From Cryomorpha ignava (GTDB lineage Bacteria > Bacteroidota > Bacteroidia > Flavobacteriales_D > Cryomorphaceae), in NCBI RefSeq assembly GCF_010686655.1, contig NZ_JAAGVY010000035.1, positions 1-52,319 on the forward strand: a DNA stretch of 52,319 nucleotides. Reading direction: 5' to 3'. The notes under the pieces are model-generated. The model was given only the letters and a program-made list of their open reading frames with translations. It was not told the DNA's origin and did not search any database. The position numbers and the translations under genes are program-made. Positions 1 through 52,319 of the stretch are shown in pieces (the first letter of the stretch is position 1; each line of letters starts with the position of its first letter).

Positions 1-62
1 TCCTTACCTTCTTTAATGATGGTGATCTTTTCCTGTGTGCTTTTTCGTTTTTTGTTTTTCAT
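1..62 (-). CDS. N-terminal fragment, possible IS3-type transposase OrfA
   Basis: An ATG on the minus strand at 62-60 opens a frame that runs off the left edge after 20 residues (MKNKKRKSTQEKI..., ending ITIIKEGK). A short Lys/Arg-rich head followed by an E-K-I-x-I-I-K-E-G pattern resembles the start of the helix-turn-helix part of IS3-family OrfA transposases, but only 20 residues are visible. The frame could equally belong to another small basic protein. It diverges from nothing on its right for about 160 bases. Confidence 0.3.
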   Translation of the reverse strand, partial: MKNKKRKSTQEKITIIKEGK

Positions 63-221
63 TGGTTCTAAATTAAAGTTTTTTTCAAACTTTAATCTGT
101 GTCCAATCATTTAAGGGGCTGGAGAGAGCCCATATGCATTCCCCAGTAATAGTAATCTTCGTTATTGTGCATCATTATTTCAAATTTTGTTGATTAAACT
201 TCAGAATTTTTATCTCGTAGC

Positions 222-662
222 TCACTTTTCCATTTTATTCATTCCCTGCATATCCATTCCTTTTTCGCCCATCATCTTTGTGCAGGATTCCATGCAGTCC
301 TCGGTCATCATGCCTTTTTGGTGCATCATTTTCATCATCGTTCCCATCATCTTGCCGTCGTTCATCATTCCATCCATCATTGAGTTCATCATAGCACTAT
401 CTTTCATCATCATTTGCATTCCTCCTCCCTGCATCATGTTGACCATCATTTTTTTGTTGCCCTGCATCATTTGCATGGCGTGTTGGTTGTTTGGCATATT
501 GTCCATAAACTCGGCCATATAATCGTGGTTTTCTGCAATGGTTTTCATCACTTCACTCCTTGTTTCTGAGTTTTGAAGCATCGTTTTTACATCTTTTTCT
601 TGCTTACAACTGTTTAGTGTAATAAGCCCGATTACTGAAAAAATAATTACTAGTGTTCTCAT
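222..662 (-). CDS. Met-rich lipoprotein
   Basis: This 146-residue protein has a lipoprotein signal: a hydrophobic stretch, then LNSC with the lipidated Cys at about residue 19. The mature part is very rich in methionine, with runs such as MQMM, KKMMVNMM and MMGTMMKMM, and carries a TEDCMESC motif near the C-terminus. Clustered Met with a few Cys and His is typical of Cu(I)/Ag(I)-binding periplasmic proteins. Its neighbours (DUF302, SHOCT, a second Met-rich lipoprotein, HYC_CC_PP) fit a metal-stress role. Metal binding is inferred from composition; I do not recognise a named family. All these genes run leftwards and may be co-transcribed, though the gaps are 80-100 bases. Confidence 0.75.
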   Translation of the reverse strand: MRTLVIIFSVIGLITLNSCKQEKDVKTMLQNSETRSEVMKTIAENHDYMAEFMDNMPNNQHAMQMMQGNKKMMVNMMQGGGMQMMMKDSAMMNSMMDGMMNDGKMMGTMMKMMHQKGMMTEDCMESCTKMMGEKGMDMQGMNKMEK

Positions 663-748
663 AATATTTAATTTTTAGATTACTATTTAGTTTGTTTTGA
701 TTTAAGTTTGTGATTATAATTTGTTGTTTAACTACTTTTTAAAAAGCC

Positions 749-1135
749 TTATAATTTTTCAATTACATTTTTCAGCATTGAAGTTATTTCATTGGCAATC
801 TCGTTCAATTTCTCATTTTCCACAGCTTGCATCGATGCCATTGGATTTACCGCGGCTACCTCAATAACTCCTTCTCCAATTTCCTGGACAATTACATTGC
901 AAGGCAACATCGTTCCAATTTTATCTTCTGCTTGCAAAGCTTTATGTGCATATGGCGGGTTACAAGCTCCAAGTATCCTATACTTTTTAAAGTTTACATC
1001 CAGTTTTTTCTTTAAGGTTTCTTGCACATCAATTTCAGTGAGTATACCAAAACCTTCATCTTTCAATCCTTGAGTAACTTTATCGATAACATCTTCAAAA
1101 GTGCCTTTCATTGTTTTATTAAAATAATAGTTCAT
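749..1135 (-). CDS. DUF302 domain protein
   Basis: This 128-residue cytosolic-looking protein matches the DUF302 fold along its whole length. It has an N-terminal strand-helix (residues 1-30, ending DEGFGILTEIDVQ), the central K-Y-R-I-L-G-A-C-N-P-P-Y-A segment with the family Cys at about residue 57, a LPCNVIVQE strand and a C-terminal helix. DUF302 proteins are often found with metal or sulfur stress genes; their biochemical role is unsettled. The start is the only ATG that gives the full domain. The SHOCT gene ends 6 bases upstream, so the two are very likely co-transcribed. Confidence 0.88.
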   Translation of the reverse strand: MNYYFNKTMKGTFEDVIDKVTQGLKDEGFGILTEIDVQETLKKKLDVNFKKYRILGACNPPYAHKALQAEDKIGTMLPCNVIVQEIGEGVIEVAAVNPMASMQAVENEKLNEIANEITSMLKNVIEKL

Positions 1136-1141
1136 AATCTT

Positions 1142-1333
1142 TTAATTTTTAGTGTTCAACGTTCGTTTTTGTTCTTCATACTCTTCTTTGGATATTTCGC
1201 CCTTGGCGAATCGGTTGTCCAGAATATTCTTAGGATTTTCCATCCTCACTGTTTTTTGTCTATTTCTTCCATTGTTTAGAAATACGCCCAATACAAGCAC
1301 AATCGGTATCAGTATCCACCACCACATCATCAT
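1142..1333 (-). CDS. SHOCT-domain small membrane protein
   Basis: This 63-residue protein has one N-terminal transmembrane helix (about residues 4-20, WWWILIPIVLVLGVFL) and a C-terminal SHOCT motif (NPKNILDNRFAKGEISKEEY). SHOCT is a short C-terminal domain thought to mediate oligomerisation. Small SHOCT membrane proteins commonly sit in copper and heavy-metal resistance clusters. The gene directly precedes the DUF302 gene, 6 bases apart in the same direction, so a shared transcript is likely. The exact function is unknown. Confidence 0.85.
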   Translation of the reverse strand: MMMWWWILIPIVLVLGVFLNNGRNRQKTVRMENPKNILDNRFAKGEISKEEYEEQKRTLNTKN

Positions 1334-1418
1334 AATTGTATAGTTTTAATAGTTAACTAATTGTTTTCATTTAAAATTACCCCAATCTTTAGGGCAGGAA
1401 TTTATTATCCATCGTTTT

Positions 1419-1970
1419 TCATTTTCCTTTCATCATCTTCATCATTTCAGGGTTTTTTTCCATCAATTTCTGCATCATTTCTTCCATCATTTCAGGGTTT
1501 TCGTCCATCATTTGCATCATCTTTTCTTTCATTTCCATTTTCATCATTTCGTTATTATGGATTTCATCCATTAGCATTTTACGACCGTTTTCACTCTCCA
1601 TCATTTTAGCGAGCATTTTAGATTGCATCTTTTGCATCATTTCCGGATTTTTATCCATCATCACCTGCATATGGGATTGCATTTTTTCCTTCATTTCGGG
1701 GTTTTTCTCCATCATCATTTTCATGTTTCCAGATTCCATCTGTTCCATATGCGTTTTCATTAATATCTTTTTGGCGCCTTCATTTTTTTGCGCATCGCTG
1801 ATGAAATTGGTAAACTGAACAGGGTTTGAAATAATTTCTTGATAAATGGCATTTCTATTTTCTTCAACCTGCATTGTTTCGGTGGCATTAAAGGATGATT
1901 TGCAACTAAGCATTGTTCCAACTAATCCAACTGTCATTAAAATTTTTACTGTCGTTTTCATATTTTTCAT
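1419..1970 (-). CDS. Met-rich lipoprotein with degenerate NPEM repeats
   Basis: This 183-residue protein starts with a lipoprotein signal (lipobox MLSC, Cys about residue 23; an alternative start is Met-4). From about residue 75 it is a low-complexity, probably alpha-helical stretch built of E/K/M repeats around N-P-E-M, such as KNPEMKEKMQS, KNPEMMQKMQS and ENPEMMEEMMQK. It looks like an extended Met-lined helix or coiled coil on the periplasmic side and is probably metal-binding. It is a distant relative in style, not in alignment, of the lipoprotein at 222-662. Assignment to copper handling is inference from composition and neighbours. Confidence 0.75.
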   Translation of the reverse strand: MKNMKTTVKILMTVGLVGTMLSCKSSFNATETMQVEENRNAIYQEIISNPVQFTNFISDAQKNEGAKKILMKTHMEQMESGNMKMMMEKNPEMKEKMQSHMQVMMDKNPEMMQKMQSKMLAKMMESENGRKMLMDEIHNNEMMKMEMKEKMMQMMDENPEMMEEMMQKLMEKNPEMMKMMKGK

Positions 1971-2029
1971 TTTTAGATTATTAAATATTCGGTTAAACTG
2001 ATTTTTTTATATTTTGGAAATCTATTCTT

Positions 2030-2086
2030 TTATTCGATTTTAAAATTCATCATCATATTCATGCCAGATTGCATACAATCTTCGCT
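2030..2086 (-). pseudogene. C-terminal remnant of a Met-rich protein
   Basis: One minus-strand frame reads S-E-D-C-M-Q-S-G-M-N-M-M-M-N-F-K before a stop. This resembles the TEDCMESC..M region near the end of the lipoprotein at 222-662. The region upstream (2090-2290) has no continuous frame that extends the similarity. A longer overlapping frame (2040-2288) translates to an unremarkable sequence and looks like a shadow. I read this as the decayed tail of a third Met-rich gene. Confidence 0.4.
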
Positions 2087-2427
2087 GCTTCATGCGTTCT
2101 ATGCCTACATAACTTTTGGTAGCGGCTACAGACCATATTCTTAATCCAGAATTCTTTTGCGAACTCATCTTGTACACGATTAAATTCAAATAATTTGTGT
2201 TGACATTACAATCAACACCACAATCATAATGGCATTTTCGATAAAATGAGTTTCTGTCAGAACGCATCCCATAAAGTCTAATTTTCATCAGAATAAGGAT
2301 GGTAACCAGCTTATTCTCCTAAAAATTAGCGAATACTAGTATTCAGTATAAAATTGATTTGATGAAATAAAATAAATGAAGTGGACGCGATAGCCAATCG
2401 GTGTGGCCACCACAAGTCAACATCAAA

Positions 2428-2844
2428 TCAAAGTCGAAAAACCTGAAAAAGAATGCTGATATCCGGCCAGGCGACCGGAGGCAGGTAAGTGAAAAAATCG
2501 TCCCTTAGAGATTCGCGGGCGAATGAGAAACCAATAAAAGTGGCTACAAGAGCCTGAATAAAAATGGCGTTGGGAGCAGTAATAAGACCTGTTGTCGTAA
2601 AACCATCTTTGAGACTTAGGGTGGTATAGTGATTTTCGCAGCACGGAATAGGTCGAACCATATTGGCTGCACCGTCATTTTCACATGTTGCGTCCATATC
2701 CGGCATTTCGCAATCCAAACTTTTTTCCCCAATCATAAGCTGCGACTCTACAGCTTCACCACCGCAATAATGGCTTGCAAGCGTTAAGCCTACATTGCTG
2801 AGCAACAGGATAAACGAAAGTGATATGGCGATGACTTTGCGCAT
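2428..2844 (-). CDS. HYC_CC_PP family protein
   Basis: This 138-residue protein carries the three signatures that name the family: S-H-Y-C-G-G after the signal peptide (about residues 24-29), a C-C-E-N-H in the middle (about residue 74), and Y-L-P-P near the C-terminus. The N-terminus is a signal peptide or membrane anchor (ISLSFILLLSNVGLTLA). Further Cys pairs (DCEMPDMDATC) suggest metal or disulfide chemistry. Members are Bacteroidota-specific and often lie beside TonB receptors or copper/heavy-metal genes. A TATATTTG element (TAnnTTTG type) lies just upstream of the start. Function is unknown. Confidence 0.85.
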   Translation of the reverse strand: MRKVIAISLSFILLLSNVGLTLASHYCGGEAVESQLMIGEKSLDCEMPDMDATCENDGAANMVRPIPCCENHYTTLSLKDGFTTTGLITAPNAIFIQALVATFIGFSFARESLRDDFFTYLPPVAWPDISILFQVFRL

Positions 2845-2872
2845 TGGGTCAAATATAGTAGATGTTATTTTA

Positions 2873-2920
2873 TAAAATGTTATAAAATTCTATGTTTATG
2901 TTGTGAAATTGTGGGGTGGG
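2873..2920. repeat. Dispersed repeat, copy 1 (27-bp identical core)
   Basis: A 27-bp sequence beginning GTTTATGTTGTGAAATTGTG and ending GGGTGGG (2894-2920) is identical at 23541-23567. The 20 bases before it are also similar (ATGTTAT-A/G-A-A/G-ATT...). The two copies lie about 20.6 kb apart in the same orientation, both in intergenic DNA. No open frame covers either copy. Confidence 0.75.
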
Positions 2921-3110
2921 GGTATTTTTTAGGGGTAGATTTGGTTGTGGCTTCGATCTGATGCATTTTAATCCATCAGCTTCGTCAATTGTTTCGTTTG
3001 CTACTGCTTCGATTCAAGTTCGGTGATTAAGTCTTCTGAAAAGTTCCTTTGAACCAATAGTGAATGTGATTCGTTTATGATGTATATTTGAACCACATAA
3101 AGAAGAACCC

Positions 3111-3356
3111 ATGCCAAGACAAAGTATAACATTCACATCGCCCAATGATCTGTGGCTTAATGCGCAGGTCAATAGCGAAGAGTTCAGTTCGAAGAGCGAA
3201 GTTGTCAATGATCTCATTCGCAAAGCACGCGCAGAGCAGACGCATATCGATTACGTACGAGCAAGGTTGAAGAAGGCAGAAGATGGTGGTTTTACTGATC
3301 TTTCTGCTGAAGATATTCGTCAAGAAATCAGAAAAGAGCTTGGCTTGAATGTCTGA
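3111..3356 (+). CDS. parD: ParD-type antitoxin
   Basis: This 81-residue protein has the ParD/CopG ribbon-helix-helix layout: an N-terminal strand (PRQSITFTSPND), helix 1 and helix 2 (SEEFSSKSEVVNDLIRKAR), then a charged C-terminal toxin-binding tail. It would bind DNA as a dimer, repress its own promoter and neutralise ParE. It overlaps the downstream parE reading frame by 8 bases, the usual parDE arrangement. Here the toxin gene is broken, so this is an orphan antitoxin unless the stop is suppressed. Confidence 0.9.
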   Translation: MPRQSITFTSPNDLWLNAQVNSEEFSSKSEVVNDLIRKARAEQTHIDYVRARLKKAEDGGFTDLSAEDIRQEIRKELGLNV

Positions 3357-3636
3357 TTATTTCCTAAGTGAAGCTGCCAGAACAGACCTGAAGAATATAT
3401 ATCGTTTCGGATACGAACGCTTTGGTGAGCAGCAAGCCGAGCGGTAATACGATGGCCTTATTATTGGCTTCGAAGATATTGCCAAAAGCCCACTGCGCTA
3501 TCAAGGCGTCCCAGAATACGGAGTCGACTATCATCGCTGCGTTTATATTTCAGAGAGTATTTACTTGCGCGTTGTTGGTCTTAGAGTCGAGATTATTGCC
3601 GTCATTTTGGGACTGGATATATTGACTCGGTTTTAG
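3349..3636 (+). pseudogene. parE: ParE-type toxin, interrupted by an in-frame stop
   Basis: An ATG overlapping the end of parD opens a ParE-like frame (MSDYFLSEAARTDLKNIYRF, then G-E-Q-Q-A-E-R). A TAA at 3445-3447 stops it after 32 residues. The same frame continues at once with YDGLIIGFEDIAKSPLRY and the remaining ParE core (YHRCVYI, LRVEIIAVILG) to TAG at 3634-3636. In ParE proteins an aromatic residue is common exactly where the stop falls, so a single point mutation explains the break. The very end (after AVILG) may also be shifted: the +1 frame gives a more ParE-like tail, ...YIDSVLV. Confidence 0.85.
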
Positions 3637-3699
3637 TTTGAGCCAGAAACCATTAACAAAACACAGCCTTCCGCAAATCCCGAACACTACGTTTCTATT

Positions 3700-3802
3700 T
3701 CAAAACACCACAACTTTTTTAAGCACAGAACCCTTATTTGTACTTATCCGCACAAAATACAATGAAGAGGCAAAAGCGGAAAGATAAAGTGTAATACTTT
3801 CG
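3700..3802 (-). pseudogene. T9SS sorting-domain tail fragment
   Basis: The minus strand encodes about 33 residues (ITLYLSAFASSLYFVRIST, then NKGSVLKKVVVF, then TGA). They align without gaps to the C-terminus of the secreted protein at 24548-25843 (TTLDLSSFDPSLYFVWIST, DKGAVVKKVVVF). The DNA is also similar through and beyond the stop codon. Nothing upstream extends the protein. This is the stranded 3' end of a paralogue of that gene. The rest of 3803-4060 holds one short unrecognised frame (about 3910-4026, ...VLEKYAHRNAMDEQAEG...) and no gene I can support. Confidence 0.75.
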
Positions 3803-4060
3803 GAGAAGGCGCCCCACTTTTTTCACGGTACTTCTATGTTTTGAGTAGTAAGATGAGAATTGGTATTTTTGCGATAGGATTTATAAGTTGATTACTACGC
3901 AGGAAAAAAGTGTTAGAAAAATACGCACACAGAAATGCAATGGATGAGCAAGCAGAAGGCTACGCCAACACCATAGAAATAATTAAGGCTTTAGCGGTAA
4001 GGAAGTCCTTAAGCGCATTGAAATAACTGGAAGTAAGATTTTACAGCAACAGAGCATAAA

Positions 4061-4846
4061 ATGGAAAATTCAGAAATCATTATTTACCAAACTGAAAATG
4101 GTCTGACCAAGATTCAAACGCGGCTTGAAGATGAAACCGTCTGGCTGACCATTGAACAGATGGCTGAATTGTTTCAAAAGGCAAAGTCAACTATTAATGA
4201 ACACATTCTGAATATATACAAAGAGGGGGAACTACAAAAAAAGGAATCAATAAGAAAAATCGGAATTTCCGATTTTTCTACTAAACCTACCAATCATTAC
4301 AATCTCGATGTGATTATTTCGGTAGGCTACCGTGTTAAATCCTTGAGAGGTACGCAATTTAGAATTTGGGCAACGTCTTCGAGAATACCTTGTTAAAGGT
4401 TTTACTATGAATGATGAGCTGCTGAAAGATGCTGGTGGGGGCAATTATTTTGAAGAATTATTGACCCGCATACGAGACATTCGGTCTTCAGAAAAAGTAT
4501 TCTGGCGCAAAGTTCTCGATATTTATGCCACCAGCATAGACTATGATCCTAAATCGGATTTATCTGCTACCTTTTTTAAAACCGTACAAAATAAAAAGCA
4601 CTGGGCAGCACATGGTAATACCGCTGCTGAAATTATTTACCAACGCATAGATGCCGCTAAACTAAGTCTGGGTCTTACCAATTAAAAAGGAGAAAAGCCT
4701 ACTAAAAAAGAAATAGAAATTGCTAAGAATTATTTGAATGAAAAGGAATTGGCTGTCTTGAACAGAATGGTGACTGCTTATTTAGAAATTGCCGAGTTGC
4801 AAGCATATAATCGTAAGCCAATGTATATGAAGGATTGGACGGCACG
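4061..4846 (+). pseudogene. RhuM-family protein, frameshifted, stopped and truncated
   Basis: The first 100 residues match RhuM (virulence RhuM/Fic-adjacent) proteins: an N-terminal half with EQMAELFQKAKSTINEHI and NLDVIISVGYRVKS. Near 4370 the frame is lost (GTQFRIWAT) and resumes in another frame as REYLVKGFTMNDE, GGGNYFEELLTRIRDIRSSE, KVLDIYATSIDYDP and KHWAAHGNTAAEIIYQR. A TAA at 4683-4685 then interrupts LGLTN/KGEKPTKKEIEIAKNYL. The similarity ends at MYMKDW near 4834-4846, where an unrelated secreted-protein frame begins. RhuM genes typically accompany restriction-modification or defence islands; none is intact here. Confidence 0.85.
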
Positions 4847-5863
4847 GATAGTTTATATGCCAATACGAAAAACAATAACAACATTGTTTGGAAGAACCTT
4901 TCGGTAATTGATATGCAAGAGTTGGTAGGCAACCCTAATGGCACTTGGGATGATGAAAAAATAGTAGGCGCAAACGTATCCGTCGGTAACATTGCAAATC
5001 AGGTGATGAAGTATGATCTTGAATTTTCGCTACCAAAGTATAGCGGTGATAAACAAATAACAGATGAAGCAGAGGTAAAAATAACAATGGAAGAAGATAT
5101 TTGGAATAAATGGATTGCCGGAGGTGCCCAAGCTGATAATTTAACTGTTTCTCGCGAAGATAAGTTTCAGGTAATTGTTACTGGAAATCCTGCGAAATTA
5201 AAAAATCTTACTTTTGCTCCTAAAGAACGCGGTTTGGTACATTTGAGTTTCAATTTTCTTGTAGATAATATGCCATTTTTGCCCGAGTATAAGTACAATC
5301 TTATACAAAGAGAACATGGATCTAATCAGGTGCTCGGTGGTGAAGTTTTCAAGGTGATTTCACCTGTTAGAAATGGATTTTTGGCTGACGCAGGAGATGA
5401 TGACGAGATTTTTAAAGGTGATTTTGGCAGGCTGGATGCAGTAGATATATTTGAACCAGCAATTTATAATTGGTATGATCCAACAGGAACTCTTGTCTAT
5501 ACGGGAAAAGATTTGCAGGTATCACCAGCAGTAACTACCACATATAAATTAGAGGTTATAGCCAGAACAGATGGAATTAAGGACTATGATGAAGCAAATG
5601 TAGAAGTGCAGATATATGCAATTTTAGGAATGTCTCCTAATCCAAGCAGCACTCAGGTGAATGTAAATTACCTTGCGAGTGATGCAAGCTCGGCTTATCT
5701 AACCCTAATGCAGCCTTATGGTAATACTTCTAACCAATATATATTGGATGTAAACCAGAGTGTTGTCACAATTAATTTGTCGAGCTATCAGCCTGGATCG
5801 TATAGCGTTATCTTGGTTTGTGATGGACAGTCCGTTGATTCTGAAACGATTATTGTACAATGA
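4838..5863 (+). pseudogene. Headless T9SS-sorted secreted protein
   Basis: About 340 residues with no signal peptide: the open frame begins inside the rhuM remnant and its only possible initiator there is a TTG, which I do not believe. The readable part is a beta-rich extracellular protein with an Ig/PKD-like stretch (NWYDPTGTLVYTGKDLQVSPA, then TTTYKLEVIA) and a C-terminal sorting domain (MSPNPSSTQVNVNY ... SYSVILVCDGQSVDSETIIVQ). The N-terminal half was lost when this sequence was joined to rhuM. Translation as it stands could not be secreted. Confidence 0.7.
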
Positions 5864-5920
5864 GTTCTAATCTCTTTCTTCTTCAAAAGTTATTGAAGAA
5901 GGGAATTTAAAAAAAATATT

Positions 5921-7126
5921 ATGAAGGTATTGGTAGGATTAGTATTGTTTCTATTTTCTTTTCCCCATCTTAGAGCCCAATGGTATGAGGTGAATTCAAA
6001 CACCAGCGAACAGTTAAACGACATATTTTTTGTTGATAGCACCACAGGCTTTTGCGTTGGTGGTGACAACATTTCTGCATCATTTCAAGGTAATGGAATA
6101 ATCCTGAAAACGGAAGACAGCGGTGAAAATTGGGAGACAATATATTCAATAGACTCTCTATCATTTCAACATGTCGCGGTCATTACTGAAAGCAATCAAA
6201 CTAAGCTTCTTGCCTTCGCATCACGAAATGGAATGTTCTATATGGTTTCAACATTATTATCACCCCCAATGCAAGATTGGAATATTGAGCAAATCAATTA
6301 TAAGCCTATTGACGTGAGAGTTTATGATAACAAATTATATCTTCATGATGCATTAGATCTAGGTCTAAAGCGATTAATAGATAATGATCTATTTCTAATT
6401 AAATCGCAGATAGGAATGTTCAATGTAAATTCTTACGGCTTAATTATTATGAATGCAAGTGCGTCAAATATCGAACGATCTTCAGATTTCGGCAATACTT
6501 GGTTTAGCACTCAAACATTTCCACCAGGCTTAAATGCAAATCAATTTAACAACTCGGACTTTGCTTGTTTTGGCGACACTTTAATCATAAAAGCCACATA
6601 CGGCTCTAACATTCATTATAGTAATGACTTTGGAAATGAGTGGAACACTGTTATCGGAGGACCAGATAATTATTCTTTAATCGTCTCGACAGATTTGATT
6701 TATGGTTTAGCTATAGATTCCAATTTATACTATACGGCTAATTTTGGAATAGATTGGATTAGTCAGGGTGTGTATAATGTTAATAGTATTCATTATCAGT
6801 ATAATATGGGTTTTTTATTGGGTGAATCTGGCAATATATTTAAAACCAACAACAATGGAGGAATAACTGGTCAATTGGATATTGAAGGTTTAAAAAAAAA
6901 GATTGATATTTACCCCAACCCTGCAAAAGAAATTCTGACCTTTCAACTCCCGGAAGGCTTGAAGCTGAATAAAATACAGTTGGCCAATTCAAATGGCCAG
7001 ATTATTGAAACGCTTTCGTTGAGCAGAAGAGAGATTGATACTTCAAACCTTGCTGCTGGAATTTACTTCCTGACTTTTGAAACGAGTGAAGGAACGATAA
7101 CGGAGAAGGTTGTGATAGCGAGGTAA
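5921..7126 (+). CDS. Secreted YCF48/BNR-like protein with T9SS sorting domain
   Basis: This 401-residue protein has an N-terminal signal peptide (MKVLVGLVLFLFSFPHLRAQ), then beta-propeller-like repeats with S-x-D-x-G-x-x-W cores (TEDSGENWETI, SSDFGNTWFST, SNDFGNEWNTV, TANFGIDWIS), as in YCF48/BNR proteins. The last about 75 residues (IDIYPNPAKEILTF ... AAGIYFLTFETSEG ... KVVIAR) are a type A T9SS sorting domain, so it should be exported and attached to or released from the surface. It is followed by a paralogue of the same design. The ligand is unknown. Confidence 0.85.
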   Translation: MKVLVGLVLFLFSFPHLRAQWYEVNSNTSEQLNDIFFVDSTTGFCVGGDNISASFQGNGIILKTEDSGENWETIYSIDSLSFQHVAVITESNQTKLLAFASRNGMFYMVSTLLSPPMQDWNIEQINYKPIDVRVYDNKLYLHDALDLGLKRLIDNDLFLIKSQIGMFNVNSYGLIIMNASASNIERSSDFGNTWFSTQTFPPGLNANQFNNSDFACFGDTLIIKATYGSNIHYSNDFGNEWNTVIGGPDNYSLIVSTDLIYGLAIDSNLYYTANFGIDWISQGVYNVNSIHYQYNMGFLLGESGNIFKTNNNGGITGQLDIEGLKKKIDIYPNPAKEILTFQLPEGLKLNKIQLANSNGQIIETLSLSRREIDTSNLAAGIYFLTFETSEGTITEKVVIAR

Positions 7127-7226
7127 GATGGTTTATGCAATTATAGGACTAAAAGAGTCAGGTTTTTAACGTAAGGTTCACAAAAATCAAAAGCCTACTT
7201 TGCAAGAGTCTTTTAACCAAACGATC

Positions 7227-8543
7227 ATGAAAACCAAAACACGAATTCTTAATCTCCTTATCTTTTTGCCTTTTGCGGCGCGAGCAAATTGGCACAGCAA
7301 GATTACTAAGTTCAGAGCAATTAGCGTCTTAGGTTTTGCACTATTCTTGATGGTATCAAATTCATTGTTCGCACAATTTGAAACCTGCAATTCTTCAACG
7401 TCCAAAGACCTTTACGACATCTTTTTTATTGATTCCGAAATAGGAATTGCGGTAGGTGATTCTGGAACTATAGTTCGTAGCATCGATGCCGGGCTTAATT
7501 GGGAAACTGTGCTCTCGGTAGATACGATTTGGTTGCGTAAAGTGGCCTTCTTTAACGAGCAAATTGGTCTGGCCATAGGCAGTGATATTTACCGAACAGT
7601 TGATGGAGGAATAAATTGGACTATTGTTGAATTTGATCAATTGCAATATTTCGCGGATATTGCAATTTTCAACGATTCAACTTGCGTAATATCAGGAAAT
7701 CCGGATCGTCTGATACGTTCAAACGATTATGGATTAACGTGGGACGTTTTATACGATGAAACATCGCAATTTCATTTCAATTTCCTATCATTTCTGAATA
7801 GTGAAATTGGATTTTCGAGTTTGGCAATTGATGGAATAGGTTCTAATTTGATTGGAAAAACAACGAATGGTGGTGTAGACTGGGAAGTTGTTAATGGGGA
7901 AGGATTTACAGTTCCTACCGTTTTGGAAGCGTTTAAATTTCTATCTGAAGATGAAGGTTTTAATGGCGGGTGGTATAATCCCCAATTAGAAAAAACTACC
8001 GATGGTGGTGCAACTTGGAATCAGGCTGCAATTGATACAAGTGGTTTGATATTTTCTGCAGCTGTACTCGACTTTCATATCAATGCCGATCAGCCAAATT
8101 CCTACTTTGCATCTTGTTGGTATGGAGAACTTTATAAATCAATAGACGGTGGTGATTCTTGGATGCCATTAGAAACAGGAGCATCCACTACAAGCAGGCT
8201 CTACGGCGTTTATTTTATTGACGAACAGAATGGGTGGGTAGTTGGTTCAGATGGGTTAATTCTGAAGACAACAACTGGCGGTGAAATTTTGAGTATTGAC
8301 AAGGCCGAACTATCTTTAAAGCTCAAAGTATTTCCAAACCCTTCATCAAATGAACTAAAGATTCAATTTGAAGAAGGTATTTCTATTCGCCAATTGGAAT
8401 TAATGGATACCAATGGCAAGGTGGTAAAATCATTTCCTAATAATCTCACCCAGCTTGATCTTTCAGGTCTTGCATCGGGAGTTTATATTTTAAAGATTTT
8501 GACTGATCATGGAGTTGTGAATAAGCGGATTGTTATGGAGTGA
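7227..8543 (+). CDS. Secreted YCF48-like beta-propeller protein with T9SS sorting domain
   Basis: About 438 residues from the ATG at 7227; a TTG 27 bases earlier is less likely. The N-terminus is unusually long: a first hydrophobic segment (LNLLIFLPFAARA) and a second, better signal peptide (SVLGFALFLMVSNSLFAQ) about 40 residues in. Repeats with x-D-x-G-x-x-W cores follow (RSIDAGLNWETV, RTVDGGINWTIV, KTTDGGATWNQ, KSIDGGDSWMP), with the VYFIDEQNGWVVGSDG signature of YCF48-like propellers. The protein ends in a type A T9SS domain (VFPNPSSNELKIQF ... ASGVYILKI ... KRIVME). It is a tandem paralogue of the gene at 5921-7126. Confidence 0.85.
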   Translation: MKTKTRILNLLIFLPFAARANWHSKITKFRAISVLGFALFLMVSNSLFAQFETCNSSTSKDLYDIFFIDSEIGIAVGDSGTIVRSIDAGLNWETVLSVDTIWLRKVAFFNEQIGLAIGSDIYRTVDGGINWTIVEFDQLQYFADIAIFNDSTCVISGNPDRLIRSNDYGLTWDVLYDETSQFHFNFLSFLNSEIGFSSLAIDGIGSNLIGKTTNGGVDWEVVNGEGFTVPTVLEAFKFLSEDEGFNGGWYNPQLEKTTDGGATWNQAAIDTSGLIFSAAVLDFHINADQPNSYFASCWYGELYKSIDGGDSWMPLETGASTTSRLYGVYFIDEQNGWVVGSDGLILKTTTGGEILSIDKAELSLKLKVFPNPSSNELKIQFEEGISIRQLELMDTNGKVVKSFPNNLTQLDLSGLASGVYILKILTDHGVVNKRIVME

Positions 8544-8565
8544 TTGTTTAAAGTTCATCAGAGGG

Positions 8566-8616
8566 TCTTTTTATAATATAGTCCATGCCTTGACCAAATT
8601 TAGCTAAATTTAGTCA
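8566..8616 (-). pseudogene. Remnant 5' end and operator of an ATPase-B-type gene
   Basis: On the minus strand an ATG at 8586-8584 reads M-D-Y-I-I-K-R before the similarity stops. ATPase B at 26534-27688 begins M-D-Y-I-V-K-R. The DNA just upstream of both start codons is nearly identical and contains the same 26-bp palindrome (here 8591-8616: arms TGACCAAATTTAG and CTAAATTTAGTCA). Only about seven codons and the operator survive. The fragment points away from ATPase A, whose start is 250 bases to the right. Confidence 0.8.
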
Positions 8617-8768
8617 GTTCACAGACTGGTTTGTTTTAAATGGGGATATGTTAATGTTGAGCTCAATGATTGTTGACTTCAGTGGCCGTAAGATGCAGGT
8701 TTGGCACCAGAATTTCGTAGAGATCTTATTGCATCGAAAACCAACGAAGCTCGGTGAAAATGTCAAAA

Positions 8769-8794
8769 TGAACGAATTAACGTCATTTGGTTCA
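8769..8794. promoter_or_regulatory. Upstream imperfect palindrome of ATPase A (operator candidate)
   Basis: Arms TGAACGAA and TTTGGTTCA flank a centre containing ACGT. It is related to, but less symmetric than, the palindrome 5 bases further on. The same pair of sites is present in the dead copy at 26309-26369. Confidence 0.5.
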
Positions 8795-8799
8795 ATCGT

Positions 8800-8827
8800 T
8801 TGAACGAATTTACGTAAATTTGTTCAA
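8800..8827. promoter_or_regulatory. Palindromic operator overlapping the -7 box of ATPase A
   Basis: A 28-bp near-perfect inverted repeat: left arm TTGAACGAATTTAC, right arm GTAAATTTGTTCAA, centre ACGT. The right arm contains TAAATTTG (8815-8822), a match to the Bacteroidota -7 element TAnnTTTG. The ATG follows 9 bases after the palindrome, so a protein bound here would block transcription. The ATPase B operator has the same shape (TAAATTTG followed by a TCAA end). Confidence 0.65.
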
Positions 8828-8836
8828 AACGTGGAA

Positions 8837-9982
8837 ATGAAGCCTTATCCCAGAATAGTCAAAACACAAATTGAAAAATATTTGAGACCAAATAAAGTTG
8901 TCGTTCTGCTCGGCCCCAGAAGAGTAGGAAAGACTTTTCTTATTCAACAGATACTTAGTGAAACCAATGAGCCTTATGTATTGCTTAACGGTGAAGATCT
9001 TGCTACAAGAGAATTATTTTCACGACGAAGTAAAATTGCCTTAGAAAAAATAGTAAGTGGAAAGAACTTTCTGATTATTGATGAAGCTCAAAAAATACCT
9101 GATATTGGTAATGCTTTAAAGTTAATGGTTGATGAAATCAACGGATTAAAAATTCTGGTTACAGGGTCGTCGGCATTTGATGTTGAAAATTACACGGGCG
9201 AGCCGCTTACTGGACGAAAAATGACGTTTAAGCTTTACAGTATTTCAGAGCAAGAACTATCAAAAGTGAACCCTTTGATTAACAAGGTTGATCAATTACA
9301 TTCAAGCTTAATTTTTGGAAATTACCCGGAACTATTACAAATGAAAACAGATGAGGAAAAGCATCTGTATTTGCGCGAACTATTACATTCTTACTTGTTA
9401 AAAGATATTCTCACTTTTGAGACGATACAGAATTCTGACAAAATTATCGATCTGCTTAGATTAATTGCTTTTCAAGTTGGTAGTGAAGTTAGTATTCCTG
9501 AATTGTCAAAAACGCTACAAATTAGCAGAAATACGGTCGATAAGTACTTAGACCTGCTAACAAAGGTATTTGTAATCACCAAAGTAGGCGGGTTTAGCCG
9601 AAATTTGAGAAAAGAAGTGACCAAAAGCAATATGTATTATTTTCTTGATAATGGAATTCGAAATATTCTAATAGGTAATTTGAATCCCATTCAGTTGCGA
9701 AACGACATGGGAATATTGTGGGAAAATTATATGGTTAGCGAGCGCGTTAAATTTCAGAGCTACAGCAATATGTTGGTTTACAATTACTTTTGGCGCACAT
9801 ACGATCAACAAGAAATAGACTGGATTGAAGATAGAGGAGGGGAACTTCATGCCTACGAATTTAAATGGAGTGTAAGAAAGAAGGCCAGAGTCCCCGCAGG
9901 ATGGAAGAGCGCATACCCCGATGCCAGTTTTAACGTTGTTAATCCTGATACTTATTCTGAGTGGTTGAATTTAGATGGTTAG
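8837..9982 (+). CDS. AAA family ATPase with DUF4143 (copy A)
   Basis: About 381 residues from ATG 8837; a GTG at 8831 is in frame. Walker A is LLGPRRVGKT (about residues 24-33), Walker B FLIIDEAQK (about 78-86), with a sensor-like VTGSSAFD. The N-terminal part is AAA_14. Then come a helix-turn-helix-like region (SIPELSKTLQISRNTVDKYL) and the DUF4143 C-terminus with QQEIDWIEDRG ... AYEFKW, the D/E-x-K pattern of a degenerate PD-(D/E)xK nuclease-like fold. The family's job is unsettled; members are common, mobile and often multi-copy. It is a clear paralogue of ATPase B at 26534-27688. The upstream palindromes suggest autoregulation. Confidence 0.88.
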   Translation: MKPYPRIVKTQIEKYLRPNKVVVLLGPRRVGKTFLIQQILSETNEPYVLLNGEDLATRELFSRRSKIALEKIVSGKNFLIIDEAQKIPDIGNALKLMVDEINGLKILVTGSSAFDVENYTGEPLTGRKMTFKLYSISEQELSKVNPLINKVDQLHSSLIFGNYPELLQMKTDEEKHLYLRELLHSYLLKDILTFETIQNSDKIIDLLRLIAFQVGSEVSIPELSKTLQISRNTVDKYLDLLTKVFVITKVGGFSRNLRKEVTKSNMYYFLDNGIRNILIGNLNPIQLRNDMGILWENYMVSERVKFQSYSNMLVYNYFWRTYDQQEIDWIEDRGGELHAYEFKWSVRKKARVPAGWKSAYPDASFNVVNPDTYSEWLNLDG

Positions 9983-10074
9983 AATAAATGAAGCCTGTAC
10001 CGTCACCTTTTTAAATGGTGTTTGTTACCAAATACATATATAGAGAAGAGCGATCATCAAACCCGGGGAAATGC

Positions 10075-10116
10075 CAGAATGGAGAAGCTCCAATTAAAAT
10101 TGAACCATTAAAATAG
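10075..10116 (+). pseudogene. C-terminal tail of a DUF4160 protein
   Basis: A plus-strand frame reads Q-N-G-E-A-P-I-K-I-E-P-L-K then TAG at 10114-10116, seven bases before the DUF2442 ATG. DUF4160 proteins end in just this way (W-x-x-x-x-x-G-x-x-P-x-K-I-x-P-L) and are normally encoded directly upstream of DUF2442. The rest of the DUF4160 gene is missing. A similar tail (KWLKCQKGEVPSKVEPI) stands at 47581-47634. Confidence 0.65.
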
Positions 10117-10122
10117 GAAAGC

Positions 10123-10383
10123 ATGAAACCAATATGGATTACCGAAGCAGTTTACAAAGATGAGTTTAGAGTCTTCTTAAAATTCAATGATGGAAAAAGT
10201 GGTATAGTCGATTTAATAGATAAGCTTGAAGGCCATATTTTCGAGCCCTTAAAAGACAAAACCTTTTTTAAAAACTTTAAGCTTAACACTTGGACACTTG
10301 AATGGCCAAATGGCGCAGATTTGGCACCTGAATTTCTTTATGATTTGATTAGCGAAAATGAGAAAGTATTCTCACAGAAATAA
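10123..10383 (+). CDS. DUF2442 domain protein (only intact copy of five)
   Basis: This 86-residue protein matches DUF2442 throughout: an N-terminal strand (IWITEAVYKDEFRVFLKFND), a central V-D-L...F-x-x-L-K-D-K-T-F-F, and the diagnostic W-P-N-G-A-D-L-A-P-E-F-L-Y near residues 62-74. DUF2442 and DUF4160 form a two-gene unit often described as toxin-antitoxin-like, without firm biochemical proof. The DUF4160 partner is reduced to its tail here. Four decayed copies of this gene lie at 26103, 27755, 43809 and 47637. Downstream is a convergent copA 3' fragment. Confidence 0.88.
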   Translation: MKPIWITEAVYKDEFRVFLKFNDGKSGIVDLIDKLEGHIFEPLKDKTFFKNFKLNTWTLEWPNGADLAPEFLYDLISENEKVFSQK

Positions 10384-10476
10384 CCTTATCTTCCGATTTA
10401 AGGCTCGTTCCGCTCGCCCAATTAACAAGAATCGTAGATGGTGACCGTCAGCATCACTACCAAACTCCAAGAAATC

Positions 10477-10640
10477 TCACCCAAAATTCATCCCCTTTAA
10501 CCTTAAAACATTCGCAATTACCGAAACATAGCTAAAACTCATAGCCACAGCAGCAATCATTGGCGAAAGCCAAATTCCCAGAAATTGAAACGAAATTCCA
10601 GCAGCAATCGAATCCTGCAACACAATGTAAATCAACGTAT
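10477..10640 (-). pseudogene. copA 3'-end remnant, diverged copy
   Basis: The minus strand encodes about 52 residues (...AAGISFQFLGIWLSPMIAA, VAMSFSYVSVIANVLRLKG, then MNFG and a stop). They align to the C-terminus of CopA at 47818-50358 ([38 protein letters not shown]). The similarity stops near 10640. It is more diverged than the second fragment at 44229-44435 and lies, like it, just downstream of and convergent to a DUF2442 gene. Confidence 0.85.
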
Positions 10641-10951
10641 CAATAAGTTTAAATCAATATTTTTAATCATCATATTACTCAAATCCCTACTTTCGCTATT
10701 CCGGAAAGGTCGCCGGGTCTAAGTTTGCCCAAATCAATTTTGTGAAGCGTTATAAATTCCGCAAAACAAGGGCTGTAGCCAATACAACCCCAGCCCTTTC
10801 TTTAACGAACTAATTTGCCAAAAGAGCCAAACCAACCCACCTAAACGTATTACCAATTATACTTCTGGCCATTGCCAAATAAAGCTTAGCGAACAACTCG
10901 TTCCGACGGTTTGGAATGACTCCAATAGTTTTTACATCTTCACCTATTCTC
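10641..10951. other. Intergenic stretch with one hairpin
   Basis: There is no supportable gene. A hairpin with perfect 8-bp arms (AAGGGCTG 10768-10775, CAGCCCTT 10791-10798) lies downstream of the pump gene and is followed by TTTCTTT on the plus strand. It may stop transcripts from either side. The remaining sequence gives only short interrupted frames. Confidence 0.5.
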
Positions 10952-13900
10952 TCAAATCAAATTGACTTCTTTTGTAGGCCGTCTTTTATTGACTACCAAC
11001 AGATACACACAAGGAATAACAACTAAATTTAAAATCGTAGCTGTAAGCAAACCACCCAAAATAACCACAGCCATAGGACTTTGTATTTCACTTCCCGGTT
11101 CGCCGCCTTTCAAGGCTAATGGTATCAATGCCAAACCTGTTGTAAAGGCTGTCATTAAAATTGGGTTTAAACGGTCTATAGCTCCTGTTTTTATCAATTC
11201 GAAGCCTTGCATCCCTTCCTTTCTCAAATCTTCATAGCGTGACACCAATAAAATACCGTTACGCGTTGCAATTCCAAAGAGACTAATAAATCCGATGGTG
11301 GCTGCAATACTGATAATTCCTGATGTGAAATAGACTATTAAAATGCCACCTATTAAAGCTAACGGTAAATTGATGAGTACCACAAATGCCAATTTTATAT
11401 CCTTAAATTCATAATACAGCAACAGAAATATAATGGCTATGGCAATAATCGCAGTTATCAAAAGCATTCGCGATGCTTTGGCTTCACTTTCAAACTGTCC
11501 GCCGTATTGAATTCGATAACCTTCAGGCATATTTACATTGTTTGCCACAACTTCTTTGATTTCTTCTACGGCACCGCGTAAATCCCTGCCTTGTACATTG
11601 GCAGCGACTACAATTTTACGTTGTACGTCTTCACGGCTAATCTTACTCGGACTGCTTACAGAAGCAACCGTTGCCAATTCCCCTAAAGTAGTTTGACCGC
11701 CATTTGGCAAACTGATTAAGGCATTGCCAATGTTTTCGATATTATCCCGAAATGGTTTCCCGTAGCGAACCACCAAATCAAAATACTTCTGACCTTCATA
11801 AATCTCACCTGCTTCTTCGCCTGCAAAGGCAATATCTACTTGCTGCATTAAATTACCAACCGTCATACCATAAGCCGAAAGGATTTGGCGTTTTGGCTGG
11901 ATGCGTATTTGCGGCACTTCAATTTGCTGGTCAACCGCAACATCTGCCAACCCATCAATATCTTTGATGTTCTGCTCCACGCTTTTACCTACTTCAAACA
12001 AGCGTTGCAAATCTGAACCGAATATTTTGATGGCAATATTGGCTCGCGTACCCGAAAGCATGTGGTCTATGCGGTGCGCAATGGGTTGCCCCAACGTAAT
12101 ATTAACACCCGGCGCAACGCTCAATTTGTTCCTGACTTCTTCAAAAAATTCTTCTTTGGTTTTGTCTTTGAGAACAAAAGGCACATCAATTTCCGAAGCA
12201 TTTACGCCTTGCGCATGTTCGTCTAATTCGGCACGACCTTGTCTGCGGGTTACGACTTCCACTTCGGGTAAATCCAGCAATATTGTCTCTATCAATATTC
12301 CTGTTTTGTTGCTCTCTTCCAAAGACATTGCCGGTGGGCCAACCACACTAATTACCAGTGAGCCTTCATTAAATTCGGGTAGAAAACTTCTTCCCAATTG
12401 AGTCATTACGAAAAGACTGATCACAAAGGCAATTACCGTAACGCCGATAATGGTCTTTGGTATTTTTGTAGCCCGTTCCAATAAGTTGCCATAATGTTTT
12501 TGCAACCATCGTTCTACACGCGTGCCGTCTGCTTGCTTTTTCAATAGCTTTTCGCTATTTAATAAATATGAACATAAAATAGGGGTTACTGTTACCGCAA
12601 CAACCAATGATGTTAAAACGGATGTTACAAACGCAATTCCCAATGGTTGCAGCAATCGTCCTTCCATTCCGCTTAAAAAGAATAAAGGAATAAATGATAC
12701 AATAATAATTAGTGTTGCAATGATGATGGAACTTCGTATTTCTACCGAAGCATCACGAACAACCGTTATGGTAGATTGGCGTTCTGCCTTTGGTTTCCGA
12801 ATGTTTTCGCGTAAGCGTTTATACACATTTTCCACATCGATAATCGCATCATCTACCAATGCCCCAATTGCTATTGCCATCCCACCTAAACTCATTGTAT
12901 TGATGGTATAACCCATCCATTTTAAAATAATGATTGACACCAATAATGAAATAGGAATTGCCAATAAAGAAATGAGCGTTGTTCGCCAATTCATCAAAAA
13001 GATGAAAAGGATAATCATTACAAAAAAGGCACCTTCCAATAAAGTTTGATTCAAATTGCTGATGGAAGCATCAATAAAATCGGACTGTCTAAAGATTTGA
13101 CTTTTGATATCGACACCTTTCGGCAAGGTTTTTTCCAAATCGGCAATCGCTTCATCAAGTCGGTCTGTCAATTCAAGAGTATTGACATCGGGCTGTTTCG
13201 AAATGGTTAAAATTACAGCCGGTTTTGCATTCAATGATCCATCGCCTATTTTATCCGCAGCACCAATCTGAACAGTTGCCACATCTTTTATTTTGATGGT
13301 TTGACCATTGACTTGTTTCAAAACCGCTTCTTGCAAATCTTCCAACGCATAAGCTCTACCGCTTCCTTTAATGATGTATTGATTACCATATTGATTGATA
13401 ATTCCGCCGGGCGCATTCGTATTCGATTCTTTAACCTTTTCTACCAATTCAGATAGGCCTACACCGTAATGCTTCATCTTTTCAGGATTGGCAAATACTT
13501 GGTATTGCTTGTAATCGCCACCGATGACCACTACGTTCGCAATGCCACCAATCGCTTTTAAACGTGGTCTGATTGTCCAATCCGATAAGGTTCTCAACTC
13601 CATTGGCGACAAACTATCTGAAGTCACTCCCAACAACATTATTTCGCCCATAATGGATGAGATAGGTGCCATTGTTGGTGCGCCAATACCTTCCGGCAAA
13701 TTCTCTCTTACCATTGGGATTCGCTCGCTCACAATTTGACGCGCCCGATATATATCGGTTCCCCATTCAAATTCTATCCATACTATGGATATTCCAGCTG
13801 CCGACGAAGAGCGAATCCTTCTCACATTTGGCGAACCATTTAAGGCCGTTTCCAATTGATAGGTTACTAATTTTTCGACTTCTTCAGATTCCATTCCGTG

Positions 13901-14059
13901 TGCTTCGGTAAGAATGGTTACCGTGGGTGCAGTAAGGTCTGGGAATACATCGACGTTCATTGTGCGGGCGTAATAAATACCCAACACGCTCAACGCAACC
14001 GCTCCCAACAGGATGAGCAATCTATTGTGAAGTGAAACTGATAATATTTTGTTTAACAT
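10952..14059 (-). CDS. Heavy-metal efflux RND pump (CzcA/CusA type)
   Basis: This 1035-residue inner-membrane proton antiporter has the normal length for HME-RND pumps. It shows the N-terminal transmembrane helix (LLILLGAVALSVLGIYYA), the porter-domain start (MNVDVFPDLTAPTVTI), and the TM4 signature GALVDDAIIDVEN at about residues 397-410, which carries the proton-relay acidic residues. The second half repeats the TM block (KLAFVVLINLPLALIGG; GIATRNGILLVSRY). It would take metal ions from periplasm or cytoplasm and pass them through the adaptor at 14590-16092 to the TolC protein at 16434-17618. The substrate cannot be read safely; Cu/Ag or Zn/Co/Cd are possible. The S23 gene separates it from its adaptor. 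Confidence 0.93.
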   Translation of the reverse strand: MLNKILSVSLHNRLLILLGAVALSVLGIYYARTMNVDVFPDLTAPTVTILTEAHGMESEEVEKLVTYQLETALNGSPNVRRIRSSSAAGISIVWIEFEWGTDIYRARQIVSERIPMVRENLPEGIGAPTMAPISSIMGEIMLLGVTSDSLSPMELRTLSDWTIRPRLKAIGGIANVVVIGGDYKQYQVFANPEKMKHYGVGLSELVEKVKESNTNAPGGIINQYGNQYIIKGSGRAYALEDLQEAVLKQVNGQTIKIKDVATVQIGAADKIGDGSLNAKPAVILTISKQPDVNTLELTDRLDEAIADLEKTLPKGVDIKSQIFRQSDFIDASISNLNQTLLEGAFFVMIILFIFLMNWRTTLISLLAIPISLLVSIIILKWMGYTINTMSLGGMAIAIGALVDDAIIDVENVYKRLRENIRKPKAERQSTITVVRDASVEIRSSIIIATLIIIVSFIPLFFLSGMEGRLLQPLGIAFVTSVLTSLVVAVTVTPILCSYLLNSEKLLKKQADGTRVERWLQKHYGNLLERATKIPKTIIGVTVIAFVISLFVMTQLGRSFLPEFNEGSLVISVVGPPAMSLEESNKTGILIETILLDLPEVEVVTRRQGRAELDEHAQGVNASEIDVPFVLKDKTKEEFFEEVRNKLSVAPGVNITLGQPIAHRIDHMLSGTRANIAIKIFGSDLQRLFEVGKSVEQNIKDIDGLADVAVDQQIEVPQIRIQPKRQILSAYGMTVGNLMQQVDIAFAGEEAGEIYEGQKYFDLVVRYGKPFRDNIENIGNALISLPNGGQTTLGELATVASVSSPSKISREDVQRKIVVAANVQGRDLRGAVEEIKEVVANNVNMPEGYRIQYGGQFESEAKASRMLLITAIIAIAIIFLLLYYEFKDIKLAFVVLINLPLALIGGILIVYFTSGIISIAATIGFISLFGIATRNGILLVSRYEDLRKEGMQGFELIKTGAIDRLNPILMTAFTTGLALIPLALKGGEPGSEIQSPMAVVILGGLLTATILNLVVIPCVYLLVVNKRRPTKEVNLI

Positions 14060-14061
14060 GT

Positions 14062-14122
14062 AAGAAATTTTGAATGTTGAATTTTAAATGTTGAATGCTC
14101 AATGTTGAATTTCGAATGGCGA
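14062..14122. repeat. TGTTGAAT-rich direct repeats, left flank of the S23 gene
   Basis: Four or more spaced copies of TGTTGAAT(TTT) variants (TTTTGAATGTTGAATTTTA, ATGTTGAATGCTCAATGTTG). Similar repeats, partly inverted, lie on the other side of the S23 gene at 14498-14589. Together they bracket the four-helix-bundle gene. Confidence 0.7.
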
Positions 14123-14123
14123 A

Positions 14124-14471
14124 TTAGTTGTTTTGAGAAGTTTTGACAATTGCGGTAAGTATATTGATGAGTTGTTCTACATCGTTCAAGTGAGATTTTA
14201 CATTCACATTTACGAGATTACTTCTATCAATCAACTTTAGCCAGTACCTTGTTTCTCTTGCTTCTTTTGATGAAATAGACATTTTGGCTGTAAAATCTTT
14301 TTTGGAAATGGCTGCCGTAGCTTCTTCCACATTCGCACCTATACTTGTTCCACTTCTTAAAACTTGTTTGGAAAGGACATACTCATTCTGGGCTTTCATT
14401 TCTTTATAAAGTTCAATTATTTGCAGAGCAAAATCGAATGACTTGGTTAAAATGATGTTCTCTTTATTCAT
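14124..14471 (-). CDS. Four-helix-bundle protein (S23 / 23S rRNA intervening-sequence type)
   Basis: This 115-residue protein matches the S23 family: helix 1 SFDFALQIIELYKEM, the conserved S-x-Q-x-x-R-S-G-T-S-I-G-A-N-V-E-E-A core (about residues 35-52), KDFTAKMSISSKEARETRYWLKL split over helix 3, and a C-terminal helix. The family was named from insertions in 23S rRNA, but in Bacteroidota it is very often a free-standing gene in intergenic repeats, as here. The gene sits inside the RND operon between adaptor and pump, flanked by TGTTGAAT repeats, which looks like an insertion. Its function is unknown. Confidence 0.9.
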   Translation of the reverse strand: MNKENIILTKSFDFALQIIELYKEMKAQNEYVLSKQVLRSGTSIGANVEEATAAISKKDFTAKMSISSKEARETRYWLKLIDRSNLVNVNVKSHLNDVEQLINILTAIVKTSQNN

Positions 14472-14497
14472 GATTATTTTTTTTATTAATGGTTAAT

Positions 14498-14589
14498 TTT
14501 TAGTTTTTAATGTTGAATGTTGAATTTTTAATGCGTACACAATTCAAAATTTATAATTCACAATTCAACATTTCCAATTCAACATTCCA
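14498..14589. repeat. Repeats on the right flank of the S23 gene, with inverted copies
   Basis: TTAATGTTGAATGTTGAAT is followed 30-60 bases later by inverted copies (ACAATTCAACATTTCC, AATTCAACATTCC). The block ends exactly at the stop codon of the RND adaptor gene. With 14062-14122 it forms an inverted-repeat frame around the S23 gene. Confidence 0.7.
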
Positions 14590-16092
14590 TCAGTGTTCGT
14601 GCCCATGCGAAGGTGTTGAACCCGACATTGAAGCCATTTTAACTTGATATGCTCCGGTGGTTACCACCACTTCTCCTACTTCAAGACCTTGAAGAATTTC
14701 TACATTTTCGCCATTTCGCTTACCAATCTTTACAGGTCGTCTTTCAAAACTTTCTCCCGAAAGCTGAACGATAACAGAATAACTCCCATAATCTTCCAAT
14801 AAGGCATTCACAGGAATCATAGTGTTTTGATTGGCATTTCCAATCGCTATTTGAACGGGCGTTAAACTACCTTCCGGCATATCCACATCTGCATTTACTT
14901 GTGCAAAAACGGAGATCAGCGGTTTTTCGAACTCAACAACTTTTCCGATTGAAAGAATAGAGCCTTCTGCATCTGTTACGTCTTTCCATTGCCCGTCATT
15001 ACCTTGGTACCAAATGCCTTGTATATTTTCCATTGTGAGCCCGTAACTTGGTGCTAATTGGGTTTTTAATACTTTCGATTGTTGTGTGCCAATAGCTACC
15101 AATGCCGCGCCTTGCGCTACATAATCGCCGTTGGAAACTGTGATGGATTTGATAAAGCCATCAAAAGGTGCTCGAATTTCTTTGCCGTCTCCCGAGACAC
15201 CTGACGACAATGATTGATAATTTGATTTAGCGATTTCAAAATTGCTCTCCACCTTTTCAAATTCAGATTTGGGAACAATTTTAGAGTCATACAGCTGTTT
15301 TTTACGGTCGTATTCAGATTTGGCTTGTTCGAATTTCGCTTTCGCGGAAGCGATATCTGTGCTTAAATTGTTGGTTGCCAAACCTTGACTATTCAAACTC
15401 ATTAACAACTCACCTTTTTTTACTGCTTTACCTTCGGTGAGATTATTTACTTTAAAATCGACCACGCCATTAGATTTTGCCGCCAAAGATTTAACCGAAC
15501 CGGATGATGGCATCCAGACGCCGGAAGTATTTATGACATCGTAAATTTTACCCGAAACCACGGGTGCTGTTTGAAAATCTAATTTCCACGATTGCTCTTT
15601 TAAAAACGAGATGCTACCATCTTCTTCAGCAGTACCAATAGCTTTCATGGCTTCGTCAGCATTGGCATAGACGGTTACGTCTTCAATCGTTATTCTATCT
15701 GAATAATCCGGAGTTTTCAATTCAAAAACGAGTTGATACATTCCAGCTTCTTTGGGTTGAATTGTAGGCGCAAATATGCCTGGCGAAGAAGGTGAATCAG
15801 TGGTATTTCGCAATCCATTATCGCCCTTAATCAAACTAACCGTAACCGAACCTTCACTTACAGGTTGGTGCTCATCCAATACCGTAAAGTGGGCCGCAAA
15901 CCGGCTTGGATTTCCTACAATTAATGCAGGGAATTCTACAAAAAGTTCGGTTTTATCCGTCCAAATGGTATGGCTCAAGCGGGGAATTTCTTCTCCCACA
16001 TGGCTACCATCGTCATTGTGTGCGTGTGCATCTTCTGTGTTATTATTACACGACATTGCCAAAAAGGCAAGCACTATAATTATATATTTCAT
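14590..16092 (-). CDS. RND efflux periplasmic adaptor (CzcB/CusB type)
   Basis: This 500-residue lipoprotein (lipobox AMSC, Cys about residue 15) has a His-rich start (DAHAHNDDGSH) and His at the very end (PSHGHEH). An extra beta domain (about residues 35-150) precedes the adaptor core, as in CzcB-like proteins that carry an N-terminal metal-sensing part. The core has the lipoyl-like half-motifs (SLAAKSNGVVDFKVNNLTEG; IRAPFDGFIKSITVSNGDYV), a long coiled-coil hairpin (about 235-300, AKAKFEQAKSEYDRKKQLYD) and the beta-barrel/MP end (IPVNALLEDYGSYSVIVQ; LEVGEVVVTTGAYQVK). It bridges the RND pump and the TolC channel. Confidence 0.93.
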   Translation of the reverse strand: MKYIIIVLAFLAMSCNNNTEDAHAHNDDGSHVGEEIPRLSHTIWTDKTELFVEFPALIVGNPSRFAAHFTVLDEHQPVSEGSVTVSLIKGDNGLRNTTDSPSSPGIFAPTIQPKEAGMYQLVFELKTPDYSDRITIEDVTVYANADEAMKAIGTAEEDGSISFLKEQSWKLDFQTAPVVSGKIYDVINTSGVWMPSSGSVKSLAAKSNGVVDFKVNNLTEGKAVKKGELLMSLNSQGLATNNLSTDIASAKAKFEQAKSEYDRKKQLYDSKIVPKSEFEKVESNFEIAKSNYQSLSSGVSGDGKEIRAPFDGFIKSITVSNGDYVAQGAALVAIGTQQSKVLKTQLAPSYGLTMENIQGIWYQGNDGQWKDVTDAEGSILSIGKVVEFEKPLISVFAQVNADVDMPEGSLTPVQIAIGNANQNTMIPVNALLEDYGSYSVIVQLSGESFERRPVKIGKRNGENVEILQGLEVGEVVVTTGAYQVKMASMSGSTPSHGHEH

Positions 16093-16179
16093 GTGTCTGT
16101 TCTTATTTTGGTTTGGTCACATGGAACCTTTTATGATTAAATAATCATAACGGTTTCATCTTCTATATCTATTTGATTA

Positions 16180-16416
16180 TTAGTGATCGTGGTGATCAGA
16201 ACCATCGTCGTGTTTGTGAGTTTCAGTTTGTGTTTCCGTGGTATCTTTCTCTACCTGAAATTCTTCTTGCTCTACGGTTTCACGTTGCATATGACCACCG
16301 TCCGCATCATGCTCGTGACCCTGTTCTTCAGTCGATTCCGGATTTGTGTTTCCACATGATGTCATTGCGAAGATTGAAACTGTTGCTAATGCGAATATTA
16401 TTTTTGAGATTTTCAT
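16180..16416 (-). CDS. Small His-rich lipoprotein
   Basis: This 78-residue protein has a lipoprotein signal (lipobox MTSC, Cys about residue 21) and a mature part of acidic and His residues (GHEHDADGGHMQRE ... HKHDDGSDHHDH). It lies in the RND operon between the TolC and adaptor genes, 17 bases after the first and about 90 before the second. The His clusters suggest a periplasmic metal chaperone or buffer that feeds the adaptor, whose own N-terminus has a similar DAHAHNDDGSH stretch. The role is inferred; I do not recognise a named family. Confidence 0.8.
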   Translation of the reverse strand: MKISKIIFALATVSIFAMTSCGNTNPESTEEQGHEHDADGGHMQRETVEQEEFQVEKDTTETQTETHKHDDGSDHHDH

Positions 16417-16433
16417 AATCGTAAGTTTTAATA

Positions 16434-17618
16434 TTATAATTGATGTTTTAATAATTGTGCCTGGAGCAGTTGTAAGTCCTTTTCCATTTGCAGCATTTTA
16501 TCTGATGCATTTCGGTAAAACTGAAGCTCTACATAGTAATCCATAAACGAATATTCGCCCAGCATATAAGCCTTAAAAAGTAGTTGTTCACTATTTAAAT
16601 TGCCCATTGTGGTTTGATACTCCATATATTTTTCGAGCATCAATTGGTAACGATTATAGGTTTCCTGAAATTCTGTGTAAAGTGAAGTGGTCACTACCTG
16701 GGTGTTGGACTGTAGATAGTCATAATTGGCTTCGGCAGATTTTACTTTGTTCTTGCTATTCCAAAGCGGAATAGAAATTCCACCGTATATTCCGGAATAA
16801 CTACTACCGCTAACCCCTTGATAATTATAGCCAAGTGCCATATTTGGAAGCACTTTGTTTTTCTCCAATTTTATTTTTTGAAGAGAAGCAGCTTCGTTGG
16901 CTTTTAATTCTTGCAATAAGGGGTCAACAGCCAATTTTTCCTGCCAAAGATTTTCTACTGTTCCAATTTCAATAGCCAAAACACTTTGTGCTGAAATGCT
17001 ATTCACAGCATTCCCACCATTCAACGTTTGGAGTTTTGAGAGCAAAATTTGAATTTCGCTTTCAATCTGTTCCACAACAAACTGCTCTTGAATCCAGGCA
17101 ATTTTGGCTTTATTCAAATCTAAAATACCTACTTGCTCTGTATCAAAAAGCTCTTGAATTTGATCGAAAACTTGCCTGCTTTGGGTTTTTCGTTCGGTTT
17201 GAATCGATTTTTGCTTTTGCAGATAAGCCAGTTCAATAAGAAACCCTTTTGCTTTTATTAAAACTTCTTGTCTCTTTTTCGAATATGCCGATGCTAACTG
17301 TTCCGATTTGGCATTGTTCCATTTGCTGCGAGCCGCATATACCGTCGGAAATTCAAAAGATTGCGATATTTCATATTCGGTATAATCTCCGGTTGCATGG
17401 TCGCCATAAGGCAAATAATAACCGGAAAACTGTGGATCGGGCAAATTATTGTTGCTCCTATATTCGAGTTGCTGACTCTCAATATATGATTGGTAGCCTT
17501 TCAACTCTGTATTGTTCTGTTCTATCTCATTAAGGAGTTGCTCTATATTTTTATCTTGCGAGAAACCACTAACAAAGAACAGGCATCCGCAAATTGCGAA
17601 TACGGTGTGTTTGTACAT
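16434..17618 (-). CDS. TolC-family outer-membrane efflux channel (CzcC/CusC type)
   Basis: This 394-residue protein has a signal peptide (FAICGCLFFVSGFSQ) and two TolC repeats of long amphipathic helices (ELKGYQSYIESQQLEYRS..., AKGFLIELAYLQKQKSIQT..., and the later KLEKNKVLPNMALGYNYQ, VKSAEANYDYLQSN). A beta segment (SGSSYSGIYGGISIPLWNSK) forms the barrel part. It is the first gene of the RND operon and completes the tripartite pump with the products at 14590-16092 and 10952-14059. A 7-bp inverted repeat lies 34-60 bases upstream of its start. Confidence 0.92.
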   Translation of the reverse strand: MYKHTVFAICGCLFFVSGFSQDKNIEQLLNEIEQNNTELKGYQSYIESQQLEYRSNNNLPDPQFSGYYLPYGDHATGDYTEYEISQSFEFPTVYAARSKWNNAKSEQLASAYSKKRQEVLIKAKGFLIELAYLQKQKSIQTERKTQSRQVFDQIQELFDTEQVGILDLNKAKIAWIQEQFVVEQIESEIQILLSKLQTLNGGNAVNSISAQSVLAIEIGTVENLWQEKLAVDPLLQELKANEAASLQKIKLEKNKVLPNMALGYNYQGVSGSSYSGIYGGISIPLWNSKNKVKSAEANYDYLQSNTQVVTTSLYTEFQETYNRYQLMLEKYMEYQTTMGNLNSEQLLFKAYMLGEYSFMDYYVELQFYRNASDKMLQMEKDLQLLQAQLLKHQL

Positions 17619-17651
17619 TGTTTGAAATTTTAGGTTGAATCTGAAAGTCTA

Positions 17652-17678
17652 AACCTGATTTCGACTATTCTTCAGGTT
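17652..17678. promoter_or_regulatory. Inverted repeat upstream of the RND operon
   Basis: Arms AACCTGA and TCAGGTT are separated by 13 bases. It lies between the His-rich gene at 17721 and the TolC gene, so it could be an operator for the efflux operon or a weak terminator of the upstream gene. No T-run follows on either strand. Confidence 0.35.
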
Positions 17679-17720
17679 ATAAGGGAAATAGTACCGAAGC
17701 GGCACAAGTTTCCTAAACGA

Positions 17721-18194
17721 TTAACCTAAAGTTGGCGGGCCCCGGGAATCGGAGCTTATGAGATACCTATTGAAATAAGTACTGGGTGGATGATAAACCC
17801 TGATGTTGTCGGCTTCATCATAAATTATAGACTTATTATAATGAACTACAGAAACTGGCGCCTTTACATCCTTATTTACTTTGACTTGTTTTACGCTTCT
17901 TTCCTGTGCAACAAATATTTCATTAGAAACAACAGAATGCACATGCGCACCAAAAAAGAAATCTAAAAAACCTTTTTCAGAATTTTCTTTTTCCGCATCG
18001 TCGTGGTGGTGATTATCACCATGCGTATCAGCGTGATGTGTGTGCTCAACATCATGTTGATGATGCAAATGTGGCACAACCTGATGCAACAAGAGCATAG
18101 AGAATATCCCTAAAAAGAAAAAAGCTTTTATGTGCTTGTATTTTTGCATCAGGTGCAAATGTAATGGTTTGAAATTGGTTTTGCTTTCCGTCAT
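17721..18194 (-). CDS. His-rich single-pass membrane or exported protein
   Basis: 157 residues from the first ATG; an internal ATG at 18149 gives a cleaner signal peptide (KHIKAFFFLGIFSMLLLHQVV). After the hydrophobic segment comes a dense His stretch (PHLHHQHDVEHTHHADTHGD, then NHHHDD), then an unremarkable C-terminal half ending RGPPTLG. It lies upstream of the efflux operon, in the same direction, 103 bases away. Zn, Ni or Co binding in the periplasm is likely from composition; the family is not one I can name. Confidence 0.75.
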   Translation of the reverse strand: MTESKTNFKPLHLHLMQKYKHIKAFFFLGIFSMLLLHQVVPHLHHQHDVEHTHHADTHGDNHHHDDAEKENSEKGFLDFFFGAHVHSVVSNEIFVAQERSVKQVKVNKDVKAPVSVVHYNKSIIYDEADNIRVYHPPSTYFNRYLISSDSRGPPTLG

Positions 18195-18203
18195 GTTAAC
18201 TTA

Positions 18204-18238
18204 ATCAAGTTTACAGACAGTTTTGTTTTAAACTTGAT
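18204..18238. promoter_or_regulatory. Inverted repeat between acr3 and the His-rich gene
   Basis: Arms ATCAAGTTT (18204-18212) and AAACTTGAT (18230-18238) are perfect. It lies 10 bases upstream of the His-rich gene's first ATG, in operator position, and downstream of acr3. There is no T-run, so a regulator site is likelier than a terminator. Confidence 0.4.
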
Positions 18239-18326
18239 CCCCATCAAGCAATTCTTATTCGAATTCTTATTTTGATATTTTAGAAATAAGGATTGATTGA
18301 AATAGCTCTTCGAAATGAGAATGGCT

Positions 18327-19373
18327 TTAAGGGTAGTCTTTGCTATAATACTTTTTCCGCAACCAAAACGAAACCCGAACCAATAAAATTAAAGCTGGAA
18401 CTTCCACCAATGGTCCAATTACTCCTGCAAATGCCTGTCCCGAATTGAGTCCAAAAACTGCAATGGCAACTGCAATCGCCAATTCAAAATTATTTCCTGC
18501 TGCAGTAAATGCAACAGCTGCAGTTTTATCATATTCCGCACCCATTGCTTTGGTAACGAAAAAGCCAATGATAAACATTAAGCTAAAGTAGATAAGTAGT
18601 GGAACTGCAATAATTAAAACGTCCATTGGAATTTCTACAATCAATTCGCCTTTTAGAGAGAACATAATGACAATCGTGAACAAAAGCGCAATCAGTGTGA
18701 TGGGCGAAATAGTTGGAATAAATTTATTAGTGTACCATTCTTCGCCTTTTAATTTCACTAAAATTAATCTGCTTAAAATTCCCATTACAAATGGAATCCC
18801 TAAATAAATCGCTACACTTTCTGCAATCGTTCCGATTGAAATATCAACGATTGCACCTTCAAAACCGAAATAAGGCGGAAGTACAGTAATGAAAATCCAA
18901 GCGTAAAAACTATAAGCAAAAACTTGAAAAATACTATTTAAAGCAACCAAACCTGCACCATATTCGCTGCTGCCTTCGGCAAGGTCGTTCCAAACCAAAA
19001 CCATTGCAATACAACGCGCCAAACCTATTAAAATAAGTCCGACCATATATTCCGGATAATCACGCAGAAATGTGATTGCCAAAACGAACATTAAAACAGG
19101 GCCAATTATCCAATTGAGAATTAAGGAAATGGAAAGAATTTTTGTGTTTCGGAAAACTTTTGGCAAGAGTGCATAATTGACTTTTGCCAATGGTGGATAC
19201 ATCATCAATATCAAGCCTATCGCGATTGGTATGTTTGTACTACCGCTACTAAATGAATTGACAATTTCTGGGAACGATGGAATAAAGTATCCAAGTCCAA
19301 CTCCTATTGCCATCGCGACAAATATCCAAAGTGTTAGATTTCTATCGAGAAAACTTAATTTTTTTGATGCCAT
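18327..19373 (-). CDS. acr3: ACR3-family arsenite efflux transporter
   Basis: This 348-residue, ten-helix membrane protein has ACR3 signatures: [20 protein letters not shown] at the start, the conserved Cys helix [20 protein letters not shown] (about residues 115-134), and [18 protein letters not shown], then [19 protein letters not shown] with the substrate-path residues. It exports As(III), the product of the arsenate reductase encoded just upstream. The stop of arsC is only 2 bases before this ATG, so translation is probably coupled. Confidence 0.95.
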
Positions 19374-19375
19374 TT

Positions 19376-20008
19376 TTAAGAATTGATTTGAGAGAAGACG
19401 TAAAATAGTTCGGTAGCGATTTGCAGACTTCTTTCGCTGTATTTTTCAGCTTGTTGTGCTGTGTCGTCAAATGCTTTTGGGTCTTCAAAAGTTATAGGAA
19501 TACGTTTTTCGGCACCGGGAACCAATGGACACGCTTCATTTGCGGTATCGCAAGTCATAATTGCCACAAATTCAGATTTTGGGTTGAAATCATCATCAAT
19601 TCTCTTTGAAAATCCAATTATACCATGTTCATTCTCTGCATATTTAATACTGTAAATTGGGTTGTTGCCTTCTGAAAGCATTTTGATTTCAAAGCCAGAG
19701 TTTTGTAAAGTTGTGGCAACCATTGGAAAAAGTGATGTGCTTTCGGTGCCACCTGAATAACAACGGACATTTTTGATATTGAAATAATATGCCAATGTCT
19801 GTGCCCAAACCTGCGCTAAATGGCTTCTTCGTGAATTATGCGTGCAGATGAAATTGATACGAATTTCTTGATTATTCGAAACTTTTGATTGAATGAATTC
19901 TGTTAGCGGTTTTAAAGTTGCTTTGCGTTCATCGGTGATACGCTCAATGTTTAAAGGATTAATAACATTTTCAATTTCTGGATATAGCGTAATATTGGTT
20001 GTTATCAT
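19376..20008 (-). CDS. arsC: Arsenate reductase, LMW phosphatase-like
   Basis: This 210-residue enzyme has the phosphatase loop C-T-H-N-S-R-R-S (Cys-55) and the two redox cysteines in [10 protein letters not shown] (about Cys-153 and Cys-160), the thioredoxin-coupled ArsC arrangement. It reduces arsenate to arsenite for export by the adjacent ACR3 transporter. The N-terminal about 45 residues before the core are typical of the longer Bacteroidota form. A 15-codon remnant of the start of a paralogue survives at 38417-38461. Confidence 0.92.
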
Positions 20009-20074
20009 ATTGGTTAATTATTAATTGCAATATTACGATGGATGAAAGAATCAAAAAAATAATTCTAAACTTTT

Positions 20075-20281
20075 TTAACAACAACTTTTGTTTTCTTGAA
20101 TTGGTGGACAAGGTACAGTTCCATAAGAGCAATAAACACAACAATCACCATCGTTTGGTTTTAGGACTATTTTACAATTCTCACATTCGTAAAAGAATTG
20201 ACACGCATTTGTTGGCATGTCTTCTACTTTTTTATGCCCGCAGTTTGGACAAGTAATTTCTGATTTTAATTCGATTTTCAT
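20075..20281 (-). CDS. GDCCVxC domain-containing protein
   Basis: This 68-residue Cys-rich protein has ten Cys: C-P-N-C-G-H near the N-terminus, C-E-N-C mid-way, the name-giving G-D-C-C-V-Y-C, then C-P-P-I and a C-terminal CC. The pattern suggests zinc-ribbon-like or mercury/soft-metal binding. Homologues are annotated as (seleno)proteins near mercury genes; here the positions are Cys. Its ATG overlaps the merTP stop by 4 bases, so the two are translationally coupled, and arsC follows. A second, about 85% identical copy (58 of 68 residues) is at 38515-38721. Confidence 0.9.
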   Translation of the reverse strand: MKIELKSEITCPNCGHKKVEDMPTNACQFFYECENCKIVLKPNDGDCCVYCSYGTVPCPPIQENKSCC

Positions 20282-20901
20282 TCGATTTCTTTTTCGCTTG
20301 TTACTTTATAACCCGTTGAGTTAATTGCTTTCTCAATCTCCATTTTATTGGTTTTGGTTCTATCAAATTCAATGATTGCGTTTTCCTTTTCGTATGACGC
20401 TCTTGAGTCTACAATTCCATTGAGTTTATTTACTTCGTGATTGACGAGTTCTTCGCAACTCGCACATGTCATTCCGCTAATTTTAAATTCTGTATTAGAT
20501 ATGTCCGATTTATCAACTATTATTAAATGCTTTTCAGTTTTCAGGTAAAAGATTCGCGAATAGTAAGGGAAAGCCAACATTACAATTGCAAATGCGGTTA
20601 CAATTCCCAAAAAGGTTTTTGATTGTATGAATTTTGGTTTTCCAGCCTTGCCGGCAGGGAGGTCGTCAGTATCACATTCACAATCGATTTCCTTTTGATG
20701 TTTTAGTTTTTGATACCAAGCAAAACCAAGGACTAAAATTGTCAATCCAATTAGATAAGGTCGAAAAGGTTCTATCCAGGAAAATGTCGATGCAATCCCA
20801 GTTGTTCCTGCAATTAGAGCCAAGACAGGTGTGATACAACATAAAGAAGCTGTAATCGCAGTTAGGAAACCTGCACCAATTAATTTGTTTCCACTTTTCA
20901 T
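20278..20901 (-). CDS. merTP: Mercuric transport fusion protein MerTP
   Basis: This 207-residue protein has MerT-like helices at the N-terminus with the vicinal Cys pair (SLCCITPVLA, Cys 21-22), a second pair C-E-C at about 74-76, a further helix (IVTAFAIVMLAFPYY), and a periplasmic MerP-like HMA domain with GMTCASC at about 143-149. It would bring Hg(II) through the inner membrane. No MerA reductase or MerR is in the window. The loop after helix 2 contains L-P-A-G-K-A-G (81-87), encoded by a palindrome around TGCCGGCA that looks like a small in-frame insertion. Confidence 0.92.
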   Translation of the reverse strand: MKSGNKLIGAGFLTAITASLCCITPVLALIAGTTGIASTFSWIEPFRPYLIGLTILVLGFAWYQKLKHQKEIDCECDTDDLPAGKAGKPKFIQSKTFLGIVTAFAIVMLAFPYYSRIFYLKTEKHLIIVDKSDISNTEFKISGMTCASCEELVNHEVNKLNGIVDSRASYEKENAIIEFDRTKTNKMEIEKAINSTGYKVTSEKEIE

Positions 20902-21065
20902 ATTGTTTCTAAAATTTTGTTCTTGTCGAGTATCTCAAAAAACGGATGCAGTAATGCTGAATATTCGGTAGTCAATGAGTAAAAAGTCGTTTGGGCCGTT
21001 AGCTGATAGTATAACGGACTAAACTATCCATTCTCGAAATCCATTTTACGCATTAATGCAAACGA

Positions 21066-21143
21066 TTACCTTTTTTGGGTAATCAAAAAAGCTGATGTTA
21101 AAAGAACGGAACCTGAGATTGCAATAATTTTAAATATATTCAT
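21066..21143 (-). CDS. Candidate 25-residue membrane peptide, copy 1
   Basis: A 25-codon frame begins 10 bases after the stop of the M43 protease and ends TAA. The peptide starts M-N-I-F-K-I-I, has a hydrophobic centre (AISGSVLLTSAFLI) and ends T-Q-K-R. The duplicated locus at 38787-38864 keeps the same start, length and stop with nine or so substitutions and no indel, although the neighbouring protease and arsC copies there are destroyed. I do not recognise it. A chance open frame in a recent duplicate remains possible. Confidence 0.45.
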   Translation of the reverse strand: MNIFKIIAISGSVLLTSAFLITQKR

Positions 21144-21153
21144 CCTGCGTCTT

Positions 21154-23214
21154 TCAATTATTCAGAATTACAAGTTTCATTGTTTTAGGCGTTGTTGCTG
21201 CTTGAATTTTTATAAAATAAATTCCTTGTTCAAATCCTTTAGTTGAGATGGTGATTTCGTGGTTTCCTTGGGTCATGTTCTGGTCATTTAATGAACGCAT
21301 TAATTGCCCTTGTAGATTATAGACTCCGATGGTTACCTTACTTTGGCGCGCAAGCGAATATTCCAGAGTAGCCCTGTTGGTGGCAGGGTTTGGATAAAGT
21401 TTAAGATTAGATATATCATTTGGCACTTCATTTATATGGGTAGCGAAATTAGTGCCCCCGACCACATTTATATTGTCGATATACAGGTTGTTGCCCCCAT
21501 CAGTAACATTTACAATTTTAAGCTGTACGTATGGTTCATCACGGTAGCTATTGAGCGAGATATGCGCATTTTTCCATTGTGAAGAGTCGGGAACAAATGG
21601 TGTTGTTTGGACTGGCCCCGTTGTTAAGCCATTTTGAGTTCTGTAAAATATCTGACTGTAGTTAACACCACAATCTACAGATAGCAAAACCAGCATTTCA
21701 TCCGAAAAAGTTGGATCGGATTTGGCATAAGCCCATTTATAATTCATGTACACGTTTGAATCAGGATGCGCGGTAGTCAAATCCAAATATGGCAATACAA
21801 GTTCATCTGTAGAACCGTAATTTGTATTTATGAGATTGTTGATTTTGATGGAATAATTTCCTGAAACCGATGCCATCGAATCCAACTCCCAGGTTATGCC
21901 ACCATCCAGATTATTAATAGTCAGGTAGGACGGGGGATATATACCGCTGTCAAAATTTTCTTCAAATCCAAGAGCGTCGCCTGTTCCTGGCAGACTTACC
22001 GAAATGTAGCCCGTTGTCTCAAGGCTATCGCTACTGATTCCATCAGAAACGACCAGTTTTACTGCAAAAGTGCCAACAGAATTATATGTCACGGTTGGAT
22101 TTTGATCTGTTGAGCTTTCTGGTTCGCCACCTGTGAACGTCCACTGCCAGTTCGTTGGGTCATTGAGAGACTTATCCATAAAATACACATTATTTCCATT
22201 GCATATATCTGTGTTGAGCGTAACGAAATCGGCTGCTACAGCACAAATGTCGGGGGCAACATAATTACTATCACAGCCGGTTGCTTCAAGGTTTGTGGCG
22301 AGCCAGATCTCGGTGCGGATGGTGTCGAGTGTAGCATGCATTCTTTCAGACTGACCATCAGTAAACATACTCTGACACGCATCCGGTGTGTAATTCATAT
22401 AGTTTTCTTTCAGGTCATTTAAATCGGGTATGTCGTTAGAGCAGGTGTTTTGGGTAATACAAGTGTAACTCGGCCCTGCCTGTGGTGGCGTATCACACAC
22501 GTAGTCACCATCTGTGCAAAGATCAGTGCCACAACCATTATTAAATGTGTGATAAAGTCCAAACCAATGCCCAACTTCATGGCTTGTTGTGCGGCCAAGA
22601 CCTGCAGATGCTGTTCCCATATCTCCGAATAAGTTGTGTCTCACAACTATTCCATCTTCGTCTGCCGGGCCACCTGGAAATGAAGAATAACCACCAACAT
22701 TGCCGTTGATGCTTTTTACAATGTAAATATTTAAATAACGGGTATTATCCCAAAAGCTAAGTGCTTTGAGCAAGAGGCGCTGATAAGCTTGATGGTTAGT
22801 AAGCGGAGATTTTACCCTTACTATTCCATTTGTGCAGTGGCCATCAGGATCTATTTTTGCCAGGCAGAAACGTACTTTTGTATCTACACCGCTACCATCA
22901 CCATTGGTGCCGGCAAATTTTCCGAAGTCTTCATTAAGGACTTGAATCTGACTTTGCACTTGAGCTTCAGATATATTTTCCGAACTGCCATTATGGATAA
23001 TATGAACAACTACAGGAATTGTTCGAATACTATCTGATGAAGATCTCTCATTTCCCAAGATTAATCGCTGATTTATTTTCGCCTGAATTTGTCGTTCAGA
23101 TTCCAATAAAGATTTTTTATTTGTTACCTGGTCAAAAAAGCAAGGCTGACTATCTTGAGAGAACAGCGACAAGCTGCTTGACATTAAAATGAGTAAAAAT
23201 ATATTTGCTTTCAT
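21154..23214 (-). CDS. M43 (pappalysin/cytophagalysin-type) metalloprotease with T9SS domain
   Basis: About 686 residues from ATG 23214, which opens a good signal peptide (MKANIFLLILMSSSLSLFSQ); an ATG 24 bases earlier is less likely, and the dead paralogue at 39055 also starts at this position. The zinc motif T-S-H-E-V-G-H-W-F-G-L-Y-H lies near residue 215, followed by the M43 Met-turn region (ENYMNYTPDACQSMF). Then come a PKD domain (NWQWTFTGGEPESS ... VVSDGISSDS), a beta-sandwich with ELVLPYLDLT typical of choice-of-anchor/MAM-like domains, and a type A T9SS domain (LYPNPATNRATLEY ... KLVILNN). It is an exported protease. Confidence 0.9.
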   Translation of the reverse strand: MKANIFLLILMSSSLSLFSQDSQPCFFDQVTNKKSLLESERQIQAKINQRLILGNERSSSDSIRTIPVVVHIIHNGSSENISEAQVQSQIQVLNEDFGKFAGTNGDGSGVDTKVRFCLAKIDPDGHCTNGIVRVKSPLTNHQAYQRLLLKALSFWDNTRYLNIYIVKSINGNVGGYSSFPGGPADEDGIVVRHNLFGDMGTASAGLGRTTSHEVGHWFGLYHTFNNGCGTDLCTDGDYVCDTPPQAGPSYTCITQNTCSNDIPDLNDLKENYMNYTPDACQSMFTDGQSERMHATLDTIRTEIWLATNLEATGCDSNYVAPDICAVAADFVTLNTDICNGNNVYFMDKSLNDPTNWQWTFTGGEPESSTDQNPTVTYNSVGTFAVKLVVSDGISSDSLETTGYISVSLPGTGDALGFEENFDSGIYPPSYLTINNLDGGITWELDSMASVSGNYSIKINNLINTNYGSTDELVLPYLDLTTAHPDSNVYMNYKWAYAKSDPTFSDEMLVLLSVDCGVNYSQIFYRTQNGLTTGPVQTTPFVPDSSQWKNAHISLNSYRDEPYVQLKIVNVTDGGNNLYIDNINVVGGTNFATHINEVPNDISNLKLYPNPATNRATLEYSLARQSKVTIGVYNLQGQLMRSLNDQNMTQGNHEITISTKGFEQGIYFIKIQAATTPKTMKLVILNN

Positions 23215-23238
23215 TATCTCGTAATTGTTTGATTTCAT

Positions 23239-23712
23239 TTACTTAAATCTTCTTGCAATGTAAGGATAGATCAGGAATAAATCCAAATTCTCCTTAATGC
23301 GTTATGGTGTCTATCTATTTGAATGAGTAGAGCTTATACCTTTTAGGCCAATTGCCAATATTAAAATTGTGAAAGGGGTTTACACCAACATGTTTAGATT
23401 TCTTGAATCGAAAAAATGGCTTTAAAAACATTAACCACACTTGCTAAGCAATACGATTTGCGAGTGGTAAGACAATGGTTTTTCGCTTTTTAAATGCGAA
23501 TATAACGGATGTGAGTTAAAAGCATGTTATGAGATTTTGGGTTTATGTTGTGAAATTGTGGGGTGGGACACGAATCGCGGATATTTTTTTTGGTATCCTA
23601 TATTGTTTTCCATTTGATTGCAAATGAATCATCTCACAGGGTAAGGCACCTACTTCCATCACAGATGGCTACAAGTATATTACGAAATCTGCATTGTCTT
23701 AATTCACCGGAT
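23239..23712. other. Intergenic stretch holding the second copy of the 27-bp repeat
   Basis: There is no supportable gene. The repeat (core 23541-23567) matches 2894-2920. One 25-codon frame at about 23416 (MALKTLTTLAKQY...) has no other support. The rest is AT-rich without an obvious promoter. Confidence 0.5.
23524..23567. repeat. Dispersed repeat, copy 2 (27-bp identical core)
   Basis: The core at 23541-23567 is identical to 2894-2920, with similar sequence for about 20 bases on the left (ATGTTATGAGATTTTGG here). The right flanks differ apart from a later T-run. Confidence 0.75.
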
Positions 23713-24348
23713 TTATTCTTTTTTTCCGATTTCGAGAAATATGGATTTAATGGCATTAAATTTCACGAAAACATCTATACCCTGAAGTATATCCATATTT
23801 GCCCACAGACCACCAATGCTATATTTCCGAGCGCAATTTTCACTCAAAATCTCAATTGTATAAACGACTGGATGGCTTGTACTAAGACCGCGTAAATCAA
23901 TGATAGGACTAAGAGATTCGTAAGTGGGTTCTTCGAGAGTCAGGATATCGTTTTCAAGAAGTTGCGCTACCTTTCGTTTGAGTTTCCTTTTACTTAAACA
24001 ATTGATTTCATTGTCCAGAAAGAATGTTTCCATGCTTTTATGATTAGCATGATTTATGAACCCGCTATACAGAAAAGAGTTCCAATAATTTTTATTTTTA
24101 GGCTTGCGCAAAACGATCACTTCGTTGAGCAATCCGGTATGACCAGCCGCATAAGTCCAAAACCTTATCTCCAACTCTGTGTCGGTATAGTCGATTACAT
24201 TTAGACTGTCATAAATTGCAACCCAATCTGGGTCAACCCATTGGCGACCGTAAAATGTAAATGTTGAATCGCATTGAAAGTCCAAATTCTGGGCATTCAG
24301 TTGTGCAACTGAAATGATTGAAATCAAAACGAACCAATATTTAAACAT
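23713..24348 (-). CDS. Exported protein of unknown function
   Basis: This 211-residue protein has a signal peptide (FKYWFVLISIISVAQLNAQ) and no T9SS sorting domain. The mature part is mixed alpha/beta, with a Trp/Tyr-rich N-terminal region (FTFYGRQWVDPDWVAIYDSL) and a basic stretch (LSKRKLKRKVAQLLEND). No known motif is visible. It runs in the same direction as its neighbours but is about 200 bases from the next gene on its upstream side, so it is probably a single gene. Confidence 0.65.
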   Translation of the reverse strand: MFKYWFVLISIISVAQLNAQNLDFQCDSTFTFYGRQWVDPDWVAIYDSLNVIDYTDTELEIRFWTYAAGHTGLLNEVIVLRKPKNKNYWNSFLYSGFINHANHKSMETFFLDNEINCLSKRKLKRKVAQLLENDILTLEEPTYESLSPIIDLRGLSTSHPVVYTIEILSENCARKYSIGGLWANMDILQGIDVFVKFNAIKSIFLEIGKKE

Positions 24349-24547
24349 TCATCAATGTAAGATATTTTGTGTTGAAATGCATTTATCCCGAACTTTTAAG
24401 ATGCGAACTGCGATCTTTTAATATTTCAGAAAACTAGTTTGTACTGTTGAAAATTATTCCCTAAGCGTTCTGATAATGACAAGAGAATTGCCGTGCTATA
24501 TTCCAAGCCAGCAAAAGACCTATTGATCTTTCAGATTCTGGAATATT

Positions 24548-25843
24548 TCAAAACACCACAACTTTTTTAACCACAGCACCCTTATCTGTACTTATCCATA
24601 CAAAGTACAAGGATGGATCAAAAGATGAAAGATCAAGCGTAGTAGTTCCAGCGGGATACGATTTTATAACCCTTCCCGAATTGTCCAGAACCGTTATTTC
24701 CATTATAATGGAATTGCCAGCATTGGATAGCTGCACGATTGAATTTGCGGGATTGGGATAAATATCAATTGAATTATTCAATTCAATTTCTTTAACACCA
24801 ACGGTTATTGGTTCATTACTCCGCATCAATAGTCCGTTTTCGCCGGCTGCAAAAGCGGTTCCATTTGGCAGTATTGTAACTGTATTTATTGGTTTATCAG
24901 CGTTGTAATAGCTCCATTCGCTCCCATTCTGAACGAAAATAGCCCCATAAATTTCATTGCTTTGTGCTCCGGCCAGGCCAAGGCCATTCTCCAAAAATTC
25001 CATTGCCCTAAAATGTGGATAGAAAAATGTTGGGATCCAGGTAGGATCGACTTCAAAGGTAAGCCCATCATCCAGTGATTTATACATGCTATAATAAAGG
25101 TCGGAAGTGGCAGCATACCAAACGTTATTACCGGCATAGGCCACAGCTCCAACTCCTGTTGTATCCAAAAAAACGGTATCGGGCTCGTTCAATACATTTA
25201 TATTGATAAGAAGATTGCCATCTTCATGACCTAGGACGAAACGATTAGTGTTTGGATTTACATCCATGCTCGTATAGCCTTCACCGTTGCCAAAATAATC
25301 TTCTTCACTCATTCCAAAAGCAAAAGGTCCATCCAAGAAATAAGTGTAAGCTCCGCCACTACTGCAACTTTTACCAAATACAGTATGTTTGATGTAGCCA
25401 TTTCCATCGAATTGTGGAGTAATATTTAAACCTTTTGCATCACAAATTGGTGTGCCCGTTCCGAAATTTTCACTGTAGCTTTCACCATCGTCGGCAGTAA
25501 GTACCGTAAACAGGGGTTGTTTCCAGACCAATATTATTCCACTCTCAAGTTGTCCGAAGTCCGCTCCTACCTGACGATTGACCGCTACCAAGTCGCCATT
25601 TCCATCTTCGGCCTGGCCAATAGTTGGCACTTGTAAGTCCTGCCAGGTGGTTCCCCCATCCACGGTTTTTTTAAAGAGATAATCGTTACCAACCATATAT
25701 CCGGTATCCGCATCCAGAAAATGAATATCGTTAATCGTCTTGGTGGTTCCTGTATTTAAGGTTTCCCAGGTTAGGAATTGTGCGTGTGCTATGGATGCTA
25801 AGAGAAGCATTGTAACTATTAGGGTTGCGCTTTTAATTTTCAT
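24548..25843 (-). CDS. Secreted YCF48-like protein with T9SS sorting domain
   Basis: This 431-residue protein has a signal peptide (LIVTMLLLASIAHAQF) and YCF48/BNR-type repeats (IHFLDADTGYMVGNDYLFKK, TVDGGTTWQDL, YKSLDDGLTFEV, FAAGENGLLMRSNE). The C-terminal 80 residues (SIDIYPNPANSIVQL ... PSLYFVWISTDKGAVVKKVVVF in two blocks) are a type A T9SS sorting domain. It resembles the tandem pair at 5921-8543 in design. Its last about 33 codons also occur as a stray fragment at 3700-3802. Confidence 0.85.
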   Translation of the reverse strand: MKIKSATLIVTMLLLASIAHAQFLTWETLNTGTTKTINDIHFLDADTGYMVGNDYLFKKTVDGGTTWQDLQVPTIGQAEDGNGDLVAVNRQVGADFGQLESGIILVWKQPLFTVLTADDGESYSENFGTGTPICDAKGLNITPQFDGNGYIKHTVFGKSCSSGGAYTYFLDGPFAFGMSEEDYFGNGEGYTSMDVNPNTNRFVLGHEDGNLLININVLNEPDTVFLDTTGVGAVAYAGNNVWYAATSDLYYSMYKSLDDGLTFEVDPTWIPTFFYPHFRAMEFLENGLGLAGAQSNEIYGAIFVQNGSEWSYYNADKPINTVTILPNGTAFAAGENGLLMRSNEPITVGVKEIELNNSIDIYPNPANSIVQLSNAGNSIIMEITVLDNSGRVIKSYPAGTTTLDLSSFDPSLYFVWISTDKGAVVKKVVVF

Positions 25844-26102
25844 ATTGGTTGAATTATGAATAGATAGAGTAAATTTAGGGAAGTATTATTTTAATAAAAG
25901 AAACTTCTAAGTCTTAGAATTGTCCATTTTATCGCTTTCGCGAAAATCGCTAACAATTGCAAATGCTTAAACCTAACCATTTTTCAAGGCAATACAATTT
26001 TAAAAAAATCGTAATATAGGATTCTCAATTACAGACTCATAGACTTGATAGAACGAAAAGAAAAAGTGTCTGCAGGCCTATTTGGTTGCAAAATTTATAG
26101 CC

Positions 26103-26225
26103 AAATTTTCAAACCTTTAAAAGCTATCAAAAACTTCGCATTAAACATCTGGACTTTTTAATGGCTCAATAACGCAGATCTGGCACCTGAATTTGTTTAC
26201 TATCTTAGGAGTCTCCCCGAAATAA
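26103..26225 (+). pseudogene. DUF2442 remnant, copy 2
   Basis: Plus-strand DNA aligns with codons about 35-86 of the DUF2442 gene at 10123 (ATTTTC-AACC-TTAAAAG, then GGCACCTGAATTTGTTTAC), but frames shift and a TAA replaces a Trp codon (TGGACTTTTTAATGGCTC). The sequence after the stop (AATAAACTCGTC ... ACCAATCACTAAGAAC) recurs after the copies at 43809 and 47637. It lies next to the dead ATPase A start. The rest of 25844-26102 shows nothing. Confidence 0.8.
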
Positions 26226-26308
26226 ACTCGTCTTTTAAATTCAGGCTCATCAACCATCATAATAACCAATCACTAAGAACGAATCACTAAGAACCATTAA
26301 CGAATCAA

Positions 26309-26432
26309 AATGAACGAATTAACGTCAATTGGTTCAATCGATTGAACGAATTTACATTAATTCGTTCACAACGTGGAAATAAAGCCTTACCCCAGAATGC
26401 TTAATGTACAAATTGAAAAATATTTGAAAAAC
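26309..26432 (+). pseudogene. Remnant promoter, operator and 5' end of ATPase A
   Basis: About 120 bases match 8768-8890 with few changes: both palindromes (the second at 26342-26369), the GTGGAAAT start region and the first codons. The initiator ATG has become ATA (GAAATAAAGCC versus GAAATGAAGCC), and the similarity ends after about codon 16 (AAATTGAAAAATATTTGA). It is a dead 5' end of the A-type gene placed beside the intact ATPase B. Confidence 0.85.
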
Positions 26433-26533
26433 AGCTAGCGTTTTTCTGCGATAGCTCGACAAAATTTCTTTATTCAGAACATGTATTGATCCGATTGAAT
26501 GAGTCAATTCTTCAGTCGAAAGACTAAACTCCG

Positions 26534-27688
26534 CTATTTAGCCGATCCGTCCATCACCCAATCCAAATAGTTTTCGGAGTTAATTAATTCAAATTTTGAA
26601 TCTGGATAAGCGTTTTTCCATGCAATCGGTGCTTTAGCGTTGCGCTTCGGATTCCATTTGAATTCATAGCCGTGCAAGATTCCGCCGCGGTCTTCTATCC
26701 AGTCTATTTCCTGCTGATCATAAGTTCTCCAGAAAAAGTTATAAACCAACAATCTGCTGTATTTTTGATATTTAATACGTTCGCTAATGATGTAATTTTC
26801 CCAAAGTGCACCAATATCATTTCTCAACTCTATAGGGTTCATATTTCCAATCAGGATATTCCTTAGTCCATTATCGTAGAAATACCATTTTTTTCCTTTT
26901 ACTATTTCTTTTCTTAGGTTTCTGCTAAAGGCACTTACCGAATGTAAGATGTACACTTTAGAAAGCAAGTCTAAATACCTTTCGACGGTATTTTTACTCA
27001 TCGATAATTGCCGTCCTATTTCGTTGTACGAAACTTCGGATCCAATCTGAAATGCAATCAATCGAAGCAAATCAAAAATTTTATCTGAATTGCGAATGTT
27101 TTCAAATGACAATATGTCTTTTAGCAAATATGAATTTACAAGATCTTCCAGGTACTCCTGCTTTTCTTTTATATCAGGCAACTGAATAAGCTCGGGATAG
27201 CTCCCATAAATAAGCCTTTGATTCAAATTGGCCGCCTTATCTAGCGGGCTTTCAACTTGATTTAATTCTTCTTCCGAGAGTGCAAACAGCTTAAACGTTT
27301 TTTTTCTTCCAGTAAGTGGTTCGCCAGTAATTGTATTTATATCGAATGCTGATGATCCAGTAACCAGTACTTTGAGTCCTTCTATTTCATCAACCATTAA
27401 CTTCAGCACATTCCCGATTTCGGGTATTTTTTGTGCTTCATCTATAACGAGTAATTTATTACTTCCTAAAAGATTGAGATAATTTTGTGTACTTCTGTAT
27501 TCCAGTTTTTTTCTGACATCTGCATTTTCACCATTCAGCAATAAATACGGCTCGCTCATTTGCTGCAAAATCTGGTGAATAAGCACGGTCTTTCCCACCC
27601 GTCTGGGGCCAAGGAGTATTACTACCTTATTCGGGACAAGGCTTTTTAACACATCTTTTTCGATCGATCTTTTTACAATATAGTCCAT
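26534..27688 (-). CDS. AAA family ATPase with DUF4143 (copy B)
   Basis: 384 residues. Walker A LLGPRRVGKT (about 26-35), Walker B LLVIDEAQK (about 80-88), VTGSSAFD, a HTH-like segment (SYNEIGRQLSMSKNTVERYL) and the DUF4143 end with QQEIDWIEDRG ... GYEFKW. It is a clear paralogue of ATPase A at 8837-9982, and the two keep the same domain order and length. ATG 27688 is fixed by the operator palindrome ending 4 bases upstream. The promoter-operator and first codons are also found as a fragment at 8566-8616. Role unknown; possibly self-regulated through the palindrome. Confidence 0.88.
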   Translation of the reverse strand: MDYIVKRSIEKDVLKSLVPNKVVILLGPRRVGKTVLIHQILQQMSEPYLLLNGENADVRKKLEYRSTQNYLNLLGSNKLLVIDEAQKIPEIGNVLKLMVDEIEGLKVLVTGSSAFDINTITGEPLTGRKKTFKLFALSEEELNQVESPLDKAANLNQRLIYGSYPELIQLPDIKEKQEYLEDLVNSYLLKDILSFENIRNSDKIFDLLRLIAFQIGSEVSYNEIGRQLSMSKNTVERYLDLLSKVYILHSVSAFSRNLRKEIVKGKKWYFYDNGLRNILIGNMNPIELRNDIGALWENYIISERIKYQKYSRLLVYNFFWRTYDQQEIDWIEDRGGILHGYEFKWNPKRNAKAPIAWKNAYPDSKFELINSENYLDWVMDGSAK

Positions 27689-27692
27689 GTAT

Positions 27693-27718
27693 TGACCAAA
27701 TTTAGCTAAATTTAGTCA
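27693..27718. promoter_or_regulatory. Palindromic operator of ATPase B
   Basis: A 26-bp inverted repeat with arms TGACCAAATTTAG and CTAAATTTAGTCA has one mismatched pair. Read towards the gene it contains TAAATTTG, a -7 type promoter element, directly before the ATG. It shares its layout with the ATPase A operator at 8800-8827 but has GC instead of CG at the centre. Confidence 0.65.
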
Positions 27719-27754
27719 GAGTACTGACTATTTTTACAAAAAAATGGTTTTTCT

Positions 27755-27833
27755 GAAAATGTTTAGCCTAACACCTGGACTCTTGAATGGCCAAATGGCG
27801 CAGATTTAGCTCCCGAATTTCTTTACGATCTTA
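27755..27833 (+). pseudogene. DUF2442 remnant, copy 3
   Basis: About 80 bases align with codons 54-80 of DUF2442 (CTTGAATGGCCAAATGGCGC, then AGATTTAGCTCCCGAATTTC). The beginning and end are missing. It lies upstream of ATPase B, between its operator and the MITE-like element. Confidence 0.8.
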
Positions 27834-27863
27834 GGCGGTAATTCTTTCACCACTTTTGTCGAA

Positions 27864-28012
27864 TTAGAGTCTGTCAATACACTTAAGTGGTTGAGCCAGA
27901 AAGTTCGATAGCAACGCGCACGCAGTTCTAAAAATCAAGGAGTTGACTTTGGTCAATGACTGTTTTTAGAACAAGTGCAAGGCAGATATCGGACTTTATG
28001 GACAGACACTAA
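27864..28012. mobile_element. MITE-like palindromic element, copy 1
   Basis: About 149 bp begin TTAGAGTCTGTC and end GACAGACACTAA, terminal inverted repeats with one mismatch. AATTA occurs at both borders (27862-27866 and 28011-28015), a candidate target duplication. Most of the element is an imperfect palindrome, with a perfect inner stem GTTCTAAAAA (27925-27934) / TTTTTAGAAC (27963-27972) and a nested TTGAC/GTCAA. It abuts the stop codon of the DAHP synthase gene and may act as its transcription end. It has no coding capacity. Copy 2 is at 50374-50527. Confidence 0.75.
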
Positions 28013-29017
28013 TTATTTCACCACTTCTCGCAGCATGTCAATCTGCTCCACAAGATGCTCAAACTCTTCAAAATTCAATGTTTGCTGTCCATCCGAAAAG
28101 GCTTTTTCCGGTTCGTGGTGAATCTCCACAATGGCTCCGTCGGCTCCTGCTATCATTGACGCAAGTGTGATCCGCGACACGTGTTTTCTGATTCCGATTC
28201 CGTGGGAAGGATCGGCGATAACCGGCAGGTGGCTCTTCTCTTTCAAAATGGGAATGGCATTGATATCAAAAGTATTGCGGTAGGCGCTTTCGAAAGTGCG
28301 AATGCCGCGCTCGCAAAGCATCAACCGCTCATTTCCGGCAGAGAATACGTACTCCGCAGATTGGAGTAGCTCGTCGATTGAGCCAGAAATTCCGCGTTTT
28401 ATGAGAACGGCTTTGTCCACTTCACCCAGCGCATCGAGCAGATTAAAATTCTGGGTGTTTCTGGCGCCGACCTGAAATATGTCTACGTAATCAAACATTT
28501 CTTCAATTTGCGAAACCTGCATTACTTCTGTGATAATTTTAATGCCTTTGCTACGGCAGATTTCGTAGAACGATTTTAAGCCTTCAATCCCCATTCCGCG
28601 AAAAGCGTAAGGCGAGCTCCGCGGTTTGAATACACCCCCACGCATTATTTTCACGCCGCTCTTTACGAGCTGATCAGCAATTTTCTCTATTTGATCTTCT
28701 CCTTCTATGGAGCAGGGGCCGGCCATCAACGTGAAATTATTCTCGCCTATCACCACTCCGTCGCCAAGGTCGATCTCGGTAGCCCTTAATTTCCATTTCC
28801 GGGATACGAGTTTATAGGCATCTGTAACGCGGTGAACATCGGCCACACCGGCCATTTTTCCGATTGTTCGGATGTCAATTTCCTTGTTGACAATGGCCAC
28901 CAGATAATGGTTGTACTGGGTATGAATATCTACCGCCTGAATTCCGTTTCCGGTAAGTTTGGCTTCAATATCGAGCCGTTCTGAAGTGGCAATGTCTTTT
29001 TTTAGCTGAATAATCAT
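28013..29017 (-). CDS. 3-deoxy-7-phosphoheptulonate (DAHP) synthase
   Basis: This 334-residue enzyme catalyses the first step of the shikimate pathway (PEP + erythrose 4-phosphate). An N-terminal ferredoxin-like regulatory domain (about 1-75, [20 protein letters not shown]) precedes the KDO8P-synthase-like barrel: FTLMAGPCSIEGEDQI, MRGGVFKPRSSPYAFRG, EVMQVSQIEEMFDYVDIFQVG split over two strands, LIKRG, PVIADPSHGIG and HHEPEKAFSDGQQ. This is the class with the FL domain (Thermotoga-like), often feedback-regulated by Tyr/Phe. It is the last gene of the trp operon and overlaps trpA by 4 bases, feeding chorismate into the pathway above it. Confidence 0.93.
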   Translation of the reverse strand: MIIQLKKDIATSERLDIEAKLTGNGIQAVDIHTQYNHYLVAIVNKEIDIRTIGKMAGVADVHRVTDAYKLVSRKWKLRATEIDLGDGVVIGENNFTLMAGPCSIEGEDQIEKIADQLVKSGVKIMRGGVFKPRSSPYAFRGMGIEGLKSFYEICRSKGIKIITEVMQVSQIEEMFDYVDIFQVGARNTQNFNLLDALGEVDKAVLIKRGISGSIDELLQSAEYVFSAGNERLMLCERGIRTFESAYRNTFDINAIPILKEKSHLPVIADPSHGIGIRKHVSRITLASMIAGADGAIVEIHHEPEKAFSDGQQTLNFEEFEHLVEQIDMLREVVK

Positions 29018-29784
29018 GGTTTAATCTTTTTGTAAAATTTTTGTATCGAATCTGCCGAAGTTCCTTCTTTGCTAAGATGGTTGATAAATGCACTTCCTAT
29101 AATCGCTCCATTGCTATAGCTGCATGCATTATCGAAGCTTTGCTGGTCGTGAATACCAAAACCGATGAGTCTCGGATTGCGCAGTTCCATTTTTTCGATT
29201 CGCTCGAAATAGCCCTTTTGCAGATCCATTGCTTTATTGCTTCCGGTGATGCTGTTTGACGATACCATATAAATAAATCCATCGGAGTTGACGTCGATTT
29301 CGGCGATGCGGCTATCGGTGGTCTCGGGCGTAATGAGCAGAATATTTGAGAGCCCTTTTTTCCGGCAAAGCTGCTCCCAGTGTTCCTTGTAATATGGCAA
29401 CGGCATATCTGGAATAATGACGCCATCAATGCCAGTTCCCACGCATTTTTCAATAAATTGCTCTTCGCCAAATTGAAGGATGGGATTGAGATAGCCCATC
29501 AAAATAACCGGTATTTCGGTAGAAGAACGCAGGTCTTTGAGCTGTTCAAATAAGACCTTTACAGACATTCCATTCTGTATCGCTTTCTGACCGCTTTCCT
29601 GAATTACAGGCCCATCCGCAAGCGGATCTGAAAAGGGCATTCCAAGCTCTATCAAATCAACACCCGCTGCGTCGAGATGGCGAATTATTTGAGTGGTATC
29701 GTCAAGTGACGGGTAGCCGGCAGTAAAGTAAATCGAGAGAATGTTTTCCTTTTTTCTGCCGAATAGGTTGTGAATTCTATTCAT
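29014..29784 (-). CDS. trpA: Tryptophan synthase alpha subunit
   Basis: 256 residues. It cleaves indole-3-glycerol phosphate to indole. Signatures: [32 protein letters not shown] (the catalytic Glu in [11 protein letters not shown]) and the later catalytic Asp in [12 protein letters not shown], the phosphate-binding SSNSITGSN, and [11 protein letters not shown] near the end. Normal length. It overlaps trpB by 4 bases and the DAHP synthase gene by 4 bases; the subunit pairs with TrpB. Confidence 0.96.
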
Positions 29785-30965
29785 AATTCGAAGTGTTTTT
29801 TGTAGGTCATCATATCCTTGTCGCCCCTTCCAGAAAGGTTTACCACCACCACGTCGTCTTTCCGGAGTTTCATTTTTGGCAGATATGCCAGCGCATGTGC
29901 CGACTCGAGTGCGGGAATAATACCGTCTTTTCGCGAAAGCTGAAAGGCTGCATCCAGCGCTTCGGCATCTGTCACGCTCACCACCTGCGCCCTGCCGGTG
30001 TCGTGAAGATACGCGTGCACCGGCCCAATTCCGGGGTAGTCGAGCCCCGCCGATATCGAGTGCGGTTCTGTGATTTGACCGTCGTCGGTCTGTATCAGGT
30101 AGGTTTTACTTCCGTGAATGATGCCCTTGCGACCGAGCGCTATGGTGGCGGCAGTTCTTCCGCTGTGCACTCCTTCGCCCCCGGCTTCCACGGCTATAAG
30201 TTTCGTTTTTCCATTGTCGATAAAGTGGTAGAAAGCGCCGATGGCATTGCTTCCGCCGCCAAGGCAAGCCAAGATATAATCAGGTTCGCTGCTGCCTGTT
30301 TTCTCTTTTAATTGTGCCTTGATTTCTTCGCTTATCACCGATTGAAATTTTGAAACCATATCCGGATAGGGGTGCGGCCCCACGACAGAACCAATAATAT
30401 AATGCGTATCCACCGGATTGTTAATCCACTCGCGGATGGCTTCATTTGTGGCATCTTTTAGCGTGCGACTGCCGCTCGTTGCAGGCACCACCTTTGCGCC
30501 GAGCAACTTCATGCGCTCCACGTTTGGCATTTGCCTTTCAATGTCTACTTCGCCCATAAAAATGGTGCAGCCAATACCCATCAATGCGCAGGCTGTTGCT
30601 GTAGCCACTCCATGTTGCCCCGCTCCGGTTTCTGCTATAATGTGCTTCTTATTGAGTCGCTTCGCAAGCAGTATCTGGCCTACCGTATTGTTGATTTTAT
30701 GCGCGCCGGTATGGTTCAGGTCTTCTCTTTTCAGGTAGATCTGGGCATTGAATTCCGATGAGAGATTTGCGGAATAAAACAACGGTGTGGGCCGACCTAC
30801 ATAATCTTTGAGCAGGGCCCTGAACTCTTCCTGAAAACTATCCGAATGGATGATACTCCTGTATTCCCGTTGCAACTCGTCGACATTTGGGAAGAGCATT
30901 TCAGGGACAAAGGCACCGCCAAATTCTCCGTAAAAGCCCGCTTCTGTGGGATTAAATGATTGCAT
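29781..30965 (-). CDS. trpB: Tryptophan synthase beta subunit
   Basis: 394 residues; a PLP enzyme joining indole and serine. The PLP lysine is in [13 protein letters not shown] (Lys about residue 87), the phosphate loop is [10 protein letters not shown], and the start [19 protein letters not shown] and the GRPTPL motif are typical of TrpB1. Full length. It overlaps trpF (14 bases) and trpA (4 bases). No internal deletions. Confidence 0.97.
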
Positions 30966-31587
30966 GCTTTCTGATGGTATTTAAAATCGTTTTTACTTTT
31001 TCGTAATCTTTCACACCCGGAGATGTTTCGAGCTTGCTGTTCAAATCATAGCCCGCCAGCATTGGATGTTGAATTTTCATGGATTGAGTGATATTTTCTA
31101 AACCCAGTCCACCGCTTAGCAGAAAAGGTGTACTACCGGTGTACTGTTCCAAAATAGACCAATTAAAAGATTTTCCGCTGCCGCCAAATCCTTCGACCTT
31201 CGTGTCGAAAAGAAAATAACTGCAAGTGCCGGCGTAAGCTTCGGTGACCGAAAAATCAAATGACCCGTCTATTGGGAAAGCCTTCATTATTTTGATATCA
31301 TTTTGCGCAAGCTCCTGGCAAAACGCAGGTGACTCATCTCCGTGAAGTTGTGCAAAGCCAAACCCGAATTTTCTGCAAATGGCCGTGACATTCTCCACAT
31401 TTTCATTCACAAAAACCCCAACCTTTTCGATCTCTGATGGAAGGCTGCTGAAGGCTTCAACAGAAAAATCCTTACCAACATAGCGCGGCGACTTTTCGTA
31501 AAAAATAAATCCCAGAAAATCCGGTTTCAAACCGGAAATAGCAGCGATGTTTTCCTTTTCCCTAAGTCCGCAAATCTTTGTCTTCAT
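30952..31587 (-). CDS. trpF: Phosphoribosylanthranilate isomerase
   Basis: 211 residues from ATG 31587, which overlaps the trpC stop as ATGA; an upstream in-frame ATG at 31617 would add ten residues inside trpC and is unlikely. The start K-T-K-I-C-G-L contains the catalytic Cys; [30 protein letters not shown] with the catalytic Asp, and [11 protein letters not shown] are all present. It catalyses the Amadori rearrangement of phosphoribosylanthranilate. A separate TrpF, not fused to TrpC, is the usual Bacteroidota arrangement. Confidence 0.95.
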
Positions 31588-32372
31588 CTCCGTAGTTCTT
31601 TCATAAGCTGACTGCATTTGGCCGCCGGATTGCTGTGTCTCATAAAATATTCACCGATAAGGAAACCATCAAATCCATTTGCCTTGAGCAGCTTTATGGT
31701 CGCAGCCGATTCTATTCCGCTCTCTGCTACTTTTACCATCGATTTGGGAAGCAATTCCGCCAGGCGCATGCTGTTTTCCACATCTACATCAAAGGTGCTC
31801 AAGTCGCGGTTGTTGATGCCCACCAAATCGGCACCGGAATTTGCAGCCATTTTTACTTCTTCTTCATTCTGGGTCTCCAGCAGCACTTCCATCCCGAGTT
31901 TTTGAGCGATTTCCCTGAATTCAATAATCGTTTTTTCATCCAGCATTTTCGCGATAAGCAGAATAGCATCTGCACCCATCGATTTTGATTCATAAATCTG
32001 ATAGGCATCCAAAATGAAATCCTTTCGGAGAATGGGGCAATAGTTGAACTTTCGGGCTGTGGGCAGGTCGTCGGGCTTGGCGCCGAAGAAATGTGTGTCG
32101 GTGAGCACCGAGAGCGCCGAAACGCCAGCCTGCATATAACCAAGGGTCACTTCTTCGACATTGGCGTACTTGTTTATATCGCCTTTCGATGGCGATTTGC
32201 GCTTAAATTCTGCAATGATTCCGGTTCTCTCGGGGTCGGTAATGTACTGTTTCAGAGACACGCAAGGACTGCCGAAATAGATGCTTTTTTCGAGTAATGG
32301 CAATGGATAAAGCGATTTCCGCTCTGCCACTTCTTTTATTTTGTGTGCTTTTATGGTTTCGAGTATGCTCAT
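31584..32372 (-). CDS. trpC: Indole-3-glycerol phosphate synthase
   Basis: 262 residues. Signatures: IIAEFKRKSPSKGDI (catalytic Glu/Lys), YMQAGVSALSVLTDTHFFG, PILRKDFILDAYQIYESK with the second catalytic Lys, EVLLETQNEEEV, VGINNRDLSTF, and KVAESGI/GFLIGEYFM. It closes the indole ring by decarboxylation. It overlaps trpD by 4 bases upstream and trpF by 4 bases downstream. Confidence 0.96.
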   Translation of the reverse strand: MSILETIKAHKIKEVAERKSLYPLPLLEKSIYFGSPCVSLKQYITDPERTGIIAEFKRKSPSKGDINKYANVEEVTLGYMQAGVSALSVLTDTHFFGAKPDDLPTARKFNYCPILRKDFILDAYQIYESKSMGADAILLIAKMLDEKTIIEFREIAQKLGMEVLLETQNEEEVKMAANSGADLVGINNRDLSTFDVDVENSMRLAELLPKSMVKVAESGIESAATIKLLKANGFDGFLIGEYFMRHSNPAAKCSQLMKELRR

Positions 32373-33361
32373 GATAATTGCTTTAGTGTGGTAAATGCTT
32401 TTTTGGCTTTAAGGCCTAAGAGTGATTCCCGCGCCGCTTCGATGGCATCAATCAGCGCGGTTTCGGGCCGGTAAGTTCTGATGGCGAGAGCGGCATTGGC
32501 CAGTACCACTTCATTTTGTGGTTGGCTGCCTTTTCCGTCGAGTATTTTTGTGAAAATTGCCGCGGCCTCACCAACAGTATCTCCGCCGTGCAATTCGGTG
32601 TAATTGACTTTCGTCAAACCAAAATCGGCTGCATCGAGATTGTATTCGCCACTGTTTGCAATGACTTTACACCCTGCGGTGAGCGACACTTCGTCAAATC
32701 CATCGAGTGCGTGAACTATGCTGTATTTCACATTTTCATCCTGAAGAAGGTACTTATACATTCTCGCCAGCCCCAGGTCAAAAACACCAGCCATCTGAAC
32801 GCTTGGGCGGGCAGGATTTACAAGCGGGCCGAGCATATTGAAAAACGTTTTTACACCGAGTTCTTTCCGCACCGGTCCGACGTGGCGCATGGCCGGATGA
32901 AAAAGCGGTGCGTGCAAAAAGCAAATGTTTGCTTCCGAAATTTGCTCACGCAGTCCGCTCTCATCTGTAGGAAATTTAATTCCGAGTTGTTCGAGCACAT
33001 TCGATGAACCCGAAACCGACGACACCCCGTAATTTCCGTGCTTGGCAACGGGTATTCCCGCTCCGGCCACCACAAAAGATGTCAGTGTCGAAATATTGAA
33101 TGTGTTTTTTCCATCGCCGCCGGTTCCGCAGAGATCCATGGGATCGAATTCCGAAAGATCTACCTTGTGGCAAAGCGAGAGCAGCGCATTTCGAAAACCC
33201 TTCAACTCACTCAAGGTGATATTGCGCATGATGAATGCCGTGAGAAAGGAAGCTATCTGCGCCTGATTGTATTTCCCTTCTGCTATATCGGTGAGCACTT
33301 GTCCGGCATCTTCTTCAGAGAGCGTCCGGTGCTGGTATAGGTATTCCAGTATGTCTTTCAT
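32369..33361 (-). CDS. trpD: Anthranilate phosphoribosyltransferase
   Basis: 330 residues. The PRPP-binding D-L-C-G-T-G-G-D-G-K-N-T-F-N-I-S (about 76-91) and the anthranilate-site KHGNYGVSSVSGSSNVLEQL and FLHAPLFHPAMRHVGPVRKE are complete. TFFNMLGPLVNPARP and DEVSLT follow. It is a stand-alone TrpD (not a TrpGD fusion); TrpG is encoded just upstream with a 4-base overlap. Confidence 0.96.
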   Translation of the reverse strand: MKDILEYLYQHRTLSEEDAGQVLTDIAEGKYNQAQIASFLTAFIMRNITLSELKGFRNALLSLCHKVDLSEFDPMDLCGTGGDGKNTFNISTLTSFVVAGAGIPVAKHGNYGVSSVSGSSNVLEQLGIKFPTDESGLREQISEANICFLHAPLFHPAMRHVGPVRKELGVKTFFNMLGPLVNPARPSVQMAGVFDLGLARMYKYLLQDENVKYSIVHALDGFDEVSLTAGCKVIANSGEYNLDAADFGLTKVNYTELHGGDTVGEAAAIFTKILDGKGSQPQNEVVLANAALAIRTYRPETALIDAIEAARESLLGLKAKKAFTTLKQLS

Positions 33362-33921
33362 CGTTTTATCCAGTTTTCCATTATCTTGATTCCGTGTTCT
33401 GTAAGTATCGACTCGGGATGAAACTGCACTCCCCGCAGGTCGAATTCAGCGTGCTTAATGGCCATAATATTTCCGGCTGCATCCTGCGCCAAAAGTTTTA
33501 GCGAAGGTGGCAGTGCAGCATCCACCACCCAGGAATGATAGTGGCCGATGGCAAAATTTTGCGGCAAGCCATCAAATAAATAGTCTGCTTCCGAAAATTG
33601 AATCTGCGATGCCACGCCGTGCAATGGGGTACCCAGATTTAGAAGTTTTCCGCCAAAACTTTCCGCAATGGCTTGATGACCCAAGCATACACCTAAAATG
33701 CTTTTAGAAGATGCATACCGCTTTATGACTTCCGGCATGAGCCCAGCTTCTTCTGGAATTCCCGGCCCGGGCGAGAGTAGAATCTTGTCGTATTCGGCGA
33801 CAGCTTCAATATTGAATTGGTTGTTTTTGACCACTTCAATATGTTCAACTCCAAGCGCATAGAGCATATGCACAAGGTTGAAAACAAACGAATCGTAATT
33901 GTCTATTACCAGTATTTTCAT
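33358..33921 (-). CDS. trpG: Anthranilate synthase, glutamine amidotransferase component
   Basis: 187 residues, class I amidotransferase. DNYDSFVFNLVHML at the start, SPGPGIPEEAG oxyanion region, nucleophile in L-G-V-C-L-G-H-Q (Cys-79), and G-V-Q-F-H-P-E-S with the His/Glu of the triad near the end. It supplies ammonia to TrpE, whose stop is 3 bases upstream of its ATG. Folate-pathway PabA use is also possible for this family, but the operon position points to Trp. Confidence 0.95.
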   Translation of the reverse strand: MKILVIDNYDSFVFNLVHMLYALGVEHIEVVKNNQFNIEAVAEYDKILLSPGPGIPEEAGLMPEVIKRYASSKSILGVCLGHQAIAESFGGKLLNLGTPLHGVASQIQFSEADYLFDGLPQNFAIGHYHSWVVDAALPPSLKLLAQDAAGNIMAIKHAEFDLRGVQFHPESILTEHGIKIMENWIKR

Positions 33922-33924
33922 CGG

Positions 33925-35322
33925 TTAAAGTGTTTGTGCGAGTTCAATGGCTTTGCGCAAAGCCGAGAGTTTATTGTCAACTTCTTGTAATTCGCTATCG
34001 GGATTTGATTTGGCGACAATGCCACAACCAGCCTGATAGGTGAGTTTGTTGTTTCTGCTCAAAAAGGAGCGGATAAAAATGGCGTGGTTGAAACTGCCGT
34101 TGAGTCCTATAAAGCCTACAGCCCCACCGTAAAACCCGCGGCTTTCGGGCTCATTTTCATCTATTATTTGCATGGCGCGGTGCTTTGGCGCTCCCGACAA
34201 TGTACCTGCTGGATAGGTGTCGCCGAAAATTTTTATGGCGTTGTAATGGGTATCAAGTTGCGCGCTCACACGTGAAACAAGGTGAATGACATGCGAGTAA
34301 AATTCGATTTCTTTAAACCGCTCTACTTCAACATTTCTACTGTTTTTGCTCAAGTCGTTTCGGGCTAAATCGACAAGCATGATGTGCTCGGCATTCTCCT
34401 TCGGGTCTGCTGCCAGGGCTTTTGCTGCCAAAGCGTCTTCAGCGGGAATTCCTGTGCGTCGAAAGGTGCCTGCTATCGGATTTATCACCGCCTTTCTGTC
34501 GGCTATGGTGAGCTGCGCTTCCGGTGAAGATCCGAAAATTCGGAAATCACCATAATCGAAATAGAAAAGGTATGGCGACGGATTTATGGAACACAATGCA
34601 CGGTAAACATTGAACTCATCTCCTTTAAACTCGCGGGCAAACTTTCGTGAGAAAACCACCTGAAAAACATCGCCGCGGTGGCAATGCGTTATTCCTTTTT
34701 TTATCTTTTCGAGAAAGTCGTCATCAGAGAAATTGCATGTTTCTTCGTCACTGGCAGAAAATTTGAATTGAGAAACCGCCCGGCTGAAAACCATCGCCGA
34801 CAAGTCTTCAATATCAGATTCTTCGCCTTCCAGAAGGTGTTCCAGAATATACAGTTCGTGGTTAAAGTGATTAAAGACTACGACGTACCGAAACAGGTGA
34901 TACTGCATCAGGGGAAGGTCAAAAGATTGGTTTTGGAATTCAATATCGCCAAAAAGTGGAATCGCATCGTAGGATGTGTAACCAAAGAGCCCGTTTGTTT
35001 CAAAACCCATTTCGGGAGCGTCGCATTCAAAGGAAGCTGAAAACTGGGAAAGACGGTCTGCCACGTCTGTTTCGGCGGTTTTGAAATGCTCTATTGTTCC
35101 ATCCGGATACCGGCATTCCATTGTTTCGCGCCCCGCCTGAAACGATGCAATCGGCTGCAAACAGATGTACGAATAGCTGTTCTCCTTGCTCTTGTAGTCG
35201 GAGCTCTCGAGCAGAAAACTCTGCGGAAATTTGTCGCGCAGCTTCAGATACAGCGCCACCGGAGTGTGCAGATCACTAAGTTGCTTTCGGATGTTTGTTT
35301 TAAAACGGAATTTCTTTTTCAC
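33925..35322 (-). CDS. trpE: Anthranilate synthase component I
   Basis: 465 residues. The chorismate-binding core is complete: FQVVFSRKFAREFKGDEF, PSPYLFYFDYGDFRIFGSSP with the E-A motif, INPIAGTFRRTG, E-H-I-M-L-V-D-L-A-R-N-D-L, PAGTLSGAPKHRAMQIIDE, RGFYGGAVGFIGLNG and YQAGCGIVAKSNPDSE. The N-terminal feedback segment L-L-E-S-S (residues about 38-42, SFLLESSDY) is present, so inhibition by Trp is expected. It is the first structural gene of the operon, downstream of the leader peptide and terminator at 35341-35472. Confidence 0.96.
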   Translation of the reverse strand: MKKKFRFKTNIRKQLSDLHTPVALYLKLRDKFPQSFLLESSDYKSKENSYSYICLQPIASFQAGRETMECRYPDGTIEHFKTAETDVADRLSQFSASFECDAPEMGFETNGLFGYTSYDAIPLFGDIEFQNQSFDLPLMQYHLFRYVVVFNHFNHELYILEHLLEGEESDIEDLSAMVFSRAVSQFKFSASDEETCNFSDDDFLEKIKKGITHCHRGDVFQVVFSRKFAREFKGDEFNVYRALCSINPSPYLFYFDYGDFRIFGSSPEAQLTIADRKAVINPIAGTFRRTGIPAEDALAAKALAADPKENAEHIMLVDLARNDLSKNSRNVEVERFKEIEFYSHVIHLVSRVSAQLDTHYNAIKIFGDTYPAGTLSGAPKHRAMQIIDENEPESRGFYGGAVGFIGLNGSFNHAIFIRSFLSRNNKLTYQAGCGIVAKSNPDSELQEVDNKLSALRKAIELAQTL

Positions 35323-35340
35323 TTCAATTTAATTTTATGG

Positions 35341-35374
35341 CAATAAAAAAAGCCCACCGGAATCGGTGGGCTTT
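35341..35374 (-). terminator. Rho-independent terminator in the trp leader (attenuator)
   Basis: On the minus strand AAAGCCCACCG (35374-35364) pairs perfectly with CGGTGGGCTTT (35359-35349) over a 4-base loop, followed by a T-run (TTTTTTATTG). It lies about 20 bases before trpE and 33 bases after the leader peptide stop, the position of an attenuator. Its loop side, ACCGATTCC, can pair 8 of 9 bases with GGATTCGGT at 35418-35410, the last codons of the leader. Confidence 0.88.
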
Positions 35375-35406
35375 AAAATATTTTGGGAGCAAAATAAAAG
35401 GCACAA

Positions 35407-35472
35407 CTAACCGAATCCGAAACGGGATTTAGAAAGCCACCACCAAGCAGTATTTTGCGAATTGATTCTCAT
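35407..35472 (-). CDS. trpL: trp operon leader peptide with three consecutive Trp codons
   Basis: A 21-codon frame (MRINSQNTAWWWLSK, then SRFGFG and TAG) has TGG-TGG-TGG at 35445-35437. Three tandem Trp codons in so short a frame just before trpE are very unlikely by chance. A ribosome stalled there for lack of charged tRNA-Trp would leave GGATTCGGT (35418-35410) free to pair with the terminator apex, while a ribosome reaching the TAG would cover it and let the terminator form. The mechanism is inferred from the layout. The ATG lies very close to the predicted transcription start, so the leader may be nearly leaderless. Confidence 0.88.
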   Translation of the reverse strand: MRINSQNTAWWWLSKSRFGFG

Positions 35473-35482
35473 TTGTCGGTGG

Positions 35483-35515
35483 CAAAAGTAAGGATTTAAA
35501 TAACCGGTATGCAAA
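35483..35515 (-). promoter_or_regulatory. trp operon promoter
   Basis: On the minus strand TTTG (35515-35512) and TACTTTTG (35490-35483) are spaced by 21 bases, matching the Bacteroidota primary-sigma pattern TTTG - 19-21 - TAnnTTTG. The transcript would start around 35477, a few bases before the leader ATG at 35472. Confidence 0.75.
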
Positions 35516-36035
35516 TATTTTTGTCTGAAAAGGAAAAATTGGGTTTGATACGCGAGAAAAATGACGGATTAAAGCATTGATTTTCTGAACTATTATCGGA
35601 GAAAAAATATTTTTGATATGTTAGGTGTCAGTTTTTTACGCAATTAACATCGTGATAATCATTGATGAAGAGATTTTAAGTTAGGTTATATATGCCAAGT
35701 TAAAGATTAAAGCTTATTTTTAAAATGGATGAGCAGGCATAAAGGTTACCTAAATGCAAATTGGAAAAAATGTCAAAAAGGAGTAGCCCAAGAGATTGTT
35801 TTAAATCAAATTTACTTGCCCTGTAAGTAAACCTAAGGGTCAATTAAGGAATTCGCACAGCTCGTTGCTGGTCTATTTCTGGTCAACTGAATTTTATTCT
35901 ATTTTAATAGAATCGATTTTAAGATCGATGGAAGGTAAGATATAGCAAAAAATGGATCTTTGAAAAAGGCAAATTTCCATTATTCAAAAAATGACATATA
36001 TTCGCCATTGAAAAAAACAGATTATCTAGGTGACG
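35516..36035. other. Intergenic stretch with adjoining palindromes
   Basis: There is no supportable gene. An 18-bp perfect palindrome ATTCTATTTTAATAGAAT (35896-35913) runs directly into ATCGATTTTAAGATCGAT (35912-35929), two ATCGAT boxes six bases apart. They sit about 110 bases before the gene at 36036 and could be regulator sites. I see no clear TTTG/TAnnTTTG pair. Confidence 0.4.
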
Positions 36036-36626
36036 ATGAAAGGTCAAATAACGCTACTGGTGGGGATTTTCCTATCCATTACTTTGTCTGCACAAGACGA
36101 CGTATCACAATTCTTCGACGATGATGGAATTTCCGATCCCGATAATGCTTTTAAGATAGATATAATAGCAACTGCGGGAGGTGAGTTCACCCTTTTGTAC
36201 GAGCGCTTTTTCACGGATGAATTGAGCTTGGAAGTAGGAGCGGGTTTCGCTCTCGGAAGAGGCGTTGAACCTCTATTTACTTTTTTGGACACCGAACAAA
36301 TGTTCACCAATCGCGGAGGAGGATTTAAATTCTTGCTCAACCCGAGGTATCATCCTTGGGGAGATCGACGAGAGGGTTTAATTTTCGGAATCAATTTCTT
36401 TGTCAGAAATCTTACTGATGTTGAATATACAGGATTTACTACAGATCGAAAAGACACTTTTATCGGCCTGTATCAAGGATATCAATGGGAGATTGGCAGT
36501 CGTATGAGCATTGAATTGGGCTATCATGCAGGATTGCTGCTCATTGAAGTCAATAATCAAGCACGATTCTTAGAAAACTCTCGTCTGAATTTAGGGTTTT
36601 CTTGTAAACTAGCATACCATAAATAA
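36036..36626 (+). CDS. Putative outer-membrane beta-barrel protein
   Basis: About 196 residues from ATG 36036; a GTG six bases earlier is in frame. A signal peptide (GQITLLVGIFLSITLSAQ) is followed by alternating hydrophobic strands (FTLLYERFFTDELSLEVGAG, GLIFGINFFVRNL, FIGLYQGYQWEIGSRMSIEL, LNLGFSCKLAYHK) that read like an eight-stranded OmpA/OmpW-type barrel. The family is not certain. It is 17 bases upstream of the next gene and probably co-transcribed with it. Confidence 0.65.
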   Translation: MKGQITLLVGIFLSITLSAQDDVSQFFDDDGISDPDNAFKIDIIATAGGEFTLLYERFFTDELSLEVGAGFALGRGVEPLFTFLDTEQMFTNRGGGFKFLLNPRYHPWGDRREGLIFGINFFVRNLTDVEYTGFTTDRKDTFIGLYQGYQWEIGSRMSIELGYHAGLLLIEVNNQARFLENSRLNLGFSCKLAYHK

Positions 36627-36643
36627 CAAACCAATAAATTAAT

Positions 36644-38248
36644 ATGAAATTTGATTTAAGAGTACTAACGGCATTCTTTCTATGCCTTAACATGGGTGTG
36701 AATGCCCAAGTAGCCGACTTAAGCCCGAGCAATCTGGTAGATGTTGAAGTAGGCCCGGAGTATAAGTCTAAAAATGCCTTGATAGATATTGTTGCCCATG
36801 ATGAAGACCATTTTTACACCATTTTGGAAAAACGTAGTATCGTAAACATGGGCGTTTTGGCCGGGCAGCCTAAAGCTTTTTTGGCTCGTTTTAATAACGC
36901 AATGGAGCTGGAGCAGGAAACGGAACTTGAAATGGAGTTTGAAGGAAATGAGCTGGATTATGAGCGCCTTTTTATGCAAAATGGCAATCTCTACTTATTT
37001 TCTTCTTTTATGAACAAAAAGCAAAAAGTACGTTATGCTTTCTACCAAACAATTGACAAGGAAACATTAGTTCCCAACAAAGACATAAAGAAGATTGCCG
37101 AGGTAGGAGGAGATTCCAAAAAGGAACTGAAAAGTACCGGATTCAGCGTTTTCAGGTCAAAAGATAACGGGAAAACTGTGGTGTACTACGACCTCCCCTT
37201 TGCGGAAGATGAGAATGAAAGATACGGAGTTCATGTCTTTGATGATCAAATGAATATGCTTTGGACGAAAGAAATAGAATTGCCTTTTGCAGATGAAAAC
37301 TTTTACATTACATCGCGGAAAGTTGCCGAGAATGGTGACGTTTATATCATGGGACGATTATGGAAAGACAAAAAGGAACGTGAGAAAAAGGAAGTCAATT
37401 ATAAGTATGTAGTAATTGAGTTGACCGAAGAAGGAACTAAGCTGAATCAATACGAAGTTGATTTAGATGAAAAGTATGTTAGCTCCATGATTTTGCGGCT
37501 TAACGATCAAAATGAATTGCTTTGCGGAGGATTTTATGCTCTTTTTGACAGTTATGGCGCAATGGGAAGCTTTTTTGTCAAGATAAATCGCGAAACTGGT
37601 AAAATAACCCACAAGAGTTTTGAGCCATTCGATGAAAGTTTTATCGTAGAAGATTTAGATAAGAAAGCCAAGAAAAAAGCCAATAGGCGAATGGATAAGG
37701 ACAAGAATGTTGGCATCAGTCGCTTGGAGCTTGACGATATTGTATTGCGCGAAGATGGCGGGGGCATAATAGTAGGAGAAAGACGATGGATAGAGACGAG
37801 AACCACTACCGATAGCCGAGGAAATACTAGAACCTATTATATTTATCACAACAACGATATTATTCTTGTGAATATCGATCCCAATAGCAATATAGAATGG
37901 AATGCCAGAATTCCAAAGGAACAAACAATGAACAATAGTGACTACTTCTCATCCTATCTAATAGCGATAAGCGGCTCAGATATGCTGTTCATTTTTAATG
38001 ATAACCCCAAAAACCTTATGTACAATGGTGATGGGAAAATCGAACGAATGAACCTAAAGAAGAATTACGTTGCTTTGGTAAGGGTAGACAGCGATGGTCG
38101 GGTTTTTCGAAAAGCCTTGATGAAAGAATATGGAGGAAAAACGATTGTGAGACCCCTGGTTTCGGAGCAACTTCTCAATGACGACATAATACTCTACTCC
38201 GAGAGGGGAAAGAGAAAACAGTTCATACGGGTTAAGCCGAAAAATTAA
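36644..38248 (+). CDS. Large exported protein of unknown function
   Basis: This 534-residue protein has a signal peptide (LRVLTAFFLCLNMGVNAQ) and no T9SS tail (ends RKQFIRVKPKN), so it is probably periplasmic or outer-membrane associated. The body is beta-rich and repetitive in style (VFDDQMNMLWTKEIELPF; FVKINRETGKITHKSFEPF; ILVNIDPNSNIEWNARIPK), suggesting a beta-propeller. A very basic linker (EDLDKKAKKKANRRMDKDK) lies near residue 345. It is common in style in Bacteroidota, but I cannot name the family. A terminator follows at 38301-38350. Confidence 0.65.
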   Translation: MKFDLRVLTAFFLCLNMGVNAQVADLSPSNLVDVEVGPEYKSKNALIDIVAHDEDHFYTILEKRSIVNMGVLAGQPKAFLARFNNAMELEQETELEMEFEGNELDYERLFMQNGNLYLFSSFMNKKQKVRYAFYQTIDKETLVPNKDIKKIAEVGGDSKKELKSTGFSVFRSKDNGKTVVYYDLPFAEDENERYGVHVFDDQMNMLWTKEIELPFADENFYITSRKVAENGDVYIMGRLWKDKKEREKKEVNYKYVVIELTEEGTKLNQYEVDLDEKYVSSMILRLNDQNELLCGGFYALFDSYGAMGSFFVKINRETGKITHKSFEPFDESFIVEDLDKKAKKKANRRMDKDKNVGISRLELDDIVLREDGGGIIVGERRWIETRTTTDSRGNTRTYYIYHNNDIILVNIDPNSNIEWNARIPKEQTMNNSDYFSSYLIAISGSDMLFIFNDNPKNLMYNGDGKIERMNLKKNYVALVRVDSDGRVFRKALMKEYGGKTIVRPLVSEQLLNDDIILYSERGKRKQFIRVKPKN

Positions 38249-38300
38249 AAAGCCGATAAACGCGGTAATATTCATTTTGAATGATCACCAATTCTGATAC

Positions 38301-38350
38301 AAAGAACGATTCCTACCTCTTCAAAAGAACTAAGGAATCATTCTTTTTTA
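38301..38350 (+). terminator. Rho-independent terminator after the 36-38 kb gene pair
   Basis: AAAGAACGATTCCT pairs with AGGAATCATTCTTT (one C-A mismatch) across an 18-base loop, followed by TTTTA. It is 52 bases after the stop of the 534-residue protein. Confidence 0.75.
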
Positions 38351-38416
38351 TGCGGGAAGATGGTCTGAATCATCTCCGTTGTAGATGGATTTGATAAAGG
38401 ATGAGTGGAGTTCGGT

Positions 38417-38461
38417 CACATTTTCAATTTCTGAAAATAGCGTTGTATTGGTTGTTATCAT
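38417..38461 (-). pseudogene. Start of a dead arsC copy
   Basis: The minus strand reads M-I-T-T-N-T-T-L-F-S-E-I-E-N-V before the similarity stops; arsC at 19376-20008 begins [15 protein letters not shown]. The spacing to the upstream GDCCVxC gene is also kept. It marks the left limit of the collapsed duplicate of the 20-23 kb block. Confidence 0.8.
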
Positions 38462-38514
38462 ACTGGCGATTTATTAATTGAATGAATAAATTAAAATAGG
38501 ATTTAAAACCTTTT

Positions 38515-38721
38515 TTAACAACAACCTTTGTTTTCTTGAATTGGTGGACAAGGACTCGTTCCATAAGAGCAATAAACACAACAATCGCCTTCGTTTGGTT
38601 TAAGAACAGTTTTACATTTCTCACATTCGTAAAAGAATTGACACGAATTTGTTGGCATATCTTCTTCTTTTTTATGTCCGCATTTTGGACAAGTGATTTC
38701 TGATTTTAATTGAATTTCCAT
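38515..38721 (-). CDS. GDCCVxC domain-containing protein, second copy
   Basis: 68 residues from ATG 38721 (an upstream in-frame ATG adds ten residues absent from the other copy). All ten Cys are kept: CPKCGH, CEKC, GDCCVYC, CPPI and the final CC. It differs from the copy at 20075-20281 in ten residues, mostly at polar positions (N/K, V/E, I/T, D/E). Its arsC neighbour is reduced to a start fragment and merTP is absent, yet this frame is intact, which suggests it is still selected or was duplicated recently. Confidence 0.87.
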   Translation of the reverse strand: MEIQLKSEITCPKCGHKKEEDMPTNSCQFFYECEKCKTVLKPNEGDCCVYCSYGTSPCPPIQENKGCC

Positions 38722-38786
38722 TCGTTTTCTTTTATGGCCAAATCTATCCATTCTTTAAAGTCCATTTTACGCATTAATGCAAACGA

Positions 38787-38864
38787 TTACCTTTTTTGGG
38801 CAATCAGTAAAGCTGATCCTAAAAGAACGGAACTTGAGATTGCCATAATTTTGAATGTATTCAT
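38787..38864 (-). CDS. Candidate 25-residue membrane peptide, copy 2
   Basis: Same start, length, stop and position (10 bases after a protease stop codon) as the frame at 21066-21143. The peptide begins M-N-T-F-K-I-M, has AISSSVLLGSALLI in the middle and ends A-Q-K-R. Changes between the copies are conservative (I/T, I/M, G/S, T/G, F/L, T/A) and none disrupts the frame. There is no known family. Confidence 0.45.
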   Translation of the reverse strand: MNTFKIMAISSSVLLGSALLIAQKR

Positions 38865-38874
38865 TCTACGTCTC

Positions 38875-39055
38875 TTAATTATTCAGAATTACAAGCTTTA
38901 CAGTGTGAGGCCTTGTTGCTGTTTGAACTTATCCTTCCGATTCCAATAATGGTTTATTATTGATTACTAGGTCAAAATAGCGGGGGTTAGCTCTTTTGAG
39001 TGAACAACATCAAGCTAATTGCCATCATGTTGAGTAAGTATATAATTGCTTTCAT
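38875..39055 (-). pseudogene. M43 protease copy with internal deletion
   Basis: The first about 45 codons (MKAIIYLLNMMAISLMLFTQ, a stop, then an F-D-x-V-x-N-N-K-x-L-L-E-S-E region) are joined directly to the last about 12 codons (...KLVILNN) of a homologue of the protease at 21154-23214. Over 600 codons are missing between them. It confirms the start codon chosen for the intact gene and forms the right part of the duplicated block. Confidence 0.85.
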
Positions 39056-39456
39056 TATTTGACAATTCATTCATTTAATTTGAATCCTTCAAAATATAAG
39101 GAATATTGTATTTTTTCAAAAGTGCAATGACGCCATTTGTTTGTAAGCATATGTGGGTAGGTATAACATTTTGGAAATTGTTTTCTACTCAACCATTAGA
39201 CCAATTTAGCGGAAAGCTTCCAGGCCATCTAAGTTCAAGCGATTTTTTTTTTAAAAAAAAATTCAATTGACTATATCCGAATTCATCAATAAAATTTGTT
39301 TTCATGACTATAGAGACCGTCGCTGAGGTACGCCAGAAATTTTCGGATTGATGAAATGCGCATTTTTTTATTCTTTATGTTAGGATATTCTTAACTTTAT
39401 ACATAAAACCCAGGATTAGAAAGACTAATCTGGCTATTTTAAAAAAAAACTCCTTT
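39056..39456. other. Intergenic stretch without gene
   Basis: No supportable gene. It contains a run of ten T followed by nine A at about 39243-39261. A TAACTTTA at 39392-39399 might be the -7 region for the gene at 39457, but no clear -33 partner is visible. Confidence 0.4.
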
Positions 39457-41289
39457 ATGATGAAAAATTCTATTCTTCTTTTCTTTTTAGCTGCGAGCAC
39501 TGCGTGCTTTGGACAGCTCAACTTGCCAGTAGATTTTGAATCTACAACGCTCGATTATGGCCTCACTGATTTTGGTGGTAGCGCCTCTCAAATTATTACC
39601 GATCCGACAGACGCCGGCAACAAGGTGGTGGAAACCATTCGTACGGCTGGAGCCGAAACCTATGCGGGTACTACAGTAGGCGGCACAGTTGGTTTTGATA
39701 CGGCAATTCCTTTCGATTCAGAAAACACCATTATGTCGGTTCGTATCTGGTCGCCTACAGCTGGGCTACCGATGCGAATGAAAGTGGAAAATTCGACAGA
39801 CCCAGGAGTATCCGTGGAAACAGAAACGATTTCGACAGTTGCCATGGGCTGGGAAACAGTTATGTTTGATTTTGCAGTACAAGCGCCGGGAACAGCAGCC
39901 ATTAATTTCGGTAGTTCTTACAACAAGGCATCTGTTTTCTTCAATTTTAATCAGCCGACGGGTACTTCAATAGAACAAACATTCTATTGGGATGATATGA
40001 CCTTTGTTGGCGGCACCGGTGGCGGTGGAGGCGATCCGTTCGACCTACCAATCACCTTCGAAGGAGAGCCTTTTGGCTTTAACGATTTCGCAGGGACAGC
40101 AACTACTATTGTTGTAGATCCTACAGATCCCAACAATATGGTTGGCCGCACTGTACGATCTAATACTGCTGAAGTTTATGCTGGAACAGTTCCAGGTGGG
40201 CCTTTGGCGAACCCGGTACCTTTTTCTGAAGGAAATACGATGATGTCGGTGCGTGTTTGGTCACCAAATGCCAATACGCCCGTGCGGTTGAAAGTAGAAA
40301 CTGCCGGTGGTGGGCCTGCTACTGAAGCAGAGACTACCACCACGGTAGCTATGGAGTGGGAGACTTTGGTTATTGATTTTAGCAATCCGGTAGAAGGCCA
40401 GCCCGCCTTAGATTTGAATGCCAATTATAACCAACTGGTTATTTTCTTCAATTTCGGAACCACTGGTGCGGATGCCGGGGAGCAAATTTATTTCTGGGAT
40501 GACCTCGCGTTTGGAGATGGTTCCGTTGCCGAACCTTTCGATCTACCTATAACCTTCGAAGGAGATCCATTCGGCTTTACTGACTTTGCAGGGACGGCGA
40601 CTACTATTGTTGTAGATCCTACAGATCCCAACAATATGGTGGGTCAAACTGTACGATCTAACACAGCCGATGTATTTGCGGGTACAGTGCCCGGAGCTGG
40701 CCCCTTGGCAAATCCTGTGCCTTTTTCGGCGGGAAATACCACTATGTCTGTTCGGGTATGGGCGCCGAATGCAAACACACCAGTTAGACTAAAAGTAGAA
40801 ACTGCCGGTGGTGGGCCTGCAACAGAAACAGAGACTACCACCACTGTTGCCATGCAATGGGAAACTTTGGTGTTCGATTTCAATAATCCCGCAACTGGAC
40901 AACCAGCTTTGGATTTGAATGCCAATTATGACCAGCTGGTTATTTTCTTCAATTTCGGAACATTGGGTTCAGATGCTGGAGAACAAGTTTACTTTTGGGA
41001 TGATTTAGCTTTCGGAGGCACCGTATCGGTTGAAGAAGTTTCTTCTAACTCCAATATCAGTGTTTACCCGAATCCAGCTAACGACCATTTCCTCGTAAGT
41101 TTTGCCGATGGAAACATTGACAAAACTACCCTTTCATTAATGGATATAACTGGTCGTGTGGTTGAGCGAATTAACGTAGTAAATACTATGACGCGCGTTG
41201 AAACCAATACATTGGCCGCAGGTCAGTATATCTTGCGCATCGACACAGCCGATAAGGCTTATGCGCAAAAAGTACTGGTTACGAAATAA
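39457..41289 (+). CDS. Secreted protein with three tandem CBM-like modules and T9SS domain
   Basis: This 610-residue protein has a signal peptide (NSILLFFLAASTACFGQ), then three about 160-residue modules, each beginning LP(I/V)xFE and carrying MSVR(I/V)WxP, V(A)MxWETxxFDF, FFNF and the closing FYWDDMTF/YFWDDLAF. This is a jelly-roll layout typical of carbohydrate-binding modules (CBM4/9 or CBM6-like). A poly-Gly linker (GGTGGGGGDP) separates modules 1 and 2. Modules 2 and 3 are almost identical, including long stretches of DNA. The end is a type A T9SS domain (VYPNPANDHFLVSF ... KVLVTK). It is probably surface-attached glycan binding. Confidence 0.8.
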   Translation: MMKNSILLFFLAASTACFGQLNLPVDFESTTLDYGLTDFGGSASQIITDPTDAGNKVVETIRTAGAETYAGTTVGGTVGFDTAIPFDSENTIMSVRIWSPTAGLPMRMKVENSTDPGVSVETETISTVAMGWETVMFDFAVQAPGTAAINFGSSYNKASVFFNFNQPTGTSIEQTFYWDDMTFVGGTGGGGGDPFDLPITFEGEPFGFNDFAGTATTIVVDPTDPNNMVGRTVRSNTAEVYAGTVPGGPLANPVPFSEGNTMMSVRVWSPNANTPVRLKVETAGGGPATEAETTTTVAMEWETLVIDFSNPVEGQPALDLNANYNQLVIFFNFGTTGADAGEQIYFWDDLAFGDGSVAEPFDLPITFEGDPFGFTDFAGTATTIVVDPTDPNNMVGQTVRSNTADVFAGTVPGAGPLANPVPFSAGNTTMSVRVWAPNANTPVRLKVETAGGGPATETETTTTVAMQWETLVFDFNNPATGQPALDLNANYDQLVIFFNFGTLGSDAGEQVYFWDDLAFGGTVSVEEVSSNSNISVYPNPANDHFLVSFADGNIDKTTLSLMDITGRVVERINVVNTMTRVETNTLAAGQYILRIDTADKAYAQKVLVTK

Positions 41290-41309
41290 TCGTTTAGGTT
41301 GAAATTTTC

Positions 41310-41347
41310 AGCCCCTTCCGAGCAATTGGAAGGGGCTTTTTTATTTT
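41310..41347 (+). terminator. Rho-independent terminator
   Basis: AGCCCCTTCC pairs with GGAAGGGGCT over an eight-base loop and is followed by TTTTTATTTT, 21 bases after the stop of the CBM-like protein. Confidence 0.88.
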
Positions 41348-41589
41348 CTCGGCATTCGGGAGATCTCTTCTAGATGTAATTAGTTTTACCTCCTTAGTTT
41401 ACACCATATCAGATCTGGCTTTACAAGCAAAGTCTCTTTTTAGGACTCCCTTTTATAAAACCGATATAGTTATTGTCTATATTTGACTTTGATCCAATCA
41501 ATATTTTTATAGCACCTTCATAATCTGTCTATTAATGGATTGTTAGGGCAATTTAAAGTATTAACTGGAATCGCAACCATGCACTTGAA

Positions 41590-43791
41590 ATGACCATGCC
41601 GACATATTCACCACTAGGTACTTACCTGCGGCATTTTCTGTCTGTCACATTTATGTGCGCGATTGCTATAAGTGTTCACGCTCAATCCTACGTATGGGCC
41701 AAGAGCTTGAAAGGCTATGGAACATCCTCAATTGATAACCTTGAACCCGGGATGTCCTTAGCTAGGGACATCGCTTTAGATTCAGATCAAAATATTATCA
41801 TCACTGGATATTCTACTGATTCTGTTGATTTTGACCCTGGAGACAACCAGCTAATTTTACGCACTCCAGATCAAAATCCATATTTAGCAAAATACGATAC
41901 GAACGGAAATCTTCAGTGGGCGTATGTTTTTCCTTCGGGGTGGAATGCTTACGGAAATTCGGTCACCGTTGATCAATATGACAACGTAATTTTCACCGGA
42001 TATGGCGTGAAGCCAATAGATTTCGATCCAGGACCAGAAGAATATATCCTTGGAGAGTCAAGTCCAAATGGACCTTTTGCCTTTTTTGCCAAATATGCTT
42101 CAAACGGAGCATTCATCTTTGCCAGGGAATTTTATGGAAATTCTGCAGCCATTCCGAATAAAGTGCTTTGCGACAATGCGGGAAACATTATTCTAGCTGG
42201 CCGCTTTTATGGAAATATAGACATCGACCCCGGCGACGAAGCGTACATTTTGAATGGCGAAAACGGTGGCGGCTTTTGGGCAAAATTTGATCCTGATGGC
42301 AATCTGATTTATGGTAAGTCTCTTAGTGGGATAAGCAACATTGGCGATCTGACTGATATGTCTATTTGTGAAAATGGAGACATCCTGCTTTCTGGGTATT
42401 TTGGAAATTTGGTAGATTTTGATCCTGGACCTGATGAATTCCTGATGCAAGCAGAAGGTCCTGCCGATCGCTTTTTTGCACGTTATACATCAGCTGGCGA
42501 ATTAATTTGGGCAAAACGACTTAACATCAATAGTTACGGCTGTTGCTCTCCAAGTGAGTACATCTGTATTCGTGAAAACACTGAAGGTGATATTTTGATC
42601 GCTGGAAATTTCAAACAAACCGCCGACTTCGACCCGGGACCGGGGCAGAGTTATCTTTTTGGCGGCCTCGCCACATCAGCCTATTTTGCAAAGTTTAGTG
42701 CTGATGGTAATTTCATCTGGGCAAAAAGCCTTACAGGTGGTTTTTGCCCAGTTTACGATATGGAGATAGATTGCAGAGACAACATTTATCTCACTGGAAG
42801 TTTGGTGAGTGCCGATTTTGATCCTACGTCTGCCATTGCCTTCTTGCAATCTAATGTCGCATCTGCATTTACGCATTACATGGCGAGGTATGATATAGAT
42901 GGAAATTTTGTAAGCGTAAAACAAATTGGCGGAAGCAGCAGCGGCCCGTCAATTACATCAATGGTAGTGCGTGACGAACATCAATATATGGCTGGCGGTT
43001 TTCGATATACGGTCGATTTTGATCCTGATGAAGGCGAAGCATTATTGACAATGGGCGGCATGGGATGGAATACCTATTTCGCTAAGTACAAGCTGGATAT
43101 TAATCCGGTTCAAGCGGATACTACGTTGTGCGATCAAAGTCAGGTTATTTTGGATGCTTCAACTTCCAATGCCACCTATTTGTGGAATACTGGAGAAACA
43201 ACGCCAACCTTAGATGTTGATGAAGCAGGAGATTATGATGTGGTAATCTCGCAGGAAGAATGTACGACTTATCGCAATTTCACAGTTGATTTTAATTCAC
43301 TTCCCCGTTTGGAAATTGATAGCTTAATAAAGCTGTGTGATAATTCTGAATTGGATATCCGCTTGAACCCTTCAAATTATAATATCTTATGGAGCGACAA
43401 TTCCACAGATGCTATTCGCACAATCAATCAGCCGGGAATTTATTGGGTTCAATTTTATGATTCACTTTGTTCCCGCACTGACACCTTCGAACTCGATTTT
43501 TACGATTGTGAAATCATACTGACCATGCCAAATGTGTTCACGCCAAATGGTGATGCAATGAATGAAGTGTTTGCAGCATTACAAATGAAGGGAATTACTA
43601 GGGCAAAGCTTTTTGTGTTCAACCGTTGGGGTAGGCAGATTTACGAAACAAACGATCTATCTCAAGGGTGGGATGGGACTATCGCGGGTGAACTTGTAAC
43701 GGAAGGTGTTTATAATTGGATTGTTCAATATGAAACTATTCTTAGTGAAGCGCTTAACCAATCAGGCACAGTCAATCTGTTTAGAGATTGA
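41590..43791 (+). CDS. Secreted SBBP beta-propeller protein with type B T9SS sorting domain
   Basis: This 733-residue protein has a signal peptide (LSVTFMCAIAISVHAQ), then at least seven SBBP-type repeats marked by V/I-D-F-D-P-G-P and by the paired YLAKYDTNGNLQWA / FFAKYASNGAFIFA / FFARYTSAGELIWAK strands. An Ig-like region follows (DTTLCDQSQVILDASTSNAT...). The last 90 residues (PNVFTPNGDAMNEVF ... LFVFNRWGRQIYET ... GWDGT ... GVYNWIVQY) are a gliding-motility-associated CHU_C, type B, T9SS signal. Export by T9SS is well supported; the ligand or partner is unknown. Confidence 0.88.
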   Translation: MTMPTYSPLGTYLRHFLSVTFMCAIAISVHAQSYVWAKSLKGYGTSSIDNLEPGMSLARDIALDSDQNIIITGYSTDSVDFDPGDNQLILRTPDQNPYLAKYDTNGNLQWAYVFPSGWNAYGNSVTVDQYDNVIFTGYGVKPIDFDPGPEEYILGESSPNGPFAFFAKYASNGAFIFAREFYGNSAAIPNKVLCDNAGNIILAGRFYGNIDIDPGDEAYILNGENGGGFWAKFDPDGNLIYGKSLSGISNIGDLTDMSICENGDILLSGYFGNLVDFDPGPDEFLMQAEGPADRFFARYTSAGELIWAKRLNINSYGCCSPSEYICIRENTEGDILIAGNFKQTADFDPGPGQSYLFGGLATSAYFAKFSADGNFIWAKSLTGGFCPVYDMEIDCRDNIYLTGSLVSADFDPTSAIAFLQSNVASAFTHYMARYDIDGNFVSVKQIGGSSSGPSITSMVVRDEHQYMAGGFRYTVDFDPDEGEALLTMGGMGWNTYFAKYKLDINPVQADTTLCDQSQVILDASTSNATYLWNTGETTPTLDVDEAGDYDVVISQEECTTYRNFTVDFNSLPRLEIDSLIKLCDNSELDIRLNPSNYNILWSDNSTDAIRTINQPGIYWVQFYDSLCSRTDTFELDFYDCEIILTMPNVFTPNGDAMNEVFAALQMKGITRAKLFVFNRWGRQIYETNDLSQGWDGTIAGELVTEGVYNWIVQYETILSEALNQSGTVNLFRD

Positions 43792-43808
43792 GATAATTTC
43801 AGAGAACA

Positions 43809-43952
43809 ACACTATTTCGAACCCTTAAAAGATAAAACATCTTTCGAAAAATTTCGAACTAAACACCTGAATGGCCAAATGGCGCAGATTTGGCTCCCTA
43901 ATTTCTTTACGATCTTGTAAGCGAAGATCAGAAAGTATTTTCACAGAAATAA
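43809..43952 (+). pseudogene. DUF2442 remnant, copy 4
   Basis: About 144 bases align with codons 38-86 of the gene at 10123, from F-E-P-L-K-D-K-T to the same stop region (GAAAGTATTTTCACAGAAAT, then AA). A short deletion shifts the frame before W-P-N-G-A-D. The first third of the gene is absent. It is followed by a convergent copA 3' end. Confidence 0.85.
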
Positions 43953-44058
43953 ATTGCTTGCGACCCAATTCTACGCCCTTCGGTTGTGAGAACGCTCCGC
44001 TAAGTTGTCACCATTTTTGCGAAAAAGCAAAAATACCGCCACAACCTAAACATGTAAT

Positions 44059-44099
44059 ACTTCTCTCACCGCGCGATGAATCGCGCGGCTACGAGAAGT
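44059..44099. repeat. Long GC-rich hairpin (REP/MITE-like)
   Basis: An outer stem ACTTCTC/GAGAAGT encloses a perfect inner stem CCGCGCGAT-ga-ATCGCGCGG. The GC-rich core is unlike the AT-rich surroundings. It sits in about 220 bp that separate the DUF2442 remnant from the copA fragment here and are absent from the equivalent spot at 47.8 kb. That insert is bordered by CACAGAAATAAA on both sides (about 43942 and 44170). Confidence 0.65.
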
Positions 44100-44228
44100 T
44101 CCGACTAACCAAAAGCGCTGTACAGATGCACTTACCATCAATAAATGCTTAAATCGCTCCGAGAGTAATCACACAGAAATAAACTCGTCGACATCGTCCA
44201 ATAACTAAGAACCAATCACCAAGAACTC

Positions 44229-44435
44229 TCAACCTATCTTCTTCCCCCGCAGCCTCAACGCATTCGCAATGACAGAAACAGAGCTAAAACTCATCGCCAA
44301 AGCTGCAATCATCGGCGAAAGCAAAATTCCGAAAAACGGGAACAACACACCGGCGGCAATCGGCACGCCCAATGAATTGTAAACCAACGCAAAAAACAAG
44401 TTCTCTTTAATATTCTTCATCACTGCATCTGTCAC
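44229..44435 (-). pseudogene. copA 3'-end remnant, recent copy
   Basis: 68 codons (…[57 protein letters not shown]) match the end of CopA at 47818-50358. The DNA is almost identical over about 195 bases (two mismatches I can see), so the copy is recent or maintained by gene conversion. The frame begins inside the gene and has no start of its own. It is convergent with the DUF2442 remnant at 43809. Confidence 0.9.
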
Positions 44436-44531
44436 ATTTCAGTGCTTTAGCTTACTTGCAAACATCGCAATAAGCCGACAGTTCAGCATACTTTAAGAAA
44501 GCTTCAAATTTCTAAACAAGCGCTTATTATT

Positions 44532-45089
44532 CTAAGGTCTAGGAACGGCACTAAACTCGCCGTTGGTTACTTCTATTGAACCAACGATCTGACCGTCTTC
44601 AAATCGGGCGGCGGTGAATGAAAAGGTTCCTTCAATCAGAGATTCGGTTGATGTGGTGATTTCCATAACACCCGAAGTACCGTCAATACCAGCGGTGTAA
44701 GTCTCACCCTGGAAAGGGTTGCCGTCAAAATGCTCGTAGGTAGTTAAATATACGTTTTCATCTTGACTGACTTCCAATGGATAGACTCCAACAGTTGGCG
44801 CATCGATCGATTCACCACCCGTTTGTGCGAATGAGATATTAAACGTTATTGGATTTTGATCTATGAGCGTGATGTCCCATGTGTGAATACCGTTGATTTC
44901 AAATGCTCTGAAATCAGCGATTCCGGTGTGTTCTCCTTCCAGATCGCCAGAAACAGTAAATGAGGCACTCCCACCATGTCCAGTGTCATCGCCATTGGAT
45001 CCTGTGGAAGGACTCTCGTCGTCGTCAGAGCAAGCTGTAAAAGTTAAAAGTAAAGCGGTTAAAAATAAGGTGTTGAATACGTACTTCAT
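44532..45089 (-). CDS. Lipoprotein of unknown function
   Basis: 185 residues from ATG 45089 (an upstream in-frame ATG would put 33 residues before the signal peptide). Lipobox FTAC with Cys about residue 20, then an acidic linker (SDDDESPSTGSNGDD) and a beta-sandwich-like domain (SASFTVSGDLEGEHTGIADF ... INGIHTWDITLIDQN ... GTFSFTAARFEDGQ ... VTNGEF). The G-T-F-x-F-T...V-x-N-G-x-F ending is like that of DUF6252/fimbrial-lipoprotein-like Bacteroidota proteins; I cannot fix the family. It is probably surface exposed. Confidence 0.7.
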   Translation of the reverse strand: MKYVFNTLFLTALLLTFTACSDDDESPSTGSNGDDTGHGGSASFTVSGDLEGEHTGIADFRAFEINGIHTWDITLIDQNPITFNISFAQTGGESIDAPTVGVYPLEVSQDENVYLTTYEHFDGNPFQGETYTAGIDGTSGVMEITTSTESLIEGTFSFTAARFEDGQIVGSIEVTNGEFSAVPRP

Positions 45090-45541
45090 AGGGTTTTGAT
45101 TTTTTTTTACCAATCTATAATCTAATTTTTGTGAGTAATTATTTGATGCTATAAAGGTATTAAATCTCTCAGTAAATTCCAAACCCAACCCTTGTATTAG
45201 AAACTTAAGTTATTGTATAGCAATATTTTAAATTTATGATGCTATATTAGTTCAGGTAGCTATCTGGGAATATCAAATTTAGGGAGTCACCATAAAATTT
45301 CAATAAAACTACTTTTAGATAATTTTTTATTCTCATTTATAATCGTAAATTTGTTGAGGCATTTGGCTGCGCAACTTATCTTCCCATACATGCTCTGCCG
45401 CTTAAACAATCCATAGGCACAGGCTAAAAAATATACATGGAATTTTGAAGTATGGTACATTACTAAAGTAGAGAAACGCAAGTGAGAAGGCGGTTTATTT
45501 TCGAAAAGTTCGAATGGAGCCAAATACTAATAGTAACCAAA
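45090..45541. other. Divergent intergenic region without gene
   Basis: It separates the leftward lipoprotein from the rightward DUF285 protein and should hold both promoters. I see no clear TTTG/TAnnTTTG pair, repeat or hairpin. Confidence 0.4.
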
Positions 45542-47365
45542 ATGAACGATATGAAACGAATATTGCACCAACCAAATAAGAATTTCCCGAAAGATAACCC
45601 TACTGGTATAAATGCTTTGGCAATTATGAGACATTCTCTCATGCTAGCTCTCTGTGTCATGATTTCCCAGATTGGCTTCAGCCAAAATTTCATTACTGAG
45701 TGGACTTTTCCCGAAGCATCTGATGAGATAGAGTTTAGAGCATCTACCGAAGGCGATGTATTTTATTCCTGGAGTGCAAGTCCGTCCGGAAATAACGGTA
45801 GCGGAAGTTTTAATCCGGAGTATTCGAGTGTCGTCCTTTCAGGCTTATCAATAGAAGCAGGAGATGTAGTAACTTTGGAGATTCTTCCGAACAACCTTAA
45901 TCGTTTTTATATAGCTCATGGTCCCGATCGACTTCGCTTAACAGATGTGGTGCAATGGGGCGGTGTTTTCTGGACGAGCATGAGCCAATTTCTTCATGGG
46001 TGTGTGAATGCCGACATCAGTGCGACAGACGTACCTATCCTAGTCAATGTCACAGACATGTCCCGAATGTTTTCCAATGCAAGCTCCTTTAATCAGGATA
46101 TCGGAGATTGGGACGTTTCAAGCGTCACCGATATGTCCCTCATGTTTTATGATGCAGAGTCGTTTAACCAAGATATCAGCAATTGGAATGTATCCAATGT
46201 AACGGATATGGAAGAAATGTTTTACGGTGCCCTTTTATTTAATCAGGACTTGTCCGAATGGAATGTGTCTAATGTTGTTGCCATGGAGGGAATGTTTAAA
46301 GAAGCTGAAGCTTTTAATCAGGACATTAATGCTTGGGATGTTTCCGGAATTTTCGACATGACTGAGATGTTCATGGACGCTGCATCTTTCAATCAAAACA
46401 TCGATAGCTGGGATATATCAAATGTTACTAACACGCGGAATATGTTCGATGGAGCTACTTCTTTCAATCAAGATCTTGCTAGTTGGGATGTCTCCAATGT
46501 GAATTATATGAATTATATGTTTGCCAATACCGATTTCTTTAATGGAGATATCGATGCTTGGGATGTTTCAAATGTGACCAATTTGACAGGTATGTTTGAA
46601 AGTGCCAGCGCCTTTAACCGGGATATTGGAAACTGGGATGTTACCTCTGTGCAAGAAATGGATGGTACGTTCCGTGGGGCGGATTCTTTCAATCAGGATA
46701 TTAGTGGTTGGGATGTATCGAGCGTAAATACTATGGGAGTCATGTTTAATGAAGCTATAGCTTTTAATCAGGACATCTCCGGTTGGGATGTGTCCAATGT
46801 AGAAAACATGGTCTTGATGTTTAGAGACGCCAGTTCCTTTAATCAGAACCTGGGTAGCTGGATCTTGTACCCGAGTGTGATATTGGTCAATGCCTTTAAC
46901 GATTGCGGTATGGATTGCGATCACTATTCTGCTACGCTGGCAGGATTTCGCTTGAATAATCCCACTGTAACAGGAATACAAATGAGCTCCTACGGATTAG
47001 AGTTCGGCACCGAAGCTGTTGCTTTCAGAGATTCGCTTATCATTGCACAAGGATGGACAATTGCTGGAGACGAATTTAGCGGTGGAGAATGTGGACTTCT
47101 TTTGTCGGCAGACGTCCGTTCTTCGAATGAGAATAATCTCATCATGGCGTATCCCAATCCTACAAGTGGGAGAATAGTGATAGAAGGCAATGACACCGAA
47201 TTAAAACAAATCAGAATCTTCAATGCACTCGGACGGGAAGTTACGGCTGGGACGCCAATAAACAGGGCGGCACAAAATGAAGTATCTCTTGATTTATCGA
47301 AATTGGCTGCTGGAATGTATTTCGTCCGAACTTTGAACGGTTCAGTTAAAGTGCTTAAGGAGTAG
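45542..47365 (+). CDS. BspA-like DUF285 repeat surface protein with T9SS domain
   Basis: About 607 residues. I start at ATG 45542; the hydrophobic signal (MRHSLMLALCVMISQIGFSQ) begins at 45626, which is an alternative. Residues about 190-450 are ten DUF285 repeats of 25-26 residues with the core M-F-x-x-A-x-x-F-N-Q-D-I-x-x-W-D-V-S-N-V-T-x-M. The C-terminal 75 residues (MAYPNPTSGRIVIEG ... AAGMYFVRTLNGSVKVLKE) are a type A T9SS domain. DUF285 proteins are surface adhesin-like; a binding partner cannot be read. Confidence 0.87.
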   Translation: MNDMKRILHQPNKNFPKDNPTGINALAIMRHSLMLALCVMISQIGFSQNFITEWTFPEASDEIEFRASTEGDVFYSWSASPSGNNGSGSFNPEYSSVVLSGLSIEAGDVVTLEILPNNLNRFYIAHGPDRLRLTDVVQWGGVFWTSMSQFLHGCVNADISATDVPILVNVTDMSRMFSNASSFNQDIGDWDVSSVTDMSLMFYDAESFNQDISNWNVSNVTDMEEMFYGALLFNQDLSEWNVSNVVAMEGMFKEAEAFNQDINAWDVSGIFDMTEMFMDAASFNQNIDSWDISNVTNTRNMFDGATSFNQDLASWDVSNVNYMNYMFANTDFFNGDIDAWDVSNVTNLTGMFESASAFNRDIGNWDVTSVQEMDGTFRGADSFNQDISGWDVSSVNTMGVMFNEAIAFNQDISGWDVSNVENMVLMFRDASSFNQNLGSWILYPSVILVNAFNDCGMDCDHYSATLAGFRLNNPTVTGIQMSSYGLEFGTEAVAFRDSLIIAQGWTIAGDEFSGGECGLLLSADVRSSNENNLIMAYPNPTSGRIVIEGNDTELKQIRIFNALGREVTAGTPINRAAQNEVSLDLSKLAAGMYFVRTLNGSVKVLKE

Positions 47366-47580
47366 TATTTGATAGATGAATTGATCTCATGTAAATAGGC
47401 ATCAGGTTCTATATTATGCTGTCCAGAAAAGTCCTTAATAAGTAACTCGAGTTTTGCCTTTCTTCACCAGAAGTAATAAGCGATTACTGTTCGTTGTTAT
47501 TTGAGACTTTCTCAATGAATCTGGACACCCCATTTAGGTGTTTTTTGAATGGGTAAGCAAGAAGCTGAACTTAGAACACC

Positions 47581-47634
47581 AAATGGCTTAAATGTCAGAA
47601 AGGAGAAGTTCCAAGTAAAGTCGAACCCATATAG
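47581..47634 (+). pseudogene. DUF4160 C-terminal tail, second copy
   Basis: The frame K-W-L-K-C-Q-K-G-E-V-P-S-K-V-E-P-I then TAG (47632-47634) matches the tail upstream of the intact DUF2442 gene (C-Q-N-G-E-A-P-I-K-I-E-P-L-K) and extends it by the W-x-x-C typical of DUF4160. A stop lies a few codons upstream. 47366-47580 shows no gene; TCTGGACACCCCATTTAGGT near 47520 may be part of an old insertion-sequence end. Confidence 0.6.
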
Positions 47635-47636
47635 GA

Positions 47637-47771
47637 TAAAACCTTTTTCAAAAACATTAACCTTAACACTTTGACAATTGGACACTTGAATGGCCAAATG
47701 GTGCAGATCTGGCACCCGAATTTCTTTACGAGCTTATGAACAAAAACGAGAAAGTAGTCTTACAGAAGTAA
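47637..47771 (+). pseudogene. DUF2442 remnant, copy 5
   Basis: It aligns with codons about 46-86 of the gene at 10123, starting AAAACCTTTTTCAAAAAC and ending with the E-K-V-V-L-Q-K stop region. Insertion of a few bases breaks the frame before W-P-N-G-A-D-L-A-P-E-F-L-Y. The first half of the gene is deleted, so the DUF4160 tail now abuts it. The copA stop lies 47 bases further on, convergent. Confidence 0.85.
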
Positions 47772-47817
47772 ACTCGTTCACCGCGTCCAATCACCAAAAA
47801 CTAAGAACCAAAAACTC

Positions 47818-50358
47818 CTATCCTATCTTCTTCCCCCGCAGCCTCAACGCATTCGCAATGACAGAAACAGAGCTAAAACTCATCGCCAAAGCTGCAATCA
47901 TCGGCGAAAGCAAAATCCCGAAAAACGGAAACAACACACCGGCGGCAATCGGCACGCCCAATGAATTGTAAACCAACGCAAAAAACAAGTTCTCTTTAAT
48001 ATTCTTCATCACTGCATCGCTCAAGTTCCGTGCTTTCACTATGCCGTGAAGATCACCTTTAACCAGCGTTATCATGGCACTTTCAATGGCTACGTCGGTT
48101 CCAGTTCCCATCGCAATTCCCACATCGCTTTGGGCAAGTGCGGGTGCATCGTTAATTCCATCGCCGGCCATTGCAACTACTTTCCCGGCTTCTTGCAATT
48201 TTTTGACTTCTTCCAATTTGTTTTCGGGAAGCATACCAGCTTTAAATTCTGTGAGATTGAGCTCTTTGGCTACAGCCTGCGCCGTATCGTGATTATCTCC
48301 CGTAAGCATAATTACAGCAATCCCTTTTTCCTGAAGTTCTTTGATAGCCTTTGCACTCGTCGCTTTGATTTTGTCTCCAATTACCACATATCCCGATACT
48401 TCGCCATCAACCGATAAATAAGAAACAGTTTTACCTTGTTTCTGAAATGCTGAAGCTTCGCTTTCCATTTCCGGTGAAATCTTTGCTTGGGCATACGCCA
48501 TCATTTTCGCATTTCCCAGTGCGAGCTTTTTCCCGTCCACAATTCCTTCCACTCCTTTTCCGGAAACGGAATTGAACTTTTCTGTTTTTGAAATCTCAAC
48601 TTCCTTTTCTTTCCCATATTTCACGGTGGCTTCGGCAAGCGGGTGCTCACTCGAGTTGTTGAGCGATGCAATGAGATGAATGAGTTCGCTTTCGCGGAAA
48701 CGCGTAACAAAAGCGCCTATTTTCTCTACAGTTGGTTTGCCTTCTGTGATGGTTCCGGTCTTGTCAACAATCAAGGTATCCACCTTGTCCATTTTTTCAA
48801 GTGCTTCGGCATTTTTGATCAGCACACCATTTTGAGCACCTTTACCCACACCTACCATAATCGACATGGGCGTGGCGAGCCCGAGCGCACATGGGCAGGC
48901 GATAATCATAACCGCAATGGCATTTACCAAGGCGTAAACATAAGCCGGTTCGGGACCCCAGATAGCCCAGACAGCAAAGGTGATAGCTGAAATAGCAACA
49001 ACAACAGGCACAAAATAACCCGAAATGGTGTCTGCCAGTTTTTGAATGGGCGCACGGCTACGACTCGCATCGTTTACCATTTTAATAATTTGTGAGAGCA
49101 GGGTTTCGCTTCCCACTTTCTCGGCCTTCATCAAAAATGACTGGTTGCCGTTTATCGTTCCGCTGGTTATTTTGTCGTTTTCACCTTTTTCTACGGGAAT
49201 CGGTTCACCCGAAATCATCGACTCATCAACCGTAGTTTCACCTTCAGTAATTACGCCATCGACGGGAATCTTGTCGCCAGGCTTAACCCGTAAAATATCA
49301 CCTTTTACAATTTTGTCAATGGCAACTTCTTCTTCCTTACCGTCTACCACACGAATGGCTTTATTTGGCGACAGCTTGAGCAATTCCTTCACTGCCGAGT
49401 TGGTTTTGCTATGCGCCCGAGCTTCCAAAACCTGCCCCATCAGCACAAGCGTAAGAATAACCGTTGCCGCTTCAAAATACACATGCACAGCACCAGAATC
49501 TGTTTTAAACTGTTCCGGGAAAAAGTCAGGAAAGAGCATTCCAAAAATGCTGAATAGCCAAGCTACTCCTGCGCCGATCCCAATGAGCGTAAACATGTTG
49601 AGATTCCACGTTTTAATACTTCGATAAGCACGCTCAAAAAACATCCAAGTCGCATAAAAAACAACAGGAATAGAAAGCGCGAACTGTGCCCAGTTCCAGT
49701 ATTTCTGTTCCATTAGGTCGTAAAGCGGATTATTCGGAATCATTTCGCTCATGGCCATAAGAAAAATGGGAAGTGTGAAAGCTAGTGCTATCCAGAATTT
49801 CTTCAATAGCTTTTTATAGGTTTTCTCTTCGGCAGAAATATCGGGTTGCAAAGGCACCAGATCCATGCCGCAAATTGGGCAAGATCCCGGCTCGTCTTTT
49901 ACTACTTCGGGGTGCATTGGGCAAGTCCATTGCTCGCTGCTTGTGGCTTTGAGACTTTGCTCTTCTACCAAGTCCATTCCACAAACCGGGCAGTCGCCGG
50001 GCTTGTCGTAGGTTTTATCGCCTTCGCAATGCATTGGGCAGTAAAAGCTGCCTGTGCCCTTCTCTTTGGGTACTGACGAAATCAACAATTTGTCAGCATC
50101 TGCGATTTTGGATTTTTTCTGATGTTCGTGGCGATGCTTTTCTGCTTCACTTTTATGAATGGAGTAATTGCCACCATCGTTTTTCAAGGCTTCCTGAAAT
50201 TTTTCAATTGGAATATGGGATTCCATTTCAATGGTAGCTTCCGCTTTTTCAAGATCGACAGAAGCCTTCTGCACGCCTTCTACTTCGCTAAGTGTTTTCT
50301 CTACATGGCTTCTACAGCCATTGCAAGTCATTCCGGATATTTTGTAAGTATGTAGCAT
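47818..50358 (-). CDS. copA: Copper-translocating P-type ATPase
   Basis: This 846-residue P1B ATPase has, in order: an N-terminal HMA domain (SGMTCNGC, Cys 12 and 15), a His-rich linker (KHRHEHQKKS), two heavy-metal-binding domains (YCPMHCEGDKTYDKPGDC / PVCGMDL and TCPMHPEVVKDEPGSC / PICGMDL, about 104-168), eight predicted helices with the C-P-C motif (IIACPCALGLATP, about 488-490), D-K-T-G-T (about 532), S-E-H-P-L (about 569) and AGDGINDAPA (about 733). C-P-C with the YN and MSxS motifs in the last helices indicates Cu(I)/Ag(I) export. Its last 50-65 codons exist in two stray copies in the window. Confidence 0.95.
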   Translation of the reverse strand: MLHTYKISGMTCNGCRSHVEKTLSEVEGVQKASVDLEKAEATIEMESHIPIEKFQEALKNDGGNYSIHKSEAEKHRHEHQKKSKIADADKLLISSVPKEKGTGSFYCPMHCEGDKTYDKPGDCPVCGMDLVEEQSLKATSSEQWTCPMHPEVVKDEPGSCPICGMDLVPLQPDISAEEKTYKKLLKKFWIALAFTLPIFLMAMSEMIPNNPLYDLMEQKYWNWAQFALSIPVVFYATWMFFERAYRSIKTWNLNMFTLIGIGAGVAWLFSIFGMLFPDFFPEQFKTDSGAVHVYFEAATVILTLVLMGQVLEARAHSKTNSAVKELLKLSPNKAIRVVDGKEEEVAIDKIVKGDILRVKPGDKIPVDGVITEGETTVDESMISGEPIPVEKGENDKITSGTINGNQSFLMKAEKVGSETLLSQIIKMVNDASRSRAPIQKLADTISGYFVPVVVAISAITFAVWAIWGPEPAYVYALVNAIAVMIIACPCALGLATPMSIMVGVGKGAQNGVLIKNAEALEKMDKVDTLIVDKTGTITEGKPTVEKIGAFVTRFRESELIHLIASLNNSSEHPLAEATVKYGKEKEVEISKTEKFNSVSGKGVEGIVDGKKLALGNAKMMAYAQAKISPEMESEASAFQKQGKTVSYLSVDGEVSGYVVIGDKIKATSAKAIKELQEKGIAVIMLTGDNHDTAQAVAKELNLTEFKAGMLPENKLEEVKKLQEAGKVVAMAGDGINDAPALAQSDVGIAMGTGTDVAIESAMITLVKGDLHGIVKARNLSDAVMKNIKENLFFALVYNSLGVPIAAGVLFPFFGILLSPMIAALAMSFSSVSVIANALRLRGKKIG

Positions 50359-50373
50359 TTTGCTTGAGTTAAA

Positions 50374-50527
50374 TAGAGTCTGTTAATGCACTCAAGTGTC
50401 TCGGCTATAAACTTCAAGATCAAGGCATGCGCAGCTCTGAAAATAAGGAGTCCTGACTGTAAACGTCAGGATGACTATTTTCAGAGCAAGTATAACGAAG
50501 ATATTGGACTTTATAGACAGACACTAA
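50374..50527. mobile_element. MITE-like palindromic element, copy 2
   Basis: About 154 bp with ends TAGAGTCTGTT and GACAGACACTA, related to the element at 27864-28012. The inner stem is GCTCTGAAAATA (50434-50445) / TATTTTCAGAGC (50476-50487). Compared with copy 1 (GTTCTAAAAA / TTTTTAGAAC) two base pairs changed on both sides, so pairing is kept. It lies 16 bases upstream of the copA ATG, in its promoter region. No clean target duplication is visible. Confidence 0.75.
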
Positions 50528-50661
50528 GATACAAATTTACGTGACAGGATTTAAGTTCTCTTATATAATTAGAGATGATTTTTGTTAGATTTTGGTTGTA
50601 AGTCGTCGAGCGAAATTCTTCCCGCAGGCTTTCCCACCTTAAACTGCGTCGGTGTCAACCG

Positions 50662-50820
50662 TCACGCAGTCACGATTATAAAAACTTCTGTCAAATATAA
50701 GAAAATCCCAACCGGAATTATTTTCCAGCTATTGCCAGAAATAGCGATAGGAGCATACTTGAGGACGCAAATAAATAGAAGCCAGCCAATGACTCCACAC
50801 CAATCTATAAGTTTAGTCAT
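50662..50820 (-). CDS. Candidate 52-residue membrane protein
   Basis: A minus-strand ATG at 50820 opens 52 codons with two hydrophobic segments (WCGVIGWLLFICVL and WKIIPVGIFLYLTEVFIIV) separated by a short polar loop. The composition is protein-like, but I recognise no family and there is no second copy in the window. A chance frame is possible. The remaining DNA from 50528 to 50917 shows nothing else. Confidence 0.35.
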   Translation of the reverse strand: MTKLIDWCGVIGWLLFICVLKYAPIAISGNSWKIIPVGIFLYLTEVFIIVTA

Positions 50821-50917
50821 ATTTCAAGTGTACATGAACAAAATGTGTATCCATCGGACAATAGCATAAGTGTGAAAAGTGAGCAAGAATTCGTTATATT
50901 TGAATAAAATTCACCCA

Positions 50918-51136
50918 ATGAAAGCAATAGAGTTTAAATCTAAAATTAAGAACAACCGCATTGACATTCCTTATAAGTTGCAATCTATTTTAAAAGGGAA
51001 AGATGATGCTACTGTGCGGATAATCGTTCTGATTGATGATGTTGATTGTGAAGACGACCATTCTTTTAATCAAGCTACACAGAATCAGTTTTTAGAAGGG
51101 TATTCTGATTCTGATTCGGTTTACGACGATTTGTAA
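50918..51136 (+). CDS. Antitoxin-like partner of a PemK/MazF toxin
   Basis: 72 residues from ATG 50918; an upstream ATG at 50879 adds 13 residues but gives poorer context. The N-terminus (MKAIEFKSKIKNNRIDIPYK) resembles the strand-rich DNA-binding start of small antitoxins that precede MazF-like genes, and the C-terminus is acidic and flexible (DVDCEDDHSFNQ ... SDSDSVYDDL), as expected of a toxin-binding tail. The toxin ATG follows 8 bases after the stop. The family assignment rests mainly on this context. Confidence 0.7.
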   Translation: MKAIEFKSKIKNNRIDIPYKLQSILKGKDDATVRIIVLIDDVDCEDDHSFNQATQNQFLEGYSDSDSVYDDL

Positions 51137-51144
51137 GACCAATT

Positions 51145-51468
51145 ATGGAAAAGCTGCACTTTGGAGATGTTGTATTGTTGAAATTTCCATTTACAGATGG
51201 AGTAAGTTTTAAACGCAGACCGGCACTTGTGGTAAACGATTTTGGGGACGATGATATCCTTTTGTGCCGCATTACCAGTAGGCTATATGACACAGAATTT
51301 GATGTTAAAGTTGATGACTGGAATGAATCGGGTTTAAAATTGCCATCAGCAATTCGTGTTCATAAACTTGCAACACTCCAAAAAGAATTGGTTGAAATGA
51401 GAATGGGTACGGTAGATCAACCTACTAGAGAAAAAATTAAAGTGCTTATCGGGAAATTGGTGAAGTAA
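51145..51468 (+). CDS. PemK/MazF-family toxin
   Basis: 107 residues. G-D-V-V-L-L-K-F-P-F-T-D-G near the start, K-R-R-P-A-L-V-V-N (about 28-36), L-L-C-R-I-T-S and the later L-P-S-A-I-R-V-H-K match the PemK/MazF barrel (typical G-D-V-V...R-P-A-x-V...). Such toxins are sequence-specific mRNA endonucleases neutralised by the upstream partner. Length and motifs are normal, so the toxin looks functional. Confidence 0.88.
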   Translation: MEKLHFGDVVLLKFPFTDGVSFKRRPALVVNDFGDDDILLCRITSRLYDTEFDVKVDDWNESGLKLPSAIRVHKLATLQKELVEMRMGTVDQPTREKIKVLIGKLVK

Positions 51469-51485
51469 CAGCCCCCACGACCATA

Positions 51486-51677
51486 TTACTTCAGCCATTT
51501 TGCAGAAGCTTCTTGAACCTGATTTTGGGTAAGCGTTTCACCGGCTTTCTCCTGTCTTTCTGATTCATCAATATCTGTGAGTAATGAAAGGTGTGCGTAA
51601 ATATCTTCAATAGTAGATTCAGGAGTTAGCTTTTCAGCAATTTCAATGAGGTGTCTTTTTAAAGTTGATGTTTTCAT
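51486..51677 (-). CDS. Small antitoxin-like protein
   Basis: 63 residues, helical and charged: KRHLIEIAEKL, TIEDIYAHLSLLTDIDESER, and a C-terminal G-E-T-L-T-Q-N-Q-V-Q-E-A-S-A-K-W-L-K. The T-x-x-Q-V...K-W-L ending is typical of short antitoxins that go with ParE/RelE-type toxins. No toxin follows it here, and it is convergent with the PemK gene (17 bases apart). Function is inferred from style only. Confidence 0.6.
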   Translation of the reverse strand: MKTSTLKRHLIEIAEKLTPESTIEDIYAHLSLLTDIDESERQEKAGETLTQNQVQEASAKWLK

Positions 51678-51689
51678 AATGTGAAGTTA

Positions 51690-52032
51690 CAAAAAGAAAT
51701 GCTTCAATTAAAAAATCAGTACCGCGGTAATGCCCATATTATGAATGTCTTCCGCAGTCTTCTAAAAGTAGTCATATCCTTTTAAGTGCGCTAAGCTTTA
51801 AAATTTCACTTTTAGGGTTATCCAGGAGTTCACCAATTAAAAAGTCTGTGAAAACGAGATATTAAATGTCCGAACCCAATCCATCAATTGATGACCTAAC
51901 CGCAGAGTTATTAGCCTCAAACTGCTACCGTCGGAAGGAAAATCATCCGCCAAATAGCGGAGCAGAACAACTAAGTATTTTAGAAGACTATAATTTGATA
52001 AGTACGACAATTTTCAGTATTTTTACGACAAA
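51690..52032. other. Intergenic stretch with paired TACGACAA direct repeats
   Basis: Two TACGACAA boxes (52003-52010 and 52024-52031) are 21 bases apart, two helical turns, and end one base before the antitoxin ATG at 52033, suiting a repressor operator. A 61-codon frame at 51866-52051 overlaps the antitoxin start and has no recognisable content. Confidence 0.5.
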
Positions 52033-52319
52033 ATGTATTCTATGTCGATAAAAGCATTAAATAAAATCCTTGGTGACACAATTGAATTGATTCGATTAAC
52101 CAGAATAGGCGTTGAATACTCATTATTCAACTCAATTCTTACCACAACTCCTTACTCCATAAAAGACTGGAGTTCATTTTTACATCTTACCGAAAGAACA
52201 TTACAACGGTACAAAAAAGAAGGCAGATCGTTTGAACAACCTTATTCAGAACGAATTTTAGAAATCGCACAGTTACAAAAAAGGGGAATTGAAGTTTTTG
52301 GCGATGCAGATTACTTTAA
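52033..52319 (+). CDS. Xre/MbcA/ParS-type antitoxin, cut by the window end
   Basis: 95 codons are visible and the frame is open at the edge; ATG 52033 and 52042 are both possible. The sequence (ELIRLTRIGVEYSLFNSIL ... SSFLHLTERTLQRYKKEGRS ... YSERILEIAQLQKRGIEVFG) matches the antitoxin of RES-Xre (ParST/MbcTA-type) systems: an N-terminal helical Xre-like part with L-T-E-R-T-L-Q-R-Y and then the DUF2384 region around I-L-E-I-A...G-x-E-V-F-G. A RES-domain toxin should follow just beyond the window. Confidence 0.8.
   Translation, partial: MYSMSIKALNKILGDTIELIRLTRIGVEYSLFNSILTTTPYSIKDWSSFLHLTERTLQRYKKEGRSFEQPYSERILEIAQLQKRGIEVFGDADYF

Follow-up and report, generated by a model that had tools for sequence, protein, structure and literature searches.

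The 52,319-nucleotide window analysed here (Cryomorpha ignava, contig NZ_JAAGVY010000035.1) holds two paralogous ATPase genes, A and B, each lying next to the dead 5′ end of a gene of the other type. Taken together, the sequence evidence makes it probable that A and B are PDC-S01 proteins which read 26-bp operators of their own, placed over their own promoters, and repress themselves, and that the stubs are the leftovers of a local tandem duplication. The features concerned are collected in Table 1.

Table 1. Positions of ATPases A and B, their operators, stubs and neighbours in the window
Feature	Position	Strand	Remarks
B stub	8566..8617	-	complete B operator at 8591-8616, plus seven codons
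DUF2442 C-terminal remnant between B stub and A	8641..8739	+	
A operator, distal unit	8769..8794	+	
A operator, proximal unit	8801..8826	+	32 bp from distal unit; TAnnTTTG box 22 bp before ATG
ATPase A	8837..9982	+	381 aa; STAND-type AAA ATPase, winged helix, DUF4143 (PD-(D/E)XK-like); PDC-S01
Intact DUF2442 gene downstream of A	10123..10383	+	
P-type ATPase fragment	10459..10714	-	matches the heavy-metal P-type ATPase gene at 47818-50358 over its 3′ end
DUF2442 remnant upstream of A stub	26090..26221	+	
A stub	26305..about 26430	+	operators at 26311-26336 and 26343-26368; about 50 coding bases
ATPase B	26534..27688	-	384 aa; architecture as ATPase A; PDC-S01
B operator	27693..27718	-	TAnnTTTG box 16 bp before ATG
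DUF2442 C-terminal remnant beside B operator	27734..27840	+	

The two proteins are 61% identical, and both match AAA_14 and DUF4143, the Pfam domains of the PADLOC phage-defence candidate PDC-S01. The corresponding profile (PDLC04789) covers each nearly in full, ATPase A over residues 4–377 of 381 (E = 4.7e-151) and ATPase B over residues 5–378 of 384 (E = 3.7e-158). The ATPase motif residues G26, R28, G31, K32, D82, E83 and R127 are present in 81/81 aligned members. In the DUF4143 part, E302 and D328 are found in 81/81, E341 in 78/81 (two D, one K) and K343 in 80/81, and we read these four as a putative PD-(D/E)XK-type active site. When an AlphaFold2 model of ATPase A (pLDDT 90.6, pTM 0.90) was searched with Foldseek, the best rows were the archaeal AAA+/STAND ATPases SSO1545 (2fna) and PABY2304 (2qen), with Z 16.6–17.0 and rmsd 3.3–3.4 over 259–261 aligned residues; NLR and CED-4 chains came next (Z 14–15), and other AAA rows lay near 12. 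The ATPase and winged-helix part of A is therefore predicted to have the STAND/archaeal ATPase fold, the matches mostly covering residues 1–312 and barely probing the nuclease-like C-terminus. A sequence search of solved structures returned generic AAA proteins only, over the Walker A part, a PHROGs search gave a weak clamp-loader match only, and a viral structure library gave mostly generic AAA proteins. As to phages as possible carriers, the one viral-contig scan turned up a single fragmentary ATPase relative (L260).

The B stub (52 bp) is 94% identical to 27668–27719 (E = 1.5e-15), with a reading frame of MDYIIKRPSDEL-stop, and the A stub (123 bp, 26305–26427) is 88.6% identical to 8763–8885. 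The reciprocal pattern described in the original prediction is thus real, and the B-type remnant does consist of an operator (26/26 bases identical) and seven codons (20/21). As to the start codon that the A stub was said to have lost, the change from ATG to ATA at 26379 is there, but an in-frame GTG at 26373, found in gene A as well, survives, and the reading frame ends some 20 codons later. Past about 26430 the alignment score is 22, and 269/500 shuffles were equally good, so that the A stub has no measurable continuation there. The genome (5.0 Mb) contains, at up to three mismatches, no copies of the B operator other than 8591–8616 and 27693–27718, and none of the symmetrised A operator other than 8801–8826, 26311–26336 and 26343–26368; the reversed controls gave 0 in both searches. 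When the operators of A were compiled, the far B-stub site was excluded.

The promoter–operator had also been thought better kept than the coding part at all four places. Here the counts give little encouragement: identical bases number 48/52 in operators against 41/49 in coding sequence for A (Fisher p = 0.23), 26/26 against 20/21 for B (p = 0.45) and 74/78 against 61/70 when pooled (p = 0.15), so that preferential operator retention in the stubs is not significant. This bears on whether the orphan operators are decoys, kept on purpose to titrate the intact protein, as the match of the B-stub operator to the live one at every base, and of the two A-stub operators at 25/26 and 23/26, might suggest. 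With that pooled difference, and with orphans in almost no relatives, we consider decoys highly improbable.

Comparable private palindromes are common among relatives. A strict 26-bp palindrome, for which an AATT..AATT core was required, lies within 140 bp of the start in 59/80 relatives (84 sites), compared with four sites elsewhere in the 80 loci (731,354 bp) and 14/4000 in Markov controls. Without the demand for the core, 48/77 ATPase genes passed the palindrome test against 20/240 other genes. In a further sample, 40 of 46 matches in six genomes were retrieved (omitted were three fragments and three G015 matches; start codons were assigned by rule, some of them other than ATG), and 21/40 passed, against 31/240 other genes. 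Adjacent palindromes are spaced at exactly 32 bp in 43/54 pairs, and in 21/25 of a held-out set. An upstream site was absent even at a loose threshold in 10/85 upstreams and 7/43 held-out loci, and there was no significant palindrome for 4/8 plasmid members, hand-chosen from 40 of 518 plasmid records, including one Bacteroides gene of the same subfamily. A TAnnTTTG box occurs within 75 bp in 32/85 upstreams (shuffled 7%); since it overlaps the palindrome in only 10, promoter occlusion beyond A and B is a guess.

An exact operator pattern (TGA..AATT..AATT..TCA) was also run over 18 genomes chosen for holding a member (97 Mb). It gave 21 sites, with 0 in the reversed control: 16 at intact ATPases, three at the window stubs, one at a probable stub (L163 in G019) and one apparent chance match (G000:C7:99349) inside a 548-aa open frame that by eye is TonB-receptor-like. 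The probable stub was recognised by eye from its operator and start codon, the best tblastn E of 0.012 giving no clear coding match. Apart from the chance match, all sites fall at ATPase starts or stubs, and we saw no sign of an operator regulon in the 18 genomes.

Such isolated operators might alternatively be the ends of a minimal mobile element, with A and B inserting their own copies and the stubs being incomplete insertions. The nuclease-type domain of the family would suit this, as would an operator and 5′ end without a gene, seen in the window and probably once in G019. However, orphan sites are rare (four in three places, plus the apparent chance match, in about 97 Mb), and an orphan sharing the arm type of the local gene occurs in only one of 80 loci (L108). 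Fragments resembling just the 3′ part of genes of this kind also exist (G000:C34, G008:C38, G020:C19). A search for palindromes in the 200 bp downstream, and for repeats within the window, found no fitting terminal repeats: there is no palindrome downstream of A, and downstream of B only that of the A stub. We regard a mobile element as very unlikely.

That A and B would instead read their operators themselves is suggested by a residue-to-base code that pairs positions 230, 231 and 232 of the recognition helix with bases 2, 4 and 3 of the operator arm, respectively. Lys231 is accompanied by C at base 4 in 51/51 cases and Arg231 by A in 11/13 (Fisher p = 4e-12), with residue 232 going with base 3 (Asn232 with A in 63/63). 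Exceptions to the Arg231 rule are L244, L081 and L122, the last with a weak site. In the covariation analysis columns 232, 230, 231 and 235 ranked highest (r = 0.61–0.41, against a 95% permutation maximum of 0.35), though the permutation control ignores relatedness and column 217 is also just above it. Thinning to <65% identity (N = 28) gave 0.99, 0.91 and 0.84 for bases 3, 4 and 2, and at <60% identity (N = 15) residue 231 was still first for base 4 (r = 1.0), the other residues being unremarkable. On a tree made without the helix, the contrasts were 5:0, 4:0 and 2:0 (1, 0 and 1 unchanged), which are not significant singly; the pool, 11:0 (p = 0.001), takes the three residues as independent. 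Outer-arm similarity is flat (0.64–0.66) at 45–65% protein identity and higher only above 65%. The protein alignment omitted 4/80 relatives, G0_L004 is absent from the code table, L122 entered the residue/base table but neither the covariation nor the tree tests, and the arm of L079 was fixed by hand as TCTCCG because spurious far sites distorted its consensus.

The code was then applied to 43 held-out loci, of which 35 were scored after one copy of training gene L051 and the seven without a site had been set aside. Base 4 was predicted correctly in 33/35 by the code and in 23/35 by the nearest relative, these proteins being 50–72% identical to the nearest training protein and two of them (L257, L258) coming from genomes that also supplied training genes. 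Ser230 went with G in 23/24, and the Asn230 rule failed, with C in 1/6, that one being the doubtful L257 site. L051, a sister of A, has both its residue (Lys231) and its arm (TGACTG) switched. In the window, the recognition helix of ATPase A begins SRNTVD (residues 230–235) with an arm of TGAACG, and that of ATPase B begins SKNTVE with an arm of TGACTA. Because they differ at residue 231 and base 4, A and B are predicted not to recognise each other's operators. By sequence evidence, then, each has its own upstream palindrome, with a specificity tied to its own HTH.

A private palindromic operator for each paralog, over its own promoter and with its specificity set by the first residues of the recognition helix, is the arrangement of classical HTH autorepressors of the LacI/TetR type. 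Unlike in these, the predicted reader in A and B lies inside a STAND ATPase that also carries a nuclease-like domain, and the sites of the family are phased at exactly 32 bp. A and B are most likely self-addressed autoregulators fused to such an ATPase and nuclease-like domain. The winged helix would read the palindrome over its own promoter, the protein, as one dimer or as dimers cooperating at a distance of 32 bp, would occupy the operator and repress the gene, and a nucleotide state or signal to the STAND ATPase might then release the protein and arm the nuclease-like domain.

PDC-S01, described as a fusion of an ATPase with a PD-(D/E)XK-type domain, is ranked fourth in frequency among the defences of all prokaryotes and is still a candidate, with 9986 archaeal and 29494 bacterial systems (PMC12988326). 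The terms operator, promoter, palindrom, autoregulat, wHTH and winged are all absent from the main text of that paper as accessible, and we found no mechanism for PDC-S01 in the open-licence papers searched. That AAA_14/DUF4143 genes are regulated is indicated by TT_P0211 of Thermus thermophilus HB27 (AAA 14, DUF4143), whose RNA rises 6.6-fold with plasmid DNA in an Argonaute-bearing strain; the published evidence, in the accessible part of that source, is one expression table without operator analysis (PMC4406477). Palindromes lie upstream of an HB27 pTT27 gene (L264) that may be TT_P0211.

The code gives many PDC-S01 members a predicted DNA target, making the question of binding directly testable, and it supplies orthogonal DNA-binding switches of natural origin. 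The interest of the dead stubs is that they allow an operator to be recognised and typed after its gene is lost, and they led to a wider rule, that many genes of a common and unexplained family have a private DNA address, apparently read by their own product. At its furthest, and we think this rather doubtful, PDC-S01 would be a large family of self-addressed, mutually orthogonal switches, its paralogs within a genome kept apart by single helix changes matched with single arm-base changes; each protein would sit by its recognition helix on an operator array of its own, occupancy of the array would be the sensor, and its disturbance by phage or foreign DNA would make the STAND ATPase oligomerise and the nuclease act.

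The origin of the two loci is suggested by their neighbours, among them three DUF2442 remnants beside stubs and genes (Table 1) that had earlier been overlooked. Locus 1 reads B stub, DUF2442 C-terminal remnant, A, DUF2442, P-type ATPase 3′ end, and locus 2 reads DUF2442 remnant, A stub, B, DUF2442 C-terminal remnant; the neighbour pairs DUF2442–A and B–DUF2442 are common to both. The sole intact DUF2442 gene of its type and five remnants are all on the window's contig; the intact copy and three of the five adjoin A, B or a stub, an arrangement in favour of local duplication. Probably, then, a [DUF2442, A, inverted B] segment was duplicated locally in tandem and its copies decayed differently, leaving the stubs, in effect the original idea of a duplicated A–B pair with different losses, extended by a third partner. 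The shared pairs fit that idea; no intact ancestor of the segment was found. A and B are paired in 0/80 relatives' loci (flanks up to 5 kb, many shorter), which speaks against the suggestions that they form a conserved head-to-head pair or move as a unit. Compared with the DhiA/DUF2442 antitoxin-like proteins, the DUF2442 product gives a weak NCBIfam DhiA match of 26.1 bits, far short of the cut-off of 200. As a general partner of the ATPases DUF2442 was dismissed, being detected near 1/80 relatives only.

Plain birth and death of paralogs, with random stubs, A and B not specially connected and coincidental DUF2442 neighbours, would account for the lack of A/B pairs in 80 relatives, for operators without a significant advantage over coding bases and for the ATPase fragments in several genomes; since the DUF2442 gene and its remnants are confined to the one contig and cluster beside A/B pieces, we consider it unlikely, and local duplication remains our preferred reading. 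A second ATPase does occur in 4/80 relatives' loci, distant at 25–45% identity. The A and B lineages also exist apart, as in Phaeodactylibacter xiamenensis, one contig of which carries an ortholog of A and, about 93 kb away, a relative of B.

ATPases A and B, which share the AAA_14+DUF4143 architecture and are 61% identical, lie on a window that comprises all of contig C35 in a genome of 5.0 Mb, probably from the Bacteroidota judging by its closest relatives, and each adjoins a decayed 5' copy (stub) of the other. The B stub, beside A, holds a complete B operator (a candidate 26-bp upstream palindrome) and seven codons, and matches B at 94% over 52 bp. The A stub, beside B, holds two A operators and ∼50 coding bases, and matches A at 88.6% over 123 bp. 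Since both matches are far above chance, and the A and B operators have no further copies in the genome at up to three mismatches, the reciprocal stubs of the original prediction are real. Its claim that the operators are better kept than the coding part was not upheld, with 74/78 against 61/70 identical bases (p = 0.15).

Intact genes and P-type ATPase fragments in the window
Feature	Position	Strand
ATPase A, AAA_14+DUF4143, intact	8837-9982	+
ATPase B, AAA_14+DUF4143, intact	26534-27688	-
P-type ATPase, end fragment	10459-10714	
P-type ATPase, end fragment	44161-44448	
Heavy-metal P-type ATPase gene, intact	47818-50358	

Comparable palindromes precede related genes. The strict search demanded an AATT...AATT core and left the outer arms free, so the core is partly there by construction; it returned 84 sites within 140 bp of the start in 59 of 80 relatives, but 4 over the other 731 kb of these loci. 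Of 54 steps between successive units, 43 measure exactly 32 bp, as do 21 of the 25 at new loci. An inverted-repeat test that demanded no core scored the sequence above every one of its 40 shuffles in 48 of 77 cases upstream of ATPases and in 20 of 240 upstream of other genes. At a looser level, 21 of 40 family members of every kind, drawn from six genomes, passed, against 31 of 240 other genes; by eye, the palindromes of different members inside one genome are unlike each other. Four of eight plasmid-borne members, hand-picked by the author, also passed, including Acidobacteriota, Thermus and Agrobacterium genes. A detectable site was absent from 10 of 85 upstreams. A degenerate operator pattern matched 21 sites across 18 whole genomes (∼97 Mb), where the reversed pattern, as control, matched nothing. 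Of the 21 sites, 16 precede intact ATPases, three are the window stubs, one is L163 in another genome, and one, taken as chance, lies in a long open frame. Longer arrays, with five or six units inside 300 bp and mostly in 32-bp steps, occur at L070, L080 and L058, and two palindromes lie upstream of a DUF4143-type ATPase gene (L264) on T. thermophilus HB27 pTT27.

The operator arms were read by script, blind to the proteins, with one hand correction (L079). Once overall relatedness was removed, the protein columns tied most strongly to the arm, among those tested, were 232, 230, 231 and 235, which in the predicted structure form the start of the recognition helix (231-243). Residue 232 pairs with arm base 3, 231 with base 4 and 230 with base 2. 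Lys231 occurs with C in 51/51 cases, Arg231 with A in 11/13, Asn232 with A in 63/63, Ser230 or Ala230 with G in 61/63 and, in the set from which the rules were drawn, Asp230 or Asn230 with C in 7/7. All three pairs persist on thinning to <65% identity (N = 28); at <60% (N = 15) residue 231 alone still leads. In a tree from which the helix had been left out, joint residue and base changes ran 5:0, 4:0 and 2:0 (pairs without change 1, 0 and 1; pooled sign test p = 0.001). In L051, sister to A, both the residue (Lys) and the arm (TGAC) have switched.

The rules were fixed before being applied to 43 further loci, 35 of which had a site, their proteins sharing 50-72% identity with the closest one in the training set. 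Base 4 was correct in 33/35 (Lys 22/22, Arg 11/12, Thr 0/1), compared with 23/35 when the nearest relative's base was copied; where the two disagreed, the code was correct in 10 of 11. Because the held-out genes cluster among themselves, the effective n of the whole test is smaller. Asn232 predicted A in 29/29, Asp230 C in 3/3 and Ser230 G in 23/24. The rule Asn230 to C failed, with C in 1/6.

A TAnnTTTG box, the Bacteroidota -7 element, lies inside the operator of both A and B, and for this reason we favour autorepression of each gene through its own operator, as read from sequence. The structure of A is modelled with confidence (pLDDT 90.6), and on a second look the solved folds nearest to the model are archaeal AAA+/STAND ATPases, then NLR/CED-4 proteins. 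Across 81 sequences, the Walker residues and the putative nuclease residues hardly vary. Both proteins match PDC-S01, a candidate defence family with ∼39,000 copies reported in PMC12988326; that operator occupancy acts as the sensor of such a defence switch seems unlikely. A Thermus gene of the same Pfam architecture, TT_P0211 of T. thermophilus HB27 (the strain of L264), rose 6.6-fold in RNA when plasmid DNA was present with Argonaute (PMC4406477), a hint by analogy that AAA_14+DUF4143 genes may be inducible.

As to the origin of the stubs, DUF2442 is found beside the A and B pieces; its window type is confined, genome-wide, to this contig (a single intact copy, plus five sites with remnants), and a 25% identical cousin is located elsewhere. 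A heavy-metal P-type ATPase gene has its 3' end repeated along with the DUF2442 of this contig. With D for DUF2442 and primes for fragments, the orders are B'-D-A-D-P' and D-A'-B-D, both of which have D next to A and B next to D. We infer that a local tandem of DUF2442, A and inverted B, its copies decaying differently, would account for both. The proposed duplication of an A-B pair stands in part, as a tandem that includes DUF2442. No A/B pair was seen among the loci of 80 relatives. Because of this, and because fragments matching solely the 3' end of such genes also occur, the decay may be ordinary. L163 (G019) has a further operator and start without a gene, by eye an ATPase stub, with no clear ATPase coding match at the site. 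L108 carries, directly downstream of the ATPase gene and 1194 bp past its start, an orphan operator whose arm type is that of the gene; the strict search gave no other of this kind in the 80 loci. Near a contig end, G000:C34:52892-53095 (L022) matches residues 293-360 of a related ATPase at 44% identity.

The window holds other repeats. A MITE-like repeat of ∼151 bp (27862-28012 and 50371-50527) has at least 50 matches in the genome, many near full length and some in tandem. Positions 38418-39081 are pieced together from three parts of 19965-23240 (84, 86 and 74% identical), and form another local duplicate with internal deletions. RhuM-family (PF13310) matches at 4061-4396 and 4407-4685, in two adjacent frames, are apparently a split gene.
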